A DNA stretch of 42,577 nt from a virus. Position numbers and translations under genes: made by a program. Each line of letters opens with the position of its first letter. Position 1 is the first letter of the stretch. Positions 1 to 42,577 of this stretch are shown one piece after another. The notes under the pieces are model-generated. The model was not told where the DNA came from and made no database searches. It saw only the letters and a program-made list of their open reading frames with translations. The stretch is taken from positions 1 through 42,577 of IMG/VR virus record IMGVR_UViG_3300005289_000613; one strand, written 5' to 3'.

Positions 1-975
1 ATGAGCATCATCCTGGTCGTCTTTCATCATGCTCATTACACGCACACTGCGGCGATGACGACATTCGACCAAGCGCTGATGTTCCTCAGAATGCCGTTGT
101 TCTTCTTCGTATCCGGCTTCTACATCCGCAAGATGATGGGCTACACTGCCGCCCGGCTCGTCGCGCGGAGGCTCGCGCCGCTGCTGTACCTCTACATACT
201 CTGGTCGGTCATCAAGTGGCTGTTGACGACAGTGGTCCCCGCGCTGGCGGGCGAAGCAAAAGACGTCGCCTCCATTGTGCAGATCATGTGGGAACCGCTG
301 GCGACCCTGTGGTTCATTTATGCCCTTGCGATCTTCTCTCTGCTGGCGTGGTTCGGTCGCAATCTGCCGCGATGGACAATGACGGTCATGGCCGTCGCGG
401 CCGCGCTTCTGTCGGTGGTCTTTGGGCCGGTGACCGATGGCCCGTTCGCATTCAAGATCATGCGCTTTTTCATCTGGTTCTGGGCCGGATACGTGACCGG
501 GCCGCAAATGCTCGCCTGGGGGCGAGAGCGCTTCAGGTGGATATATCTGGCAATCGTCCCGCTCTGGCTCGCGGCGTCACTGGCGTTGATTCAATCGGAT
601 ATGGATCTTCGCTGGTGGGCCGTCCTGCTCACGATCACGGCGTTGCCGGTCGGCATCATGGCGGCCATCGCGGTTGCGCGATCGCCGGCGGCGGGCGTGT
701 TCACCCTGCTCGGCAAGAACACACTTTCGGTCTATGTCGCGCACTTCGCGCCGCTGCTCATCTTGGGCCGATTCATCTCGTCACCAGGCCTGCTCGCCGG
801 CATATTCGTGGTCATTGTGGCGATCCTGGCCTCGGTGGCTGCAAAGTTAGTGGCCGACCGGATCGGTTTCGCCTGGCTTTACGAATTGCCGCAACGTGCC
901 CGCGATATGATCGAGGCCCGGCTCAGCCGCGCGTCCGAATGGCCGGAACAGCCGGTAGCGACGGAGAAGGCCTGA
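1..975 (+). CDS. Acyltransferase-3 family membrane protein, 5' partial
   Basis: Integral membrane O-acyltransferase of the OafA/WecH/acyltransferase-3 type, which usually modifies a surface polysaccharide. The visible part starts at the SIILVV..HHA motif; family members normally have 10-20 residues before it, containing the RxxWvDxaKG-type start. The ATG at base 1 is therefore probably internal and the gene begins upstream of the window. About nine hydrophobic segments follow, with a PLFFFVSGF motif near residue 33 and the late LGKNTLSVYVAHF motif near residue 237, both characteristic of the family. The C-terminus is cytosolic and charged. The 3' end is intact. Nothing in it looks phage-like, and I take it as the chromosomal flank of the prophage. 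The acyl group and acceptor cannot be told from sequence. Confidence 0.85.
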   Translation: MSIILVVFHHAHYTHTAAMTTFDQALMFLRMPLFFFVSGFYIRKMMGYTAARLVARRLAPLLYLYILWSVIKWLLTTVVPALAGEAKDVASIVQIMWEPLATLWFIYALAIFSLLAWFGRNLPRWTMTVMAVAAALLSVVFGPVTDGPFAFKIMRFFIWFWAGYVTGPQMLAWGRERFRWIYLAIVPLWLAASLALIQSDMDLRWWAVLLTITALPVGIMAAIAVARSPAAGVFTLLGKNTLSVYVAHFAPLLILGRFISSPGLLAGIFVVIVAILASVAAKLVADRIGFAWLYELPQRARDMIEARLSRASEWPEQPVATEKA

Positions 976-1286
976 TTTTCTGGCACTGGCTCTGTTCCGG
1001 GCCGCTGCATAGCGGCAGGGCCGACGCAGCGGCCGGCTGCAGCGACGTGGACGGGCGAAATGTGGAAGAGATGGATGCCCCGCGAGGGTATGCCGATGCT
1101 CGCCTTCTCAATGCGTTAGATTGTCTTCCCGCTAAAAATTACTCACGCGTTTCTGCGGGGCTCCGGAGAGGGCTGTCTAACCATCAGCAAGGAGACGCCG
1201 TTGCTATTGGACAATGCCGAGCTGTCACACGGGGCGGTGATACGGCATGGCGAAAGAGCTACGATGTTGATGATGTGCGCGCTCAA
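976..1286. other. Non-coding junction between host gene and putative prophage
   Basis: No convincing gene is seen here. A short dyad (GCCGCT-GCAT-AGCGGC, near 1003-1018) follows the acyltransferase stop and could help termination, but it has no T-tract. Base composition becomes more AT-rich after about 1110. The left attachment site of the prophage could lie in this interval. No tRNA or tRNA 3' end was recognised. The right attachment site lies outside the window, so a core repeat could not be looked for. Confidence 0.4.
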
Positions 1287-2000
1287 GTGTTCAATGTTTG
1301 CTGGAGCGCCAGCCATAAAAACGCGAACTTTTTTCGCTTTCGGGACGTCTATTGCGCCACCGTTGAGTCATATTCTCAGCACACGCGGGAGGCGGGCAAA
1401 ACACTGCCAATCACCTCCAACGCGGATCGAGTGCTAAAGGCTCTCCTGAAACGGATGGATGGCAAGACCGCCCGGTGCGACCCAAGCCTAGACACCATTG
1501 CCCGCTTTTGCGGCTTGTCGCGCCGCACTGTGGTCCGACAACTGCACACACTACGAGAGCGCAAGATTATCAATTGGGTTCGCCGCACCGTGAAGACAGG
1601 TAACGCAAAAGGAGAGGGCCCTCAGCGTCAGCAGACCAGCAACGCGTACTTCATCAACCTGACAGCATTACCTATCGAGATGATCCGTACGCTTCGCCAG
1701 CGCCTGGGCGACAAACTGCGGGAGGTCAGCAAGGTGATTGCCGGATCGGGGCCTGTTCCTAGCCGGATGGCCATTCAGGCGGAGCGCATCATGAAGGGCC
1801 TTGCGGCGGGCTGGGGAGCCACCGACCGCGCGGAGAAGGCCCAGCGCCGCAACCTCGCCGGCGCGAGCGCAGGCGAGATCGCTGCTCACATGTATGGCGA
1901 TGACACAAGTTCTGCCCAGGAGCACGCTGAAATGCTCGGTCTCTCCTTTGGACCTAGTGCGAGTGCCAAGTTGGCATTGTACCCCGGCTCCAGAACTTAA
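1287..2000 (+). CDS. Helix-turn-helix protein, possible replication or regulatory protein
   Basis: The open frame runs far upstream of any plausible start. I chose GTG 1287 as a plausible start, giving 237 aa, but the true start is unsure because no good ribosome binding site precedes it. A winged-helix/HTH segment is visible around residues 50-105: a run DPSLDTIARFCGLSRRTV followed by RQLHTLRERKIINWVRR, the pattern of a recognition helix plus wing seen in plasmid replication proteins and GntR-like regulators. The C-terminal half has an AERIMKGLAAGWG stretch and no recognised domain. It ends beside a perfect hairpin and is followed by the putative cos. It could be this phage's replication initiator, a plasmid-derived gene, or a truncated remnant at the prophage edge. 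Confidence 0.55.
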   Translation: MFNVCWSASHKNANFFRFRDVYCATVESYSQHTREAGKTLPITSNADRVLKALLKRMDGKTARCDPSLDTIARFCGLSRRTVVRQLHTLRERKIINWVRRTVKTGNAKGEGPQRQQTSNAYFINLTALPIEMIRTLRQRLGDKLREVSKVIAGSGPVPSRMAIQAERIMKGLAAGWGATDRAEKAQRRNLAGASAGEIAAHMYGDDTSSAQEHAEMLGLSFGPSASAKLALYPGSRT

Positions 2001-2010
2001 GGGGAAAGGA

Positions 2011-2034
2011 CAGAGGTCGCTTGGGCGACCTCTG
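2011..2034 (+). terminator. Perfect 10-bp hairpin after the HTH gene
   Basis: CAGAGGTCGC at 2011-2020, loop TTGG, GCGACCTCTG at 2025-2034. The stem is perfect and begins 11 bases after the stop of the preceding gene. No T-tract follows directly, so intrinsic termination would be weak. It may instead stabilise the transcript end. Confidence 0.5.
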
Positions 2035-2340
2035 ACGCTCAGTTTGTATTGTCCCCATGCCTAAATCACCCTTCCAGCCTTCAACGAAACGCCAACGGAA
2101 ACGTGGCGCGAGGGCGGCTGCGCCGCCCAGGGGTGTCCAAGGGGCCAAGAGCAAAGGCCGTGCCATTCTAAGCCGTCCGAGGGCCGGAAACGACGTGCTC
2201 AGCCATGGGCGCGAAACGGCCCTGCAGGTGCATCAATATGCATCAGCGCAAGGGGCAATGGATCATGCCTCCGGCCAAGGACTTAGGCTGGCTCCCGCCG
2301 GTAGGGGGCACTGCATCAAAACCGACATAAAAAGTGCGCG

Positions 2341-2363
2341 GGCGAGGCGGGGGGAAAAGCGCG
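2341..2363. other. Candidate cos (cohesive-end) site, P2-like
   Basis: The sequence GGCGAGGCGGGGGGAAAAGC followed by GCG closely resembles the P2 cohesive end as I remember it, GGCGAGGCGGGGAAAGCAC: the first 12 bases are the same, then two extra G and one extra A appear within the purine run. It lies in non-coding DNA on the portal/terminase side of the genome, where P2-like phages have cos. The exact nick positions cannot be read from sequence. The match was recalled from memory and was not searched. Confidence 0.5.
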
Positions 2364-2503
2364 TTTCGAGGGGTGCGACGGCAGGCCCTGGCGATCGGAG
2401 GGCGAATCGATCTAACGGCCAGACCAACTGGTCAGTCCGCCGACAAGTCCATTGACCGAATCGCTGTTCGTTCTTCATATGTTCCCTTTTCGGAGCAAAC
2501 CCG

Positions 2504-2674
2504 ATGCCAATGATCGAAGACATCCGCGATGCAGTTGCGCGCGCGCTGGAGCAGCGCGGTCTCGAAAACAAAGAGTTCCTGCGACAGGTCCGCGAAGGTG
2601 AACAGGACAACGGGCCATACATGGTCGGCGCACTTGCCTGCGCCCGACTGATGAAACTGCAGCTCCCCGCCTGA
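2504..2674 (+). CDS. Small hypothetical protein, 56 aa
   Basis: ATG preceded by GGAG seven bases upstream. The product is short, charged and probably helical (MPMIEDIRDAVARALEQRG...), with no signal peptide or membrane segment. It sits eight bases before the next open frame and in the same direction, so the two are probably co-transcribed. I do not recognise it. Good codon use and a clear ribosome binding site support it as a real gene. Confidence 0.55.
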   Translation: MPMIEDIRDAVARALEQRGLENKEFLRQVREGEQDNGPYMVGALACARLMKLQLPA

Positions 2675-2681
2675 TCTGATT

Positions 2682-3713
2682 ATGCGGAATGACCGGCTGA
2701 CGCGGCTGGCCATGCGTGTGGTGGAAGATGCCGCCGCGCGCGCAGAGGGCGGTGCCGTAGAGCGAACATGGGGCCACCGCCTTGCGTTGGAATACCTTGT
2801 GCGCATTGGCATCGCTGACGCTAGGCAAGCCGACTCCTTCTGGCGAAACCTCGCGATGGAATGGGAGCGAGCCGAATTTGACCACCAGGCCCGCTATATC
2901 CAGACGACGCAGATGATGGGCAGCGTGCACAACTGGCGCGGAAAGCTTGGCTATACACCGCTGAATCCGATTGAGTTTGGCCGGCTCTCCCGGCCGTATA
3001 TGCCCGATCTTGAAATCGATGCTGGAACGCAGCAGCATCCGTGCATGTGCAACCGTTACCAGCCCGGCGAACGCGACACGATCCGCCAGTTCTTCAACGC
3101 CCGCCTCTTTCGCGAGGCGAATGAAGGCCCAGCTACCGTTCATCCCAAGGAGCCGGGATGGGTCGTGCGCCGGGTTGAGGGCGATCATGTGCTCGAACAG
3201 ATGACGTGGGGCTTCCCGGTCCACCTGCGTGGCAAGTCGGGCCAGCCATTGAAGGCAAAACCGGTCAACAATGCGCGGTTCGACAAGCTGAGCGGCTTCT
3301 GGAAGCGATGGGCTGACATCCCCGCGCAGCGATGTCTTATTCCTGCATCCCGCTATGCTGAGGCTGTCGGTCCCGCCGGGAAGATGACCACGACATGGAT
3401 GTCAGTACGCGGCTCTCCCCTGTTCGCCTGGGCCGGCCTCTGGCGAGAAAGTGACGAATGGGGCGCATGCTACGCCGGCGTCATGACAGACAATGCTCCC
3501 GAATTGCTCAACATCCATGATCGATCGCCCGTGATCCTGCGGCCGCAAGATTGGGATACCTGGCTCACCGCCCCGTTGCCGGATCTGGCCCGCTTCGATG
3601 CCCCCTGGCCGGCCGAAGATACGATCATCGATCGCACCAATATCCTCTGGAAGGATGGTCGCGCCGCGCCGCCGAACCCACAGGCATCGCTTTCTCTCGG
3701 CAAAGGGGATTAG
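2682..3713 (+). CDS. Hypothetical N-terminal segment in frame with a SRAP domain
   Basis: This 343-residue open frame has two parts. Residues 1-121 form an unrecognised segment rich in Arg, Glu and Ala (start MRNDRLTRLAMRVVEDAA). Residues 122-343 are a complete SRAP protein beginning at its own Met-Cys. There is no stop codon between them. SRAP enzymes need their cysteine at position 2 after Met removal, so a full-length fusion would bury the catalytic residue unless it is cleaved. The simplest reading is two adjacent genes whose frames have merged, with a separate internal start at 3045. The function of the N-terminal part is unknown. Confidence 0.5.
   Translation: MRNDRLTRLAMRVVEDAAARAEGGAVERTWGHRLALEYLVRIGIADARQADSFWRNLAMEWERAEFDHQARYIQTTQMMGSVHNWRGKLGYTPLNPIEFGRLSRPYMPDLEIDAGTQQHPCMCNRYQPGERDTIRQFFNARLFREANEGPATVHPKEPGWVVRRVEGDHVLEQMTWGFPVHLRGKSGQPLKAKPVNNARFDKLSGFWKRWADIPAQRCLIPASRYAEAVGPAGKMTTTWMSVRGSPLFAWAGLWRESDEWGACYAGVMTDNAPELLNIHDRSPVILRPQDWDTWLTAPLPDLARFDAPWPAEDTIIDRTNILWKDGRAAPPNPQASLSLGKGD
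3045..3713 (+). CDS. SRAP family protein (YedK/HMCES-like), internal start
   Basis: From Met 3045 the product is 222 aa, the usual SRAP length. SRAP proteins cap abasic sites in single-stranded DNA through a covalent thiazolidine link with Cys2. All key residues are visible: Cys2 in MCNRY, Asn76 in NNARFDK, Glu106 in RCLIPASRYAEA, and His158 in NIHDRSPVIL. The ribosome binding site before 3045 is weak (GGAA about 19 bases away), so expression may depend on coupling to the upstream frame. In bacteria these proteins are linked to replication and the SOS response; in phages they could protect replicating single strands. Assignment to the family is firm, the start moderately so. Confidence 0.8.
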   Translation: MCNRYQPGERDTIRQFFNARLFREANEGPATVHPKEPGWVVRRVEGDHVLEQMTWGFPVHLRGKSGQPLKAKPVNNARFDKLSGFWKRWADIPAQRCLIPASRYAEAVGPAGKMTTTWMSVRGSPLFAWAGLWRESDEWGACYAGVMTDNAPELLNIHDRSPVILRPQDWDTWLTAPLPDLARFDAPWPAEDTIIDRTNILWKDGRAAPPNPQASLSLGKGD

Positions 3714-3876
3714 CCGGCGCCTCGGGCATGGTGGCCGTCATTGTTGGCCGGTAGGCAAACGTCTGGTTCGGAGTCGGGTTGCGACCCAGAATACGTCGTT
3801 CGGATCAGCCACCGCAGACTTCTGCTCCTGACGTAAGCGGACATCTTTTCATGGAGCCGCTGACGCAACCAGATCT

Positions 3877-6237
3877 TCACCGAGCCGCTATGGCTGCCCG
3901 CACCTCGTTCATGAGGTTACGGTATTTGCGCAGATTGTAGCTTTCCCTGCTGCGAGATACCTTGGCCTGTTCCACCATCAGACCGAGGCTTTTGAAGGCG
4001 TGCTGTAGCCATGCTAGAGCCTTCTCGTCGTCCGATATCCGCGCATACTGCAGGGCTTGGTCACTGTATCTGAGCAGATGGTAGGACCTCCGCGCATCAT
4101 TTTTAATGCATTCCTCTAGAACCTCCATGCTCTCCTCCACGCCGTCGAGGGCCGTGCGATCGGTTATGTTCCGCTTGAGTACGTCAATGTTCGCCTCGAA
4201 GAGGATGCGCGCGTGGGTGTTTCTAATTGAGAATACGCGGCCTCGGCTCCGAGAGAGGGCCGTGTCGATCCAAGAGAAGGCCTCGGTGAAGCTCTTCATT
4301 TTAGAGAGATAAATGGCTCCGTGCTGATAGTCGTATGCGTTGTCCGTCGACGCCACCAGTCGCTCATAGAACCGCTGTCCATCTGAGACCCGGGGGTATG
4401 CTCTCCGGGCGAAGTCGTTATCGTATGCGTACCGCCTGAAGACCGGGTAGTCGACGACAAGACGGGTTGGGACGGCGCTGTGGAAGCGATCGAATATGCG
4501 GCTGAACGAACGGGGCTGGCACTCCCGCAGCGCGATGCGCGCCAGAGCGCCGGAGCGGACCGAGAAGTGATCCTGGTGGGGGTCGTCCTCCAAGTCCACC
4601 TCCACGAGGAAGCTTTCTATTCGCTTGGCGACATCATAGACATCGGTGTACTGCTTTCGGGGCCCGGGCAGAAAAGCATAAATCATATCAAACGATACAA
4701 CTGTGCGACAGGCCGCTACGTAGCAAGCCATCATGTAAACGTCGAACGCTAGGGAATCCCTCTCCTCGAATTCCGAGAGCTTCGCGCGAAACCTAGAAGT
4801 CAGGTTCTCATCGTAGACGTGACGACGAAATGACTCGAACAGTCCAACCTCGCCGCTGTCACGTTCGACCGCCTCAAGATTGTCTGGATGCCACCTTCGG
4901 ATATCCACGGGTATCGAGTCGATGATCGACTGCAGATCCTGTGGAATGATTTCGGAACTCGAATGCACGTCCAGCAGGCCCTGCATAGATCTGAGACCGA
5001 CTGAGTCGAAGTAAATACTCTGCTCGGCAGATACGATCTGCGCGCCAATGTCGCGCACTAGGCGGTCGATTGGGTCGCGGGAATCGATTAGATTGTCTAC
5101 AAATACCAACACCTTCTCGGGCTGACCCATGTGTTCCGCTACGATCTGGTCGGCTTGTGGCGCGGTGATGCGTTCGAAGTAGAGCACCGGGCGCTCCGGC
5201 GCGATTTCGGACGCAACCTGCTTAAGCACGGTCGTTTTGCCCGAGAGCGGCAATCCAACCAGCGCGACATGGCGGCCATTGTAGATTGAGTTCTTCACCG
5301 CTGCGTTCACCCGCCTCCGCACCACTTGGCTGGAATAGGCGTCGGACCATTCCGGCTCGGAGCCGAGGAAGAAGGTGCGTATCGGCCGCTGCGCGACCTC
5401 GCCTGCCGTGGGAACCTGCCCGGTGAAGGCTTGACGGCTCGGCGTTGTCTGCGTCACCGCGTCCGTGCCGACCTCATCGGCAACGTAGCGGAGGAAGTCC
5501 TCGGTCTCGCCATACAAGATGTGGAAACCGAGCGCGGTATAGAGGGCGGTTGCGCCCTCGTCGTCCCGTCGCAGGAGGATCCAGCGGTTAAATTGGGAGC
5601 GGGTCGAGCTGTCATGTAGGCCTTGAAGGACGCCAGCATCACGCATTCCATACCCTAGAAACAAGGTCGGCCTGGCCTGCAACTCCCGCTGGAAAACGTA
5701 CCAGGTCTCTCGGTCTGAGGCGAAGGCCGAGGAGATTTGCCCGGGGGTGAACAGGAAGTCGGCGTCCGAGTGCCGCACGTTTCCGTGTAGCGCGACGAAC
5801 TGGACCACCTCGCCGGGTTGCCTCGGGGCCCCCAAGGGAGTGACGTCATGCAGCACGCGCGCGTGCTCCCCTTGACGTGCGTTGAATATGTGAAACGGCA
5901 GATCGTCTATGTTCGTGGTGTAAAGGAATTCGGGGTTCAATCTGCGCAGTGCGTCATATCTGTCGTCATACACACCGACCGTGAATACCTTCTCCAGAAA
6001 CTCCCTCAGCGCCACCCGACGATCGGACAGAAGCACTGCGTAAAGCCCAGCAAGGTCGAGCGAAGCATATGCGTCGAGACCGAACTCTTGGATCAGGAGC
6101 GTCTTTAATCCATCACCTACAGGCAGCCTTCCGTTGTCGCCGTTGCGAGCAAGCGTCGAAAAGCCTGCGCCCGTGAATAGGTTCACACCCCTCGCCAAGT
6201 CGGCTTTTAGCAGTCCGGATTCCGCAACACTGAGCAT
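3877..6237 (-). CDS. SIR2 - P-loop NTPase (STAND-like) defence protein
   Basis: 786 aa. Residues 1-250 are a SIR2-type NAD-binding domain: GAGFS at 23-27, TTNID at 107-111, the catalytic-type His in LHG at 150-152, and GYGMRD at 195-200. Residues 305-480 are a P-loop NTPase with Walker A GLPLSGKT (328-335) and Walker B VLVFVDN (376-382). The rest is an all-helical, repeat-like region that could act as a sensor. This SIR2 plus STAND-like architecture is known from antiphage NADases that sense infection and deplete NAD. The start is supported by GGGGGAG just upstream. It is transcribed opposite to the SRAP gene and lies between the putative cos and portal, as prophage cargo. The trigger cannot be deduced. 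Confidence 0.8.
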   Translation of the reverse strand: MLSVAESGLLKADLARGVNLFTGAGFSTLARNGDNGRLPVGDGLKTLLIQEFGLDAYASLDLAGLYAVLLSDRRVALREFLEKVFTVGVYDDRYDALRRLNPEFLYTTNIDDLPFHIFNARQGEHARVLHDVTPLGAPRQPGEVVQFVALHGNVRHSDADFLFTPGQISSAFASDRETWYVFQRELQARPTLFLGYGMRDAGVLQGLHDSSTRSQFNRWILLRRDDEGATALYTALGFHILYGETEDFLRYVADEVGTDAVTQTTPSRQAFTGQVPTAGEVAQRPIRTFFLGSEPEWSDAYSSQVVRRRVNAAVKNSIYNGRHVALVGLPLSGKTTVLKQVASEIAPERPVLYFERITAPQADQIVAEHMGQPEKVLVFVDNLIDSRDPIDRLVRDIGAQIVSAEQSIYFDSVGLRSMQGLLDVHSSSEIIPQDLQSIIDSIPVDIRRWHPDNLEAVERDSGEVGLFESFRRHVYDENLTSRFRAKLSEFEERDSLAFDVYMMACYVAACRTVVSFDMIYAFLPGPRKQYTDVYDVAKRIESFLVEVDLEDDPHQDHFSVRSGALARIALRECQPRSFSRIFDRFHSAVPTRLVVDYPVFRRYAYDNDFARRAYPRVSDGQRFYERLVASTDNAYDYQHGAIYLSKMKSFTEAFSWIDTALSRSRGRVFSIRNTHARILFEANIDVLKRNITDRTALDGVEESMEVLEECIKNDARRSYHLLRYSDQALQYARISDDEKALAWLQHAFKSLGLMVEQAKVSRSRESYNLRKYRNLMNEVRAAIAAR

Positions 6238-6614
6238 TCACTCCCCCGACTCATTCCAATTTGCCCATCTAGAGCTAAATCGAGTGCGAAATGCAAATAC
6301 TTGCGAACCCGCGCGCGGGCTATTGAGCATACGTCGGGACTGGCTGTCTTCGCCTCTGGTCGATCTGCAGCCGCCGGTCGGCAACTGGCCGCGCAGCGTC
6401 GCCCGAAAGGGCCCGCTTTCGTTACGCTGCCAGCTCGATCGTGAGCGTCTACAATTGGGTCGAAAGCGACCATCCGAAGTCGAGGTTGCTAATGACGGTT
6501 TTGTCTCAGAGCACGTCATTCATCGTAGTGTACGATAAACAGGTATTTGCTCCGATATTTGGTCTCAAGCGTTCGCCGGCACCCACGAGATGGCCGACAT
6601 AGGCGACCTCGATC
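6238..6614. other. Non-coding interval between the SIR2 gene and portal Q
   Basis: No gene with a ribosome binding site or recognisable product is seen. The overlapping open frames here are short and antisense to each other. The part near 6238-6310 is AT-richer and should hold the leftward promoter of the SIR2 gene. The end near 6600 is the 3' flank of the leftward portal gene; no clear terminator hairpin was found. Confidence 0.4.
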
Positions 6615-7664
6615 TTAAACTGCCTTCGCCCGCTCCCGAAACCGCACCGCCTCGAAACCAAGCGCGTCGTTCAATTCCAGAAACACCGACTGCAGCGGCT
6701 CGATCTCCAGCTCGAAAAACGCGTCAGTCGCCTTGGTCACATCACCGAACCCGCCCGCGTTCGCCGGCACGATGCCCAGCAACTGCGGGGGCACGCGGTG
6801 CGCGGCCAGCACATCGTCGCGCGTCGTGTTCTTGATGCCGAGGAATTCGTCCTTCGCCGCGACTTCGGCGATCGGCAGCAGCTTGATGCCGGTGTCCTTG
6901 CCGTTCTGCGAATGCACGAAGAGGTTGCGAAAATTGCCCGGCCCCTTCGACTTCTTCAGCGCCTCACGCATGGCATCGACATCGCCATTGGCGAACTCAC
7001 CGGTCGCATAGAGAATGTAGCCCGCATGGCTGCCGTTCTCGTAATAGCGGCGGCGGAACAGCGTGGCGTTCTCGTTGAGCAGGGCCGACTGCAGCGCGGA
7101 AAGATATTCCGGAAGACCATAGATCTCCTGATTGATGTCGGGCGCCATCAGCTGGTGGACTGTGCCGGCGTCGAATTCGGCCTCCTGCCCGTATCCCGGC
7201 ACCCACCAGAAATGCCCCGCCTCCACTCCGCGCCGCGTATACTTGGCCAGGCAATGCTCGAGCGCCATCACCCCGCCCAGACGGTTGCGCACTTCGCGCA
7301 CATAGGCATTGCCCAGGACGAGATAGTCCTGAACCAGGCCGGCGAAGGCGCGCCGGCTCAGCTGCGGCGTAGGCTCGAAACTGGCGGCCAGCATGTTACG
7401 CTTCAGGATGATCGCGCTCGAATGGTGCGGCGATGCGCGGAAAGCGCGGGCGAGACCGTCCAATGAGACCGGCGGCTCGTACCAGCGCCGGTTGTGCCAG
7501 CATTCCAGCATGTCCAGCATCGTCGCCCGGTTCAGCACCGGCTCCGGATCGCCGAAGGTGAACGCCTCGATCGTCCGCCCGCCATCTCCGGCTGAAGCGG
7601 TCAGCGCGCCCCTTGATGCCTCGGCGGCCACCCGGCGGTTCAGTCTGCGCGCGCGCTTTGCCAT
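6615..7664 (-). CDS. Q: Phage portal protein (P2 gpQ-like)
   Basis: 349 aa, the usual length for the P2 gpQ/PBSX-type portal. The dodecameric portal forms the DNA entry vertex of the head. Typical features include the N-terminal RRLNRR basic stretch, the YEPPVSLDGLARAFRASPHHSSAI region, the LGNAYVREVRNRLGGV strand near residue 115, and the C-terminal RVPPQLLGIVPANAGGFGDV motif. Its start overlaps the stop of terminase P by one base (TGATG), so translation is coupled and the two form the leftward P-Q late operon, as in P2. Driven by the late site at 9563-9586. Confidence 0.93.
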   Translation of the reverse strand: MAKRARRLNRRVAAEASRGALTASAGDGGRTIEAFTFGDPEPVLNRATMLDMLECWHNRRWYEPPVSLDGLARAFRASPHHSSAIILKRNMLAASFEPTPQLSRRAFAGLVQDYLVLGNAYVREVRNRLGGVMALEHCLAKYTRRGVEAGHFWWVPGYGQEAEFDAGTVHQLMAPDINQEIYGLPEYLSALQSALLNENATLFRRRYYENGSHAGYILYATGEFANGDVDAMREALKKSKGPGNFRNLFVHSQNGKDTGIKLLPIAEVAAKDEFLGIKNTTRDDVLAAHRVPPQLLGIVPANAGGFGDVTKATDAFFELEIEPLQSVFLELNDALGFEAVRFRERAKAV

Positions 7665-9529
7665 CAGATAATCTCCATCGTGCCCTTGGGCGTTTCTTTG
7701 CCGTCGAGCGGCTCGTTCATGAGGATGTGCATGGTCGCCCAGGCGAGATCGGCATGGCCGTCATCGCCGCCGCGCCCGGCCTTGAAGGTCATGTTGCGGC
7801 CGCTCGCTGTCAGCGTCTTCTTGATCGAGACGAAGGCCGAGACGATGTCGAGATAGGAAACATCGAACGCCAGGCGGCCACGGCGAACCACGTTCTGCGC
7901 CTTCATGATCATGTGCGTCTTGAGTTCGAGCGAGTATTCGATCTTGGCCACCGAACAGCCGGGCATCGCACCGGGCTTGGCAAGCAGCTGATAGACGCCA
8001 GCGCCCACGCCCTTGGCATCGATGCCCAGATAGGTGCAGGTGTAGCGTGACAGGATCGCCTTGATGAACTCGGCCTGCTGTTCGAAATCGAGCCCGCGCA
8101 GCTGGTGGCGCTCCAGAATGCGGAACTGCCCGCCTTCGGTCAGCGGCGGCGCGGCGATCACCAGCGCGGCATTGTCGCCGGTCTCGCTTTCCTGCGGATC
8201 ATAGCCGGCCCAGACCGAACGATGGCCATAGGGCCGCTCGGCCTCAAGGTTGAAATCGGTCCAATCGATTAGGCTGTCACAACCGCAGGCGATCATGTCG
8301 TTGAACTTGAAGGCGGACAGGGTGTCGTCGACGAACTCGCACAGGAACAGGTTGGCGAATTCGTCTGGAGCGTATTCGTCGCGCAGTTCGTCGATGTCGA
8401 ACAGGTCGCAGCCGCCCGCCTCGGCATCCTCGATGTTGACGATGTGGCGCCAGATCCGGTCAGGGCCGGTGCTGCCCGCCGCCAACGCCGCGTGGCTGAC
8501 ATCGATCGAGACGCGGTCTTCCTTCTTGCGCCGGCGATTGCGGCGCTCGCCGGTCCAATAGGGATAGGCCGGGTGCGCGACGCTCGATGGCGTAGAGAAG
8601 TAGGTTTTGCGCCACTTCTTGTGGGTCGCCATGCCTGAGGCGACTTTGTTCAGTTCCTCGAATGAGTGGACCCAGAAGAATTCGTCGAAGTAGAAATTGC
8701 CGTGGCGGCCCTGCGCGGTGCGGAAATTGGTGCCGAGAAAATGCATCTCGGCCGCCGCTTCCTCCTCGGGGCGCAGGTCCGATGTAATCAGCATCGGGTC
8801 GCCCGTCAGCGAAACGCCGACCAGCTTGGCGAAACTGACGATGTAGGAGCGAAACTGATGCGCCTGCGCCTTCGAGGCGGACAGGAATATCTGGTTGCGG
8901 CCCGTCTCGATCGCATCGATCAACGCTTCGAATGCGAAGTAGTACGTCGCGCCGATCTGGCGCGACTTCAGGATCATGCGCGTGCGCTGGCTGAGCGCGT
9001 TCCACCATGTCAGCTGGTAGTCGTACAGGCCGTCAAGGAAGATCCGCTTGAGTTCGGCCGCCTGCTCGGCGGTGAAATGGTTCTTCTTCGCCTTCTTGCG
9101 CGGGCCGGCATTGCGATTGCCGACCTTGGGATTGATGTCGCCGGCATGCCCGCCCGGCTCCTCGTAGCGCCGCACGCGCGCGAGGCTCTCGATCTGGCGC
9201 GACAGCGCGTCCATCTCGACAAGGTCGGCGCTGGTCTTCTTCTCCTTCGCGATCAGTGTCAGCAGGCGGATCTCGAGGCCGTCCTCGATCTTGCGGATCG
9301 ATGGCGCGTCATCCCAGCGGTCGCGCTGTTTCCACGCCTCGATCGTCCCGCGCGGGATCGGCGTACCCTTGTCGCTGACGACGCCGAACAGTTCGAATTC
9401 CTGCGCGATCTGCGACACGCCCCACCCGCGCCAGTACAGGCTGCGCGCATGGCGGCGCGGATCGAACTGCCAGCTGGCGGATGGCGCGCCGGGGAGAGGG
9501 TGAGACTGGACTGGCATCGCGGCGACCAT
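7664..9529 (-). CDS. P: Terminase large subunit, ATPase (P2 gpP-like)
   Basis: 621 aa. Packages DNA into the procapsid together with gpM. N-terminal HTH-like segment (RGWGVSQIAQEFEL, about 35-48), then the ATPase with a Walker A-type motif SRQIGAT at 189-195 and the Walker B acidic pair in NFYFDEFFW at 277-284. The later part carries the nuclease-like WAGYDPQ...ALVI region typical of gpP. ATG at 9529 or 9517 could be used; neither has a strong ribosome binding site. Only about 33 bases separate the 9529 start from the late-operator palindrome, implying a very short leader. Confidence 0.93.
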   Translation of the reverse strand: MVAAMPVQSHPLPGAPSASWQFDPRRHARSLYWRGWGVSQIAQEFELFGVVSDKGTPIPRGTIEAWKQRDRWDDAPSIRKIEDGLEIRLLTLIAKEKKTSADLVEMDALSRQIESLARVRRYEEPGGHAGDINPKVGNRNAGPRKKAKKNHFTAEQAAELKRIFLDGLYDYQLTWWNALSQRTRMILKSRQIGATYYFAFEALIDAIETGRNQIFLSASKAQAHQFRSYIVSFAKLVGVSLTGDPMLITSDLRPEEEAAAEMHFLGTNFRTAQGRHGNFYFDEFFWVHSFEELNKVASGMATHKKWRKTYFSTPSSVAHPAYPYWTGERRNRRRKKEDRVSIDVSHAALAAGSTGPDRIWRHIVNIEDAEAGGCDLFDIDELRDEYAPDEFANLFLCEFVDDTLSAFKFNDMIACGCDSLIDWTDFNLEAERPYGHRSVWAGYDPQESETGDNAALVIAAPPLTEGGQFRILERHQLRGLDFEQQAEFIKAILSRYTCTYLGIDAKGVGAGVYQLLAKPGAMPGCSVAKIEYSLELKTHMIMKAQNVVRRGRLAFDVSYLDIVSAFVSIKKTLTASGRNMTFKAGRGGDDGHADLAWATMHILMNEPLDGKETPKGTMEII

Positions 9530-9562
9530 GCCGCGCGGATCATGCCTCTTTCACCGTGGTCC

Positions 9563-9586
9563 ATTTGGCTGGGGGCCTGACCAAAT
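9563..9586 (-). promoter_or_regulatory. Putative late activator (Ogr-type) site, P-Q promoter
   Basis: Reads ATTTGG-TCAGGCCCCCAG-CCAAAT on the minus strand, a 6-bp dyad with a 12-base core, extended one base each side (CATTTGG...CCAAATG). It is the same motif as at 16469, 19226 and 25272, but inverted so that it points at the leftward P-Q operon. Because it is a dyad it could also serve the divergent O-N-M operon. The N12 spacing equals that of the known P2 Ogr site (TGT-N12-ACA). Role inferred from position and recurrence. Confidence 0.65.
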
Positions 9587-9694
9587 GCGTCCGCTTGAGA
9601 TGATCGACGCAAGTGCCCTTTCTGGCTTCGCACAGCGCACCGCCCAACCCTTTCCAGCCACGCTGCCCAGCAACGCAAGAGACCGGAACCGACC

Positions 9695-10507
9695 ATGGCC
9701 AAGACGAAATTCTTCCGCATCGCCGTAGAAGGCGCCACCGTCGATGGACGCGTCATCGAACGCGAATGGCTGGAGCAGATGGCCGCCAGCTATGATCCGG
9801 CTACCTACACTGCCCGCATCAACTGCGAGCACATTGCCGGCTACAGCCCCGACAAGCCCTTCAATGCCTACGGATCGGTGCTCTCGCTGAAAACCGAGGA
9901 AGTCGAACTTACCATCAACGGCGAGAAGAAGAAGCTGCTCGGCCTCTATGCCGAGATCGACGCCAACGACAATCTGATCGCCATCAACAAGGCGGACCAG
10001 AAGCTTTTCACCAGCTGCGAGATCCATCCCGACTTCGCAGGTGAAGGCAAAGCCTATCTCGTTGGCCTGGCCGTCACCGACATGCCGGCATCACTCGGCA
10101 CCGAACCGCTCAAGTTCGCCGCGCTGTCGCGACCCAACGTGTTCTCGGCAGCGCATGAAACGCAGATCGAAGTTCTGTCGCAGCCTCTCGACAGCGATGC
10201 GATCGGGCAAAGCATCGGCCGCTCGATCCTCGATTTCTTCAAGAAGAAGGATGAGCCGGTAACGCCGTCCACCCCGCCGGCACCTGCGAACGACAACACG
10301 TTCGATCCGCAGGCATTCGCCGCGATGTTTGCCTCAAGCGTAGCCGATCAGATCGCCGCAGCGACCAAGCCGGCGAACGATGCCGTGGCCGCCCTCACCG
10401 CCCAGCTGGAGATGCTGCAGGGCAAGCTGGAAGCAACCCCGGAACCGCAGACCTTCAAGCGCACGCTGGCCACTGGCGGCAGCGGAGCGGTCGTCACCGA
10501 CTGCTGA
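9695..10507 (+). CDS. O: Capsid scaffolding protein and protease (P2 gpO-like)
   Basis: 270 aa. In P2, gpO is a self-cleaving serine protease fused to a scaffold. The candidate catalytic triad matches the family spacing: Asp17 (TVDGR), His46 (NCEHIAGY) and Ser107 (FTSCEIHPDF). A linker follows (DEPVTPSTPPAPAND), then a helical C-terminal scaffold (VADQIAAATK...LTAQLEMLQGKLE) expected to contact the capsid protein. It is the first gene of the rightward head operon, divergent from P. A modest GGA-type ribosome binding site precedes the ATG. Confidence 0.93.
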   Translation: MAKTKFFRIAVEGATVDGRVIEREWLEQMAASYDPATYTARINCEHIAGYSPDKPFNAYGSVLSLKTEEVELTINGEKKKLLGLYAEIDANDNLIAINKADQKLFTSCEIHPDFAGEGKAYLVGLAVTDMPASLGTEPLKFAALSRPNVFSAAHETQIEVLSQPLDSDAIGQSIGRSILDFFKKKDEPVTPSTPPAPANDNTFDPQAFAAMFASSVADQIAAATKPANDAVAALTAQLEMLQGKLEATPEPQTFKRTLATGGSGAVVTDC

Positions 10508-10570
10508 GTGTCGTCCCCACTATCCCGAAACTGACTGCCCCCGCCCTACGCCCCTCAGGAGCCCACGCCC

Positions 10571-11647
10571 ATGCGTAATGAAACCCGCCTCCTCTTCAAC
10601 GCCTACGTCAGCCAGATCGCGCTGCTGAACGGCGTTGCCAGTGCCGCCGTCAAATTCAGCGTCGCGCCCAACGTCGAGCAGAAGCTGGAAGAGAAGATCC
10701 AGGAGTCGAGCGACTTCCTGCAGCTGGTCAATGTCGTGGGCGTGCCCGCGCAGCAGGGCCAGAAGGTGGGCGTCACCGTCACCCGCCCGCTGGCGAGCCG
10801 CACCAACACCAACGCCGGCAATCGCCGCACGCCCGGCGATCCGACCGACACCACGGACGATGGCGGTTACTACTGCCGCCAGACCAACTACGATCACGCG
10901 ATCAAGTACGCGAAGCTGGACGCCTGGCGCCACAAGCCCGAATTCCAGACGCTGCTGCGCGACGTCATCCTGAAGCAGCAGGGCCGCGACCGGATCATGA
11001 TCGGCTTCAACGGCACGTCCGTTGCCGCGACTACAGATCGCGGCGCCAACCCGCTCCTGCAGGACGTCAACGAGGGCTGGCTGCACAAGATCCGCGCGCA
11101 CGCGCCTGACCGCGTGCTGGACGGCGGCGAACTGGCTGCAGACAAGATCTACGTCGCCGCTGGCGTCGAAGTCGTGGACGGCGATGCCACCAATCTCGAC
11201 ACCGCCGAGGCGGATTACGCCAACCTCGATGCGCTGGCCTTCGATGCCCTCGATCTGCTCGATCCCTGGCACCGCAGCGACACCGATCTTGTCGTCATCG
11301 TCGGTTGGAAGCTGGTCAAGGACAAGTACCTCAATCTGCTGCAGGCCGCTGGCGACACCGCGACCGAACGCGAGGCCGCGCACCGCATCCTCACGTTGCC
11401 CAAGCAGCTGGCCGGCAAGCGCGCTGTCATCGTGCCTTTCTTCCCGGAAGATGCGCTGCTGGTGACCAGCCTCGATAACCTGTCGATCTACTGGCAGGAG
11501 GAAACGCGCCGCCGCCTCATCAAGGATGAGCCCGCGCTCGATCAGATCGAGAACTACGAGTCCGTGAACGAGGACTATGTGGTCGAGGATTATGGCCGCG
11601 CCGCGCTGATCGAGAATGTCGTCATGGGCAAGAAGCCGGCGGCGTAA
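10571..11647 (+). CDS. N: Major capsid protein (P2 gpN-like)
   Basis: 358 aa, the usual size for P2 gpN. Start MRNETRLLFNAYVSQIALLNG, with AGGAG nine bases upstream. The ESSDFLQLVNVVGV segment near residue 45 and the VMGKKPAA C-terminus are family features. gpN forms the T=7 shell and is processed by gpO. It lies in the conserved O-N-M-L order. Confidence 0.95.
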   Translation: MRNETRLLFNAYVSQIALLNGVASAAVKFSVAPNVEQKLEEKIQESSDFLQLVNVVGVPAQQGQKVGVTVTRPLASRTNTNAGNRRTPGDPTDTTDDGGYYCRQTNYDHAIKYAKLDAWRHKPEFQTLLRDVILKQQGRDRIMIGFNGTSVAATTDRGANPLLQDVNEGWLHKIRAHAPDRVLDGGELAADKIYVAAGVEVVDGDATNLDTAEADYANLDALAFDALDLLDPWHRSDTDLVVIVGWKLVKDKYLNLLQAAGDTATEREAAHRILTLPKQLAGKRAVIVPFFPEDALLVTSLDNLSIYWQEETRRRLIKDEPALDQIENYESVNEDYVVEDYGRAALIENVVMGKKPAA

Positions 11648-11697
11648 GCCCCGCTCGCGCCTTCCCGCAAACCGGCCCCTCCGCAGGATACTCCGCC

Positions 11698-12513
11698 ATG
11701 AGCCTCGCTCGTCGTAAGCGTGATCGCATTCTCGCTGCCCAGACAGTCACCGCAGCGGCTGCACCTGTGAAGGGGGCGGCCGTCGCCCCCGCTGCTGTAA
11801 TCTCCCCAAAAATCGGGCCCTCACCAGCGGGGGCGGCCAACGCTTCCCCGGCAGACCGCGCCGCCGCCCAGATCGGCCTTCGCCTGACGCATGACCTGCG
11901 CCGGCTGAAGGAGATCAAGTCGATCGACCTCAAGATCGCCGCCAAGCGCGAGATGATCCCGCACTACCGCGACTGGATCGCCGGACTGATCGCCGCCGAT
12001 GCCGGTGTCGGCACCGGAACCGCTGCCGAAGTGCTGCCCACTTGCATGGTCTGGATGATCGATGTCGGTGAGTACGAAGGCGCCGTCGATCTTGCCGAAT
12101 TCGTCCTGCGCCACGGCGTTCCGATGCCTGCCCGCTACCAGCGCGATGCCGTCACCGTCGTCGTCGAGGAGATCGCCGAAGCCGCGCTCAAGCTGCAGGC
12201 GGCCGGCGAAACCTTCCCGCTCTCCGTTCTCGATAGCGTGGAGATCCTCACCATCGGTCAGGACATGCACGACCAGGTGCGCGCCAAGCTGCTCAAGGCG
12301 ATCGGCGTCGAGCAGCTGCGCGAAGCCGAGGATGCCGAGGCCGCAGCCAGCCTCCCGCGCCTGACCGCTGCCCTCGACGCCATGCGCGAGGCCCAGCGCC
12401 TCCATGACCGCATCGGCGTTAAGGACCGGATCAAACGGGCCGAAAAGCTGCTTAGGGCCGTCGCGCCCGAACCAGAAACGAACACCGAACCTGGCGGCGC
12501 TTCCGCCGCATGA
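11698..12513 (+). CDS. M: Terminase small subunit / endonuclease (P2 gpM-like)
   Basis: 271 aa. Residues 1-60 are a low-complexity Ala/Pro-rich extension. The body has the gpM patterns RDWIAGLIAADAGVGTGTAAEVLPTCMVWMIDVGEYEGAVDLAEFVLRHG (here described by its key parts WIAGL, TCMVWMIDVGEY and LAEFVLRHG). gpM recognises and nicks cos while gpP supplies the motor. An AGGA ribosome binding site precedes the ATG. It is followed by a strong GC hairpin. Confidence 0.92.
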   Translation: MSLARRKRDRILAAQTVTAAAAPVKGAAVAPAAVISPKIGPSPAGAANASPADRAAAQIGLRLTHDLRRLKEIKSIDLKIAAKREMIPHYRDWIAGLIAADAGVGTGTAAEVLPTCMVWMIDVGEYEGAVDLAEFVLRHGVPMPARYQRDAVTVVVEEIAEAALKLQAAGETFPLSVLDSVEILTIGQDMHDQVRAKLLKAIGVEQLREAEDAEAAASLPRLTAALDAMREAQRLHDRIGVKDRIKRAEKLLRAVAPEPETNTEPGGASAA

Positions 12514-12519
12514 CAAGCT

Positions 12520-12540
12520 CGCCCCCGGCGCTCGGGGGCG
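12520..12540 (+). terminator. GC-rich hairpin between M and L
   Basis: CGCCCCCG at 12520-12527, loop GCGCT, CGGGGGCG at 12533-12540: a perfect 8-bp stem seven bases after the M stop. No T-tract, so it is more likely an mRNA-stabilising or partial attenuation element that sets head gene ratios than a full terminator. Confidence 0.45.
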
Positions 12541-12634
12541 GATCGCGCGAGGCGGGAGGTTTTCGAACCGAAGGGCCGTCCTCTGACCCGGTCCCCACCC
12601 CCGTTAGCTCCGCAAACGTGGCTGACGGCGAACC

Positions 12635-13132
12635 ATGAGAGTGCCGCAAGTGACCTTCGTTGCCCGCCCCCCGCAATCGCAGATCGAGCAGGAGCCGCCA
12701 GGCGAAGCCGCCATCGTCAACGACGGCTTCTTTCCGGACATCGATCCCGCAGAGATCCGCGAAGCCGCGCGCATCCCGAGCAGCATCACGCCGGCCCGCC
12801 TGCGCGCCGCGATCCTTGGCGCGATCATGACCGTGGAGATCGACCTGCGCGCCTGGGCGGCCGACCGCATCGCCGAGGGCCATGCCGCGCTCGCCGATTT
12901 GGCGGCGCCGCAGCTGGACGGGCAAAGTGTCCAGACCATCCGCTACAACCGCGCGGTCGCGCTGCTTGCCAAGGCCGAACTGATCGAGCGGCACCGCGAT
13001 TTCGATACCACCGCTGCCGGCGCGGCGCAGGCCGACGAACTCGAGCCCTCGATCGGCGAATTGCGCCGCGATGCGATGCATGCCGTGCGCGACATGCTCG
13101 GCGCCACGCGCACCGTCGTGGATCTGATCTGA
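12635..13132 (+). CDS. L: Head completion/stabilisation protein (P2 gpL-like)
   Basis: 165 aa. gpL plugs onto the filled head at the portal. Family features are the NDGFFPDIDPAEIREAARIP segment near residue 29 and the RRDAMHAVRDMLGATRTVVDLI C-terminus. The start is not strongly fixed; GTG at 12650 is an alternative. Its stop overlaps the X start (TGATG). Confidence 0.9.
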   Translation: MRVPQVTFVARPPQSQIEQEPPGEAAIVNDGFFPDIDPAEIREAARIPSSITPARLRAAILGAIMTVEIDLRAWAADRIAEGHAALADLAAPQLDGQSVQTIRYNRAVALLAKAELIERHRDFDTTAAGAAQADELEPSIGELRRDAMHAVRDMLGATRTVVDLI

Positions 13133-13356
13133 TGGCGGCCGGGCAGCGCCTCACCGCGCGTTCGGGCGACAAGCTCGACTTGCTGCTGTTCCGCGAGGCC
13201 GGCCTCGGCCCGTCCGAACTGACCCGCGTCCTCGATGCCAATCCGGGCCTTGCCGATCTTGGCCCGATCCTTCCGCTGGGCACGGTCGTGATCGTGCCTG
13301 CCACCGCAGAGGCCAGCACGCCGCGTGTGCGCACCCTCATCCAGCTCTGGGACTGA
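13132..13356 (+). CDS. X: Tail protein X (LysM-like)
   Basis: 74 aa. Small P2 gpX-type tail protein with a LysM-like fold: the R-SGDKLDLLLFREAG start, the VLDANPGLADLGPILPLG turn, and VIVPATAE typical of the family, ending in RTLIQLWD. Translationally coupled to L. Confidence 0.9.
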   Translation: MAAGQRLTARSGDKLDLLLFREAGLGPSELTRVLDANPGLADLGPILPLGTVVIVPATAEASTPRVRTLIQLWD

Positions 13357-13360
13357 CGCC

Positions 13361-13693
13361 ATGGATCTTCGCACCTTCCTGCCCTCGCTTGCCGACGTCA
13401 TCGGTTCGCTTTCGCCGTCTCTGATCGGCTCGGCCGTCGCCCAGGCATGGAAGCCCGGCCTGTCGTGGCGGCAGCGCTTCGTGCAGTGGATCGTCGGCTC
13501 CACCGTCAGCTTCTACGTCACCCGCGTCATCATCGAAGTAACCGGATGGAGCGACTTCGTCGCGCAGTCGATCGCCTTCGGGATCGCCTTGCTGGCCTTC
13601 GACGCCACGCCCCGCATCGCCAGGGCGGCGACCGACGCGCTCGCCAGCCTTCCCGGCCGCCTGGCCGACCGCTTTTTGCCAGGAAAGGACTGA
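13361..13693 (+). CDS. Holin-like membrane protein
   Basis: 110 aa. Two hydrophobic segments are visible at about residues 43-60 and 66-82, with a basic C-terminus (RLADRFLPGKD). It directly precedes the lysozyme gene, the place of the P2 holin Y, so a holin role (timed opening of the inner membrane) is inferred from topology and context rather than from family identity. ATG 13361 follows the X stop by four bases. Confidence 0.75.
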   Translation: MDLRTFLPSLADVIGSLSPSLIGSAVAQAWKPGLSWRQRFVQWIVGSTVSFYVTRVIIEVTGWSDFVAQSIAFGIALLAFDATPRIARAATDALASLPGRLADRFLPGKD

Positions 13694-13698
13694 ACCTC

Positions 13699-14133
13699 AT
13701 GACTGCCCGCAAGATCGGCACTGCCGGACTCGCCCTCGTAAAGTGCTTCGAAGGTCGCAAACTGCGCGCCTACCGCTGCCCGGCTGGCGTCTGGACGGTC
13801 GGCTATGGATCGACCGGCCCGCACGTAAAGCCTGGCATGGTCATCACCGAACAGCGCGCCGAAGCGCTTTTACATGAGGATCTGTCCCGGTTCGAAGCCG
13901 CGGTCGATCGGGCCGCGCCCGGCGCCACGCAAAACCAGTTCGATGCCATGGTCTCGCTGGCCTTCAACATCGGGATTGACGCGTTCAACCGCTCCACGGT
14001 GCTGCGCAAGCATAAGGCAAAAGACTTCGAGGGCGCCAGCGCGGCCTTCGCCATGTGGAACAAGGCAGGGGGCAAAGTGGTCGCCGGTCTGGTACGTCGA
14101 CGCGCTGCCGAAGCCGATCTTTACGCCGCATGA
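13699..14133 (+). CDS. K: Endolysin, GH24 lysozyme
   Basis: 144 aa. Cleaves peptidoglycan. The catalytic E-x8-D/C-x5-T pattern is present as Glu18 (CFEGR), Cys27 (YRCPAG) and Thr33 (VWTVGYG). The Asp of T4 lysozyme is replaced by Cys, which is known in a branch of the family. The C-terminal RRRAAEADLY motif is typical. No signal-anchor is visible, so export would depend on the holin. The stop overlaps the Rz-like start. Confidence 0.93.
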   Translation: MTARKIGTAGLALVKCFEGRKLRAYRCPAGVWTVGYGSTGPHVKPGMVITEQRAEALLHEDLSRFEAAVDRAAPGATQNQFDAMVSLAFNIGIDAFNRSTVLRKHKAKDFEGASAAFAMWNKAGGKVVAGLVRRRAAEADLYAA

Positions 14134-14525
14134 TCGGCGCCTTGCACCTTGCCATGGCAGGCGCGTTGGCGGCGTGCGTCGCCGGCATCGGCGGCTTCTT
14201 CTATGGCACCCGCGTCGGCGCCGCGCAGGAGCAGTCCGCGCGGAAGCGCGCCGACGATGCCGCCGAAGCGGTACGGATGGAGCTTCAGGCGAAGATCGAC
14301 GCCTCGTCCGAGCGCGCGCAGGCCGTCGAATATGCCCGCCAGTCCAGCGTCAGGGAAATCTACCATGAAAGCCAGAAGATCATTGAGCGGCCTGTGTATC
14401 GCAATGTCTGCACTGACGCTGATGGTGTCCGCCTGCTCGACCGTGCCGCCGCCGCCGCCAACGGCGCGAGTTTCGCCGAACCTTCTGGCCCCGCCGCCGC
14501 AGCTTCCCAGCGTCCGCAGGAATGA
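14130..14525 (+). CDS. Rz-like inner-membrane spanin
   Basis: 131 aa. Short N-terminus and one membrane segment (about residues 4-26, ending GGFFYGTRVG), then a long Ala/Glu/Arg-rich helix (residues 30-85) facing the periplasm, the layout of Rz-type spanins that join inner and outer membranes at lysis. The start overlaps the lysozyme stop. An Rz1-like lipoprotein gene is nested in a different frame from 14365, which strongly supports the assignment. Confidence 0.8.
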   Translation: MIGALHLAMAGALAACVAGIGGFFYGTRVGAAQEQSARKRADDAAEAVRMELQAKIDASSERAQAVEYARQSSVREIYHESQKIIERPVYRNVCTDADGVRLLDRAAAAANGASFAEPSGPAAAASQRPQE

Positions 14526-14667
14526 CGCGGGCGAGATGACGGGCCGGGACGTGATGTTCAGCCTTTCGGCGCTCTACGATGTGGCTGGCCAGATCCGCGC
14601 CGCCTTCATCGAACTTCAGGCCGAGGTCCGCACCATGATGGAGGCATCCGATGCGCAAGGCCGATAG
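14365..14667 (+). CDS. Rz1-like outer-membrane spanin lipoprotein, nested in Rz
   Basis: 100 aa, in the +1 frame relative to the Rz-like gene and overlapping its last 161 bases. The signal sequence (MKARRSLSGLCIAMSALTLM) ends in a lipobox VSAC with Cys24. A proline-rich stretch follows (STVPPPPPTARV), the mark of Rz1. The mature protein is longer than typical Rz1 and its C-terminal helix (RDVMFSLSALYDVAGQ...) continues into the start of gene R, overlapping it by 17 bases. Confidence 0.8.
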   Translation: MKARRSLSGLCIAMSALTLMVSACSTVPPPPPTARVSPNLLAPPPQLPSVRRNDAGEMTGRDVMFSLSALYDVAGQIRAAFIELQAEVRTMMEASDAQGR

Positions 14668-15169
14668 CCTCCGGCGCTGGCTCACCGCCTTCCTGCCCGA
14701 CTTGAGGACGCATCCCGACCGGTTGCAGGTCTACCTCGAAGGCGGCGAGGTGAGGGCGCGCCGCTCTGCCACCCTGTCGTTCTCCTACGCCTACACGGTG
14801 AAAGCGCTCATCACCGATTTTGCGGGCGATGCCGATACGATCATGGTCTCGGTCCTGGCATGGATCGAGAAGGAGCAGCCGCAGCTGCTGCAGGCGAGCG
14901 ACGACAAGCCCTTCGGTTTCGAGGCCGAACTGCTCGACAGCGAGACCTACGACATCGAACTGTCGATCGACCTGAGCGAACCGGTGCTGGTCATCCCGCG
15001 CGGCGATGGCAGCGGTTACGATGTCAGCCACCCGCAGGAGCAAGCCTTCCCGCCGCTGTTCGAAGGGGTAACGGCGTCGTTCCTGCAGGGCTTCGGCGAT
15101 GTCGAAACGCTCGCGCAGACCGCAGATCCCGATGCCGTGCTGACGCCGGCCGTGCCGCCGGACGCGTGA
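14651..15169 (+). CDS. R: Tail completion protein R
   Basis: 172 aa. P2 gpR-type protein that helps complete the tail end joining the head. The start MRKADSLRRWLTAFLPDL, followed by a run ending in LQVYLEGGEVRAR, and the SYAYTVKALITDFAGD segment are characteristic. GGAGG lies seven bases before the ATG. The order lysis-R-S matches P2. Confidence 0.9.
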   Translation: MRKADSLRRWLTAFLPDLRTHPDRLQVYLEGGEVRARRSATLSFSYAYTVKALITDFAGDADTIMVSVLAWIEKEQPQLLQASDDKPFGFEAELLDSETYDIELSIDLSEPVLVIPRGDGSGYDVSHPQEQAFPPLFEGVTASFLQGFGDVETLAQTADPDAVLTPAVPPDA

Positions 15170-15176
15170 TCGCCGT

Positions 15177-15848
15177 ATGACTGACGATCTTGCCGAAATT
15201 GAACGCCTCGCGGGCGTGCTCCTGCGCAGCCTGTCATCGGGCCAGCGGCGCGGCATTCTGCGCAAGATGGCCCGCGAACTGGCGATCGGCCAGCGCGAGC
15301 GCATTACCGCGCAGCGCCAGCCTGATGGCAGCGCATTTGAGGCGCGCAAGGCAAAGCAGCCGGTCGTGTCCGGTCGGGGCACGGCTTGTTTCCTCTACCC
15401 ATCGGGAGGCAGCGGCCCGCCGCGCCGGGTCATCATGAAAAGCTTCACGTGGGGAACCGGGCGGATGATGACCGGCTTCGACATCGATGCCGGCGCCATC
15501 CGCTCCTTCGAATTCGAAAAGATCGTCAAATGGCTTCCGGTCCCGGAGGAACATCGCAACAAGGGTGGCGGCAAGCTGCGCCGCCGGGGCGGCCTGCGCC
15601 GGCGCAACATGTTCCGCCGTCTCGCCAGCGCGAAATTCCTGAAGGTGAAAACCGACGATCAGGGCTTCTGGGTCGGCTTCTCCGGCAAAGTCTCGCAAAT
15701 CGCCAGCGTCCACCAACAAGGCCTGCGCGACAAGCCGTCAATCAGGGCCAAGGCCGTGCCCTATCCCCGCCGCGAGCTTCTCGGCGCGACCGAGCGAGAC
15801 CGCGCTCACATGCTCGATGCGCTCTACGCCCATCTGGCGGCCAGCTAG
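15177..15848 (+). CDS. S: Tail completion protein S (virion morphogenesis)
   Basis: 223 aa. P2 gpS/phage virion morphogenesis family: N-terminal LAEIERLAGVLLRSLSSGQRR, the ARELAIGQRERITAQRQPDG motif near residue 37, and the C-terminal YPRRELLGATERDRAHM motif. Its 3' end overlaps the convergent brnA gene by four bases. No V gene follows, unlike P2. Confidence 0.9.
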   Translation: MTDDLAEIERLAGVLLRSLSSGQRRGILRKMARELAIGQRERITAQRQPDGSAFEARKAKQPVVSGRGTACFLYPSGGSGPPRRVIMKSFTWGTGRMMTGFDIDAGAIRSFEFEKIVKWLPVPEEHRNKGGGKLRRRGGLRRRNMFRRLASAKFLKVKTDDQGFWVGFSGKVSQIASVHQQGLRDKPSIRAKAVPYPRRELLGATERDRAHMLDALYAHLAAS

Positions 15849-16120
15849 GCCCGCTTCGCCACCCAGTCCTTCAGCGCATCGTTGATCCGCGATTGCCAGC
15901 CCGGCCCTCCGGCGCGGAAGTGTTCGACCACGTCCGGCGACAGCCGGATAGTCGTGCTGATCTTCTTCGGGGCCTTTTGCGGGCCTCGGATCTTCATCTT
16001 GCTGGCCAGATCCGGAAACGCCTGCGCGAACGGAATGGCTTTCGCGAAATCATCCTTGGTCCATTCGGGATTGTCACTCACCGCATCCATGTCCGCCTGG
16101 GTATACTTCGCCTTGGTCAT
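15845..16120 (-). CDS. brnA: BrnA family antitoxin
   Basis: 91 aa. Ribbon-helix-helix antitoxin that neutralises the RNase toxin BrnT and represses the operon. The C-terminal STTIRLSPDVVEHFRAGGPGWQSRIN segment (key parts TTIRLSPDVV and GWQSRIN) is the RHH core. The ATG is preceded by AAGGAG and overlaps the brnT stop by four bases. The gene points against the late operon and overlaps the end of S. Confidence 0.9.
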   Translation of the reverse strand: MTKAKYTQADMDAVSDNPEWTKDDFAKAIPFAQAFPDLASKMKIRGPQKAPKKISTTIRLSPDVVEHFRAGGPGWQSRINDALKDWVAKRA

Positions 16121-16362
16121 GTCAGCATGCTCCTTTCCTTGCGGCTCGCGGGACGGGCTGAAATAAGGGAAATTCCTTCGGTCCCGAGTAGTGCGAATAT
16201 CACGGCGATTACCCCGTTCATGCGGCCGATGGCAGCAAAGCGCCCGTCCTTTGCATCGCGGATCACTGCCGAAGCGAAGAACTCTTCGCCGATGTCTGCG
16301 AAATCGATGCCATGCTTGGCGATGTTCGCGGCCCGCTTCGTTTCGTCCCATACGATCTGCAT
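16117..16362 (-). CDS. brnT: BrnT family RNase toxin
   Basis: 81 aa from ATG 16362. The MQIVWDETKRAANIAKHGIDF start is the BrnT signature, and the C-terminal LISARPASRKE carries the active-site-like Arg/Ser region. BrnT cleaves RNA and arrests growth. An alternative ATG at 16380 lies inside the operator dyad, so the shorter start is preferred. The pair could stabilise the prophage or act in defence. Confidence 0.9.
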   Translation of the reverse strand: MQIVWDETKRAANIAKHGIDFADIGEEFFASAVIRDAKDGRFAAIGRMNGVIAVIFALLGTEGISLISARPASRKERSMLT

Positions 16363-16370
16363 GGCCGTAT

Positions 16371-16411
16371 GTAGTAACATTCAGCCTTCTTTGCAATCAG
16401 AATGTTACTAC
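16371..16411 (-). promoter_or_regulatory. BrnTA autoregulatory operator: perfect 12-bp inverted repeat
   Basis: GTAGTAACATTC at 16371-16382 and GAATGTTACTAC at 16400-16411 are perfect reverse complements separated by 17 bases. The dyad covers the AT-rich region immediately upstream of brnT, where a BrnA dimer-of-dimers would bind to repress. Role inferred from position and known BrnA autoregulation. Confidence 0.7.
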
Positions 16412-16468
16412 AATTTATATCTAGCCCGGCTGCTCGAAAATCTGGATATCGAAGGCCTGCTCCAGGGC

Positions 16469-16492
16469 ATTTGTTCAGCCGCCCATCCAAAT
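16469..16492 (+). promoter_or_regulatory. Putative late activator site before the 16557 gene
   Basis: ATTTGT-TCAGCCGCCCAT-CCAAAT. The outer arms extend to a perfect 9-bp inverted repeat, GGGCATTTG (16465-16473) with CAAATGCCC (16488-16496). Same core as the copies at 19226 and 25272. It lies 64 bases before the start of the next gene, suggesting that the two-gene 16557-18127 unit has its own late promoter. Confidence 0.65.
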
Positions 16493-16556
16493 GCCCTCGC
16501 TCGCCATCGACGAACGCCTGTTCCTACACCCACGCTGTCACAGGCAGGAGCAACGC

Positions 16557-17630
16557 ATGGCCCAGAATTTCCCCGACTTTCGTGGCACCCGTGAATGGCA
16601 GGATATCACCGCCCTGCCGGGCTACGGCGCACTTGTCGGCAAAAGGGTGGTGATCCAAGCAAAGAGCGGCACTTACAACGCCGTCTGGTTTGGCAGTGTT
16701 GCCCCGCCTGAAGCTTCGAGCGGAATTCCCGCGCCTGCACATCGGGATGTCAGTGGATCGGGTGATCATATCTGGGTCAGAGGCGATACTCGGTTTGCCA
16801 TTCTCCTCGAGGAATTCGCAGATGGCATTGCCCATCCTGCCTTGCCGTTCGACACGACCGGACTGGCCAGTCCTCATCGCGGCACGGTGCTCTACGACCA
16901 CAATTTCATGGATCGCATCGCCCGCGAGCATACGTTCACGCATCTTTTTACGCCCGGCGAGGCCAATAAGAGCGGCTCTACCCAATGGATTGATCGGGGA
17001 GGGGTCGGACGGGTCGCGACGATGATCGAGAAAAACGCAGCCGGCAAGGAGGCTATGGGTATCGCTCGCCTGAGCCAGTATTACGGCGACGGGGTCTACC
17101 TGTACGAAGGCATCCATTCGATCGAGGTCCAGTGCCTCAATCGCACATATCCGCGTTGGTATGATATCGGGATTGATCACGCCAACTTCGATGGCAGCAA
17201 ACGCTGCTTCCTCCGTCTGCGTTATCTCAATTATGATGAACTCGCCGGCGGCTATGCACGGCGCTGGCAGCTGTTGATGGGGAACGACCCGAACATGGAC
17301 GCCCGCAATCTCGGTACTGGCGAGAGCATCTGGCTGGAAAACGAGAATAAGGCTCTGCCGATCAAGATCGACCTGATGTTTGACACGCGAGAGGAGCGGT
17401 ATCTCGGTGTCCGCATCGGCAACCGGCCTGATCTGGCGCTCGGCACCCTTGCGCCAAATCCGAATGATGACCTGCGCAATCTCGGCCCCGTATACAGCCA
17501 TGCGCTGACCTCATTCCACGAGGGCTTCAACCTGTGTCAGTCCGTCGTTAATCGCACCACAGGCTCTAACTCGTGCGGGCAGATCAACTGCCACGCTGCA
17601 CGCCTGACCTATCTCGGAAAGATCTACTGA
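16557..17630 (+). CDS. Unrecognised protein, probable virion component
   Basis: 357 aa. ATG 16557 is chosen over 16491 because AGGAG lies six bases before it and the upstream ATG is at the late-operator palindrome. Aromatic- and Gly-rich, beta-type sequence, no signal peptide or membrane segment. Segments such as RGTVLYDHNFMDRIAREHTF, YEGIHSIEVQC and LRLRYLNYDELAGGYARRWQLLMG suggest a lectin-like or jelly-roll surface-binding fold, but I cannot name the family. It replaces V-W at this point of the P2 map and shares a late-type control site with the structural operons. A receptor-binding or decoration role is a guess. Coupled to the next gene by TGATG. Confidence 0.75.
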   Translation: MAQNFPDFRGTREWQDITALPGYGALVGKRVVIQAKSGTYNAVWFGSVAPPEASSGIPAPAHRDVSGSGDHIWVRGDTRFAILLEEFADGIAHPALPFDTTGLASPHRGTVLYDHNFMDRIAREHTFTHLFTPGEANKSGSTQWIDRGGVGRVATMIEKNAAGKEAMGIARLSQYYGDGVYLYEGIHSIEVQCLNRTYPRWYDIGIDHANFDGSKRCFLRLRYLNYDELAGGYARRWQLLMGNDPNMDARNLGTGESIWLENENKALPIKIDLMFDTREERYLGVRIGNRPDLALGTLAPNPNDDLRNLGPVYSHALTSFHEGFNLCQSVVNRTTGSNSCGQINCHAARLTYLGKIY

Positions 17631-18127
17631 TGGCACGCGCAGTCAACTTCTCGGGTGTGGAAGCGCGGCCTACTAGCGAATTTCTTTCGCCGGTAGTCGA
17701 AGCCAATCCCGGCGATATCGTGCGTTTCGATTTCATGGTCGAGGCACTGCTGGGCGCCCCCACGGCGGCATCGCTCGCCTTCAAATTTCAGGTGAGGCCG
17801 CTGGTAATGAATGGCGGAAATCTAAACATCAACTCCGAGAGCGAAGGCGTTCGCCGCCCGTGGGTGGATGTGCTCGCCGCCGGCCCGCTCGGAGTGTTGC
17901 TGGTGAATGGGGACTGGCCCGCGACCGGGCTGGATCAGGCCTATCCGCGTACGCTCTACCCGAACACCGCAACATCCGACACGACGAGCTTCTATTGCGT
18001 GTCGCGTGCGATCCGCGTCGGGCCGCTCTTCTGCCAGGTCCGCGCCGTGACGGTCAGCACATTCACAGGGGGCAACACGCCGAAGTGGGTGCTCACCGGA
18101 ATGGCCGGCATCGAGCGTGCCGGCTGA
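17630..18127 (+). CDS. Unrecognised protein coupled to the 16557 gene
   Basis: 165 aa. The ATG overlaps the upstream stop, so translation is coupled. Start MARAVNFSGVEARPTSEFLS, then a predicted all-beta body with no membrane segment or signal. The hydrophobic, Thr/Ser/Gly-rich C-terminal half (VRAVTVSTFTGGNTPKWVLT) resembles small virion accessory proteins. No family recognised. Probably acts with the preceding protein on the particle. Confidence 0.7.
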   Translation: MARAVNFSGVEARPTSEFLSPVVEANPGDIVRFDFMVEALLGAPTAASLAFKFQVRPLVMNGGNLNINSESEGVRRPWVDVLAAGPLGVLLVNGDWPATGLDQAYPRTLYPNTATSDTTSFYCVSRAIRVGPLFCQVRAVTVSTFTGGNTPKWVLTGMAGIERAG

Positions 18128-18209
18128 CACTTCTCCAGGCTCAACCGAACGTTCCGGCGGACCTATTCAGCACAGGCTATCTCCAGAAACCACCTGCAGT
18201 ATTTCGCAA

Positions 18210-18662
18210 CTAGCAAATACGTGTTGGCTCGAACATTTTAAGCACAGTCTCGATCTTAGTGTGAGTGTCGCCGGCAAGTTCCAGAAAAACGCGGCGGCCG
18301 TCCTTTGGGTCTGGCCTTCGCACAAGCAAGCCTCGGTCACATAGTAGGACTATCCAGCGCAAAGCTGTGCTCGCTGGCGCGCATGATGCGATACACGCGC
18401 TGGTCACCGATACGCGGCGGTTTAGGTGATGCGAGATATACAGATCGAGGAGTATGTCCCAAGATGGATCTGCAAAAAGGCCCGGACCAAGTATCGTCTC
18501 CCGACGCCGGCGAAATCCGTAGATCCGCTCGGCTAGGGCGTGATGATGAGCAGTCAACTGCTTCCCATGGTTCGTGTCTGCTCGTTCGACAGGGTGCTCG
18601 CCGATGACGTGCAGGTGTATCTGCTCGATCATTGATCGAACAACTTTCAAGTCGTCGCTCAT
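18210..18662 (-). CDS. MarR-like winged-helix regulator
   Basis: 150 aa from ATG 18662, which has AGGAGG just upstream; a longer start at 18683 is possible. The central segment (PSWDILLDLYISHHLNRRVSVTSACIAS, then TTALRWIVLLCDRGLLVRRPDPKDGRRVFLEL) is a winged helix with the D-x-R-D/G-R-R wing typical of MarR-type proteins. The extra N-terminal 50 residues are His- and Arg-rich. Such proteins are common as multiple paralogs in sphingomonads. It is transcribed opposite to the late genes, in an AT-richer insert, and is probably a lysogenic-conversion gene. Target unknown. Confidence 0.75.
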   Translation of the reverse strand: MSDDLKVVRSMIEQIHLHVIGEHPVERADTNHGKQLTAHHHALAERIYGFRRRRETILGPGLFADPSWDILLDLYISHHLNRRVSVTSACIASCAPASTALRWIVLLCDRGLLVRRPDPKDGRRVFLELAGDTHTKIETVLKMFEPTRIC

Positions 18663-18683
18663 GTGCCCTCCTGATGGCACCAT

Positions 18684-18764
18684 GAGCTCCCGCTTTAGTC
18701 GATTCTCAAAATTAAATTATTGTAATGCAATTTCTCTTTTTATCTCTTGATAAAATAGCAGTCG
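18684..18764 (-). promoter_or_regulatory. AT-rich upstream region of the MarR-like gene
   Basis: About 80 bases, strikingly AT-rich for this genome. On the minus strand TTGCAT, a 17-base gap and GAGAAT could form a weak sigma-70-type promoter for the MarR-like gene. The composition also suggests recent acquisition. Confidence 0.35.
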
Positions 18765-19034
18765 TTAATCAAACGGATCTTTACTAAGATCGTCAATTAG
18801 TTGCAATAGGTCTGCCATGTCGCCCTCTTCAAATGAGGGGTATGGTTCACTTTTCCAATTCGATAATATGCCCGTATTTGCAGTAAACCGGTGGGAGGCT
18901 TGTGCGCTCAGGTTTTTAGCGGTCGCAGCATCGGGACCGGCGAAAAAAGACAGCACAAGTTTAGGCGAACAGCCATTCTCGTAGGCAACTATCACGCACA
19001 AATATCGATCTTCCAGCCGACCCATCCTCACCAA
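18765..19034 (-). CDS. Hypothetical protein, about 89 aa
   Basis: The start is uncertain: TTG 19034, GTG 19031 and ATG 19025 are all in frame, with a GGTGAGG stretch right before the ATG. Acidic C-terminus (FEEGDMADLLQLIDDLSKDPFD) and a central KLVLSFFAGPDAATAKNL. No domain recognised, no signal peptide. Lower GC than the flanking structural genes. It lies upstream of the MarR-like gene in the same direction and may form a cargo pair with it. Confidence 0.5.
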   Translation of the reverse strand: MVRMGRLEDRYLCVIVAYENGCSPKLVLSFFAGPDAATAKNLSAQASHRFTANTGILSNWKSEPYPSFEEGDMADLLQLIDDLSKDPFD

Positions 19035-19225
19035 CTTAGCGGCTGTCAGTTAATGCAAGCTTGCTTAGCATTGATACGTTATGGATGATCTTTTTTGGTC
19101 CGTAGAGTGAGTATTTCCACTGGGGGATGTCCCGTAGTGCGGCATGCGGTAGGGCTAGATTGATGGACTTGCTCATCCAGCCTTTCCGCTAAGGCCTGAA
19201 CCTACCGTTGACTGTCCTGAGGATC

Positions 19226-19249
19226 ATTTGGACAGCCGCCCGTCCAAAT
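19226..19249 (+). promoter_or_regulatory. Putative late activator site before J
   Basis: ATTTGG-ACAGCCGCCCGT-CCAAAT, a perfect 6-bp dyad, 7 bp counting CATTTGG/CCAAATG. The J start at 19294 lies only 44 bases downstream, so the leader must be very short if the site is at the P2-like distance from the transcript start. Same motif as at 9563, 16469 and 25272. Confidence 0.7.
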
Positions 19250-19293
19250 GCGCCCCATAGCCACGACATGCCCAACCCAGCGACATGGGCCGC

Positions 19294-20187
19294 ATGGCCG
19301 ATGCTACCTTCACTGCTGTCGATCTGTCACGCCTGCCTGCGCCCGATGCGATCGAGGATCTCGATTTCGAGACGATCCTCGCTGACGCGGTCGCGCGCAT
19401 GCAGGCCCAGATGCCGGATTTCGTCACGCGGGACAGCGATCCGGCGACCAAGCTGCTGCAGGTCTTCGCCTACTTCGCGCAGCTGCTGCGCCAGCGCGTC
19501 AACGACGCCGTGCGCGCCGTCATGCCCGCCTATGCCGTCGGCGCGGACCTCGACAACATCGCGGCCCTGTTCGGCATAACCCGTTTCAACATCACACCCG
19601 CTGACGACGTCCTGGGCATTCCCGCCGTCATGGAAAGCGACGCGGATTTCCGCCGCCGCATGGTGCTGGCACCGGAAGGCTATTCCGTCGCCGGGCCGGA
19701 GGGCGCCTATATCTTCCATGCCCTGTCGGCCGATGCCGACGTGCTCGATGCCAGCGCCATCAGTCCTGCTGCCGGGGAAGTCCTGGTCTCGGTCCTGTCG
19801 CGCACCGGCACCGGTGCGGCATCGCCCACGCTGATCGACGCGGTCGGCGCTTATGTCTCGGCTGAGACGCGCCGGCCGCTGACCGACTTCGTGACCGTCC
19901 AGTCGGCCGAGATCGTCGATTATGCGGTCGATGCCACGCTTACCACGTTCAGCGGCCCTGACGGCGGCGTCGTGCTTGCCGCCGCGCAGGCCAATCTCGA
20001 TGCCTATGTCGCGGCGAGCCACCGGCTCGGCCGCGATGTGACACGCTCGGCCATCTTCGCCGCGCTCCACGTCGAAGGCGTGCAGAAAGTCGTGCTGGCT
20101 TCGCCCGCCGCTGACATCGTCATCTCGCGCACGCAGGCGCCGAACTGCACCGCCGTCGCCATCGCCTACGGCGGTACGGACGAATGA
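19294..20187 (+). CDS. J: Baseplate assembly protein J
   Basis: 297 aa. Baseplate wedge protein of the P2 gpJ/Mu gp47 family. The start MADATFTAVDLSRLPAPDAIEDLDFETIL is characteristic (key parts FTAVDLSRLPAPD and DFETIL), which is why 19294 is preferred over the in-frame ATG at 19285. A PATKLLQVFAYFAQLLRQRVND segment (about 52-74) and the VGADLDNIAALFG motif follow. The stop overlaps the I start (ATGA). First gene of the J-I-H block. Confidence 0.93.
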   Translation: MADATFTAVDLSRLPAPDAIEDLDFETILADAVARMQAQMPDFVTRDSDPATKLLQVFAYFAQLLRQRVNDAVRAVMPAYAVGADLDNIAALFGITRFNITPADDVLGIPAVMESDADFRRRMVLAPEGYSVAGPEGAYIFHALSADADVLDASAISPAAGEVLVSVLSRTGTGAASPTLIDAVGAYVSAETRRPLTDFVTVQSAEIVDYAVDATLTTFSGPDGGVVLAAAQANLDAYVAASHRLGRDVTRSAIFAALHVEGVQKVVLASPAADIVISRTQAPNCTAVAIAYGGTDE

Positions 20188-20741
20188 CCTATCCGTCGAT
20201 CCTGCCGCCGGGCTCTACCGCGCTGGAAAGGGCGCTCGAGCAGACCGCCGCCGGCCTCGTTGATGCTATTGCGGTCCCCATCCGATCGGTTTGGTCACCG
20301 AACCACTGTTCGATCGAATTGCTGCCGTGGCTGGCGTGGGGGCTCAGTCTCGACAACTGGTCGACTGATTGGTCTGATGCCGTCAAGCGGGAGCGGGTTC
20401 GGCAGGCAATATCCATTGCCCGCCGCAAGGGCACGGCGGAATCCGTTCGCTCGGTCGTTGCCAGCTTCGGCGGATCGGTCGCTATTCGTGAGTGGTGGCA
20501 AACCGAGCCGAAAGGCGAGCCGCACACCTTCAACCTCCTGCTCAATCTTGATCAGGCCAGCGCGCCCGCTTCAGCCATCTTCGTCGATCAGGTCATTGCC
20601 GAGGTCATGCGCGCCAAACCGGTGCGCAGCACCTTCACCTTCACGCAGGGCATCAACGCCTCGGCCCGCATGGGCCTGGCCGCTGCCGCTCGCCCTATCA
20701 TTTACGCTCGCCTGTCCTGCACGGCGCCCGCTGCGATCTGA
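20184..20741 (+). CDS. I: Tail protein I (baseplate-fibre connector)
   Basis: 185 aa. P2 gpI family: LPPGSTALERALEQTAAGL near the N-terminus and the LLPWLAWGLSLDNW motif near residue 46 are diagnostic. gpI joins the baseplate to the tail fibre. Coupled to J by a four-base overlap; H follows 12 bases later. Confidence 0.92.
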   Translation: MTYPSILPPGSTALERALEQTAAGLVDAIAVPIRSVWSPNHCSIELLPWLAWGLSLDNWSTDWSDAVKRERVRQAISIARRKGTAESVRSVVASFGGSVAIREWWQTEPKGEPHTFNLLLNLDQASAPASAIFVDQVIAEVMRAKPVRSTFTFTQGINASARMGLAAAARPIIYARLSCTAPAAI

Positions 20742-20753
20742 CCGGAGAAAGTC

Positions 20754-22967
20754 ATGGGTCTCATCCTCACCGTCACCAATGCGGGTCGCGCTGCACTTGT
20801 GAACGCTGCGAATACCGGAACGGCGCCGGTTACGATTGCGCAGGTTGGCCTTACCGACATTGCCGTCACGCCAGCTGCGACTACTACCTCTCTACCCGGT
20901 GAATTCAAACGCCTCGCCACGATGTCCGGCGATGTCGTCGCTGACGACACCATTCATGTGATCGTCCGCGATGAAGGTGCAGATGTCTTTACCGTGCGCA
21001 GTCTGGCGCTCTACCTTGACGATGGCACGCTTTTCGCGATCTACGGGCAGCCCGATGTGCTGCTCGAAAAGTCGGCACAGGCTCTCATGCTCCTCGCGAT
21101 CGACGTGCAATTCGCCGATGTCGATGCCACCCTGCTAGCGTTCGGCGATGCAAACTTTCTCAACCCGCCAGCAACCACCGAGCGGCAAGGCGTCGTCGAA
21201 CTGGCGACGGTGGCCGAAGCCCAGGCCGGCATTGACGCCCTGCGCGCACTGACGCCTGCCGGGGCTAAAGCCGCGATCATGGCTTGGCTTTTGTCGTTGG
21301 ACGGCGCCGGCTCTGGCCTTGATGCGGACCTTCTGGATGGCCAGCACGGCAGCTACTACGCCAACATTCCTGCGCGCCTGGGCTATACGCCAATCAACAA
21401 GGGTGGCGATACCGTCACCGCCGCCATTTCCTACCAGGTTCCTGAAACGTCGAGCATTGCCGCGCGACCCAACGGCAACACACCCTTGGTGGCGATGGGT
21501 AACGGTATTGGCGGCCCGGCTGTTATGACGTTCCACCGTCCGGGATCATACGCGACGTTTTTTGGCATCGACACCGACAACCAACTGAAATTCGGCGGAT
21601 GGTCGGCCGGCGCTGTGGCGAACGTCATTTGGCACACCGGCAACGATGGCGCCGGCAGTGGCCTGGACGCCGACTTGCTCGATGGGCAACAGGGAGGTTT
21701 CTACACCAATATTCCGGCACGGCTTGGCTATCAGCCCGTCCAGCAGGGCACCGGCGTTGGGCAGCTTAGCAATGTCGTCAAGATAGGTTGGGGCAGCAAC
21801 AGCCGCGTTCGGGTTACGGTGGACTCCACTGACCAAGGTAATATCGTGTTCGATGCAAACTTGGCCGGTGGAGGCTTGGGCGTAAATGGCGCCTACGTCG
21901 CCCGCAACGGCAATCATTTGTTTGGTCCCGATAACGATGGCGCCGGATCGGGTTTGGATGCGGACTTGCTGGATGGCTTGCAGTCCACCCAGTTCATGCG
22001 CAACTTCACCAACAACTGGGTGCGTAGTGAAGAAGGTCGCGAGCGGTTTTTCTTCACCCCCAACGCGGACACTTACGCCCGCGTGTCGGGCGCTTTTCGC
22101 TGGCAGAACGGCAGTGATGCCAATGTCGGCTCGATCGACGAAAGCGGAAATCTGTGGCTTTCTGGCCAAGTCGATGCGCTTCGCGTCGTCACGCGCGCAA
22201 ATGGCGATGGCATGGCGATCAAGGTTGGCGATGATGCGTGGATCGGTGATGTAAACTGGGTCAACGGCATTGGCATTCGCGGCCAGCAGGACAGCCGGGC
22301 CGGCTTTGTCACCTTTGGCACGTCAGGCCTGGGACTGGGATGTGACGCGGCTGATGCTACGCTTCGTTATGCCGGAAATCCCGTCTGGCACGCCGGAAAC
22401 GACGGCGCAGGCAGCGGCCTGGACGCGGACACCGTGGATGGCTGGCAGCGTGACGATATCCGACACTGGAACAACTTGCTCGGAAAGCCCTTCAACTGGG
22501 CGGGGCAGGAAGGGCAGCCGCAATGGCTATGGGGCAGTAATGATGGCGGGCAGTACTACGTCTGGAACCCCTCCAATTTCAGCGTGAACTACGCGAATTC
22601 TGCCGGCTCCTCCAACTCGGCCAATTATGCAAATTCGGCCGGTAATGCCGACACGGTGGACGGCCTCCACGCTTCCGATTTGATGCCGACCGGGAATTTG
22701 TCTGCGGCAGGCTACACGCGCCTGCCCAACGGCCTGATCCTTCAGTGGGGGACCGTCAGTTGTTCGTCAAACTCCTACGGGTCCGTCACCTTCCCCATCA
22801 TTTTTCCCAACGCCTGCGTCAACATCCAGTCCTGCGTAGCGACTGAAGTTGGAAACGGAGACGCGCAGGCAAACTGCCCGCTGCCGTACAGCACGACGAG
22901 GAGCGGGGCGAATTTCTGGAATGCCGCCCCTGCGGCGACCGCCTGGTGGTGGGCCATTGGTTACTAA
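20754..22967 (+). CDS. H: Tail fibre protein H with repeated DGAGSGLDAD modules
   Basis: 737 aa. The first about 170 residues are the conserved P2-type fibre base (start MGLILTVTNAGRAAL, then LALYLDDGTLFAIYGQ). Four copies of a DGAGSGLDADLLDG-type module follow, beginning at bases 21300, 21645, 21936 and 22401, two of them continuing into YxNIPARLGY. A degenerate NADTVDGLH copy lies near 22650. The C-terminal 90 residues (LPNGLILQWGTVSC...) form a tip domain rich in Gly, Ser and Trp, shared with T4-type short fibres and likely the receptor-binding part. Confidence 0.9.
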   Translation: MGLILTVTNAGRAALVNAANTGTAPVTIAQVGLTDIAVTPAATTTSLPGEFKRLATMSGDVVADDTIHVIVRDEGADVFTVRSLALYLDDGTLFAIYGQPDVLLEKSAQALMLLAIDVQFADVDATLLAFGDANFLNPPATTERQGVVELATVAEAQAGIDALRALTPAGAKAAIMAWLLSLDGAGSGLDADLLDGQHGSYYANIPARLGYTPINKGGDTVTAAISYQVPETSSIAARPNGNTPLVAMGNGIGGPAVMTFHRPGSYATFFGIDTDNQLKFGGWSAGAVANVIWHTGNDGAGSGLDADLLDGQQGGFYTNIPARLGYQPVQQGTGVGQLSNVVKIGWGSNSRVRVTVDSTDQGNIVFDANLAGGGLGVNGAYVARNGNHLFGPDNDGAGSGLDADLLDGLQSTQFMRNFTNNWVRSEEGRERFFFTPNADTYARVSGAFRWQNGSDANVGSIDESGNLWLSGQVDALRVVTRANGDGMAIKVGDDAWIGDVNWVNGIGIRGQQDSRAGFVTFGTSGLGLGCDAADATLRYAGNPVWHAGNDGAGSGLDADTVDGWQRDDIRHWNNLLGKPFNWAGQEGQPQWLWGSNDGGQYYVWNPSNFSVNYANSAGSSNSANYANSAGNADTVDGLHASDLMPTGNLSAAGYTRLPNGLILQWGTVSCSSNSYGSVTFPIIFPNACVNIQSCVATEVGNGDAQANCPLPYSTTRSGANFWNAAPAATAWWWAIGY

Positions 22968-22978
22968 GGGCAATTGAA

Positions 22979-23368
22979 ATGACCATATTTTATAGTTCTT
23001 CGGCAGGTGGATTTCTGGACAGCGAAATCCACACAAGCATTCCCGATGATGCGGTTTCGCTGAGTGCGGAAAGTCACCTCGCTTTACTGGAAGCAGCGTT
23101 GGTCGGTTCGATAATCGTTCCCGGCGAAGGCGGTATGCCAATGGCTGTACCGGCGCCGCCTCCTGCAGAGGAGGAGATGTTCAGGCGGATGCGCGACCGG
23201 CGCAATCAACTGTTGCGCGCCTGCGACTGGACCCAGGTCGCGGACACAAAGCTGTCCCCCGAAACTCGCGATGCCTGGGCGACCTACCGCCAGAGCTTGC
23301 GCGATCTCCCCGAGGAGTTCGCAGACGATCCCGCTTCGGCTGTTTGGCCGGAACCACCCCAGAACTAA
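22979..23368 (+). CDS. Tail fibre assembly chaperone (G-like)
   Basis: 129 aa. Start MTIFYSSSAGGFLDSEIH is typical of fibre-assembly proteins encoded after fibres, and the C-terminal RNQLLRACDWTQVADTKL...WATYRQSLRDLPEEF pattern is the phage tail assembly chaperone motif. Expected to fold or attach the fibre H. ATG 22979 with AAGGG upstream is preferred over the longer frame from 22946. Confidence 0.88.
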   Translation: MTIFYSSSAGGFLDSEIHTSIPDDAVSLSAESHLALLEAALVGSIIVPGEGGMPMAVPAPPPAEEEMFRRMRDRRNQLLRACDWTQVADTKLSPETRDAWATYRQSLRDLPEEFADDPASAVWPEPPQN

Positions 23369-23380
23369 GGAACTGACCGC

Positions 23381-23632
23381 ATGAAAACGAGCATCGGCAA
23401 GTATGACGCTTCGACGCGAACCGTCCCCGTGACCTTCAAGCATGTCGGCGTGGAACATTCCCGCACCGTCAATGCATGCCTTACCGAAACAGGCCAATAT
23501 GATGCGAAGGCCACGGCGGCACGCGTGAAGGAAGTGGCGTCCGGCGTGGAACACAAGATTGGTCTTGGGGTCATCACTATGCCGATGCCCGAACGTGAAG
23601 TGCCCGTTGTGGCGGAAGCACCCGCAGAATAA
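23381..23632 (+). CDS. Small hypothetical protein, 83 aa
   Basis: AAGGA ribosome binding site nine bases before the ATG, in the same direction as the fibre chaperone and 12 bases after it. Start MKTSIGKYDASTRTVPVTF, then KHVGVEHSRTVNACLTETG and an Ala/Pro-rich acidic end. No domain recognised. Context suggests a small late protein linked to the fibre block. Confidence 0.7.
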   Translation: MKTSIGKYDASTRTVPVTFKHVGVEHSRTVNACLTETGQYDAKATAARVKEVASGVEHKIGLGVITMPMPEREVPVVAEAPAE

Positions 23633-23754
23633 CCGCGGCACTTCACGCCGCGCCTACCCTCTTGTACGGCAAGGGGGCCTCAGATGTTCCCGCATCTTGA
23701 AAGCCAGCGAGCCTGCACTCGCACCTCAGGGCAGCACGCCTGTCCCATCAGATA

Positions 23755-23783
23755 CCCTTGCCGCGTCTCAGGCGCGGTAAGGG
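23755..23783 (+). terminator. Hairpin upstream of the Dam gene
   Basis: CCCTTGCCGCG (23755-23765), seven-base loop, CGCGGTAAGGG (23773-23783): an 11-bp stem with one G-T wobble. It ends 21 bases before the dam start. Could terminate the fibre transcript or control dam translation; no T-tract follows. Confidence 0.4.
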
Positions 23784-23804
23784 CAATCTTGCAGGAAATC
23801 CTAC

Positions 23805-24623
23805 ATGTCTACCTCTTTTGTTCCCGTTCGCCCCGTCTCGCCTGTTGCCGGCTACATCGGCGGGAAGCGCAACCTTTCCAAGCGCATCTGCGCCATTATC
23901 GAGGCCACGCCGCACAGCAGCTATGCCGAACCTTTCGTCGGTATGGGCGGCATCTTCCTGCGTCGTAAAAGCCGCCCAAAGGCAGAGGCGATCAACGATA
24001 TCTCGGGAGACGTCGTCACCCTTTTCCGCTGCCTTGCTGAGCACTATCCCTACCTTATCGACATGCTGCGCTTCCGCGTCGCGAGCCGCGCCGAGTTCGA
24101 ACGGCTGCTCGCGCAGTCGCCCGACACGCTCACCGATCTGCAGCGCGCTGTGCGCTTCCTCTACGTTCAGCGCCTGGCATTCGGCGGCAAGGTTTCCGGA
24201 CGCACCTATGGGGTGGACGCCTCATCGCCCGCGCGGTTCGATGTCGGCAAGCTGGAGCCGATGCTCGCGGATTTGCATGACCGTCTCCAGTCGGTGACGA
24301 TCGAGCGCCTGCCATATGGCGATTTCATCCGCCGCTATGACAGGGAAGGCGCGCTGTTTTACCTCGATCCGCCTTATTGGGCTTGCGAGCGCGACTATGG
24401 TCCGGGCGTCTTTACCCGCGAAGACTTCGCCGCGCTCGTCCGCCATCTGGCCGGCATCAAGGGCAAGTTCCTGATGTCGCTCAACGATAACGAGGGCGTG
24501 CGCGAGACGTTCGCGGGCTTTGCCATCGCGTCGATCGATACGACCTACACATTAGGGCCGCAATCGAAGCAGGCGCGCGAAGTGCTGATCAGCAACTATC
24601 CCATCGCGGCTAATGACGATTAA
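23805..24623 (+). CDS. dam: DNA adenine N6-methyltransferase, D12 class
   Basis: 272 aa. Dam family: GGKRNL at 19-24 (motif X), EPFVGMGGIF at 42-51 (motif I, SAM binding), and DPPYW at 188-192 (motif IV, catalytic). Members typically methylate adenine in GATC or related sites. Phage-encoded Dam protects incoming DNA from restriction or regulates packaging. It is cargo between the fibre block and V, comparable to the P2 fun(Z) position. Site preference cannot be read from sequence. Confidence 0.9.
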   Translation: MSTSFVPVRPVSPVAGYIGGKRNLSKRICAIIEATPHSSYAEPFVGMGGIFLRRKSRPKAEAINDISGDVVTLFRCLAEHYPYLIDMLRFRVASRAEFERLLAQSPDTLTDLQRAVRFLYVQRLAFGGKVSGRTYGVDASSPARFDVGKLEPMLADLHDRLQSVTIERLPYGDFIRRYDREGALFYLDPPYWACERDYGPGVFTREDFAALVRHLAGIKGKFLMSLNDNEGVRETFAGFAIASIDTTYTLGPQSKQAREVLISNYPIAANDD

Positions 24624-24637
24624 TATGATGCTGAAAT

Positions 24638-24673
24638 GTTGCGGGGCGCCTCTTATTTGAAGCGCCCCGCAAC
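24638..24673. terminator. Perfect 12-bp hairpin between convergent dam and HTH genes
   Basis: GTTGCGGGGCGC (24638-24649), 12-base loop, GCGCCCCGCAAC (24662-24673). The stem is perfect and lies exactly between two convergent genes, so it probably serves as a bidirectional transcript end. No long T-tract on either side. Confidence 0.65.
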
Positions 24674-24675
24674 GA

Positions 24676-24867
24676 TCAAACCGGGAACGGCCCCTGCGCT
24701 GCTTGAACATCAGCATATTTCAAGCCGTTGATGATCTCTGAGATACGTCCTTGGTTCACACCAAAGAGTGCTGCTACCTGATGCTGGAAGAGCTTTTTCG
24801 TATAGATCAAGAACTTGATGTGAGCTGCCATCTCACGCGTAATTTTTGGCGATCTTGCTCGTTTCAT
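24676..24867 (-). CDS. Small HTH DNA-binding protein, 63 aa
   Basis: ATG 24867 has GAGGA eight bases upstream and is preferred over the longer frame from TTG 24888. Start MKRARSPKITREMAAHIKFL, then a clear helix-turn-helix: HQVAALFGVNQGRISEIING. This small HTH type is widespread in alphaproteobacteria and their phages. It faces the dam gene across a shared hairpin. It probably represses an adjacent promoter; the target is unknown. Confidence 0.7.
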   Translation of the reverse strand: MKRARSPKITREMAAHIKFLIYTKKLFQHQVAALFGVNQGRISEIINGLKYADVQAAQGPFPV

Positions 24868-24981
24868 TCGCTTGGTCCTCATGGCCAATGCGATGAAACC
24901 GGGTTGACTTCGACCTCCCTGGATGCAAGATTCAGGGCCTTGAAAATGACCTAGTCATCCGCGGTCTCATCGCGGTTATCC

Positions 24982-25016
24982 GAGCCGGAAGCGCGTCAAC
25001 GCTTCCGGCTCTTTTT
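24982..25016 (+). terminator. Strong rho-independent terminator
   Basis: GAGCCGGAAGCG (24982-24993), loop CGTCAA, CGCTTCCGGCTC (25000-25011), then TTTTT and CGTTT. Perfect 12-bp stem with a U-tract. It is the best terminator in the window and insulates the V operon from upstream transcription. Confidence 0.85.
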
Positions 25017-25271
25017 CGTTTATGACGCGAGTCGTTTACGAGCGCAATGCTGAATTTCCTCTACAAGGCGTTTCTGGCGCCCTTTTCCACGTTTATGGGC
25101 CCTGCCCTAGCTACGATCCGTTTAAACGCTGTAGGCGGTAATTCCGGGCAGAATTTGCGCTAATGAAGAGGCACCTATCGCTGAAGCAATCTAAGAGGTT
25201 GCTAAAAGGGTTAACGCCCCGCTTTGTTCATCTATTGATCCTGTCACGTTCTAGGCCGGTTCAAAACGTTC

Positions 25272-25295
25272 ATTTGGTCAGCCCCCCATCCAAAT
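25272..25295 (+). promoter_or_regulatory. Putative late activator site before V
   Basis: ATTTGG-TCAGCCCCCCAT-CCAAAT, perfect 6-bp dyad. It lies 43 bases before the V start. Same core as the copies at 9563 (inverted), 16469 and 19226. It is the only such site seen upstream of the whole V-to-D block, so that block is probably one long late transcript. Confidence 0.7.
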
Positions 25296-25338
25296 AGACC
25301 CCCGCGAAAGCTGATCGAACCCGCGCCATGGTCGCCCC

Positions 25339-25893
25339 ATGGCGCAAAATCTCGACCCCGAACAGATGACCGGCGACGTGCTGCGGCTCGGCAGGATCGC
25401 ATCGGTCGATCATGCCAATGCCACGTGCACCGTCGAAAGCGGTGATATCGTCACTGGCGATGTGCCGTGGCTGGCCCCTCGCGCGGGTGCCTTGCGCGTC
25501 TGGTCCCCGCCCACGGTCGGCGAACAGTGCCTGCTCGTCTCGCCTGAAGGCGATGTCGAAAACGGCGTGGCTATCGTTGGTCTCTACTGCGATGCCTTCC
25601 CCGCCCCCTCCGACAATCCCGACATCATCCATCTCGAATTCGCGGACGGCGCGGTCATCATTTACGACCAGGCCGGACATGCATTGGCCGTCACGCTGCC
25701 GGCAGGCGGCACGGCACAGGTCAATGCGCCGGGCGGTACTGTGTGGAACGGTCCTGTCACTTTCAACGATAACGTCACCGTCAATGCTACGGTCACCGCC
25801 ACCGAAGACGTCATCGGCGCCGGCAAGAGCCTGAAGGGCCACAAGCACTCCGGCGTTCAGGCGGGCGGCGCCCAGACCGGAGCGCCGGTGTGA
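25339..25893 (+). CDS. V: Baseplate spike protein V
   Basis: 184 aa. P2 gpV-type membrane-piercing spike. N-terminal OB-like part with VLRLGRIASVDHANATCTV and the conserved RAGALRVWSPPTVGEQCLLVSPEGD (key parts WSPPTVGEQ and SPEGD), then a triple-helix beta-prism region of short repeats (GTVWNGPVTFNDNVTVNATV). The GHKHSGVQAGGAQTGAPV end carries the H-x-H motif that binds iron at the spike tip in P2. In P2, V precedes J; here it lies 5 kb after it. Confidence 0.92.
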   Translation: MAQNLDPEQMTGDVLRLGRIASVDHANATCTVESGDIVTGDVPWLAPRAGALRVWSPPTVGEQCLLVSPEGDVENGVAIVGLYCDAFPAPSDNPDIIHLEFADGAVIIYDQAGHALAVTLPAGGTAQVNAPGGTVWNGPVTFNDNVTVNATVTATEDVIGAGKSLKGHKHSGVQAGGAQTGAPV

Positions 25894-25945
25894 TGGCTGG
25901 CCCCAGCTGCACAGCAGCCTCCTCGTGGAAGGCGGAGCCTCGGCC

Positions 25946-26296
25946 ATGACAGGAATGGCAAGACAGTCAGGCACGGCCCTCAATGGCATCGAGCATATCC
26001 GCCAGTCGGTCGCCGATATCCTCTCCACGCCGATGGGCACCCGCGTCGGCCGCCGCGAATACGGCTCGCTGCTGCCCGAACTGATCGACCAGCCCCTGAC
26101 GGCAGCGAACATCCTGCGCCTCTACGCCGCGACTGCCGTCGCCGTGACCCGCTGGGAAGATCGCATCCGACTGCGCCGCGTCGGCATTGCCGCCGGCGAG
26201 CGCCCCGGCGCGGCCACCGTCGTCATCGACGCCCTGCGCACCGATACCCCGCGCGCCAATGCGCTCGTGCGTCTTTCCGTTCCTCTTTCCGCCTAA
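25946..26296 (+). CDS. W: Baseplate protein W
   Basis: 116 aa. P2 gpW/T4 gp25-like baseplate wedge: GIEHIRQSVADILSTPMGTRVGRREYGS is the family core (key parts ILSTPMGTRVGRREYG). ATG 25946 is chosen because GGAG lies about nine bases upstream; a longer frame begins at GTG 25925. It follows V by about 50 bases and precedes FI, keeping the V-W pair intact although relocated. Confidence 0.9.
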   Translation: MTGMARQSGTALNGIEHIRQSVADILSTPMGTRVGRREYGSLLPELIDQPLTAANILRLYAATAVAVTRWEDRIRLRRVGIAAGERPGAATVVIDALRTDTPRANALVRLSVPLSA

Positions 26297-26312
26297 ACTC
26301 CAGGAGCCGCTC

Positions 26313-27485
26313 ATGCCCTTCAAACATGGTATCACCGTTACCGAAATCAGCACCGGCGCCCGGACGCTCGCTGCCGTCTCCACCGCCATCATCGGCCTTG
26401 TCGCCATAGCCGCCGATGCCGACGCCCCAACCTTTCCGCTCGATACGGCGGTACTGGTCACCGATGTCGAAGCGGCCATCGGCAACGCCGGCACGGACGG
26501 CACCCTCGCCCTTTCGCTGCGCGCCATCGCCGATCAGGCCCGCCCGCTCGTCGTGGTAGTCCGCGTGGCCGAAGGCGCCGATGATGCCGAAACCGCCAGC
26601 AACGTCATCGGCACCACGACTGCCGAAGGCCAGAAGACCGGCATGCAGGCATTGCTCGCCGCGCAAAGCCAGCTGGGCGTGAAGCCGAAGATCCTCGGAA
26701 CGCCCGGCCTCGAGACGCAGGCCGTCACCGCCGCGCTTGCCGTGGTCGCGAAGAAGCTGCGCGGCTTCGCCTATGCCCGCGCCCTGGGCGATACCGTCGC
26801 CGACGCCGTGCTCTACCGCGCGAACTTCGCCGAGCGCGAACTGATGCTGCTGATGCCTGATTTCCTGATGTGGAATACCGAAACCAGCGCCAACGTCACC
26901 AGCTACGCCGCTGCCCGCGCCATGGGCCTGCGCGCGCTGATCGACGAACAGACCGGTCCGCACAAGACGCTCTCCAACGTCGCGGTCTCGGGCGTCGTCG
27001 GCCTGTCGAAGGACATCCACTGGGATATCGAGGATATGGCCAGCGAGGCGGGCGTGCTCAACGCCGGGCAGGTGACCGCACTCGTCCGCTCGGACAGCGG
27101 CTTCCGCTTCTGGGGCAACCGCACCTGCTCCGACGATCCGCTGTTTGAATTCGAAAGCACCGTGCGCGTGGCGCAGCTGCTCGCCGACACGGTCGCGCGC
27201 GGCATGGCCTGGGCGATCGACAAGCCGCTTACGCCCGGCCTCGCGCGCGACATCATCGAGACCGTCAACGGCTTCTTCCGCCAGTTGAAGGGCGAGGGCG
27301 TCATCCTCGGCGCCAACGCCTGGTTTGACGAGGCGAACAACTCCACGGCCAGCCTCAAGGCCGGAAAGCTGCGCATCGATTACGACTACACGGTGCCGCC
27401 GCCGCTCGAAGACCTCGGCTTCAATCAGCGCATCACCGACAGCTACTTCGCCGACTTCGCGGGCCAGCTGACCGAAACGGTCTGA
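26313..27485 (+). CDS. FI: Tail sheath protein FI
   Basis: 390 aa, the usual size for P2 FI. Contractile sheath subunit. Start MPFKHGITVTEISTGARTLA, conserved middle WGNRTCSDDPLFEFESTVR and the C-terminal DLGFNQRITDSYFADF motif. AGGAG precedes the ATG by eight bases. Confidence 0.95.
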   Translation: MPFKHGITVTEISTGARTLAAVSTAIIGLVAIAADADAPTFPLDTAVLVTDVEAAIGNAGTDGTLALSLRAIADQARPLVVVVRVAEGADDAETASNVIGTTTAEGQKTGMQALLAAQSQLGVKPKILGTPGLETQAVTAALAVVAKKLRGFAYARALGDTVADAVLYRANFAERELMLLMPDFLMWNTETSANVTSYAAARAMGLRALIDEQTGPHKTLSNVAVSGVVGLSKDIHWDIEDMASEAGVLNAGQVTALVRSDSGFRFWGNRTCSDDPLFEFESTVRVAQLLADTVARGMAWAIDKPLTPGLARDIIETVNGFFRQLKGEGVILGANAWFDEANNSTASLKAGKLRIDYDYTVPPPLEDLGFNQRITDSYFADFAGQLTETV

Positions 27486-27525
27486 TCGCGCCCTCCCTCC
27501 ACTCCCTCGATCACAGGAAACCGCC

Positions 27526-28038
27526 ATGGGAAAAGTCCGCACCCTCAAGGACATGATGTTGTTTAACGAAGGCCTCGCCTACGTTGGCGACTGTAAGACC
27601 GTCTCGCTACCCACCCTCACACGCAAGACTGAAGACTTTCGCGGCGCCGGCATGAGCGGCACCGTCGCGATGGACATGGGCATGGAAGCGATGGAGCTGT
27701 CGTTCACCTGCTCGGCGCCGATGCGCGACGTGCTGCGCCAGTGGGGCACGCCTACGGTCGATGGCGTCTATCTGCGCTTTGTCGGCGCCTACCAGCAGGA
27801 AGACACCGGCGCCGTCGACCAGGTCGAAGTCATCGCGCGCGGCCGTCATACCGAACTCGAGATGGGTGATCAGGAGACCGGCGAGGTCAGCGAGTTCAAG
27901 GCCACCTTCGCCGTCGCCTACTACAAGCTCGTCTGGAACGGCCGCACCGAAATCGAGATCGACCCGCTCAATATGGTCGAGATCGTCGGCGGCGTCGATC
28001 GCCTGGCCGAGCGCCGCGCCGCCATCGGTCTGTTCTGA
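27526..28038 (+). CDS. FII: Tail tube protein FII
   Basis: 170 aa. Inner tube subunit: start MGKVRTLKDMMLFNEGLAYVG and the C-terminal DPLNMVEIVGGVDR motif of the P2 FII family. AGGAAA ribosome binding site. Followed by a GC hairpin that may help set the ratio of tube to downstream proteins. Confidence 0.94.
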   Translation: MGKVRTLKDMMLFNEGLAYVGDCKTVSLPTLTRKTEDFRGAGMSGTVAMDMGMEAMELSFTCSAPMRDVLRQWGTPTVDGVYLRFVGAYQQEDTGAVDQVEVIARGRHTELEMGDQETGEVSEFKATFAVAYYKLVWNGRTEIEIDPLNMVEIVGGVDRLAERRAAIGLF

Positions 28039-28043
28039 TCCTC

Positions 28044-28066
28044 CGGCCCGGTGCCGAGCCGGGCCG
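28044..28066 (+). terminator. GC hairpin between FII and E
   Basis: CGGCCCGG (28044-28051), seven-base loop, CCGGGCCG (28059-28066), perfect 8 bp. No T-tract. Likely an attenuator or 3'-end stabiliser that lowers expression of E and T relative to the abundant sheath and tube. Confidence 0.45.
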
Positions 28067-28098
28067 TCCATTCTCATTCCTCAATCCGGAAACCCATC

Positions 28099-28404
28099 AT
28101 GGCCGAACCCGCCGCAGAAATCCGCACCGTCCCGCTCGACACCCCGATCCAGCGCGGCGAACAGAAAGTCGACACCCTCCAGATCCGCAAGCCCAGTTCG
28201 GGCGAACTGCGCGGCCTTTCCCTGGTCGATCTCGGACAGCTCAAGGTCGACGCACTGACCAAGCTGCTCCCCCGCATTACCATGCCCCCGATCACTGCCG
28301 CCGAGGCTGCGAATATGGACCCGGCCGACCTGCTGGCTTGTGGCGCGGAGATCGGAAGTTTTTTGCTGCAGAAGGCGAAGCGTACGGATGCCCTCGATCG
28401 GTAG
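28099..28404 (+). CDS. E: Tail assembly protein E
   Basis: 101 aa. P2 gpE-type tail assembly chaperone: the KVDTLQIRKPSSGELRGLSL segment is characteristic, with LTKLLPRITMPP following. It contains the slippery heptamer at 28359-28365, which lets part of the ribosomes shift into the E' frame. gpE and gpE+E' act on the tape measure protein. Confidence 0.9.
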   Translation: MAEPAAEIRTVPLDTPIQRGEQKVDTLQIRKPSSGELRGLSLVDLGQLKVDALTKLLPRITMPPITAAEAANMDPADLLACGAEIGSFLLQKAKRTDALDR

Positions 28405-28544
28405 ACGACGCGATGGCGGATGTGGCGGTCATCTTTCACTGGCCGCCCGCCGCGATGGACGGGATGGACCTGTCCGAACTCATGGGCTGGCGTGAACAAG
28501 CCGCCCGCCGCTCCCGATCGCCCGACACTCCACGGAAACGCTGA
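28099..28544 (+). CDS. Tail assembly protein E+E' (-1 frameshift product)
   Basis: Read as 28099-28365 joined to 28365-28544, about 148 aa. The shift occurs at T TTT TTG (28359-28365), which is in the correct phase with gene E and, as I recall, the same heptamer as P2. The E' part ends in the conserved IFHWPPAAMDGMDLSELMGWREQAARR pattern (key parts IFHWPP and ELMGWREQAA), which has no separate well-placed start other than ATG 28413. The E' stop overlaps the T start (TGATG). Confidence 0.85.
28359..28365 (+). promoter_or_regulatory. Programmed -1 frameshift slippery site
   Basis: TTTTTTG, in zero frame T TTT TTG, about 40 bases before the E stop. A textbook -1 slippery heptamer at the place where P2-like phages shift between E and E'. 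Confidence 0.85.
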
Positions 28545-30976
28545 TGGCTGACAGAAACCTTCGCCTGCAAGTCATCCTTGAAGGCCTCGACCGGGTTACC
28601 GCGCCGCTCAAGGCCATCGCCGGCGCGTCGTCTGCCGCCCGCCGCGATCTTGCGCAGACCCAGCAGCAGCTGAAGTCGCTGGACGAACTGCAGCAGCAGG
28701 TCGGCCGTTACAAAGCCGCAGAGGGGCGTTTCGCAGGCGATCTGCGTAAGCAGGAAGAGTTGCAGGACAAGCTTGCCGAACTGCGCCGGCAGCTGGAGGC
28801 GACCGAACAGCCGACGAAGAAGCTGCGCGACGAGTTCGAGAAGGTCGAACGGCAATCGGTTCAGATGGCGCAGAAGCTGGAAAGCGGCGGAGCCGAATTG
28901 CAGCAGCTGTCTTCGAAGCTGTCCGCTGCCGGCATCGATGTCGCTGAACTGGCGCGGCATGAGGACCGGCTTGCCGCGCAAACGCAGGATGCGACCGAAG
29001 CCCTGCGCCGGCAGACTGCCCAGTTGGAGAAAGTCGATCAGGCCCGCCGCAATTCCGAAAAGCTGAACGATGTCAGCGCCAAGGCCACCGGCATGGGCCT
29101 CGGTATGATCGCAGCCGGCACGGCGGCGGGCGCGCCGATCGTCATGGCGACGAAGCAGGCGATGACGCTGGAAAGCGCCATGGCCGATGTGCGCAAGGTG
29201 GTCGACTTTCCGACGCCGCAGGCCTTCTCCCAGATGTCGGATGACATTCTGGAAATGAGCACGCGCATCCCGATGTCGGCCGAGGGCATCGCCCAGATCG
29301 TAGCGGCGGCCGGCCGGGCCAACGTGCCGCGTCAGGAACTGCTGCGCTTTGCCGAGGATGCGGCGAAGATGGGCGTGGCTTTCGACAGCACGGCTGAGGA
29401 GGCGGGCGGTACGATGGCCAAATGGCGCACAGCCTTCGAACTGCCGCAGGAAGGCGTGGTCGCTCTCGCCGATCAGATCAACGCGCTGACCAACAGCTAC
29501 GGCGGTAATGTCGGTGCGGTGACGGACATGGTCACCCGCATCGGCCCGCTGGGCAAGGTGGGCGGCCTTGCCGCCTCGCAGATCGCGGCGATGAGCCAGG
29601 TGCTCGCCAGCGTTGGCGTCGAATCCGAAGTCGGCGCTACCGGCATCAAAAACATGATGCTGGCGCTGACCAAGGGCGAAGCCGCCACAAAATCGCAGAG
29701 CAAGGCGTTCGAAGCGCTCGGCCTCGATGCCGTGCAGGTGGCGCGCGATATGCAGCGCGATGCCGGCGGCGCCATCATCGACGTCATGACGCGGCTGCAG
29801 AAGCTGCCGAAGGAAGCGCAGGCCGGCGCGCTGACCCAGCTTTTCGGCTCGGAAAGCGTCTCGGCCATCGCGCCGATGCTGACCAGCCTCGATCAGCTGC
29901 AGAAGAACTTCGCGCTGGTCGGCGACAAGGGCCAGTACGCCGGCTCGATGAATAAGGAATACCTGTCCGCCATCGCCACCAGCGAAGGCGCAACGGGCCT
30001 TGCCACCAATGCCCTGTCGGCGCTCAATATCACCATGGGCGAATTCCTGCTGCCCACGGTGGTCGCGGTCTCCGAAAAGATCTCGGCAGCCGCCAATGTC
30101 ATGCGCCATTGGGCCAAGGAGCATCCGGCATTGGCCAAGGGCATCATGATGTTCATGACGATCGGCTCGGGCCTGCTGATCGTGCTTGGCGGTCTGGCTC
30201 TGGCGTTCGCTGCCCTTACCGCCGCAGCCGCCCCGCTGGGGATCGCTCTTGGCCCTTTGCTGCTGATCGTCGCTGCAATCGCTGCCGTCGCTGCTCTGGC
30301 CTACCTCATCTACGATAGCTGGGATGCGATCACGGACTTTTTCCGGGATATCTGGGAAAGCATCGTTGGCTTCTTTTCAGGCGGCATCGGCAGGCTCGCA
30401 GCAATCCTGCTCGACTTCTCGCCGATGGGGCTTCTGTACGGTGGTTTTGCGGCGCTGATGAATTGGCTGGGCGTTAAAATGCCGGCGCAGTTGTCCGATA
30501 TCGGCGGCCACATGATGCAGGGCCTCATCAACGGCATCAGTGCAAAGCTCGGCGCCGTCAAATCCACCATCGTCAACGCCGCCAGTTCCATCACGACATG
30601 GTTCAAGGAAAAGCTGGGCATTCATTCGCCCTCGCGGGTGTTCGCCGGTCTTGGCGGCTTCGTAATGGCCGGACTGGACCAAGGGCTTGCAGCGAATACG
30701 GCGGCACCACTGCAGCGCATTACCGATCTGTCGGGTCGCATGACCCGTGCTCTTGCCGTGGGCGCGGTCGCGCCTGCCATGGCCCTTGGCGGGTCTGCCG
30801 GCGCGGCTGCTGCAAGCGGGCCACCGCTCGCCGCCGGCAATGCTGCCGGCGCAACCTACAACATCACGATCAAGGCTGAAGGCGGATCGCGCGCCCAGGA
30901 CATTGGCGACGAGGTCCGCAAGGCGATCGAGGAGATTGAGCGGGAGCGGCGCGGTCGCGGCTTCGGCGATTATTGA
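28544..30976 (+). CDS. T: Tape measure protein T
   Basis: 810 aa. Determines tail length. Long N-terminal coiled coil (residues about 25-175, with LRRQLEATEQPTKKLRDEFE), then the TP901-type core (residues about 205-480: EEAGGTMAKWRTAF, GAVTDMVTRIGPLGKVGG), membrane-like helices at about 530-590, and a Gly/Ser-rich C-terminus with GIHSPSRVFAGLGGFVMAGL, a common tape-measure motif. Translation is coupled to E'. Confidence 0.95.
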   Translation: MADRNLRLQVILEGLDRVTAPLKAIAGASSAARRDLAQTQQQLKSLDELQQQVGRYKAAEGRFAGDLRKQEELQDKLAELRRQLEATEQPTKKLRDEFEKVERQSVQMAQKLESGGAELQQLSSKLSAAGIDVAELARHEDRLAAQTQDATEALRRQTAQLEKVDQARRNSEKLNDVSAKATGMGLGMIAAGTAAGAPIVMATKQAMTLESAMADVRKVVDFPTPQAFSQMSDDILEMSTRIPMSAEGIAQIVAAAGRANVPRQELLRFAEDAAKMGVAFDSTAEEAGGTMAKWRTAFELPQEGVVALADQINALTNSYGGNVGAVTDMVTRIGPLGKVGGLAASQIAAMSQVLASVGVESEVGATGIKNMMLALTKGEAATKSQSKAFEALGLDAVQVARDMQRDAGGAIIDVMTRLQKLPKEAQAGALTQLFGSESVSAIAPMLTSLDQLQKNFALVGDKGQYAGSMNKEYLSAIATSEGATGLATNALSALNITMGEFLLPTVVAVSEKISAAANVMRHWAKEHPALAKGIMMFMTIGSGLLIVLGGLALAFAALTAAAAPLGIALGPLLLIVAAIAAVAALAYLIYDSWDAITDFFRDIWESIVGFFSGGIGRLAAILLDFSPMGLLYGGFAALMNWLGVKMPAQLSDIGGHMMQGLINGISAKLGAVKSTIVNAASSITTWFKEKLGIHSPSRVFAGLGGFVMAGLDQGLAANTAAPLQRITDLSGRMTRALAVGAVAPAMALGGSAGAAAASGPPLAAGNAAGATYNITIKAEGGSRAQDIGDEVRKAIEEIERERRGRGFGDY

Positions 30977-30988
30977 GGAGGCACCCCC

Positions 30989-31402
30989 ATGCACCTGATG
31001 GCCCTGGGCATGTTCCTGTTCCAGATCCCGACGCTCGCCTATGACGAGTTGCAGCGTAAGACCGATTGGCGCTTCGCCCGCTCGCCGCGCGTCGGTGCGC
31101 GCGATGCCGTCCAGTTCCTCGGCCCCGGCACCGAAACGATCAGCATGTCGGGCTCGGTCTATGCCGAAATCGCTGATGGCCGTGTGTCGATTGATCAGCT
31201 GCGCGAGATGGCGGATGAGGGCGAGGCCCTGCCGCTCGTCGACGGCAGCGGCACCGTCTACGGCAACTTCGTGATCGAGGCGATTGACGAACGCCACGCC
31301 GTCATGATGGCCGATGGCCGCCCGGCGCGGACCGATTTCGCCATCGATCTGCTGCGCGTTGATGATCCTTCTGCGTCTGCCAATGAGGAAACGGCGGCAT
31401 GA
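30989..31402 (+). CDS. U: Tail protein U
   Basis: 137 aa. P2 gpU family: MALGMFLFQIPTLAYDELQR and WRFARSPRVGARDAVQFLGPG are diagnostic. Tail tip or baseplate protein. The stop overlaps the D start by four bases (ATGA). Confidence 0.94.
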   Translation: MHLMALGMFLFQIPTLAYDELQRKTDWRFARSPRVGARDAVQFLGPGTETISMSGSVYAEIADGRVSIDQLREMADEGEALPLVDGSGTVYGNFVIEAIDERHAVMMADGRPARTDFAIDLLRVDDPSASANEETAA

Positions 31403-32409
31403 AACAGGCGATCGTCAATGTCCCTGACTGGCGCGTCACGCTCGATGGCAAGGATCTTACCGATCGCATTCGCCCGCGCCTGGTCTCGCTCTCCATCTCC
31501 GAAAAGCGGGGCGATGAGGCCGATCAGCTGGACATCGTGCTGGATGATACGGACGGCCTGCTGGCGATCCCCAAGGAAGGGGCGCTGCTGCGCGTCCAGC
31601 TGGGCTGGAAGCAGGGCGCCGATGTCACGCCCGGCCTGATCGACAAGGGCAGTTACAAGGTGGACGATGTCACCCACAGCGGCCCGCCTGACCAGATCAG
31701 GATACGCGCCAGAGCCGCGGACTTCACCAGTGAGATCCGCAACAGGCGCGAACAGAGCTGGAGGGCTACCACGCTCGGCGCCGTGCTGCAGGATGTTGCC
31801 GGCCGCAATCGCCTCACGCTCAAGTGCGCGGCCGATCTCGCCGCAATCGCTCTGCCCTCGATCAGCCAGAGCCGCGAAAGCGACATCGCCTTCCTGCGCC
31901 GCCTGGGGCGCGAGAACGATGCCGTTGCCACTATCAAGGACAAGCACCTCATCTTCGCGCGCAAGGGGGCGGGCAAGACCACAGCTGGCAATGCGCTGCC
32001 CACGCTTACCCTGACTCGCCGCAGCGGCGACGGCCACAACTGGCAGCGCCAGAAGCGCGACGGGCAGGAAGGTGTCACCGCCAGCTGGCATGACCGCAAG
32101 GGCGCCAGGCGCAAGACCGTCACGGTGGGCGAGGCCGAGGGCGCGAAGAAGCTACGCAAGGTCTATCCGGATGAAGCCGCCGCCAAGCGCGCCGCCCTGG
32201 CCGAACGGGACCGCCTGAAGCGCGCGCCTGCCACGCTGGACCTGAAGCTCGCGCTCGGCCGCCCTGATGCCTACCCGGAATGCCGGGTAAAGGCGTCAGG
32301 ATTCAAAGATGAGGTCGATGGGACTACTTGGCTGGTGTCCGAGGTCACACACCGCTTAGATAATGGCGGGGGGTATTTTACGGAATTAAAGCTGGAGACG
32401 CCGCCTTGA
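31399..32409 (+). CDS. D: Tail protein D (baseplate hub)
   Basis: 336 aa. P2 gpD (late control D; T4 gp27-like hub). Typical features: VTLDGKDLTDRIRPRLVSLS at the start, the DQLDIVLDD strand, the VDDVTHSGPPDQIRIRARA segment and the C-terminal WLVSEVTHRLDNGGGYFTEL motif. It is the last gene of the V-to-D late transcript. A GAGKTT stretch inside is not a real P-loop. Confidence 0.94.
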   Translation: MKQAIVNVPDWRVTLDGKDLTDRIRPRLVSLSISEKRGDEADQLDIVLDDTDGLLAIPKEGALLRVQLGWKQGADVTPGLIDKGSYKVDDVTHSGPPDQIRIRARAADFTSEIRNRREQSWRATTLGAVLQDVAGRNRLTLKCAADLAAIALPSISQSRESDIAFLRRLGRENDAVATIKDKHLIFARKGAGKTTAGNALPTLTLTRRSGDGHNWQRQKRDGQEGVTASWHDRKGARRKTVTVGEAEGAKKLRKVYPDEAAAKRAALAERDRLKRAPATLDLKLALGRPDAYPECRVKASGFKDEVDGTTWLVSEVTHRLDNGGGYFTELKLETPP

Positions 32410-32546
32410 TGATGCATGTCTTCGCGCCCAACTCTGACTGCAGAAAATGAGTGTAGACATTTTAACCGGGTCTGGGACAAACCCGACGTTCCCGCGCGAC
32501 GGATTCAACGGCAGGTTGTTCGCCAAAACCCGATATTCAGCGAACG

Positions 32547-33680
32547 CTATCCCTTTGCCAGCGCCACCTTCCCCAAAGACGCGCCGCGCATTCTGACGGC
32601 CCGAAGCGCCTTTCGCTGATCATCCGTAAGCGTGTTAGCCGGCTCGCGATCCGCCGGGTTGCCGGCAAACATATCCGCATCCAACGTCCACCCCATTTGG
32701 TCGGCGAGGCATTCGGCGAAGGCCCGCGCCATCGGAGGAGGCACGGCGTTGCCGACTTGCCGATATTGCTGCAACCGAGGGATACGGTCGGGCCACAGGA
32801 AGTCGTCCGAGAAACCTTGCAATCGTGCGCTTTCCCGTACGGTAATCACACGATGATATTTGTAATGCACCGGCCGCAATGGGCTGAAATTGCCCGATCC
32901 CGCGCGCAGCGTGTACGATGGGCGTTCGGGGTGCAGCCGATCATGGAATGATCCACGCTCGCGCTTCCCCGGCTCCAATTTCCTTAGGCGTGCGATCATG
33001 TCCGCAGAATGGGCGGTCGGTTCGTGATTAAAGATGCCGGTTTCGCCAAACTCGCCCGCGTCTGGTAGATCATCGATCGCGACCGCCGAAGATATGTAAG
33101 GCTGTTCGGCCGTACCGTGCGTCGGCGACGGGAAGCGAACGGCCTTCTTCCCCTTCAATCCAAGTATGACGAGCCGCTTGCGGTTTTGCGGCACGCCAAA
33201 ATCGGCTGCGGACACTACTGTATGATCGATGGCATAACCTAGCGTGCGAAGCTCTATTTTTACGCCGTCCAGAAACTCGCCGTTATCGATCGATGCGAGG
33301 TTCGGGACGTTTTCGAGCATGAAAGCGGACGGCTTCAACTCGTCCACGATGCGAATGAAATGTCCGATTAGGTCGGCTCGAATGTCGCGCTTGCCCTGCC
33401 GCTTCCCCGCGATGGAGAACGGCTGACATGGCGGGCCGCCGATTACAAAATCGGCGCGCTTGATCCCGGCTCGCTTCAACAACTCTACACCGGACGCGAC
33501 CTTAAGGTCCGTCACGAAACCCCGGCTTCCGCGATATTCGTGATTGTAGTTGTACGCGTCCGCGGCGCGCGCATCAATTTCGAAGCCGGCGGCGACGTTA
33601 AGCCCCGCGTCGAGATAGCCGGTCGATAGTCCGCCGCAGCCGGCGAACAGTTCAATCCCTATGGGCAGCTTCGTTGTCAT
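32547..33680 (-). CDS. DNA (cytosine-5) methyltransferase
   Basis: 377 aa. C5 methylase motifs in order: I FAGCGGLSTGY (12-22), IV GGPPCQPFS with catalytic Cys85, VI ENV (123-125), VIII QNRKR (165-169), and X GNAVPPP (310-316). The target recognition region between VIII and X is short, as in a type II enzyme with one recognition site. It is the second gene of a two-gene operon; its start overlaps the upstream endonuclease stop by four bases. Methylates cytosine to protect host and phage DNA from the partner enzyme. Recognition sequence unknown. Confidence 0.93.
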   Translation of the reverse strand: MTTKLPIGIELFAGCGGLSTGYLDAGLNVAAGFEIDARAADAYNYNHEYRGSRGFVTDLKVASGVELLKRAGIKRADFVIGGPPCQPFSIAGKRQGKRDIRADLIGHFIRIVDELKPSAFMLENVPNLASIDNGEFLDGVKIELRTLGYAIDHTVVSAADFGVPQNRKRLVILGLKGKKAVRFPSPTHGTAEQPYISSAVAIDDLPDAGEFGETGIFNHEPTAHSADMIARLRKLEPGKRERGSFHDRLHPERPSYTLRAGSGNFSPLRPVHYKYHRVITVRESARLQGFSDDFLWPDRIPRLQQYRQVGNAVPPPMARAFAECLADQMGWTLDADMFAGNPADREPANTLTDDQRKALRAVRMRGASLGKVALAKG

Positions 33681-34615
33681 TGCTTGGGCACATTCGTTGT
33701 GCGGATCATAGCGATTTGAGCCTCCGACGTGTTTATGACGTAGCTGGCGGAATGGATTATCCGAAGGTCGCCTGGGCGGGCCGCGATGTTGAACTCCATG
33801 ATATGAACGGCCGATTGGTAATCGACTTTCAACGCCAGCGGCCGGACCTTCAGACCGGGAAAATAGTGCGCCGCGTACTGTATCATGTTGAAAATCTGGA
33901 CGCGGTTCAGTTCGTCCGAAACGGCCTTAGCCTCGATCGGAAAGATTACCGGTACGTCGTCGTCGCCGGACGCAATCCCTACGTCGATCGCGTCGAGTTC
34001 CGCTTGGCCGATCCCTGGTACGCTCTTTCGGACATGCGAGCGCAGCCGATAAATCTTCATGCCGGTGAAGTGATCGAGAAGCTGACAATAGCCGACGACG
34101 GACAATAAGGCCTGTTCGTCCATTTCGGCGATCGTTTCCGGCAAGAGCCGACGCACGGGCATGGGCGTTTGGTCGATCGCTGGCGTAAGCTCGCGAACCG
34201 GCACTTCCATGATGCCGCTCGATGCCTTTTCGAACTGATACAGTCCGCGTCCGATAGCCCGTAGAACGTGAAAGCCCTTCGATAGAATCTCGTCAGGCAG
34301 CACCGTGCGCGACCGCATACGATAGATCACGTCGGCAGCGTTGCGAGCCGATATGGCGTCGGGGTTGTCGGATACAGCCCGTACAGCCTCCACAGCCGTA
34401 CGCACATCGTCAAGCGAGAAAACAACGGTTGCCGCACCCGGCCGCCAACGATCCTGAAACAGTTTCAGAATGACAGGGACGTATACCTTCGAATTTTTGC
34501 CGTGGCTTTGAAGGCTTTTGCCTTTGGGTTTCGCGACGGCTGGCGTAACCGAATCGGCCTTAACGGCGCGGCGGCGCTTCGGCGCAGTCGCATCAAGGTC
34601 CATTTCGTCAGTCAT
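33677..34615 (-). CDS. Putative type II restriction endonuclease
   Basis: 312 aa. The N-terminus is basic and disordered (KRRRAVKADSVTPAVAKPKG). A PD-(D/E)XK-like catalytic pattern is visible: Asp211 in AELDAIDVG, then Glu228 and Lys230 in VIFPIEAKA. The direct coupling to a C5 methylase makes it the restriction partner. The endonuclease comes first in the operon, so control at start-up must differ from systems in which the methylase is made first; no C-protein gene was seen. Name and site not recognised. Confidence 0.8.
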   Translation of the reverse strand: MTDEMDLDATAPKRRRAVKADSVTPAVAKPKGKSLQSHGKNSKVYVPVILKLFQDRWRPGAATVVFSLDDVRTAVEAVRAVSDNPDAISARNAADVIYRMRSRTVLPDEILSKGFHVLRAIGRGLYQFEKASSGIMEVPVRELTPAIDQTPMPVRRLLPETIAEMDEQALLSVVGYCQLLDHFTGMKIYRLRSHVRKSVPGIGQAELDAIDVGIASGDDDVPVIFPIEAKAVSDELNRVQIFNMIQYAAHYFPGLKVRPLALKVDYQSAVHIMEFNIAARPGDLRIIHSASYVINTSEAQIAMIRTTNVPKQ

Positions 34616-34996
34616 TAGCCTCTATAACACACATAGAACAAAAATAGAACAGTTGGCGTCATATCATTTTCGCACAGGAATCAGAACGCCGCCCGGGCGT
34701 CAATGCCTAGCTGATTTTCGTTGTTGGCCAAAGTGGGCTCCGGCTCTTTCGTTCGACGCTTTTGCCTGCGAAATAAGTGGGTTATGGGAATATCTAACGG
34801 AGCGGGAGGAAGCTACGCCACTGAATGCTTCGAGGCATTATAGTTCCGAATAGCGAAACCTCATCGGACTTGACCGTTCAAGCCTGAGCGACTGGCTCTG
34901 GGTCGACTGTGGACACTGCATAAGCAGAAGCTTTGCCTGTATCTGCGCTTCGAACATGACGTTCCGCAGTCTGCCCGGTTTGCAGCGTTAGGTGCG
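34616..34996. other. Intergenic region upstream of the restriction-modification operon
   Basis: No supported gene. The first 60 bases are AT-rich and hold the direct repeats and presumably the leftward promoter of the restriction operon. The rest, up to the repressor-like remnant, has no recognisable feature. Confidence 0.4.
34633..34651 (-). promoter_or_regulatory. Direct repeats upstream of the restriction-modification operon
   Basis: Two copies of ATAGAACA at 34633-34640 and 34644-34651, offset by 11 bases (one helical turn), lie 18 bases upstream of the endonuclease start in AT-rich DNA. They could be an operator or part of the promoter region. Role inferred. Confidence 0.35.
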
Positions 34997-35091
34997 CTAC
35001 GGTATTCGCGGGGCCTCGGCCCGAGACGCATCCTCGGGTATCAGCGCGAGAAGACTTTCGAACATATCGGACAGCGCGGCTTCACTAGAAG
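34997..35091 (-). pseudogene. Remnant of a repressor-gene 3' end
   Basis: The minus-strand reading SSEAALSDMFESLLALIPED, followed by ASRAEAPRIP and a stop, matches the repressor C segment PSEAALRAMFEKLLVLVPEG with its following 10 residues at 17 of 30 positions. DNA identity with 37960-38047 is also visible, including a shared CTTCACTAG. There is no start or rest of the gene. It abuts the tail-spike 3' end, so it looks like a scar of cassette insertion or a second repressor-like gene that was replaced. Confidence 0.55.
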
Positions 35092-35093
35092 GC

Positions 35094-37436
35094 CTAATTG
35101 GGCGGTGCGATTGCGTAGTCCCAAGTGAGGTTCGACCCCGGCGCTGAAGAAGTGGTGACGGTAAAGACGTAGTTGGCGTACGTGATCGCCGGCGCGGCAC
35201 CGGAAACGCTGCGCGGGCTGAGCTTCAGCCACGCTGGGGTAACGGAAGAACTTGGGAAGCCAGCATAAACACCTCTGATCGCATTGATGGTGAAGCTAGT
35301 AGACGCCGAACCTTGGGTCACTGTTCCCATGATGTGAGAAGGCGCGACACCCCGGATTTTTCCAGATCTGTCAGAACCATAATCGGTCTCGAAAGTACGT
35401 GCATAGCCGGCAGACGTCGGAGCCGTTTGGCCAGCGTAGTCGGTGCTGTCTTCCCAAACGTTGTAGGTTTCAGTAATGCTGCCACTGGTTTGCTGGCGGA
35501 GCATAAATCCGCCAGTTCGGCAGTTCCACGCAACAACCCTATAATTGCCGTGTGACGCCTTGGTGCTTGTTATTGCATTACCAAAAGTCTGCCCGTCTAT
35601 TTCCAAATGTACCTTGTTTCCCTTGCTCCACGAAGATGCATCTGGTGAGGAACTGGCAGTCGGTTTGGGACCGGAACGGGTGTAAATGAGCGCGGCGCTC
35701 CAACCGAGTGGATTCTTGATGCGCGCTTCGACTGTGCAGTTAGTGCTATCGATAAGCATGATATCGGGCGTTTTGCTGATCCAGATCGAACCTTTGGCTG
35801 ATGGGGGTGATGGCTCATCCACCTGACTTGAGCGCGTGTTCTCAAAGTCGACAGTCTTAGCAGTATTGTCCGCCGCCGTGATGCGAAAGCTGCCACCGTT
35901 ATAGCCAGCGCCCGAAAGCCCTGAGAGCGAAATGATGGGATATTTGTTGTCGTAGACCTGTGAAGCAGCCGCCTGCGCTGCCAACGCCGCCGCCACTGCA
36001 GAAAGGTCGGGAGATCCAGAAAACGTCGCGCGCCGTGTTGTTCCGCTCTGGGTGACAACCGAAGCGATGGCTGCGTCCGTAATGAGGTTCGGCGTCTGAT
36101 AAGCTGGAAAAAGCTTGCCCCCCGTCACGCTGACACCACGGCAAAAACGCATTACCACCAGACTGTTGCTTGAGCCGTCTAAGGTAAGATTGTGGAGCGA
36201 ACTGTCATCAATGTTTTCAAGATAGATGAGATTGCCAGCTTCGCTACCACTGTTAGGGTCGGTCTTGGGCAACGTGCCTGCACTCAAATCGACATTTGCG
36301 ATTGTTAGTCGCTCAATCAAATTCCCCGCTGCACCCTCGTTCAGAAGAACGATTCCCCCACCCCGATCAAGACCGGCGACGGTTCCTGTGATGTTGGTGA
36401 TGCTCAGACGTCGAACTACGCAATTGCGGACTGTGCTGTCGATATGAACCTTAATCGCCTTTGCCTGCGTAGTCCTACAGACCCAATCCGAAACGCGGAT
36501 GTCCTCCATGGTGCAGTTGTCTCGGTAAGTTGTGCCACTACCATTGCCGCCCTCGTGTGTGAAAGACAGGCTGTCATCGCCAGAATTGGATAGGCCGCCG
36601 ATACAAGTAATGCGCCGGCAAGTGGCGGAGAAATGCAGCCCGTCCGACCCAACAGCCGTCGGGAAGTTGGTCACGCCAACCATTCCCCCATTCACGAATC
36701 CGTCTGAAGATTGCACGATCTGTAACTGAAAACCGGTAATCGATGAGCCATCGGTATGCGGTCGGATGACACTGAAGCCATCCACGTTATTGATAATGAT
36801 GCCGGCCTTGGCTCCCGAGCCAGGCGGCACCGCGTCGTTCGGATAAATGACGCCGCCCCCGTCTTCATAGCGAATGTGAACATTGCTCACCCGCACGGTT
36901 TCCGACGCGATCTTTGGCCACATTAAAACCGGAGAACTCGTGCTGTCCCAGGCATCGTGAATAATGTGTCCGCGAATTACGATGTGTGCGTTGCTCTCAT
37001 AATAGAGGCACACCCGCCCGCCCGATCTGCCGATGCTGGAGGAGACGATCGAACTACTCACCCGAAATTTCTTGCCAACCGGCACTACCGCCTTGGCGCC
37101 GAGAATAGCAGCGGCGTCGAGCATATCCTGCAGTGCCTGACGGTCATCAGTCCCGATGCCGGTTTGTCCCGTGCCATCGCCAACAGCGCCCAACCATTCC
37201 GGGCGTATTTCAGGCTCGTCGAAAACCCACTTATTGCCGCTGGCGTCGGTCACCACGCCCGGACATGTCAATTCCGCAGGGACTGCAATATTGGCCCTTC
37301 GCACTCGAAACGGTGGTACGTCACCCTGCGAATTCAACCCTTCGACCAGCAGCCGGTTGACACTGCTGGGGATGGTGAGCAAGCCATTGTCCGCAATGAG
37401 AGAGAGAGGCACTTCAAATCTCCGCAATTTGCGCAA
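35094..37436 (-). CDS. Tail spike, right-handed beta-helix (pectate-lyase-like)
   Basis: 780 aa. Residues 1-90 resemble the N-terminal attachment part of tailspikes, with RRANIAVPAELTCPGVV and EIRPEWLGAVGDG, the latter followed by TDDRQALQDMLDAAA, the start typical of pectate-lyase-like beta-helices. Residues 100-470 hold repeating short beta strands (VRVSNVHIRYEDGG, NCTMEDIRVSDW, NLIERLTIANVDL). The C-terminal 300 residues contain Ser/Thr/Gly-rich strands. Probably binds and cleaves a surface polysaccharide. Unusually, it is encoded opposite to the late operons, downstream of the repressor. GC is lower than in the structural genes. Confidence 0.85.
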   Translation of the reverse strand: MRKLRRFEVPLSLIADNGLLTIPSSVNRLLVEGLNSQGDVPPFRVRRANIAVPAELTCPGVVTDASGNKWVFDEPEIRPEWLGAVGDGTGQTGIGTDDRQALQDMLDAAAILGAKAVVPVGKKFRVSSSIVSSSIGRSGGRVCLYYESNAHIVIRGHIIHDAWDSTSSPVLMWPKIASETVRVSNVHIRYEDGGGVIYPNDAVPPGSGAKAGIIINNVDGFSVIRPHTDGSSITGFQLQIVQSSDGFVNGGMVGVTNFPTAVGSDGLHFSATCRRITCIGGLSNSGDDSLSFTHEGGNGSGTTYRDNCTMEDIRVSDWVCRTTQAKAIKVHIDSTVRNCVVRRLSITNITGTVAGLDRGGGIVLLNEGAAGNLIERLTIANVDLSAGTLPKTDPNSGSEAGNLIYLENIDDSSLHNLTLDGSSNSLVVMRFCRGVSVTGGKLFPAYQTPNLITDAAIASVVTQSGTTRRATFSGSPDLSAVAAALAAQAAASQVYDNKYPIISLSGLSGAGYNGGSFRITAADNTAKTVDFENTRSSQVDEPSPPSAKGSIWISKTPDIMLIDSTNCTVEARIKNPLGWSAALIYTRSGPKPTASSSPDASSWSKGNKVHLEIDGQTFGNAITSTKASHGNYRVVAWNCRTGGFMLRQQTSGSITETYNVWEDSTDYAGQTAPTSAGYARTFETDYGSDRSGKIRGVAPSHIMGTVTQGSASTSFTINAIRGVYAGFPSSSVTPAWLKLSPRSVSGAAPAITYANYVFTVTTSSAPGSNLTWDYAIAPPN

Positions 37437-37827
37437 GTTCTCAAGGTATCAGCGCAATCCCCATAAACATAATAAAAGACGCATCTGTTTAACTCGACGG
37501 GACAATGGCTTGACGTCAAAATGAGTCATCGCGACCTCTATTTGGCGTGTCGGATGCATTGGAGGCCCCAATCGCCCCGGTCCCGCGTATGCGCGGGTTG
37601 AAACCTGAACCCCCTGTTCAGATGTGCTGAACGGCTAAGCCACGGATATCGTCGGCGTCCACATAAAATTCTCGTTAGGGTAGACTTCCGCCTTTCCTAC
37701 ACCTTTTGCCCCTGTCAAAAACCAGAACGAATCAAGAACAAAAGCAGGAGCAAACACTTGAACCGCGACGTGATGCGCCTGACGCCGGGGTGCGAGTTTG
37801 CGTGCCCGGTGTGCAGCGTGGGCTGCG
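37437..37827. other. Intergenic region between repressor and tail spike
   Basis: No supported gene. It contains a palindrome CCCGCG-TATG-CGCGGG (37582-37597) and an operator-like dyad (37615-37633). The leftward promoter of the tail spike should be here; I could not fix -35 and -10 boxes. Confidence 0.4.
37615..37633. promoter_or_regulatory. Second operator-like dyad upstream of the tail spike
   Basis: TGTTCAG-ATGTG-CTGAACG: 6-bp dyad with a 5-base spacer. It matches the main repressor-region operator TGTTCAC-CTTTA-GTGAACA in arms (GTTCA/TGAAC), length and spacing. It lies about 180 bases upstream of the tail-spike start, so the repressor or Cro-like protein may control the spike. Confidence 0.5.
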
Positions 37828-38364
37828 CTACCCTTGTAGCGATTCTGGATGAGTTGTGGCGTCTGCTTGAGGAGGAGCGTCGATTGATGGCAACGCGGCC
37901 GCACCGGGATCGGGCAGGTAGGGTCCGATCGCTGAAAACCCAGATGGCAGCCATTGAGCGAGAATTTCTGCAGTCTCGCCCCTTGTCGCTCCCTCCGGTA
38001 CCAGCACGAGCAGTTTCTCAAACATCGCGCGCAGGGCTGCTTCACTAGGCAACGCTACCTGCAACGGAACGTACTGGACTGCGGGCTTTTGCGCCTCGAT
38101 CTCGCGCGCTTCCGGTTCGACTTCGTCACCGGTGAGGCCCGCCAGCTTCATGACCTCTGCTGGGTCAACACGATGCTCTGCCAGAACAGCCGCGATTTTC
38201 CGAGTCAGATCGATTGGAAGGTAAGGCTTCTTATAGGTGTTTGGGTTCTCGTAACGGGCATACGTCGTGTGCCCCATGCCCAGCCTTTCTGAGGCAGAGC
38301 GCAGCGAAAGCGGTGGCACAGCGGTAAGCCGTAATTCTTTCAGGCGAAGGGCAGCCGACGTCAT
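37828..38364 (-). CDS. C: Phage repressor (C-like), XRE-type HTH
   Basis: 178 aa from ATG 38364; upstream in-frame Mets lie in the operator region and are rejected. HTH in residues about 19-63 (LSLRSASERLGMGHTTYARYEN). The rest is helical, Glu/Ala/Pro-rich, with no LexA/S24 peptidase motifs, so it is probably not RecA-cleavable, as in P2 C. It is divergent from the Cro/Cox-like gene with two kinds of dyad between them, the standard layout of a temperate switch. Confidence 0.85.
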   Translation of the reverse strand: MTSAALRLKELRLTAVPPLSLRSASERLGMGHTTYARYENPNTYKKPYLPIDLTRKIAAVLAEHRVDPAEVMKLAGLTGDEVEPEAREIEAQKPAVQYVPLQVALPSEAALRAMFEKLLVLVPEGATRGETAEILAQWLPSGFSAIGPYLPDPGAAALPSIDAPPQADATTHPESLQG

Positions 38365-38373
38365 TCCCCCATG

Positions 38374-38392
38374 TGTACATATTTTTTGTACA
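38374..38392. promoter_or_regulatory. Operator-like TGTACA pair in the repressor/Cro gap
   Basis: Two self-complementary TGTACA boxes at 38374-38379 and 38387-38392, separated by TATTTTT, lie ten bases upstream of the repressor start. Probably a binding site in the repressor promoter. Confidence 0.5.
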
Positions 38393-38420
38393 GTGATCGG
38401 TCGCTTTTCGTATTGACCAA

Positions 38421-38439
38421 TGTTCACCTTTAGTGAACA
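38421..38439. promoter_or_regulatory. Operator dyad upstream of the Cro/Cox-like gene
   Basis: TGTTCAC-CTTTA-GTGAACA, perfect 7-bp inverted repeat with a 5-base spacer, ten bases before the Cro-like start. A TTGACC box at 38414-38419 next to it could be a -35 element. Expected to be bound by C or the Cro-like protein. Confidence 0.6.
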
Positions 38440-38448
38440 AGGCGGTTC

Positions 38449-38742
38449 ATGATCCATGGAGCCACCATTTTTGATCTGTTTGGCGGTATCCGCCCGATGG
38501 CGCGGAAGCTGAGCGAACTGCCTTCATCCGTCTCGGCATGGAAACGCAGGGGCCGCATCCCCGCCGAAAAGCAGCCCCATGTTTTGGAAGTGGGACTCGC
38601 CCTTGGCCTCCCCATCACCGCTGAAAATGTCGTCTTTCCCCTTGGCCGCCCTTCGGATGTCGCAAACACGATAACGGCCAGCCCCGCCCCCGTCGCTTGC
38701 GATCCGCAGGCCAAAACGCAACGCACGGGGGCAGGGCAATGA
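38449..38742 (+). CDS. Cro/Cox-like early regulator
   Basis: 97 aa. First rightward gene, divergent from C. An HTH of the small Cro type in residues about 8-50: IFDLFGGIRPMARKLSELP then SVSAWKRRGRIPAEKQPHVL, with the A-W-K-R-R-G-R-I-P signature. The C-terminus is Pro/Ala-rich. By position it is the P2 Cox or Cro equivalent that favours lytic growth and possibly excision. Confidence 0.8.
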   Translation: MIHGATIFDLFGGIRPMARKLSELPSSVSAWKRRGRIPAEKQPHVLEVGLALGLPITAENVVFPLGRPSDVANTITASPAPVACDPQAKTQRTGAGQ

Positions 38743-38753
38743 CCGAGTTTACC

Positions 38754-39041
38754 TTAATCCCGCTGGGTCGCGTGGCGATGGTCCATCATCGCGGCGAATT
38801 GGGCCCTCGTCTCGGAATCGACCCTGCGACCAACTGTTTTGCTAAACGTCAGAAGTTCTTCGGCATCGAACGGCACACGCTCTACGTGAATGCCATGCTT
38901 GGCCTTGTTTTCCAGATCAGGGCTAACGGCGAGATGGTATTCCTCGACGGTCGGGGACTTGATGTCACCCTCGCAAATCTCGCGGAACCGGTCATAATTG
39001 GTCGCGTCCGGCCACAGTACCGCGACGCGGTTTACAGGCAT
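38754..39041 (-). CDS. Hypothetical protein encoded antisense within the early operon
   Basis: 95 aa. The ATG at 39041 has AAAGGAG six bases upstream, the best ribosome binding site in this area, and codon use is GC-rich at third positions. Sequence MPVNRVAVLWPDATNYDRFR continues acidic and helical, with no HTH or membrane segment. It is transcribed against the early operon, between the Cro-like and CII-like genes. I do not recognise it. The opposite-strand frame at 38739-39137 is considered its shadow. Confidence 0.6.
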   Translation of the reverse strand: MPVNRVAVLWPDATNYDRFREICEGDIKSPTVEEYHLAVSPDLENKAKHGIHVERVPFDAEELLTFSKTVGRRVDSETRAQFAAMMDHRHATQRD

Positions 39042-39133
39042 GGAATTCTCCTTTCGTTGGTGTCTGGAAGCCCAACGATAGCGGGGCGGGATGTGGCTGC
39101 AAACCGCGCCCGTCCCGTGACGGGGGAGGCCGC

Positions 39134-39622
39134 ATGACCAAGGTCCGCGCCCCTCTCACTTTCGCGCTCGCTGTCACCACGATCAAGGAAACGATCGGCA
39201 AGGCGGAATGCGCGCGCGCGACTGGCTTGTCTGATCGAACCATCGATCATTGGAGCGATAGCGAGAACGCCACGCTTCCTAATCTCGATTATGCACTCGC
39301 TCTCGACATCGCCTTCCTGAATGCCGGTGGCGGCTACGCCCCGATCTTCGAAAGCTATGAGCGGCAGATGGCCGTTGCACGCAGCGAGCCCGTCGCCTGC
39401 CGTGACGAACTCGCCAAGCTACTCGGCACTGCTTCGCGCGAATTCGGCGATGCCTGGGCGCACTGCGTTCAGGCGCTTCGCCCCAATGCCACACCGGCGC
39501 AGATCCAGCGCGCCATATTGGAAACCGAGGAAGCCGACGCGCTATTCCCGCTCCTCATCGGTCTCCTCAAAGCCCTTCTGGCCGGCAATGGGGCCGGCCG
39601 CGAAGCCCTGGGGGGAAGTTAG
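39134..39622 (+). CDS. Phage regulatory protein, CII-like
   Basis: 162 aa. N-terminal HTH (KAECARATGLSDRTIDHWSD, residues about 23-42), followed by NLDYALALDIAFLNAGGGYAP, the pattern of the phage regulatory CII family of P2-like phages. The C-terminal half is helical. Begins the block of small early genes and ends next to the Ogr-like gene. Confidence 0.75.
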   Translation: MTKVRAPLTFALAVTTIKETIGKAECARATGLSDRTIDHWSDSENATLPNLDYALALDIAFLNAGGGYAPIFESYERQMAVARSEPVACRDELAKLLGTASREFGDAWAHCVQALRPNATPAQIQRAILETEEADALFPLLIGLLKALLAGNGAGREALGGS

Positions 39623-39624
39623 TG

Positions 39625-39930
39625 ATGTCGGCGCGTCCGAACCAATTGCCACATGTTACCTGCCCGGCCTGCGGTGGCCGTGCATTTGCCCGTTCGACCG
39701 GGAAGAGCAGCCCGCTCTACCGGGAGATCTACTACCACTGCCGCAATCCCGATGCATGCGGCCATGAATTCGTGGTCGGCATGGAAGCCCTGCGCGCGAC
39801 CAAGCGCAGCCGGTTCCCCAAGCCCATGCACACCCTGCCTTTCACCCAGTGGCACGCCGCCGCCAACGACCGGGCCGATAACGACGATGGCCCGCCTTCA
39901 GAGCCGAAGAGCGCCGCGACCAGTACCTGA
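39625..39930 (+). CDS. ogr: Ogr/Delta-like zinc-finger late activator
   Basis: 101 aa from ATG 39625 (GTG at 39622 is less likely). Cysteines at 13, 16, 39 and 45 form C-x2-C-x22-C-x5-C, with the YYHCRNPDACGHEFV motif nearly identical in layout to P2 Ogr. Ogr activates late promoters by binding upstream dyads and contacting the RNA polymerase alpha subunit. The four ATTTGG-N12-CCAAAT sites are its probable targets. The C-terminal 40 residues are a disordered extension. Confidence 0.85.
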   Translation: MSARPNQLPHVTCPACGGRAFARSTGKSSPLYREIYYHCRNPDACGHEFVVGMEALRATKRSRFPKPMHTLPFTQWHAAANDRADNDDGPPSEPKSAATST

Positions 39931-40040
39931 TGCCTGAGGCCGCTCTGGCCTGACACACCCCTCCCGATGACTTCGCACCCGGCCTGCTTCCGGGAGCGCC
40001 CCCGCTTTGCCTTCTGAAACCACCTTGATGGAGCCCTTTC

Positions 40041-40280
40041 ATGCGACAGTCCCAGCAGACAGCCACCCGCACCGGCACTCGCAACGTGACGCCGAACCCC
40101 GTCCAAATGCCAGCGATCCGCACGCCGGTCGCCACGTTCATCTGCAACGCCTGCGAAACCGTAGAGCACTGCCGCACGCCCGCGCTGCCCGAGAAGTGGG
40201 CGACCGAGACGATCGGCGATGACATCTACGCCTATTGCCCGGAATGCGCCGTCGATCTGCCCTGCGGAGAGATCCAGTGA
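40041..40280 (+). CDS. Small zinc-ribbon-like protein
   Basis: 79 aa. GGAG before the ATG. After a Thr/Arg-rich start, cysteines FICNACETVEHC and YCPECAVDLPC look like a four-Cys metal-binding site. Stop overlaps the next start (GTGA). Function unknown; part of the early operon. Confidence 0.65.
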   Translation: MRQSQQTATRTGTRNVTPNPVQMPAIRTPVATFICNACETVEHCRTPALPEKWATETIGDDIYAYCPECAVDLPCGEIQ

Positions 40281-40525
40281 CCGCGCCGCTCGATCACGCG
40301 GCGCTAGGCGGCGTGCTGGATCCTGCTGATCTCGAGGCCGACGTCTTCGAGACCGACACCTTCGAGGCGCTGGATGCCGAATTTGCCCGCCTTGCCGACA
40401 TGCAGTTCCGCATCGCGAATACCGCGTATTTTCTGGAGACGGTGTTTCTGCCCGCGCTCCTTGCATTCGCCGGGTGTCTGGGAGTGATCTGCGTGATTTC
40501 TCAGACCGCGAAGCTGCTCGGCTGA
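40277..40525 (+). CDS. Small membrane protein, GTG start
   Basis: 82 aa from GTG 40277, coupled to the upstream stop. Acidic N-terminal half (LEADVFETDTFEALDAEFARL), one membrane segment near the C-terminus (FLPALLAFAGCLGVICVIS). No family recognised. Confidence 0.6.
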   Translation: MTAPLDHAALGGVLDPADLEADVFETDTFEALDAEFARLADMQFRIANTAYFLETVFLPALLAFAGCLGVICVISQTAKLLG

Positions 40526-40753
40526 ATGATGACCGCGGCTTCCCGCTGTTCGGCGCTGTTCGCAGTTCCGCCCGACATGCGGCGGATCGAGGAACTTGTG
40601 CAGTGCTGCGAACGCCGAAAGGCCAGCGCGGCACGCAAACTCGCTTCCGCACAGGCCGAGGTCGCCGCCGCCCAGGCGGCCTACGAGCAGGCCATCGACG
40701 CGCGCAACGACTGGATCGCGAACAACCCCGATCCGCAACTCATGATGCTGTGA
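40526..40753 (+). CDS. Small coiled-coil protein
   Basis: 75 aa. Begins right after the stop of the preceding gene. Residues 18-60 form an Ala/Glu/Arg-rich helix likely to be a coiled coil (RRIEELVQCCERRKASAARK). Function unknown. Confidence 0.6.
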   Translation: MMTAASRCSALFAVPPDMRRIEELVQCCERRKASAARKLASAQAEVAAAQAAYEQAIDARNDWIANNPDPQLMML

Positions 40754-40763
40754 AGGACAATCC

Positions 40764-41000
40764 ATGGCCGAGACTACAGATGACCGCCTGCGCCTCCTGA
40801 TCGAGCGTATCGAGCGGCTCGAAGAAGAGAAGAAGGGCATCAGCGACGATGTCCGCGATGTGTTCAACGAGGCCAAGGCGGTCGGTTACGACACCAAGAT
40901 CATGCGCCAGATCCTGCGGCTCCGGAAGATGAAGCCCGACGATCGCCGCGAGATGGACATGCTGCTCGATACCTACAAAGCCGCGCTGGGGCTGGACTGA
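40764..41000 (+). CDS. GapR-like nucleoid protein (DUF2312)
   Basis: 78 aa. Matches the alphaproteobacterial GapR/DUF2312 family: LLIERIERLEEEKKGISDDV, then VFNEAKAVGYDTKIMRQILRLRK, then the DMLLDTYKAALGL end. GapR tetramers clamp overtwisted AT-rich DNA and stimulate type II topoisomerases during replication. AAGGA ribosome binding site six bases before the ATG. A phage copy could aid phage DNA replication. Confidence 0.9.
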   Translation: MAETTDDRLRLLIERIERLEEEKKGISDDVRDVFNEAKAVGYDTKIMRQILRLRKMKPDDRREMDMLLDTYKAALGLD

Positions 41001-41002
41001 TC

Positions 41003-41200
41003 ATGCGCCGCCGTATTCAACCGTCGGTGCATCCGATGGCTTGCACCTGCCGCAAATGCGCCCCTGCCGCCCTCGGCCCCACCCGCACTGCACAGCTGGT
41101 CAAGGCCGCCACCCGCGTCCTGTTCTTGGTAGCCGCCATGATCGCCATCCCGTTCATCGTTGCACACGCTCTGGCCTGTGCACGCGACGGGCGCGCCTGA
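41003..41200 (+). CDS. Small membrane protein
   Basis: 65 aa. Basic start, a CTCRKC cysteine pair, then one membrane segment (VLFLVAAMIAIPFIVAHALA). Follows the GapR-like gene by two bases. Function unknown. Confidence 0.55.
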   Translation: MRRRIQPSVHPMACTCRKCAPAALGPTRTAQLVKAATRVLFLVAAMIAIPFIVAHALACARDGRA

Positions 41201-41205
41201 AACCT

Positions 41206-41229
41206 ATTCCGTCAGCCGCTCAGCCAAAT
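41206..41229 (+). promoter_or_regulatory. Degenerate copy of the late-type motif before the integrase operon
   Basis: ATTCCG-TCAGCCGCTCAG-CCAAAT. It matches the ATTTGG-TCAGCCGCCCAT-CCAAAT consensus at 20 of 24 positions, with the right half-site intact. It lies 71 bases before the small gene at 41301. Confidence 0.45.
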
Positions 41230-41300
41230 GCAGGGCGGTGACTTATCGAAGGCGCAGCGGTCATCGTTGAATCGCCATCGCCGTGAAGGAGCCCGCGAAG

Positions 41301-41513
41301 ATGACCCGCAGCACAACGTCCCGTCGCCGCGCCTTGATTCTAGAGGCGGATTTGCGCCGTTTTGCCCGGATATCCAGCCAGGAAGGCGTGACCATTCGTA
41401 GCCGACTCGATCCGGACGGCGGCGTCACCATCATCATCAATCCTGCAGCGGGATCTGCAGGCACCGGCACGGACACGCTTGATGCGCGGCTCGAGGCGTT
41501 CGGTGCATCATGA
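41301..41513 (+). CDS. Small hypothetical protein coupled to integrase
   Basis: 70 aa from ATG 41301, with GGAG about ten bases upstream; GTG 41283 is an alternative. Basic N-terminus (TRSTTSRRRALILEADLRR) and a DGGVTIIINPAAG segment. The stop overlaps the integrase start by four bases. It may be a small DNA-binding or excision-linked protein; not recognised. Confidence 0.6.
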   Translation: MTRSTTSRRRALILEADLRRFARISSQEGVTIRSRLDPDGGVTIIINPAAGSAGTGTDTLDARLEAFGAS

Positions 41514-42577
41514 AGCAGCGCTATCCGTACGTGACCTCGTTTCGCGATCGCCACGGAAAGCGCCGGTGGCGTTTTCGGCGCAAGAACTCGCCCACCCACT
41601 ACTTCAAAGCGCCCTTCGGCACTCGCCAGTTCGAGCAGGAGTATGCGGCCTGCCTGAAAGCGGAGCCGCTGCCAATCGGTGCGAGCCGCATGAGGCATGG
41701 CAGCGTGTCCGATGTCATCGCGCGTTACTATACTGACAACGCCTTTCTCGATCTTAGGAACACGACGCAGGTCGTCTATCGCGGCGTGCTGGAGCGGTTT
41801 CGCTCGGCATTCGGCGATGATCCGATGCAGGATTTCGATGCCGAGCGAATTGCGCGGCTGATGGCGTCCATGCGGCATAAGCCCCATGCGGCCGCACGCC
41901 TGCGCAAGCTTCTCAATCAGCTATTCATGGTCGCCCGCCGCGCGCGTCTGGTCCCGCCGGGTTTCGATCCGGTGAAGGATACGCGCGCGCCGAGGGCGGA
42001 AGGGGAGGGCTATCACCGCTGGACGGAAGCCGAACTGGAGGCTTTCGAGGCAAAGCACCCCTTGGGCACCAAGCCGCGCCTCGCTTTCGCGCTGCTACTC
42101 TACGGGGCCCAGCGCAGCGGCGACGTCCGGTTGATGACGCACAGCACCATCGAGGATGGTCGCATCCGCCTCGCCCAGAGTAAGACTAGCGCCGCCGTCG
42201 ACGTGCCTGTTGTCGAGCCGTTGGAAAGAGCCATCGCTGCCGGCCCGCTCGGCGCGAGCATGATCGTGGAGAACACCAGGGGCGAGCCGTACTCGGCCAA
42301 GGCATTCTACCAAATGATGAAAAAGGCCTGCGTCGAAGCGGGGCTTCCCCACTGTTCGCCTCACGGCCTCAGAAAGTCAGCGGCCCGCCGTTGCCGCGAG
42401 GCCGGATGCTCCAACGAAGAAGGCATGGCGATCACCGGCCACAAAACCGAACGCGAATACCTCCGCTACGCCGGCGACTCCGTCCGAGCCGCCCGCGCCG
42501 ACGCCGCAATGACGAAGGTAATGGCTAACCACCGAAAAAAGTTAGCCACCAACCCCAGCAAAAACACCGGGAAATAG
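41510..42577 (+). CDS. int: Tyrosine recombinase integrase
   Basis: 355 aa. N-terminal SAM-like core-binding domain (about 60-150) and C-terminal catalytic domain (about 165-325). Candidate catalytic residues: Arg202 (GAQRSGDV), Lys225 (AQSKTSAAV), His285 and Arg288 (HGLRKSAA), His311 (TGHKTE) and Tyr320 (YLRYAG). It inserts and excises the prophage. Its stop is the last codon in the window, so attR is probably just beyond. Confidence 0.95.
   Translation: MKQRYPYVTSFRDRHGKRRWRFRRKNSPTHYFKAPFGTRQFEQEYAACLKAEPLPIGASRMRHGSVSDVIARYYTDNAFLDLRNTTQVVYRGVLERFRSAFGDDPMQDFDAERIARLMASMRHKPHAAARLRKLLNQLFMVARRARLVPPGFDPVKDTRAPRAEGEGYHRWTEAELEAFEAKHPLGTKPRLAFALLLYGAQRSGDVRLMTHSTIEDGRIRLAQSKTSAAVDVPVVEPLERAIAAGPLGASMIVENTRGEPYSAKAFYQMMKKACVEAGLPHCSPHGLRKSAARRCREAGCSNEEGMAITGHKTEREYLRYAGDSVRAARADAAMTKVMANHRKKLATNPSKNTGK

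Follow-up and report, generated by a model that had tools for sequence, protein, structure and literature searches.

In this study we find that a 42,577-nt stretch of viral DNA (IMG/VR record IMGVR_UViG_3300005289_000613, positions 1 to 42,577, here called the window) carries the late operators of a P2-like prophage of Sphingomonadaceae type. Judging from the sequence, it is very likely that these palindromic dyads act as operators for an Ogr-type activator that the prophage itself encodes at 39622-39930, that the late operons are thereby switched phage-specifically, and that the mRNAs of P, J and V have no leader or hardly any. For the phage group as a whole we consider it rather probable that there has been a radiation of distinct Ogr-operator pairs, with three to five late operators per phage, about 20 or more specificities and no cross-switching by a co-resident phage or satellite, together with leaderless P, J and V mRNAs. 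In the literature searched, from which subscription papers were mostly absent, neither operator diversification nor leaderless late mRNA is reported for P2-like phages.

Late-operon dyads and the Ogr-type gene

The dyad ATTTGG-N12-CCAAAT occurs exactly at 9563-9586 (centre 9574.5), between the divergent promoters of P-Q (minus strand) and O (plus strand), and on the plus strand at 19226-19249 (centre 19237.5) before the J-I-H operon and at 25272-25295 (centre 25283.5) before the V-to-D operon. The plus-strand copy at 16469-16492, upstream of a gene at 16557, has one mismatch, its left arm reading ATTTGT. The four copies described in the first-pass annotation are thus real, since dinucleotide shuffles of the window predict only 0.07 matches with at most one mismatch (maximum 1 across 100 shuffles), but they are not the full set: a weak, half-degenerate fifth copy, ATTCCG-TCAGCCGCTCAG-CCAAAT, had been overlooked at 41206-41229 (plus strand). 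It lies 5' of a small gene (ATG 41301) that overlaps the integrase gene, and CATCGT at 41262-41267 occupies the place expected for a -10 box. The same annotation described a conserved, oriented core, TCAGCC(G/C)CCCAT, between the arms, and this holds only in part. The core is exact at 16469 and 25272 but differs at 2 of 12 positions at 9563 (minus strand) and 19226, and by itself it is not enriched (91 matches with up to three mismatches versus 93 expected). Core and right arm together are enriched (6 matches versus 0.05 expected), the six being the four dyads, the fifth copy (match at 41212) and a match at 923 that we attribute to chance because it lies within a coding region and lacks a left arm. 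Nor is the orientation of the core fixed: at the P/O site it faces P in the window but O in the close relative L103 and in L007, and we no longer regard it as a functional feature.

The arrangement is that of P2 (AF063097) in several respects. A hyphenated dyad precedes P/O, the 16557 gene, J and V, with N12 between the half-sites as in P2, and a single dyad is common to P and O. In the P2 annotation one activator site is likewise common to pO and pP, so the 9563 site, which does lie upstream of P-Q, can no longer be taken to point solely into that operon; by analogy it probably serves both P and O. The operons are divided differently, J-I-H and V-to-D having separate sites in the window and the P2 units being V-W-J-I-H-G and FI-to-D. 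The earlier statement that the spacing equals that of P2 while the arms differ is correct for the N12 and for the arms TTTGG/CCAAA as against TGT/ACA. Held to the strict published half-sites, TGT-N12-ACA, three window copies have TGG/CCA, but the 16469 copy reads TGT-N12-CCA, exactly as two of the three annotated P2 activator sites (O/P and F) do in one orientation. Since P2's own sites depart from it, the published consensus is no strict criterion, and the change of specificity that had been proposed is modest within the window; the larger change is seen across relatives, each phage having its own operator.

An Ogr-like zinc-finger gene had been noted at 39625, and the product of the plus-strand gene at 39622-39930 (start GTG 39622 or ATG 39625) indeed matches the Ogr/Delta family PF04606 (E 9.2e-13, 48.3 bits against a cut-off of 26.3). 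The gene lies beyond D, as in P2. Its cysteines C14, C17, C40 and C46 form C-x2-C-x22-C-x5-C, in which the last gap is one residue longer than the x4 of P2 and of many relatives' Ogr proteins (C-x2-C-x22-C-x4-C). Of 44 related viral records, 39 have a single PF04606 gene, and such a gene also occurs in 35 of the 36 host genomes; we found no solved structure of an Ogr relative.

Promoter geometry and predicted leaderless messages

P, J and V each have their start codon 56-60 bp from the dyad centre, just 3' of a -10-like box. For P, the terminase large subunit gene that opens P-Q (7664-9517, minus strand), the box CATGGT at 9525-9530 (minus strand) has its first base 44.5 nt from the centre and stands 13 nt before ATG 9517. 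The baseplate gene J (19294-20187, plus strand) has GACATG at 19282-19287, 44.5 nt from the centre, and ATG 19294 at 56.5 nt, and V, for a baseplate spike/assembly protein (25339-25893, plus strand), has CATGGT at 25327-25332, 43.5 nt from the centre, and its ATG at 55.5 nt. The true starts of P and J are likely these second ATGs, 9517 and 19294. Among the relatives, the ATG contained in the P box is found in each of the three reading phases with respect to the start codon. The O side of the shared site is built differently, with a -35-like element TTGAGA at 9595-9600, 20.5 nt from the dyad centre and conserved at 68-98% at its six positions in 59 phages, and, after a 17-nt spacer, a -10-like element CTTTCT at 9618-9623. 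The capsid scaffold/protease gene O, first in its operon (9695-10507, plus strand), has its start codon 120.5 nt from the centre, implying a leader of about 65 nt. The 16557 gene (16557-17630, plus strand, 357 aa, weak phrog_4770 match) has an AGGAG Shine-Dalgarno site, and its leader is predicted at about 20 nt. We found no relatives of this accessory gene in the viral contig collection or among the relatives examined, and for that reason dropped the idea that it is a portable cassette with its own operator.

This geometry recurs in 59 phages, where the -10-like boxes lie 43-46 nt from the dyad centre and the median distances of the start codons in the relatives are 59 (P), 57.5 (J) and 56 (V). 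Shine-Dalgarno energies below -4 kcal/mol are found for 15% of P, 28% of J and 12% of V starts, compared with 81% of O starts and 40% in shuffled sequence, so that O is enriched for such sites and P, J and V are not. A strong site is frequently missing from the internal late genes I and D as well, where 43% each fall below -4, and its absence alone is therefore no proof of a leaderless mRNA. Taken together, however, start codons 56-60 bp from the centre, directly after a -10-like box and without Shine-Dalgarno sites, lead us to predict that P, J and V are translated from mRNAs with little or no leader. It could be argued instead that these are ordinary Ogr sites with normal leaders, that transcription begins further upstream and that the -10-like boxes are coincidental. 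The P and FI messages of P2 do have leaders of about 25 nt, but both box and start codon keep a near-constant distance from the dyad in the 59 phages despite variable flanks, O is enriched for Shine-Dalgarno sites where P, J and V are not, and the P2 V mRNA is annotated in GenBank as starting at the start codon. We therefore regard it as unlikely that the leaderless part is wrong. If it is right, the window resembles P2 at V and differs from it in that P and J would also be leaderless. In the host group, leaderless mRNAs are documented for Zymomonas, for which TSS-seq has been published (PMC7566282).

With the -10-like boxes as reference, the dyads would be centred about 55 bp 5' of the predicted transcript starts, close to the P2 geometry, in which the centres lie about 55-58 bp from the annotated starts. 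The distances of 33-64 bases between sites and start codons had earlier been taken to imply either very short leaders or a different activator position; the data favour the former and speak against the latter. We infer binding, dimer formation, activation and transcript starts from the sites, their conservation and geometry, their concordance within each phage and the covariation of the zinc finger, all of which the sequence itself displays. The 39622-39930 protein would bind the palindrome, probably as a dimer, and from its position about 55 bp 5' of the transcript start may recruit host RNA polymerase to promoters whose -10 box is weak and which, other than for O, lack a clear -35 element. 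The P/O site would then activate in both directions, and J-I-H, V-to-D and the 16557 gene would be driven from the remaining sites. Transcripts of the P, J and V operons would begin at the start codon or within a few nucleotides of it, whereas the O and 16557-gene mRNAs would have leaders with ribosome sites.

Operator diversity among sphingomonad relatives

About 60 relatives have dyads at corresponding positions before P/O, J and V; degenerate or missed sites were noted in a few (L024, L053, L120 and L128). Both an independent dyad search and a concordance comparison show that the arms are alike within one phage and unlike between phages, with about 19-26 operator types among 52 phages. The mean arm distance is 0.136 within and 0.421 between phages, and of 52 compared, the site from the same phage is nearest in 56% of 312 cases; for some of these concordance statistics the centres were chosen with the phage's own motif, a choice from which the independent dyad search is free. 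Because the arms remain complementary as the sequence varies, much as paired RNA does, the dyads might be thought to be hairpins in the 5' leaders of the late mRNAs, attenuators or translation-control elements maintained by compensatory change. An RNA stem, however, has no need for every copy in a phage to shift to the same sequence, one copy sits between divergent operons, the -10-like boxes and start codons 43-60 nt 3' of the centre would leave the dyad outside the mRNA, and the equivalent place in P2 is annotated as an activator site upstream of the start. We consider this explanation highly improbable and reject it, given the shared sequence of the copies within a phage and their position upstream of the promoter boxes.

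The operators also vary together with the Ogr protein. Operator distance correlates with Ogr zinc-finger distance after removal of the P, J, V and D protein distances (partial Mantel r=0.319, 0/2000 permutations), although V protein distance too retains a partial correlation of 0.28, and the covariation is partly confounded with phylogeny. In L021/L108 a natural switch of the operators from TTTGG to TTTCG is accompanied by an R to Q replacement in Ogr at a position that is otherwise nearly invariant and corresponds to R24 of the window protein. These observations bear on the suggestion that another phage or host regulator binds the dyads, for example a lysogeny repressor silencing the late genes in the prophage. 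Repeated palindromes that differ between phages are typical of repressors as well, and Ogr binding to the dyads is itself a prediction. Yet the sites occupy the exact places and have the spacing of the P2 Ogr sites, nearly all relatives carry an Ogr gene, operator distance tracks the Ogr zinc finger and the operator switch coincides with a zinc-finger switch, and we hold a different regulator to be quite improbable. On the preferred reading, recognition by Ogr, the DNA-reading surface of the activator and all of its operators would change jointly across sphingomonad P2-like phages to give phage-specific pairs.

Our statement on operator diversity concerns sphingomonad phages. The same search gave no resolved operators in the non-sphingomonad P2-like phages Dobby, Milagro, KS14, Acica, ENT90, 186 and K139, in which the dyads are less symmetric. 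Excerpts of published reports describe comparable systems elsewhere. Smp131 of Stenotrophomonas has the late promoters PP', PO', PJ' and PV', sites resembling TGT-N12-ACA and an Ogr homologue (PMC3931495); its operons are divided as in the window but the arms differ, and those excerpts mention neither leaderless geometry nor operator diversity. The Ralstonia phages phiRSA1 and phiRSY1 likewise have an Ogr homologue, in which the zinc-finger motif is conserved, and four late promoters that share a single motif, TGTTGT-N13-ACAACA (PMC5694545); arms and spacing differ from those of the window. Within the Sphingomonadales, the P2-like Zymomonas mobilis plasmid pZM41 (CP023686) has one PF04606 gene and, before P, J and V, one dyad type (TTTCCCATCG...), yet another operator sequence, unlike that of the window.

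With a small activator of about 100 residues that contains one C4 zinc finger, and with operators that are easy to find, these phages offer a natural table pairing zinc fingers with DNA sites, and the rules by which Ogr proteins recognise DNA could be read from it. The Ogr-operator pairs would be ready-made and probably orthogonal switches, and the group allows a test of late-operator change as an escape from cross-activation by satellites or other prophages. Should the late operons prove leaderless, this phage group would depend on leaderless translation for essential virion genes.

It had been considered earlier that the motif might also occur at many non-promoter sites. Neither the window shuffles nor the host genomes show this: in 12 Sphingomonadales genomes every place-checked exact match to CATTTGG-N12-CCAAATG is located at a late promoter within a P2-like prophage. 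One such match in the host of L105, outside that prophage (G047:C72), had been a candidate satellite site and proved to be the promoter of J in a further P2-like prophage, a truncated one.

Probable late operators in the window and in host genomes

The window, a complete virus record of 42,577 bases, carries a P2-type gene set, including terminase P, scaffold O, baseplate J and V, tail D, an Ogr/Delta protein and an integrase. The four ATTTGG-N12-CCAAAT dyads described in the first-pass annotation are present where they had been placed, exact at 9563, 19226 and 25272 and with one mismatch at 16469, and shuffled sequence gives a chance expectation of 0.07 matches at up to one mismatch. The core proposed with these dyads, TCAGCC(G/C)CCCAT, is significant in combination with the right arm but not by itself; a search with both brought out a fifth copy with a degenerate left arm (41206-41229). 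The Ogr/Delta gene, the gene content and the site positions also fit the claim of an Ogr-type regulon, so that the system appears to belong with Ogr late-activation systems and would work alike. Its division into PP', PO', PJ' and PV' is as described for Smp131 (PMC3931495). The arms had been considered unlike the P2 consensus, and strict TGT-N12-ACA is indeed not matched, but neither is it matched by two of the three annotated P2 sites (TGT-N12-CCA), and for Ralstonia phages a spacing of N13 is reported (PMC5694545).

The suggested search of related prophages puts the motif at late promoters wherever the place of a match was checked. CATTTGG-N12-CCAAATG without mismatches has 21 matches in 12 host genomes; those that fall at P, J and V in fetched prophages agree with the prophage coordinates, and the matches in two genomes, G045 and G055, were checked gene by gene in part. 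The single apparent exception to late-promoter placement proved to be the J promoter belonging to another P2-like prophage, a second one. The operator CTTGTAGA-N7-TCTACAAG has 12 matches in 17 genomes, restricted to five genomes with a prophage of that operator type, on the prophage-carrying contig.

Promoter geometry and predicted leaderless transcripts

With the promoters aligned on the dyad centre, most of those of P, J and V show a -10-like box that starts 43 to 46 nt further downstream. Its sequence is CATGGT or TAGGTT at P, GACATGG at J and CATGGT at V; on the O side, TTGAGA occupies positions 21-26 and a box rich in T positions 44-50. Judged by these boxes, the transcript starts of P, O, J and V would all lie about 55 bp downstream of the dyad centre, similar to the annotated distance in P2, which argues against the different activator position offered earlier as an alternative. 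The ATG within the box keeps no fixed frame with the start codon, all three phases being seen, and is therefore promoter rather than coding sequence.

The median distance from dyad centre to start codon is 59 for P, 57.5 for J and 56 for V, against 103.5 for O, and Shine-Dalgarno sequences are present for O but not for P, J and V. Because of these distances, the box position and the absent Shine-Dalgarno sequences, leaderless transcripts are predicted for P, J and V. The very short leaders proposed earlier would hold for these three operons; the genes downstream of the accessory sites 16469 and 41206 have short predicted leaders with Shine-Dalgarno sites instead. Since the transcript start of P2 V is annotated at the start codon, leaderless P, J and V would extend a feature already in P2. 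A member of the same order, Zymomonas mobilis, has 119 documented leaderless transcripts (PMC7566282). What is new here is the predicted leaderless arrangement of three late operons.

Operator diversity and covariation with Ogr

Terminase searches yielded 80 loci in viral records and 80 in genomes, the nearest of the latter being prophages of Novosphingobium, Sphingobium and Sphingomonas. In most sphingomonad relatives a dyad occupies the equivalent place upstream of P, with arms that vary by lineage. We took the late regions of 66 relatives together with their ogr genes, identified P, J and V, and searched upstream of each of the three for inverted repeats independently of the phage's own motif. 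This search, free of the bias of own-motif centres, shows that the three dyads within one phage have common arms, for example CATATGGAG (phage loci L008, L012), CATCGGGCGAG (L016, L017), CATTTCGCT (L021, L108), CAATGGTAGAG (L033, L138), CAATCGTAGAG (L036, L047), CTCTTGTAGAA (L030, L038), CTTGTGAAA (L055, L058) and AAGGTGTGGCG (L066). In own-motif scans of entire phages, the P, J and V places are almost the sole matches. Arm distance is 0.421 between phages and 0.136 within, and the best match among 52 phages is an own-phage site in 56% of 312 comparisons. The operators form 19 to 26 classes by threshold, or 10 at the loosest. The centres behind these figures and behind the correlation given next were picked with the phage's own motif, a choice that biases toward concordance. 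Locus L122 resembles an intermediate, with CAATCG at P, CAATGG at V and a hybrid sequence at J.

Operator distance correlates with Ogr zinc-finger distance (r=0.319 after removal of P, J, V and D protein distances; reached in 0 of 2000 permutations), with phylogeny not fully removed, because V protein distance keeps a partial correlation of 0.28. In L108/L021, compared with L104, TTTGG in the operator is replaced by TTTCG and a nearly invariant arginine (window R24) by glutamine, with zinc fingers still >80% identical. Also new here, as judged from these comparisons, is the apparent co-diversification of activator and operators. Several hosts (G047, G056, G048, G049, G052, G055) carry two or three PF04606 genes, and co-resident prophages or satellites of differing Ogr types may thus meet in one cell.

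Extra operator copies and other prophage genes

A fourth full copy before the J operon, at a place comparable to window 16469, occurs in L066 (joined-phage coordinate 16973) and L142. Roughly ten phages have a weaker extra copy of their own operator about 1-1.6 kb beyond ogr, as at 41206-41229 in the window and, in joined-phage coordinates, at L007 39310, L032 33544, L069 38563, L107 38346, L115 37365, L143 38812 and L145 40296. These copies adjoin a GapR-like gene or precede small genes and the integrase, and through them the segment beyond ogr may be partly Ogr-responsive. The GapR-like DNA-binding protein gene (window 40764-41000; PF10073, E 1.5e-34) lies beyond ogr in many relatives too.

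A likely anti-phage defence gene (3877-6237, minus strand) encodes a protein of 786 aa in which SIR2-like and STAND NTPase domains are combined. A BrnA-type antitoxin gene (PF14384; 15845-16396, minus strand) adjoins the 16469 site and is carried on the other strand. A D12-class adenine DNA methyltransferase (23805-24623, plus strand) lies in the interval from the J-I-H to the V operon; beyond D there is a second DNA methyltransferase gene (32547-33680, minus strand).
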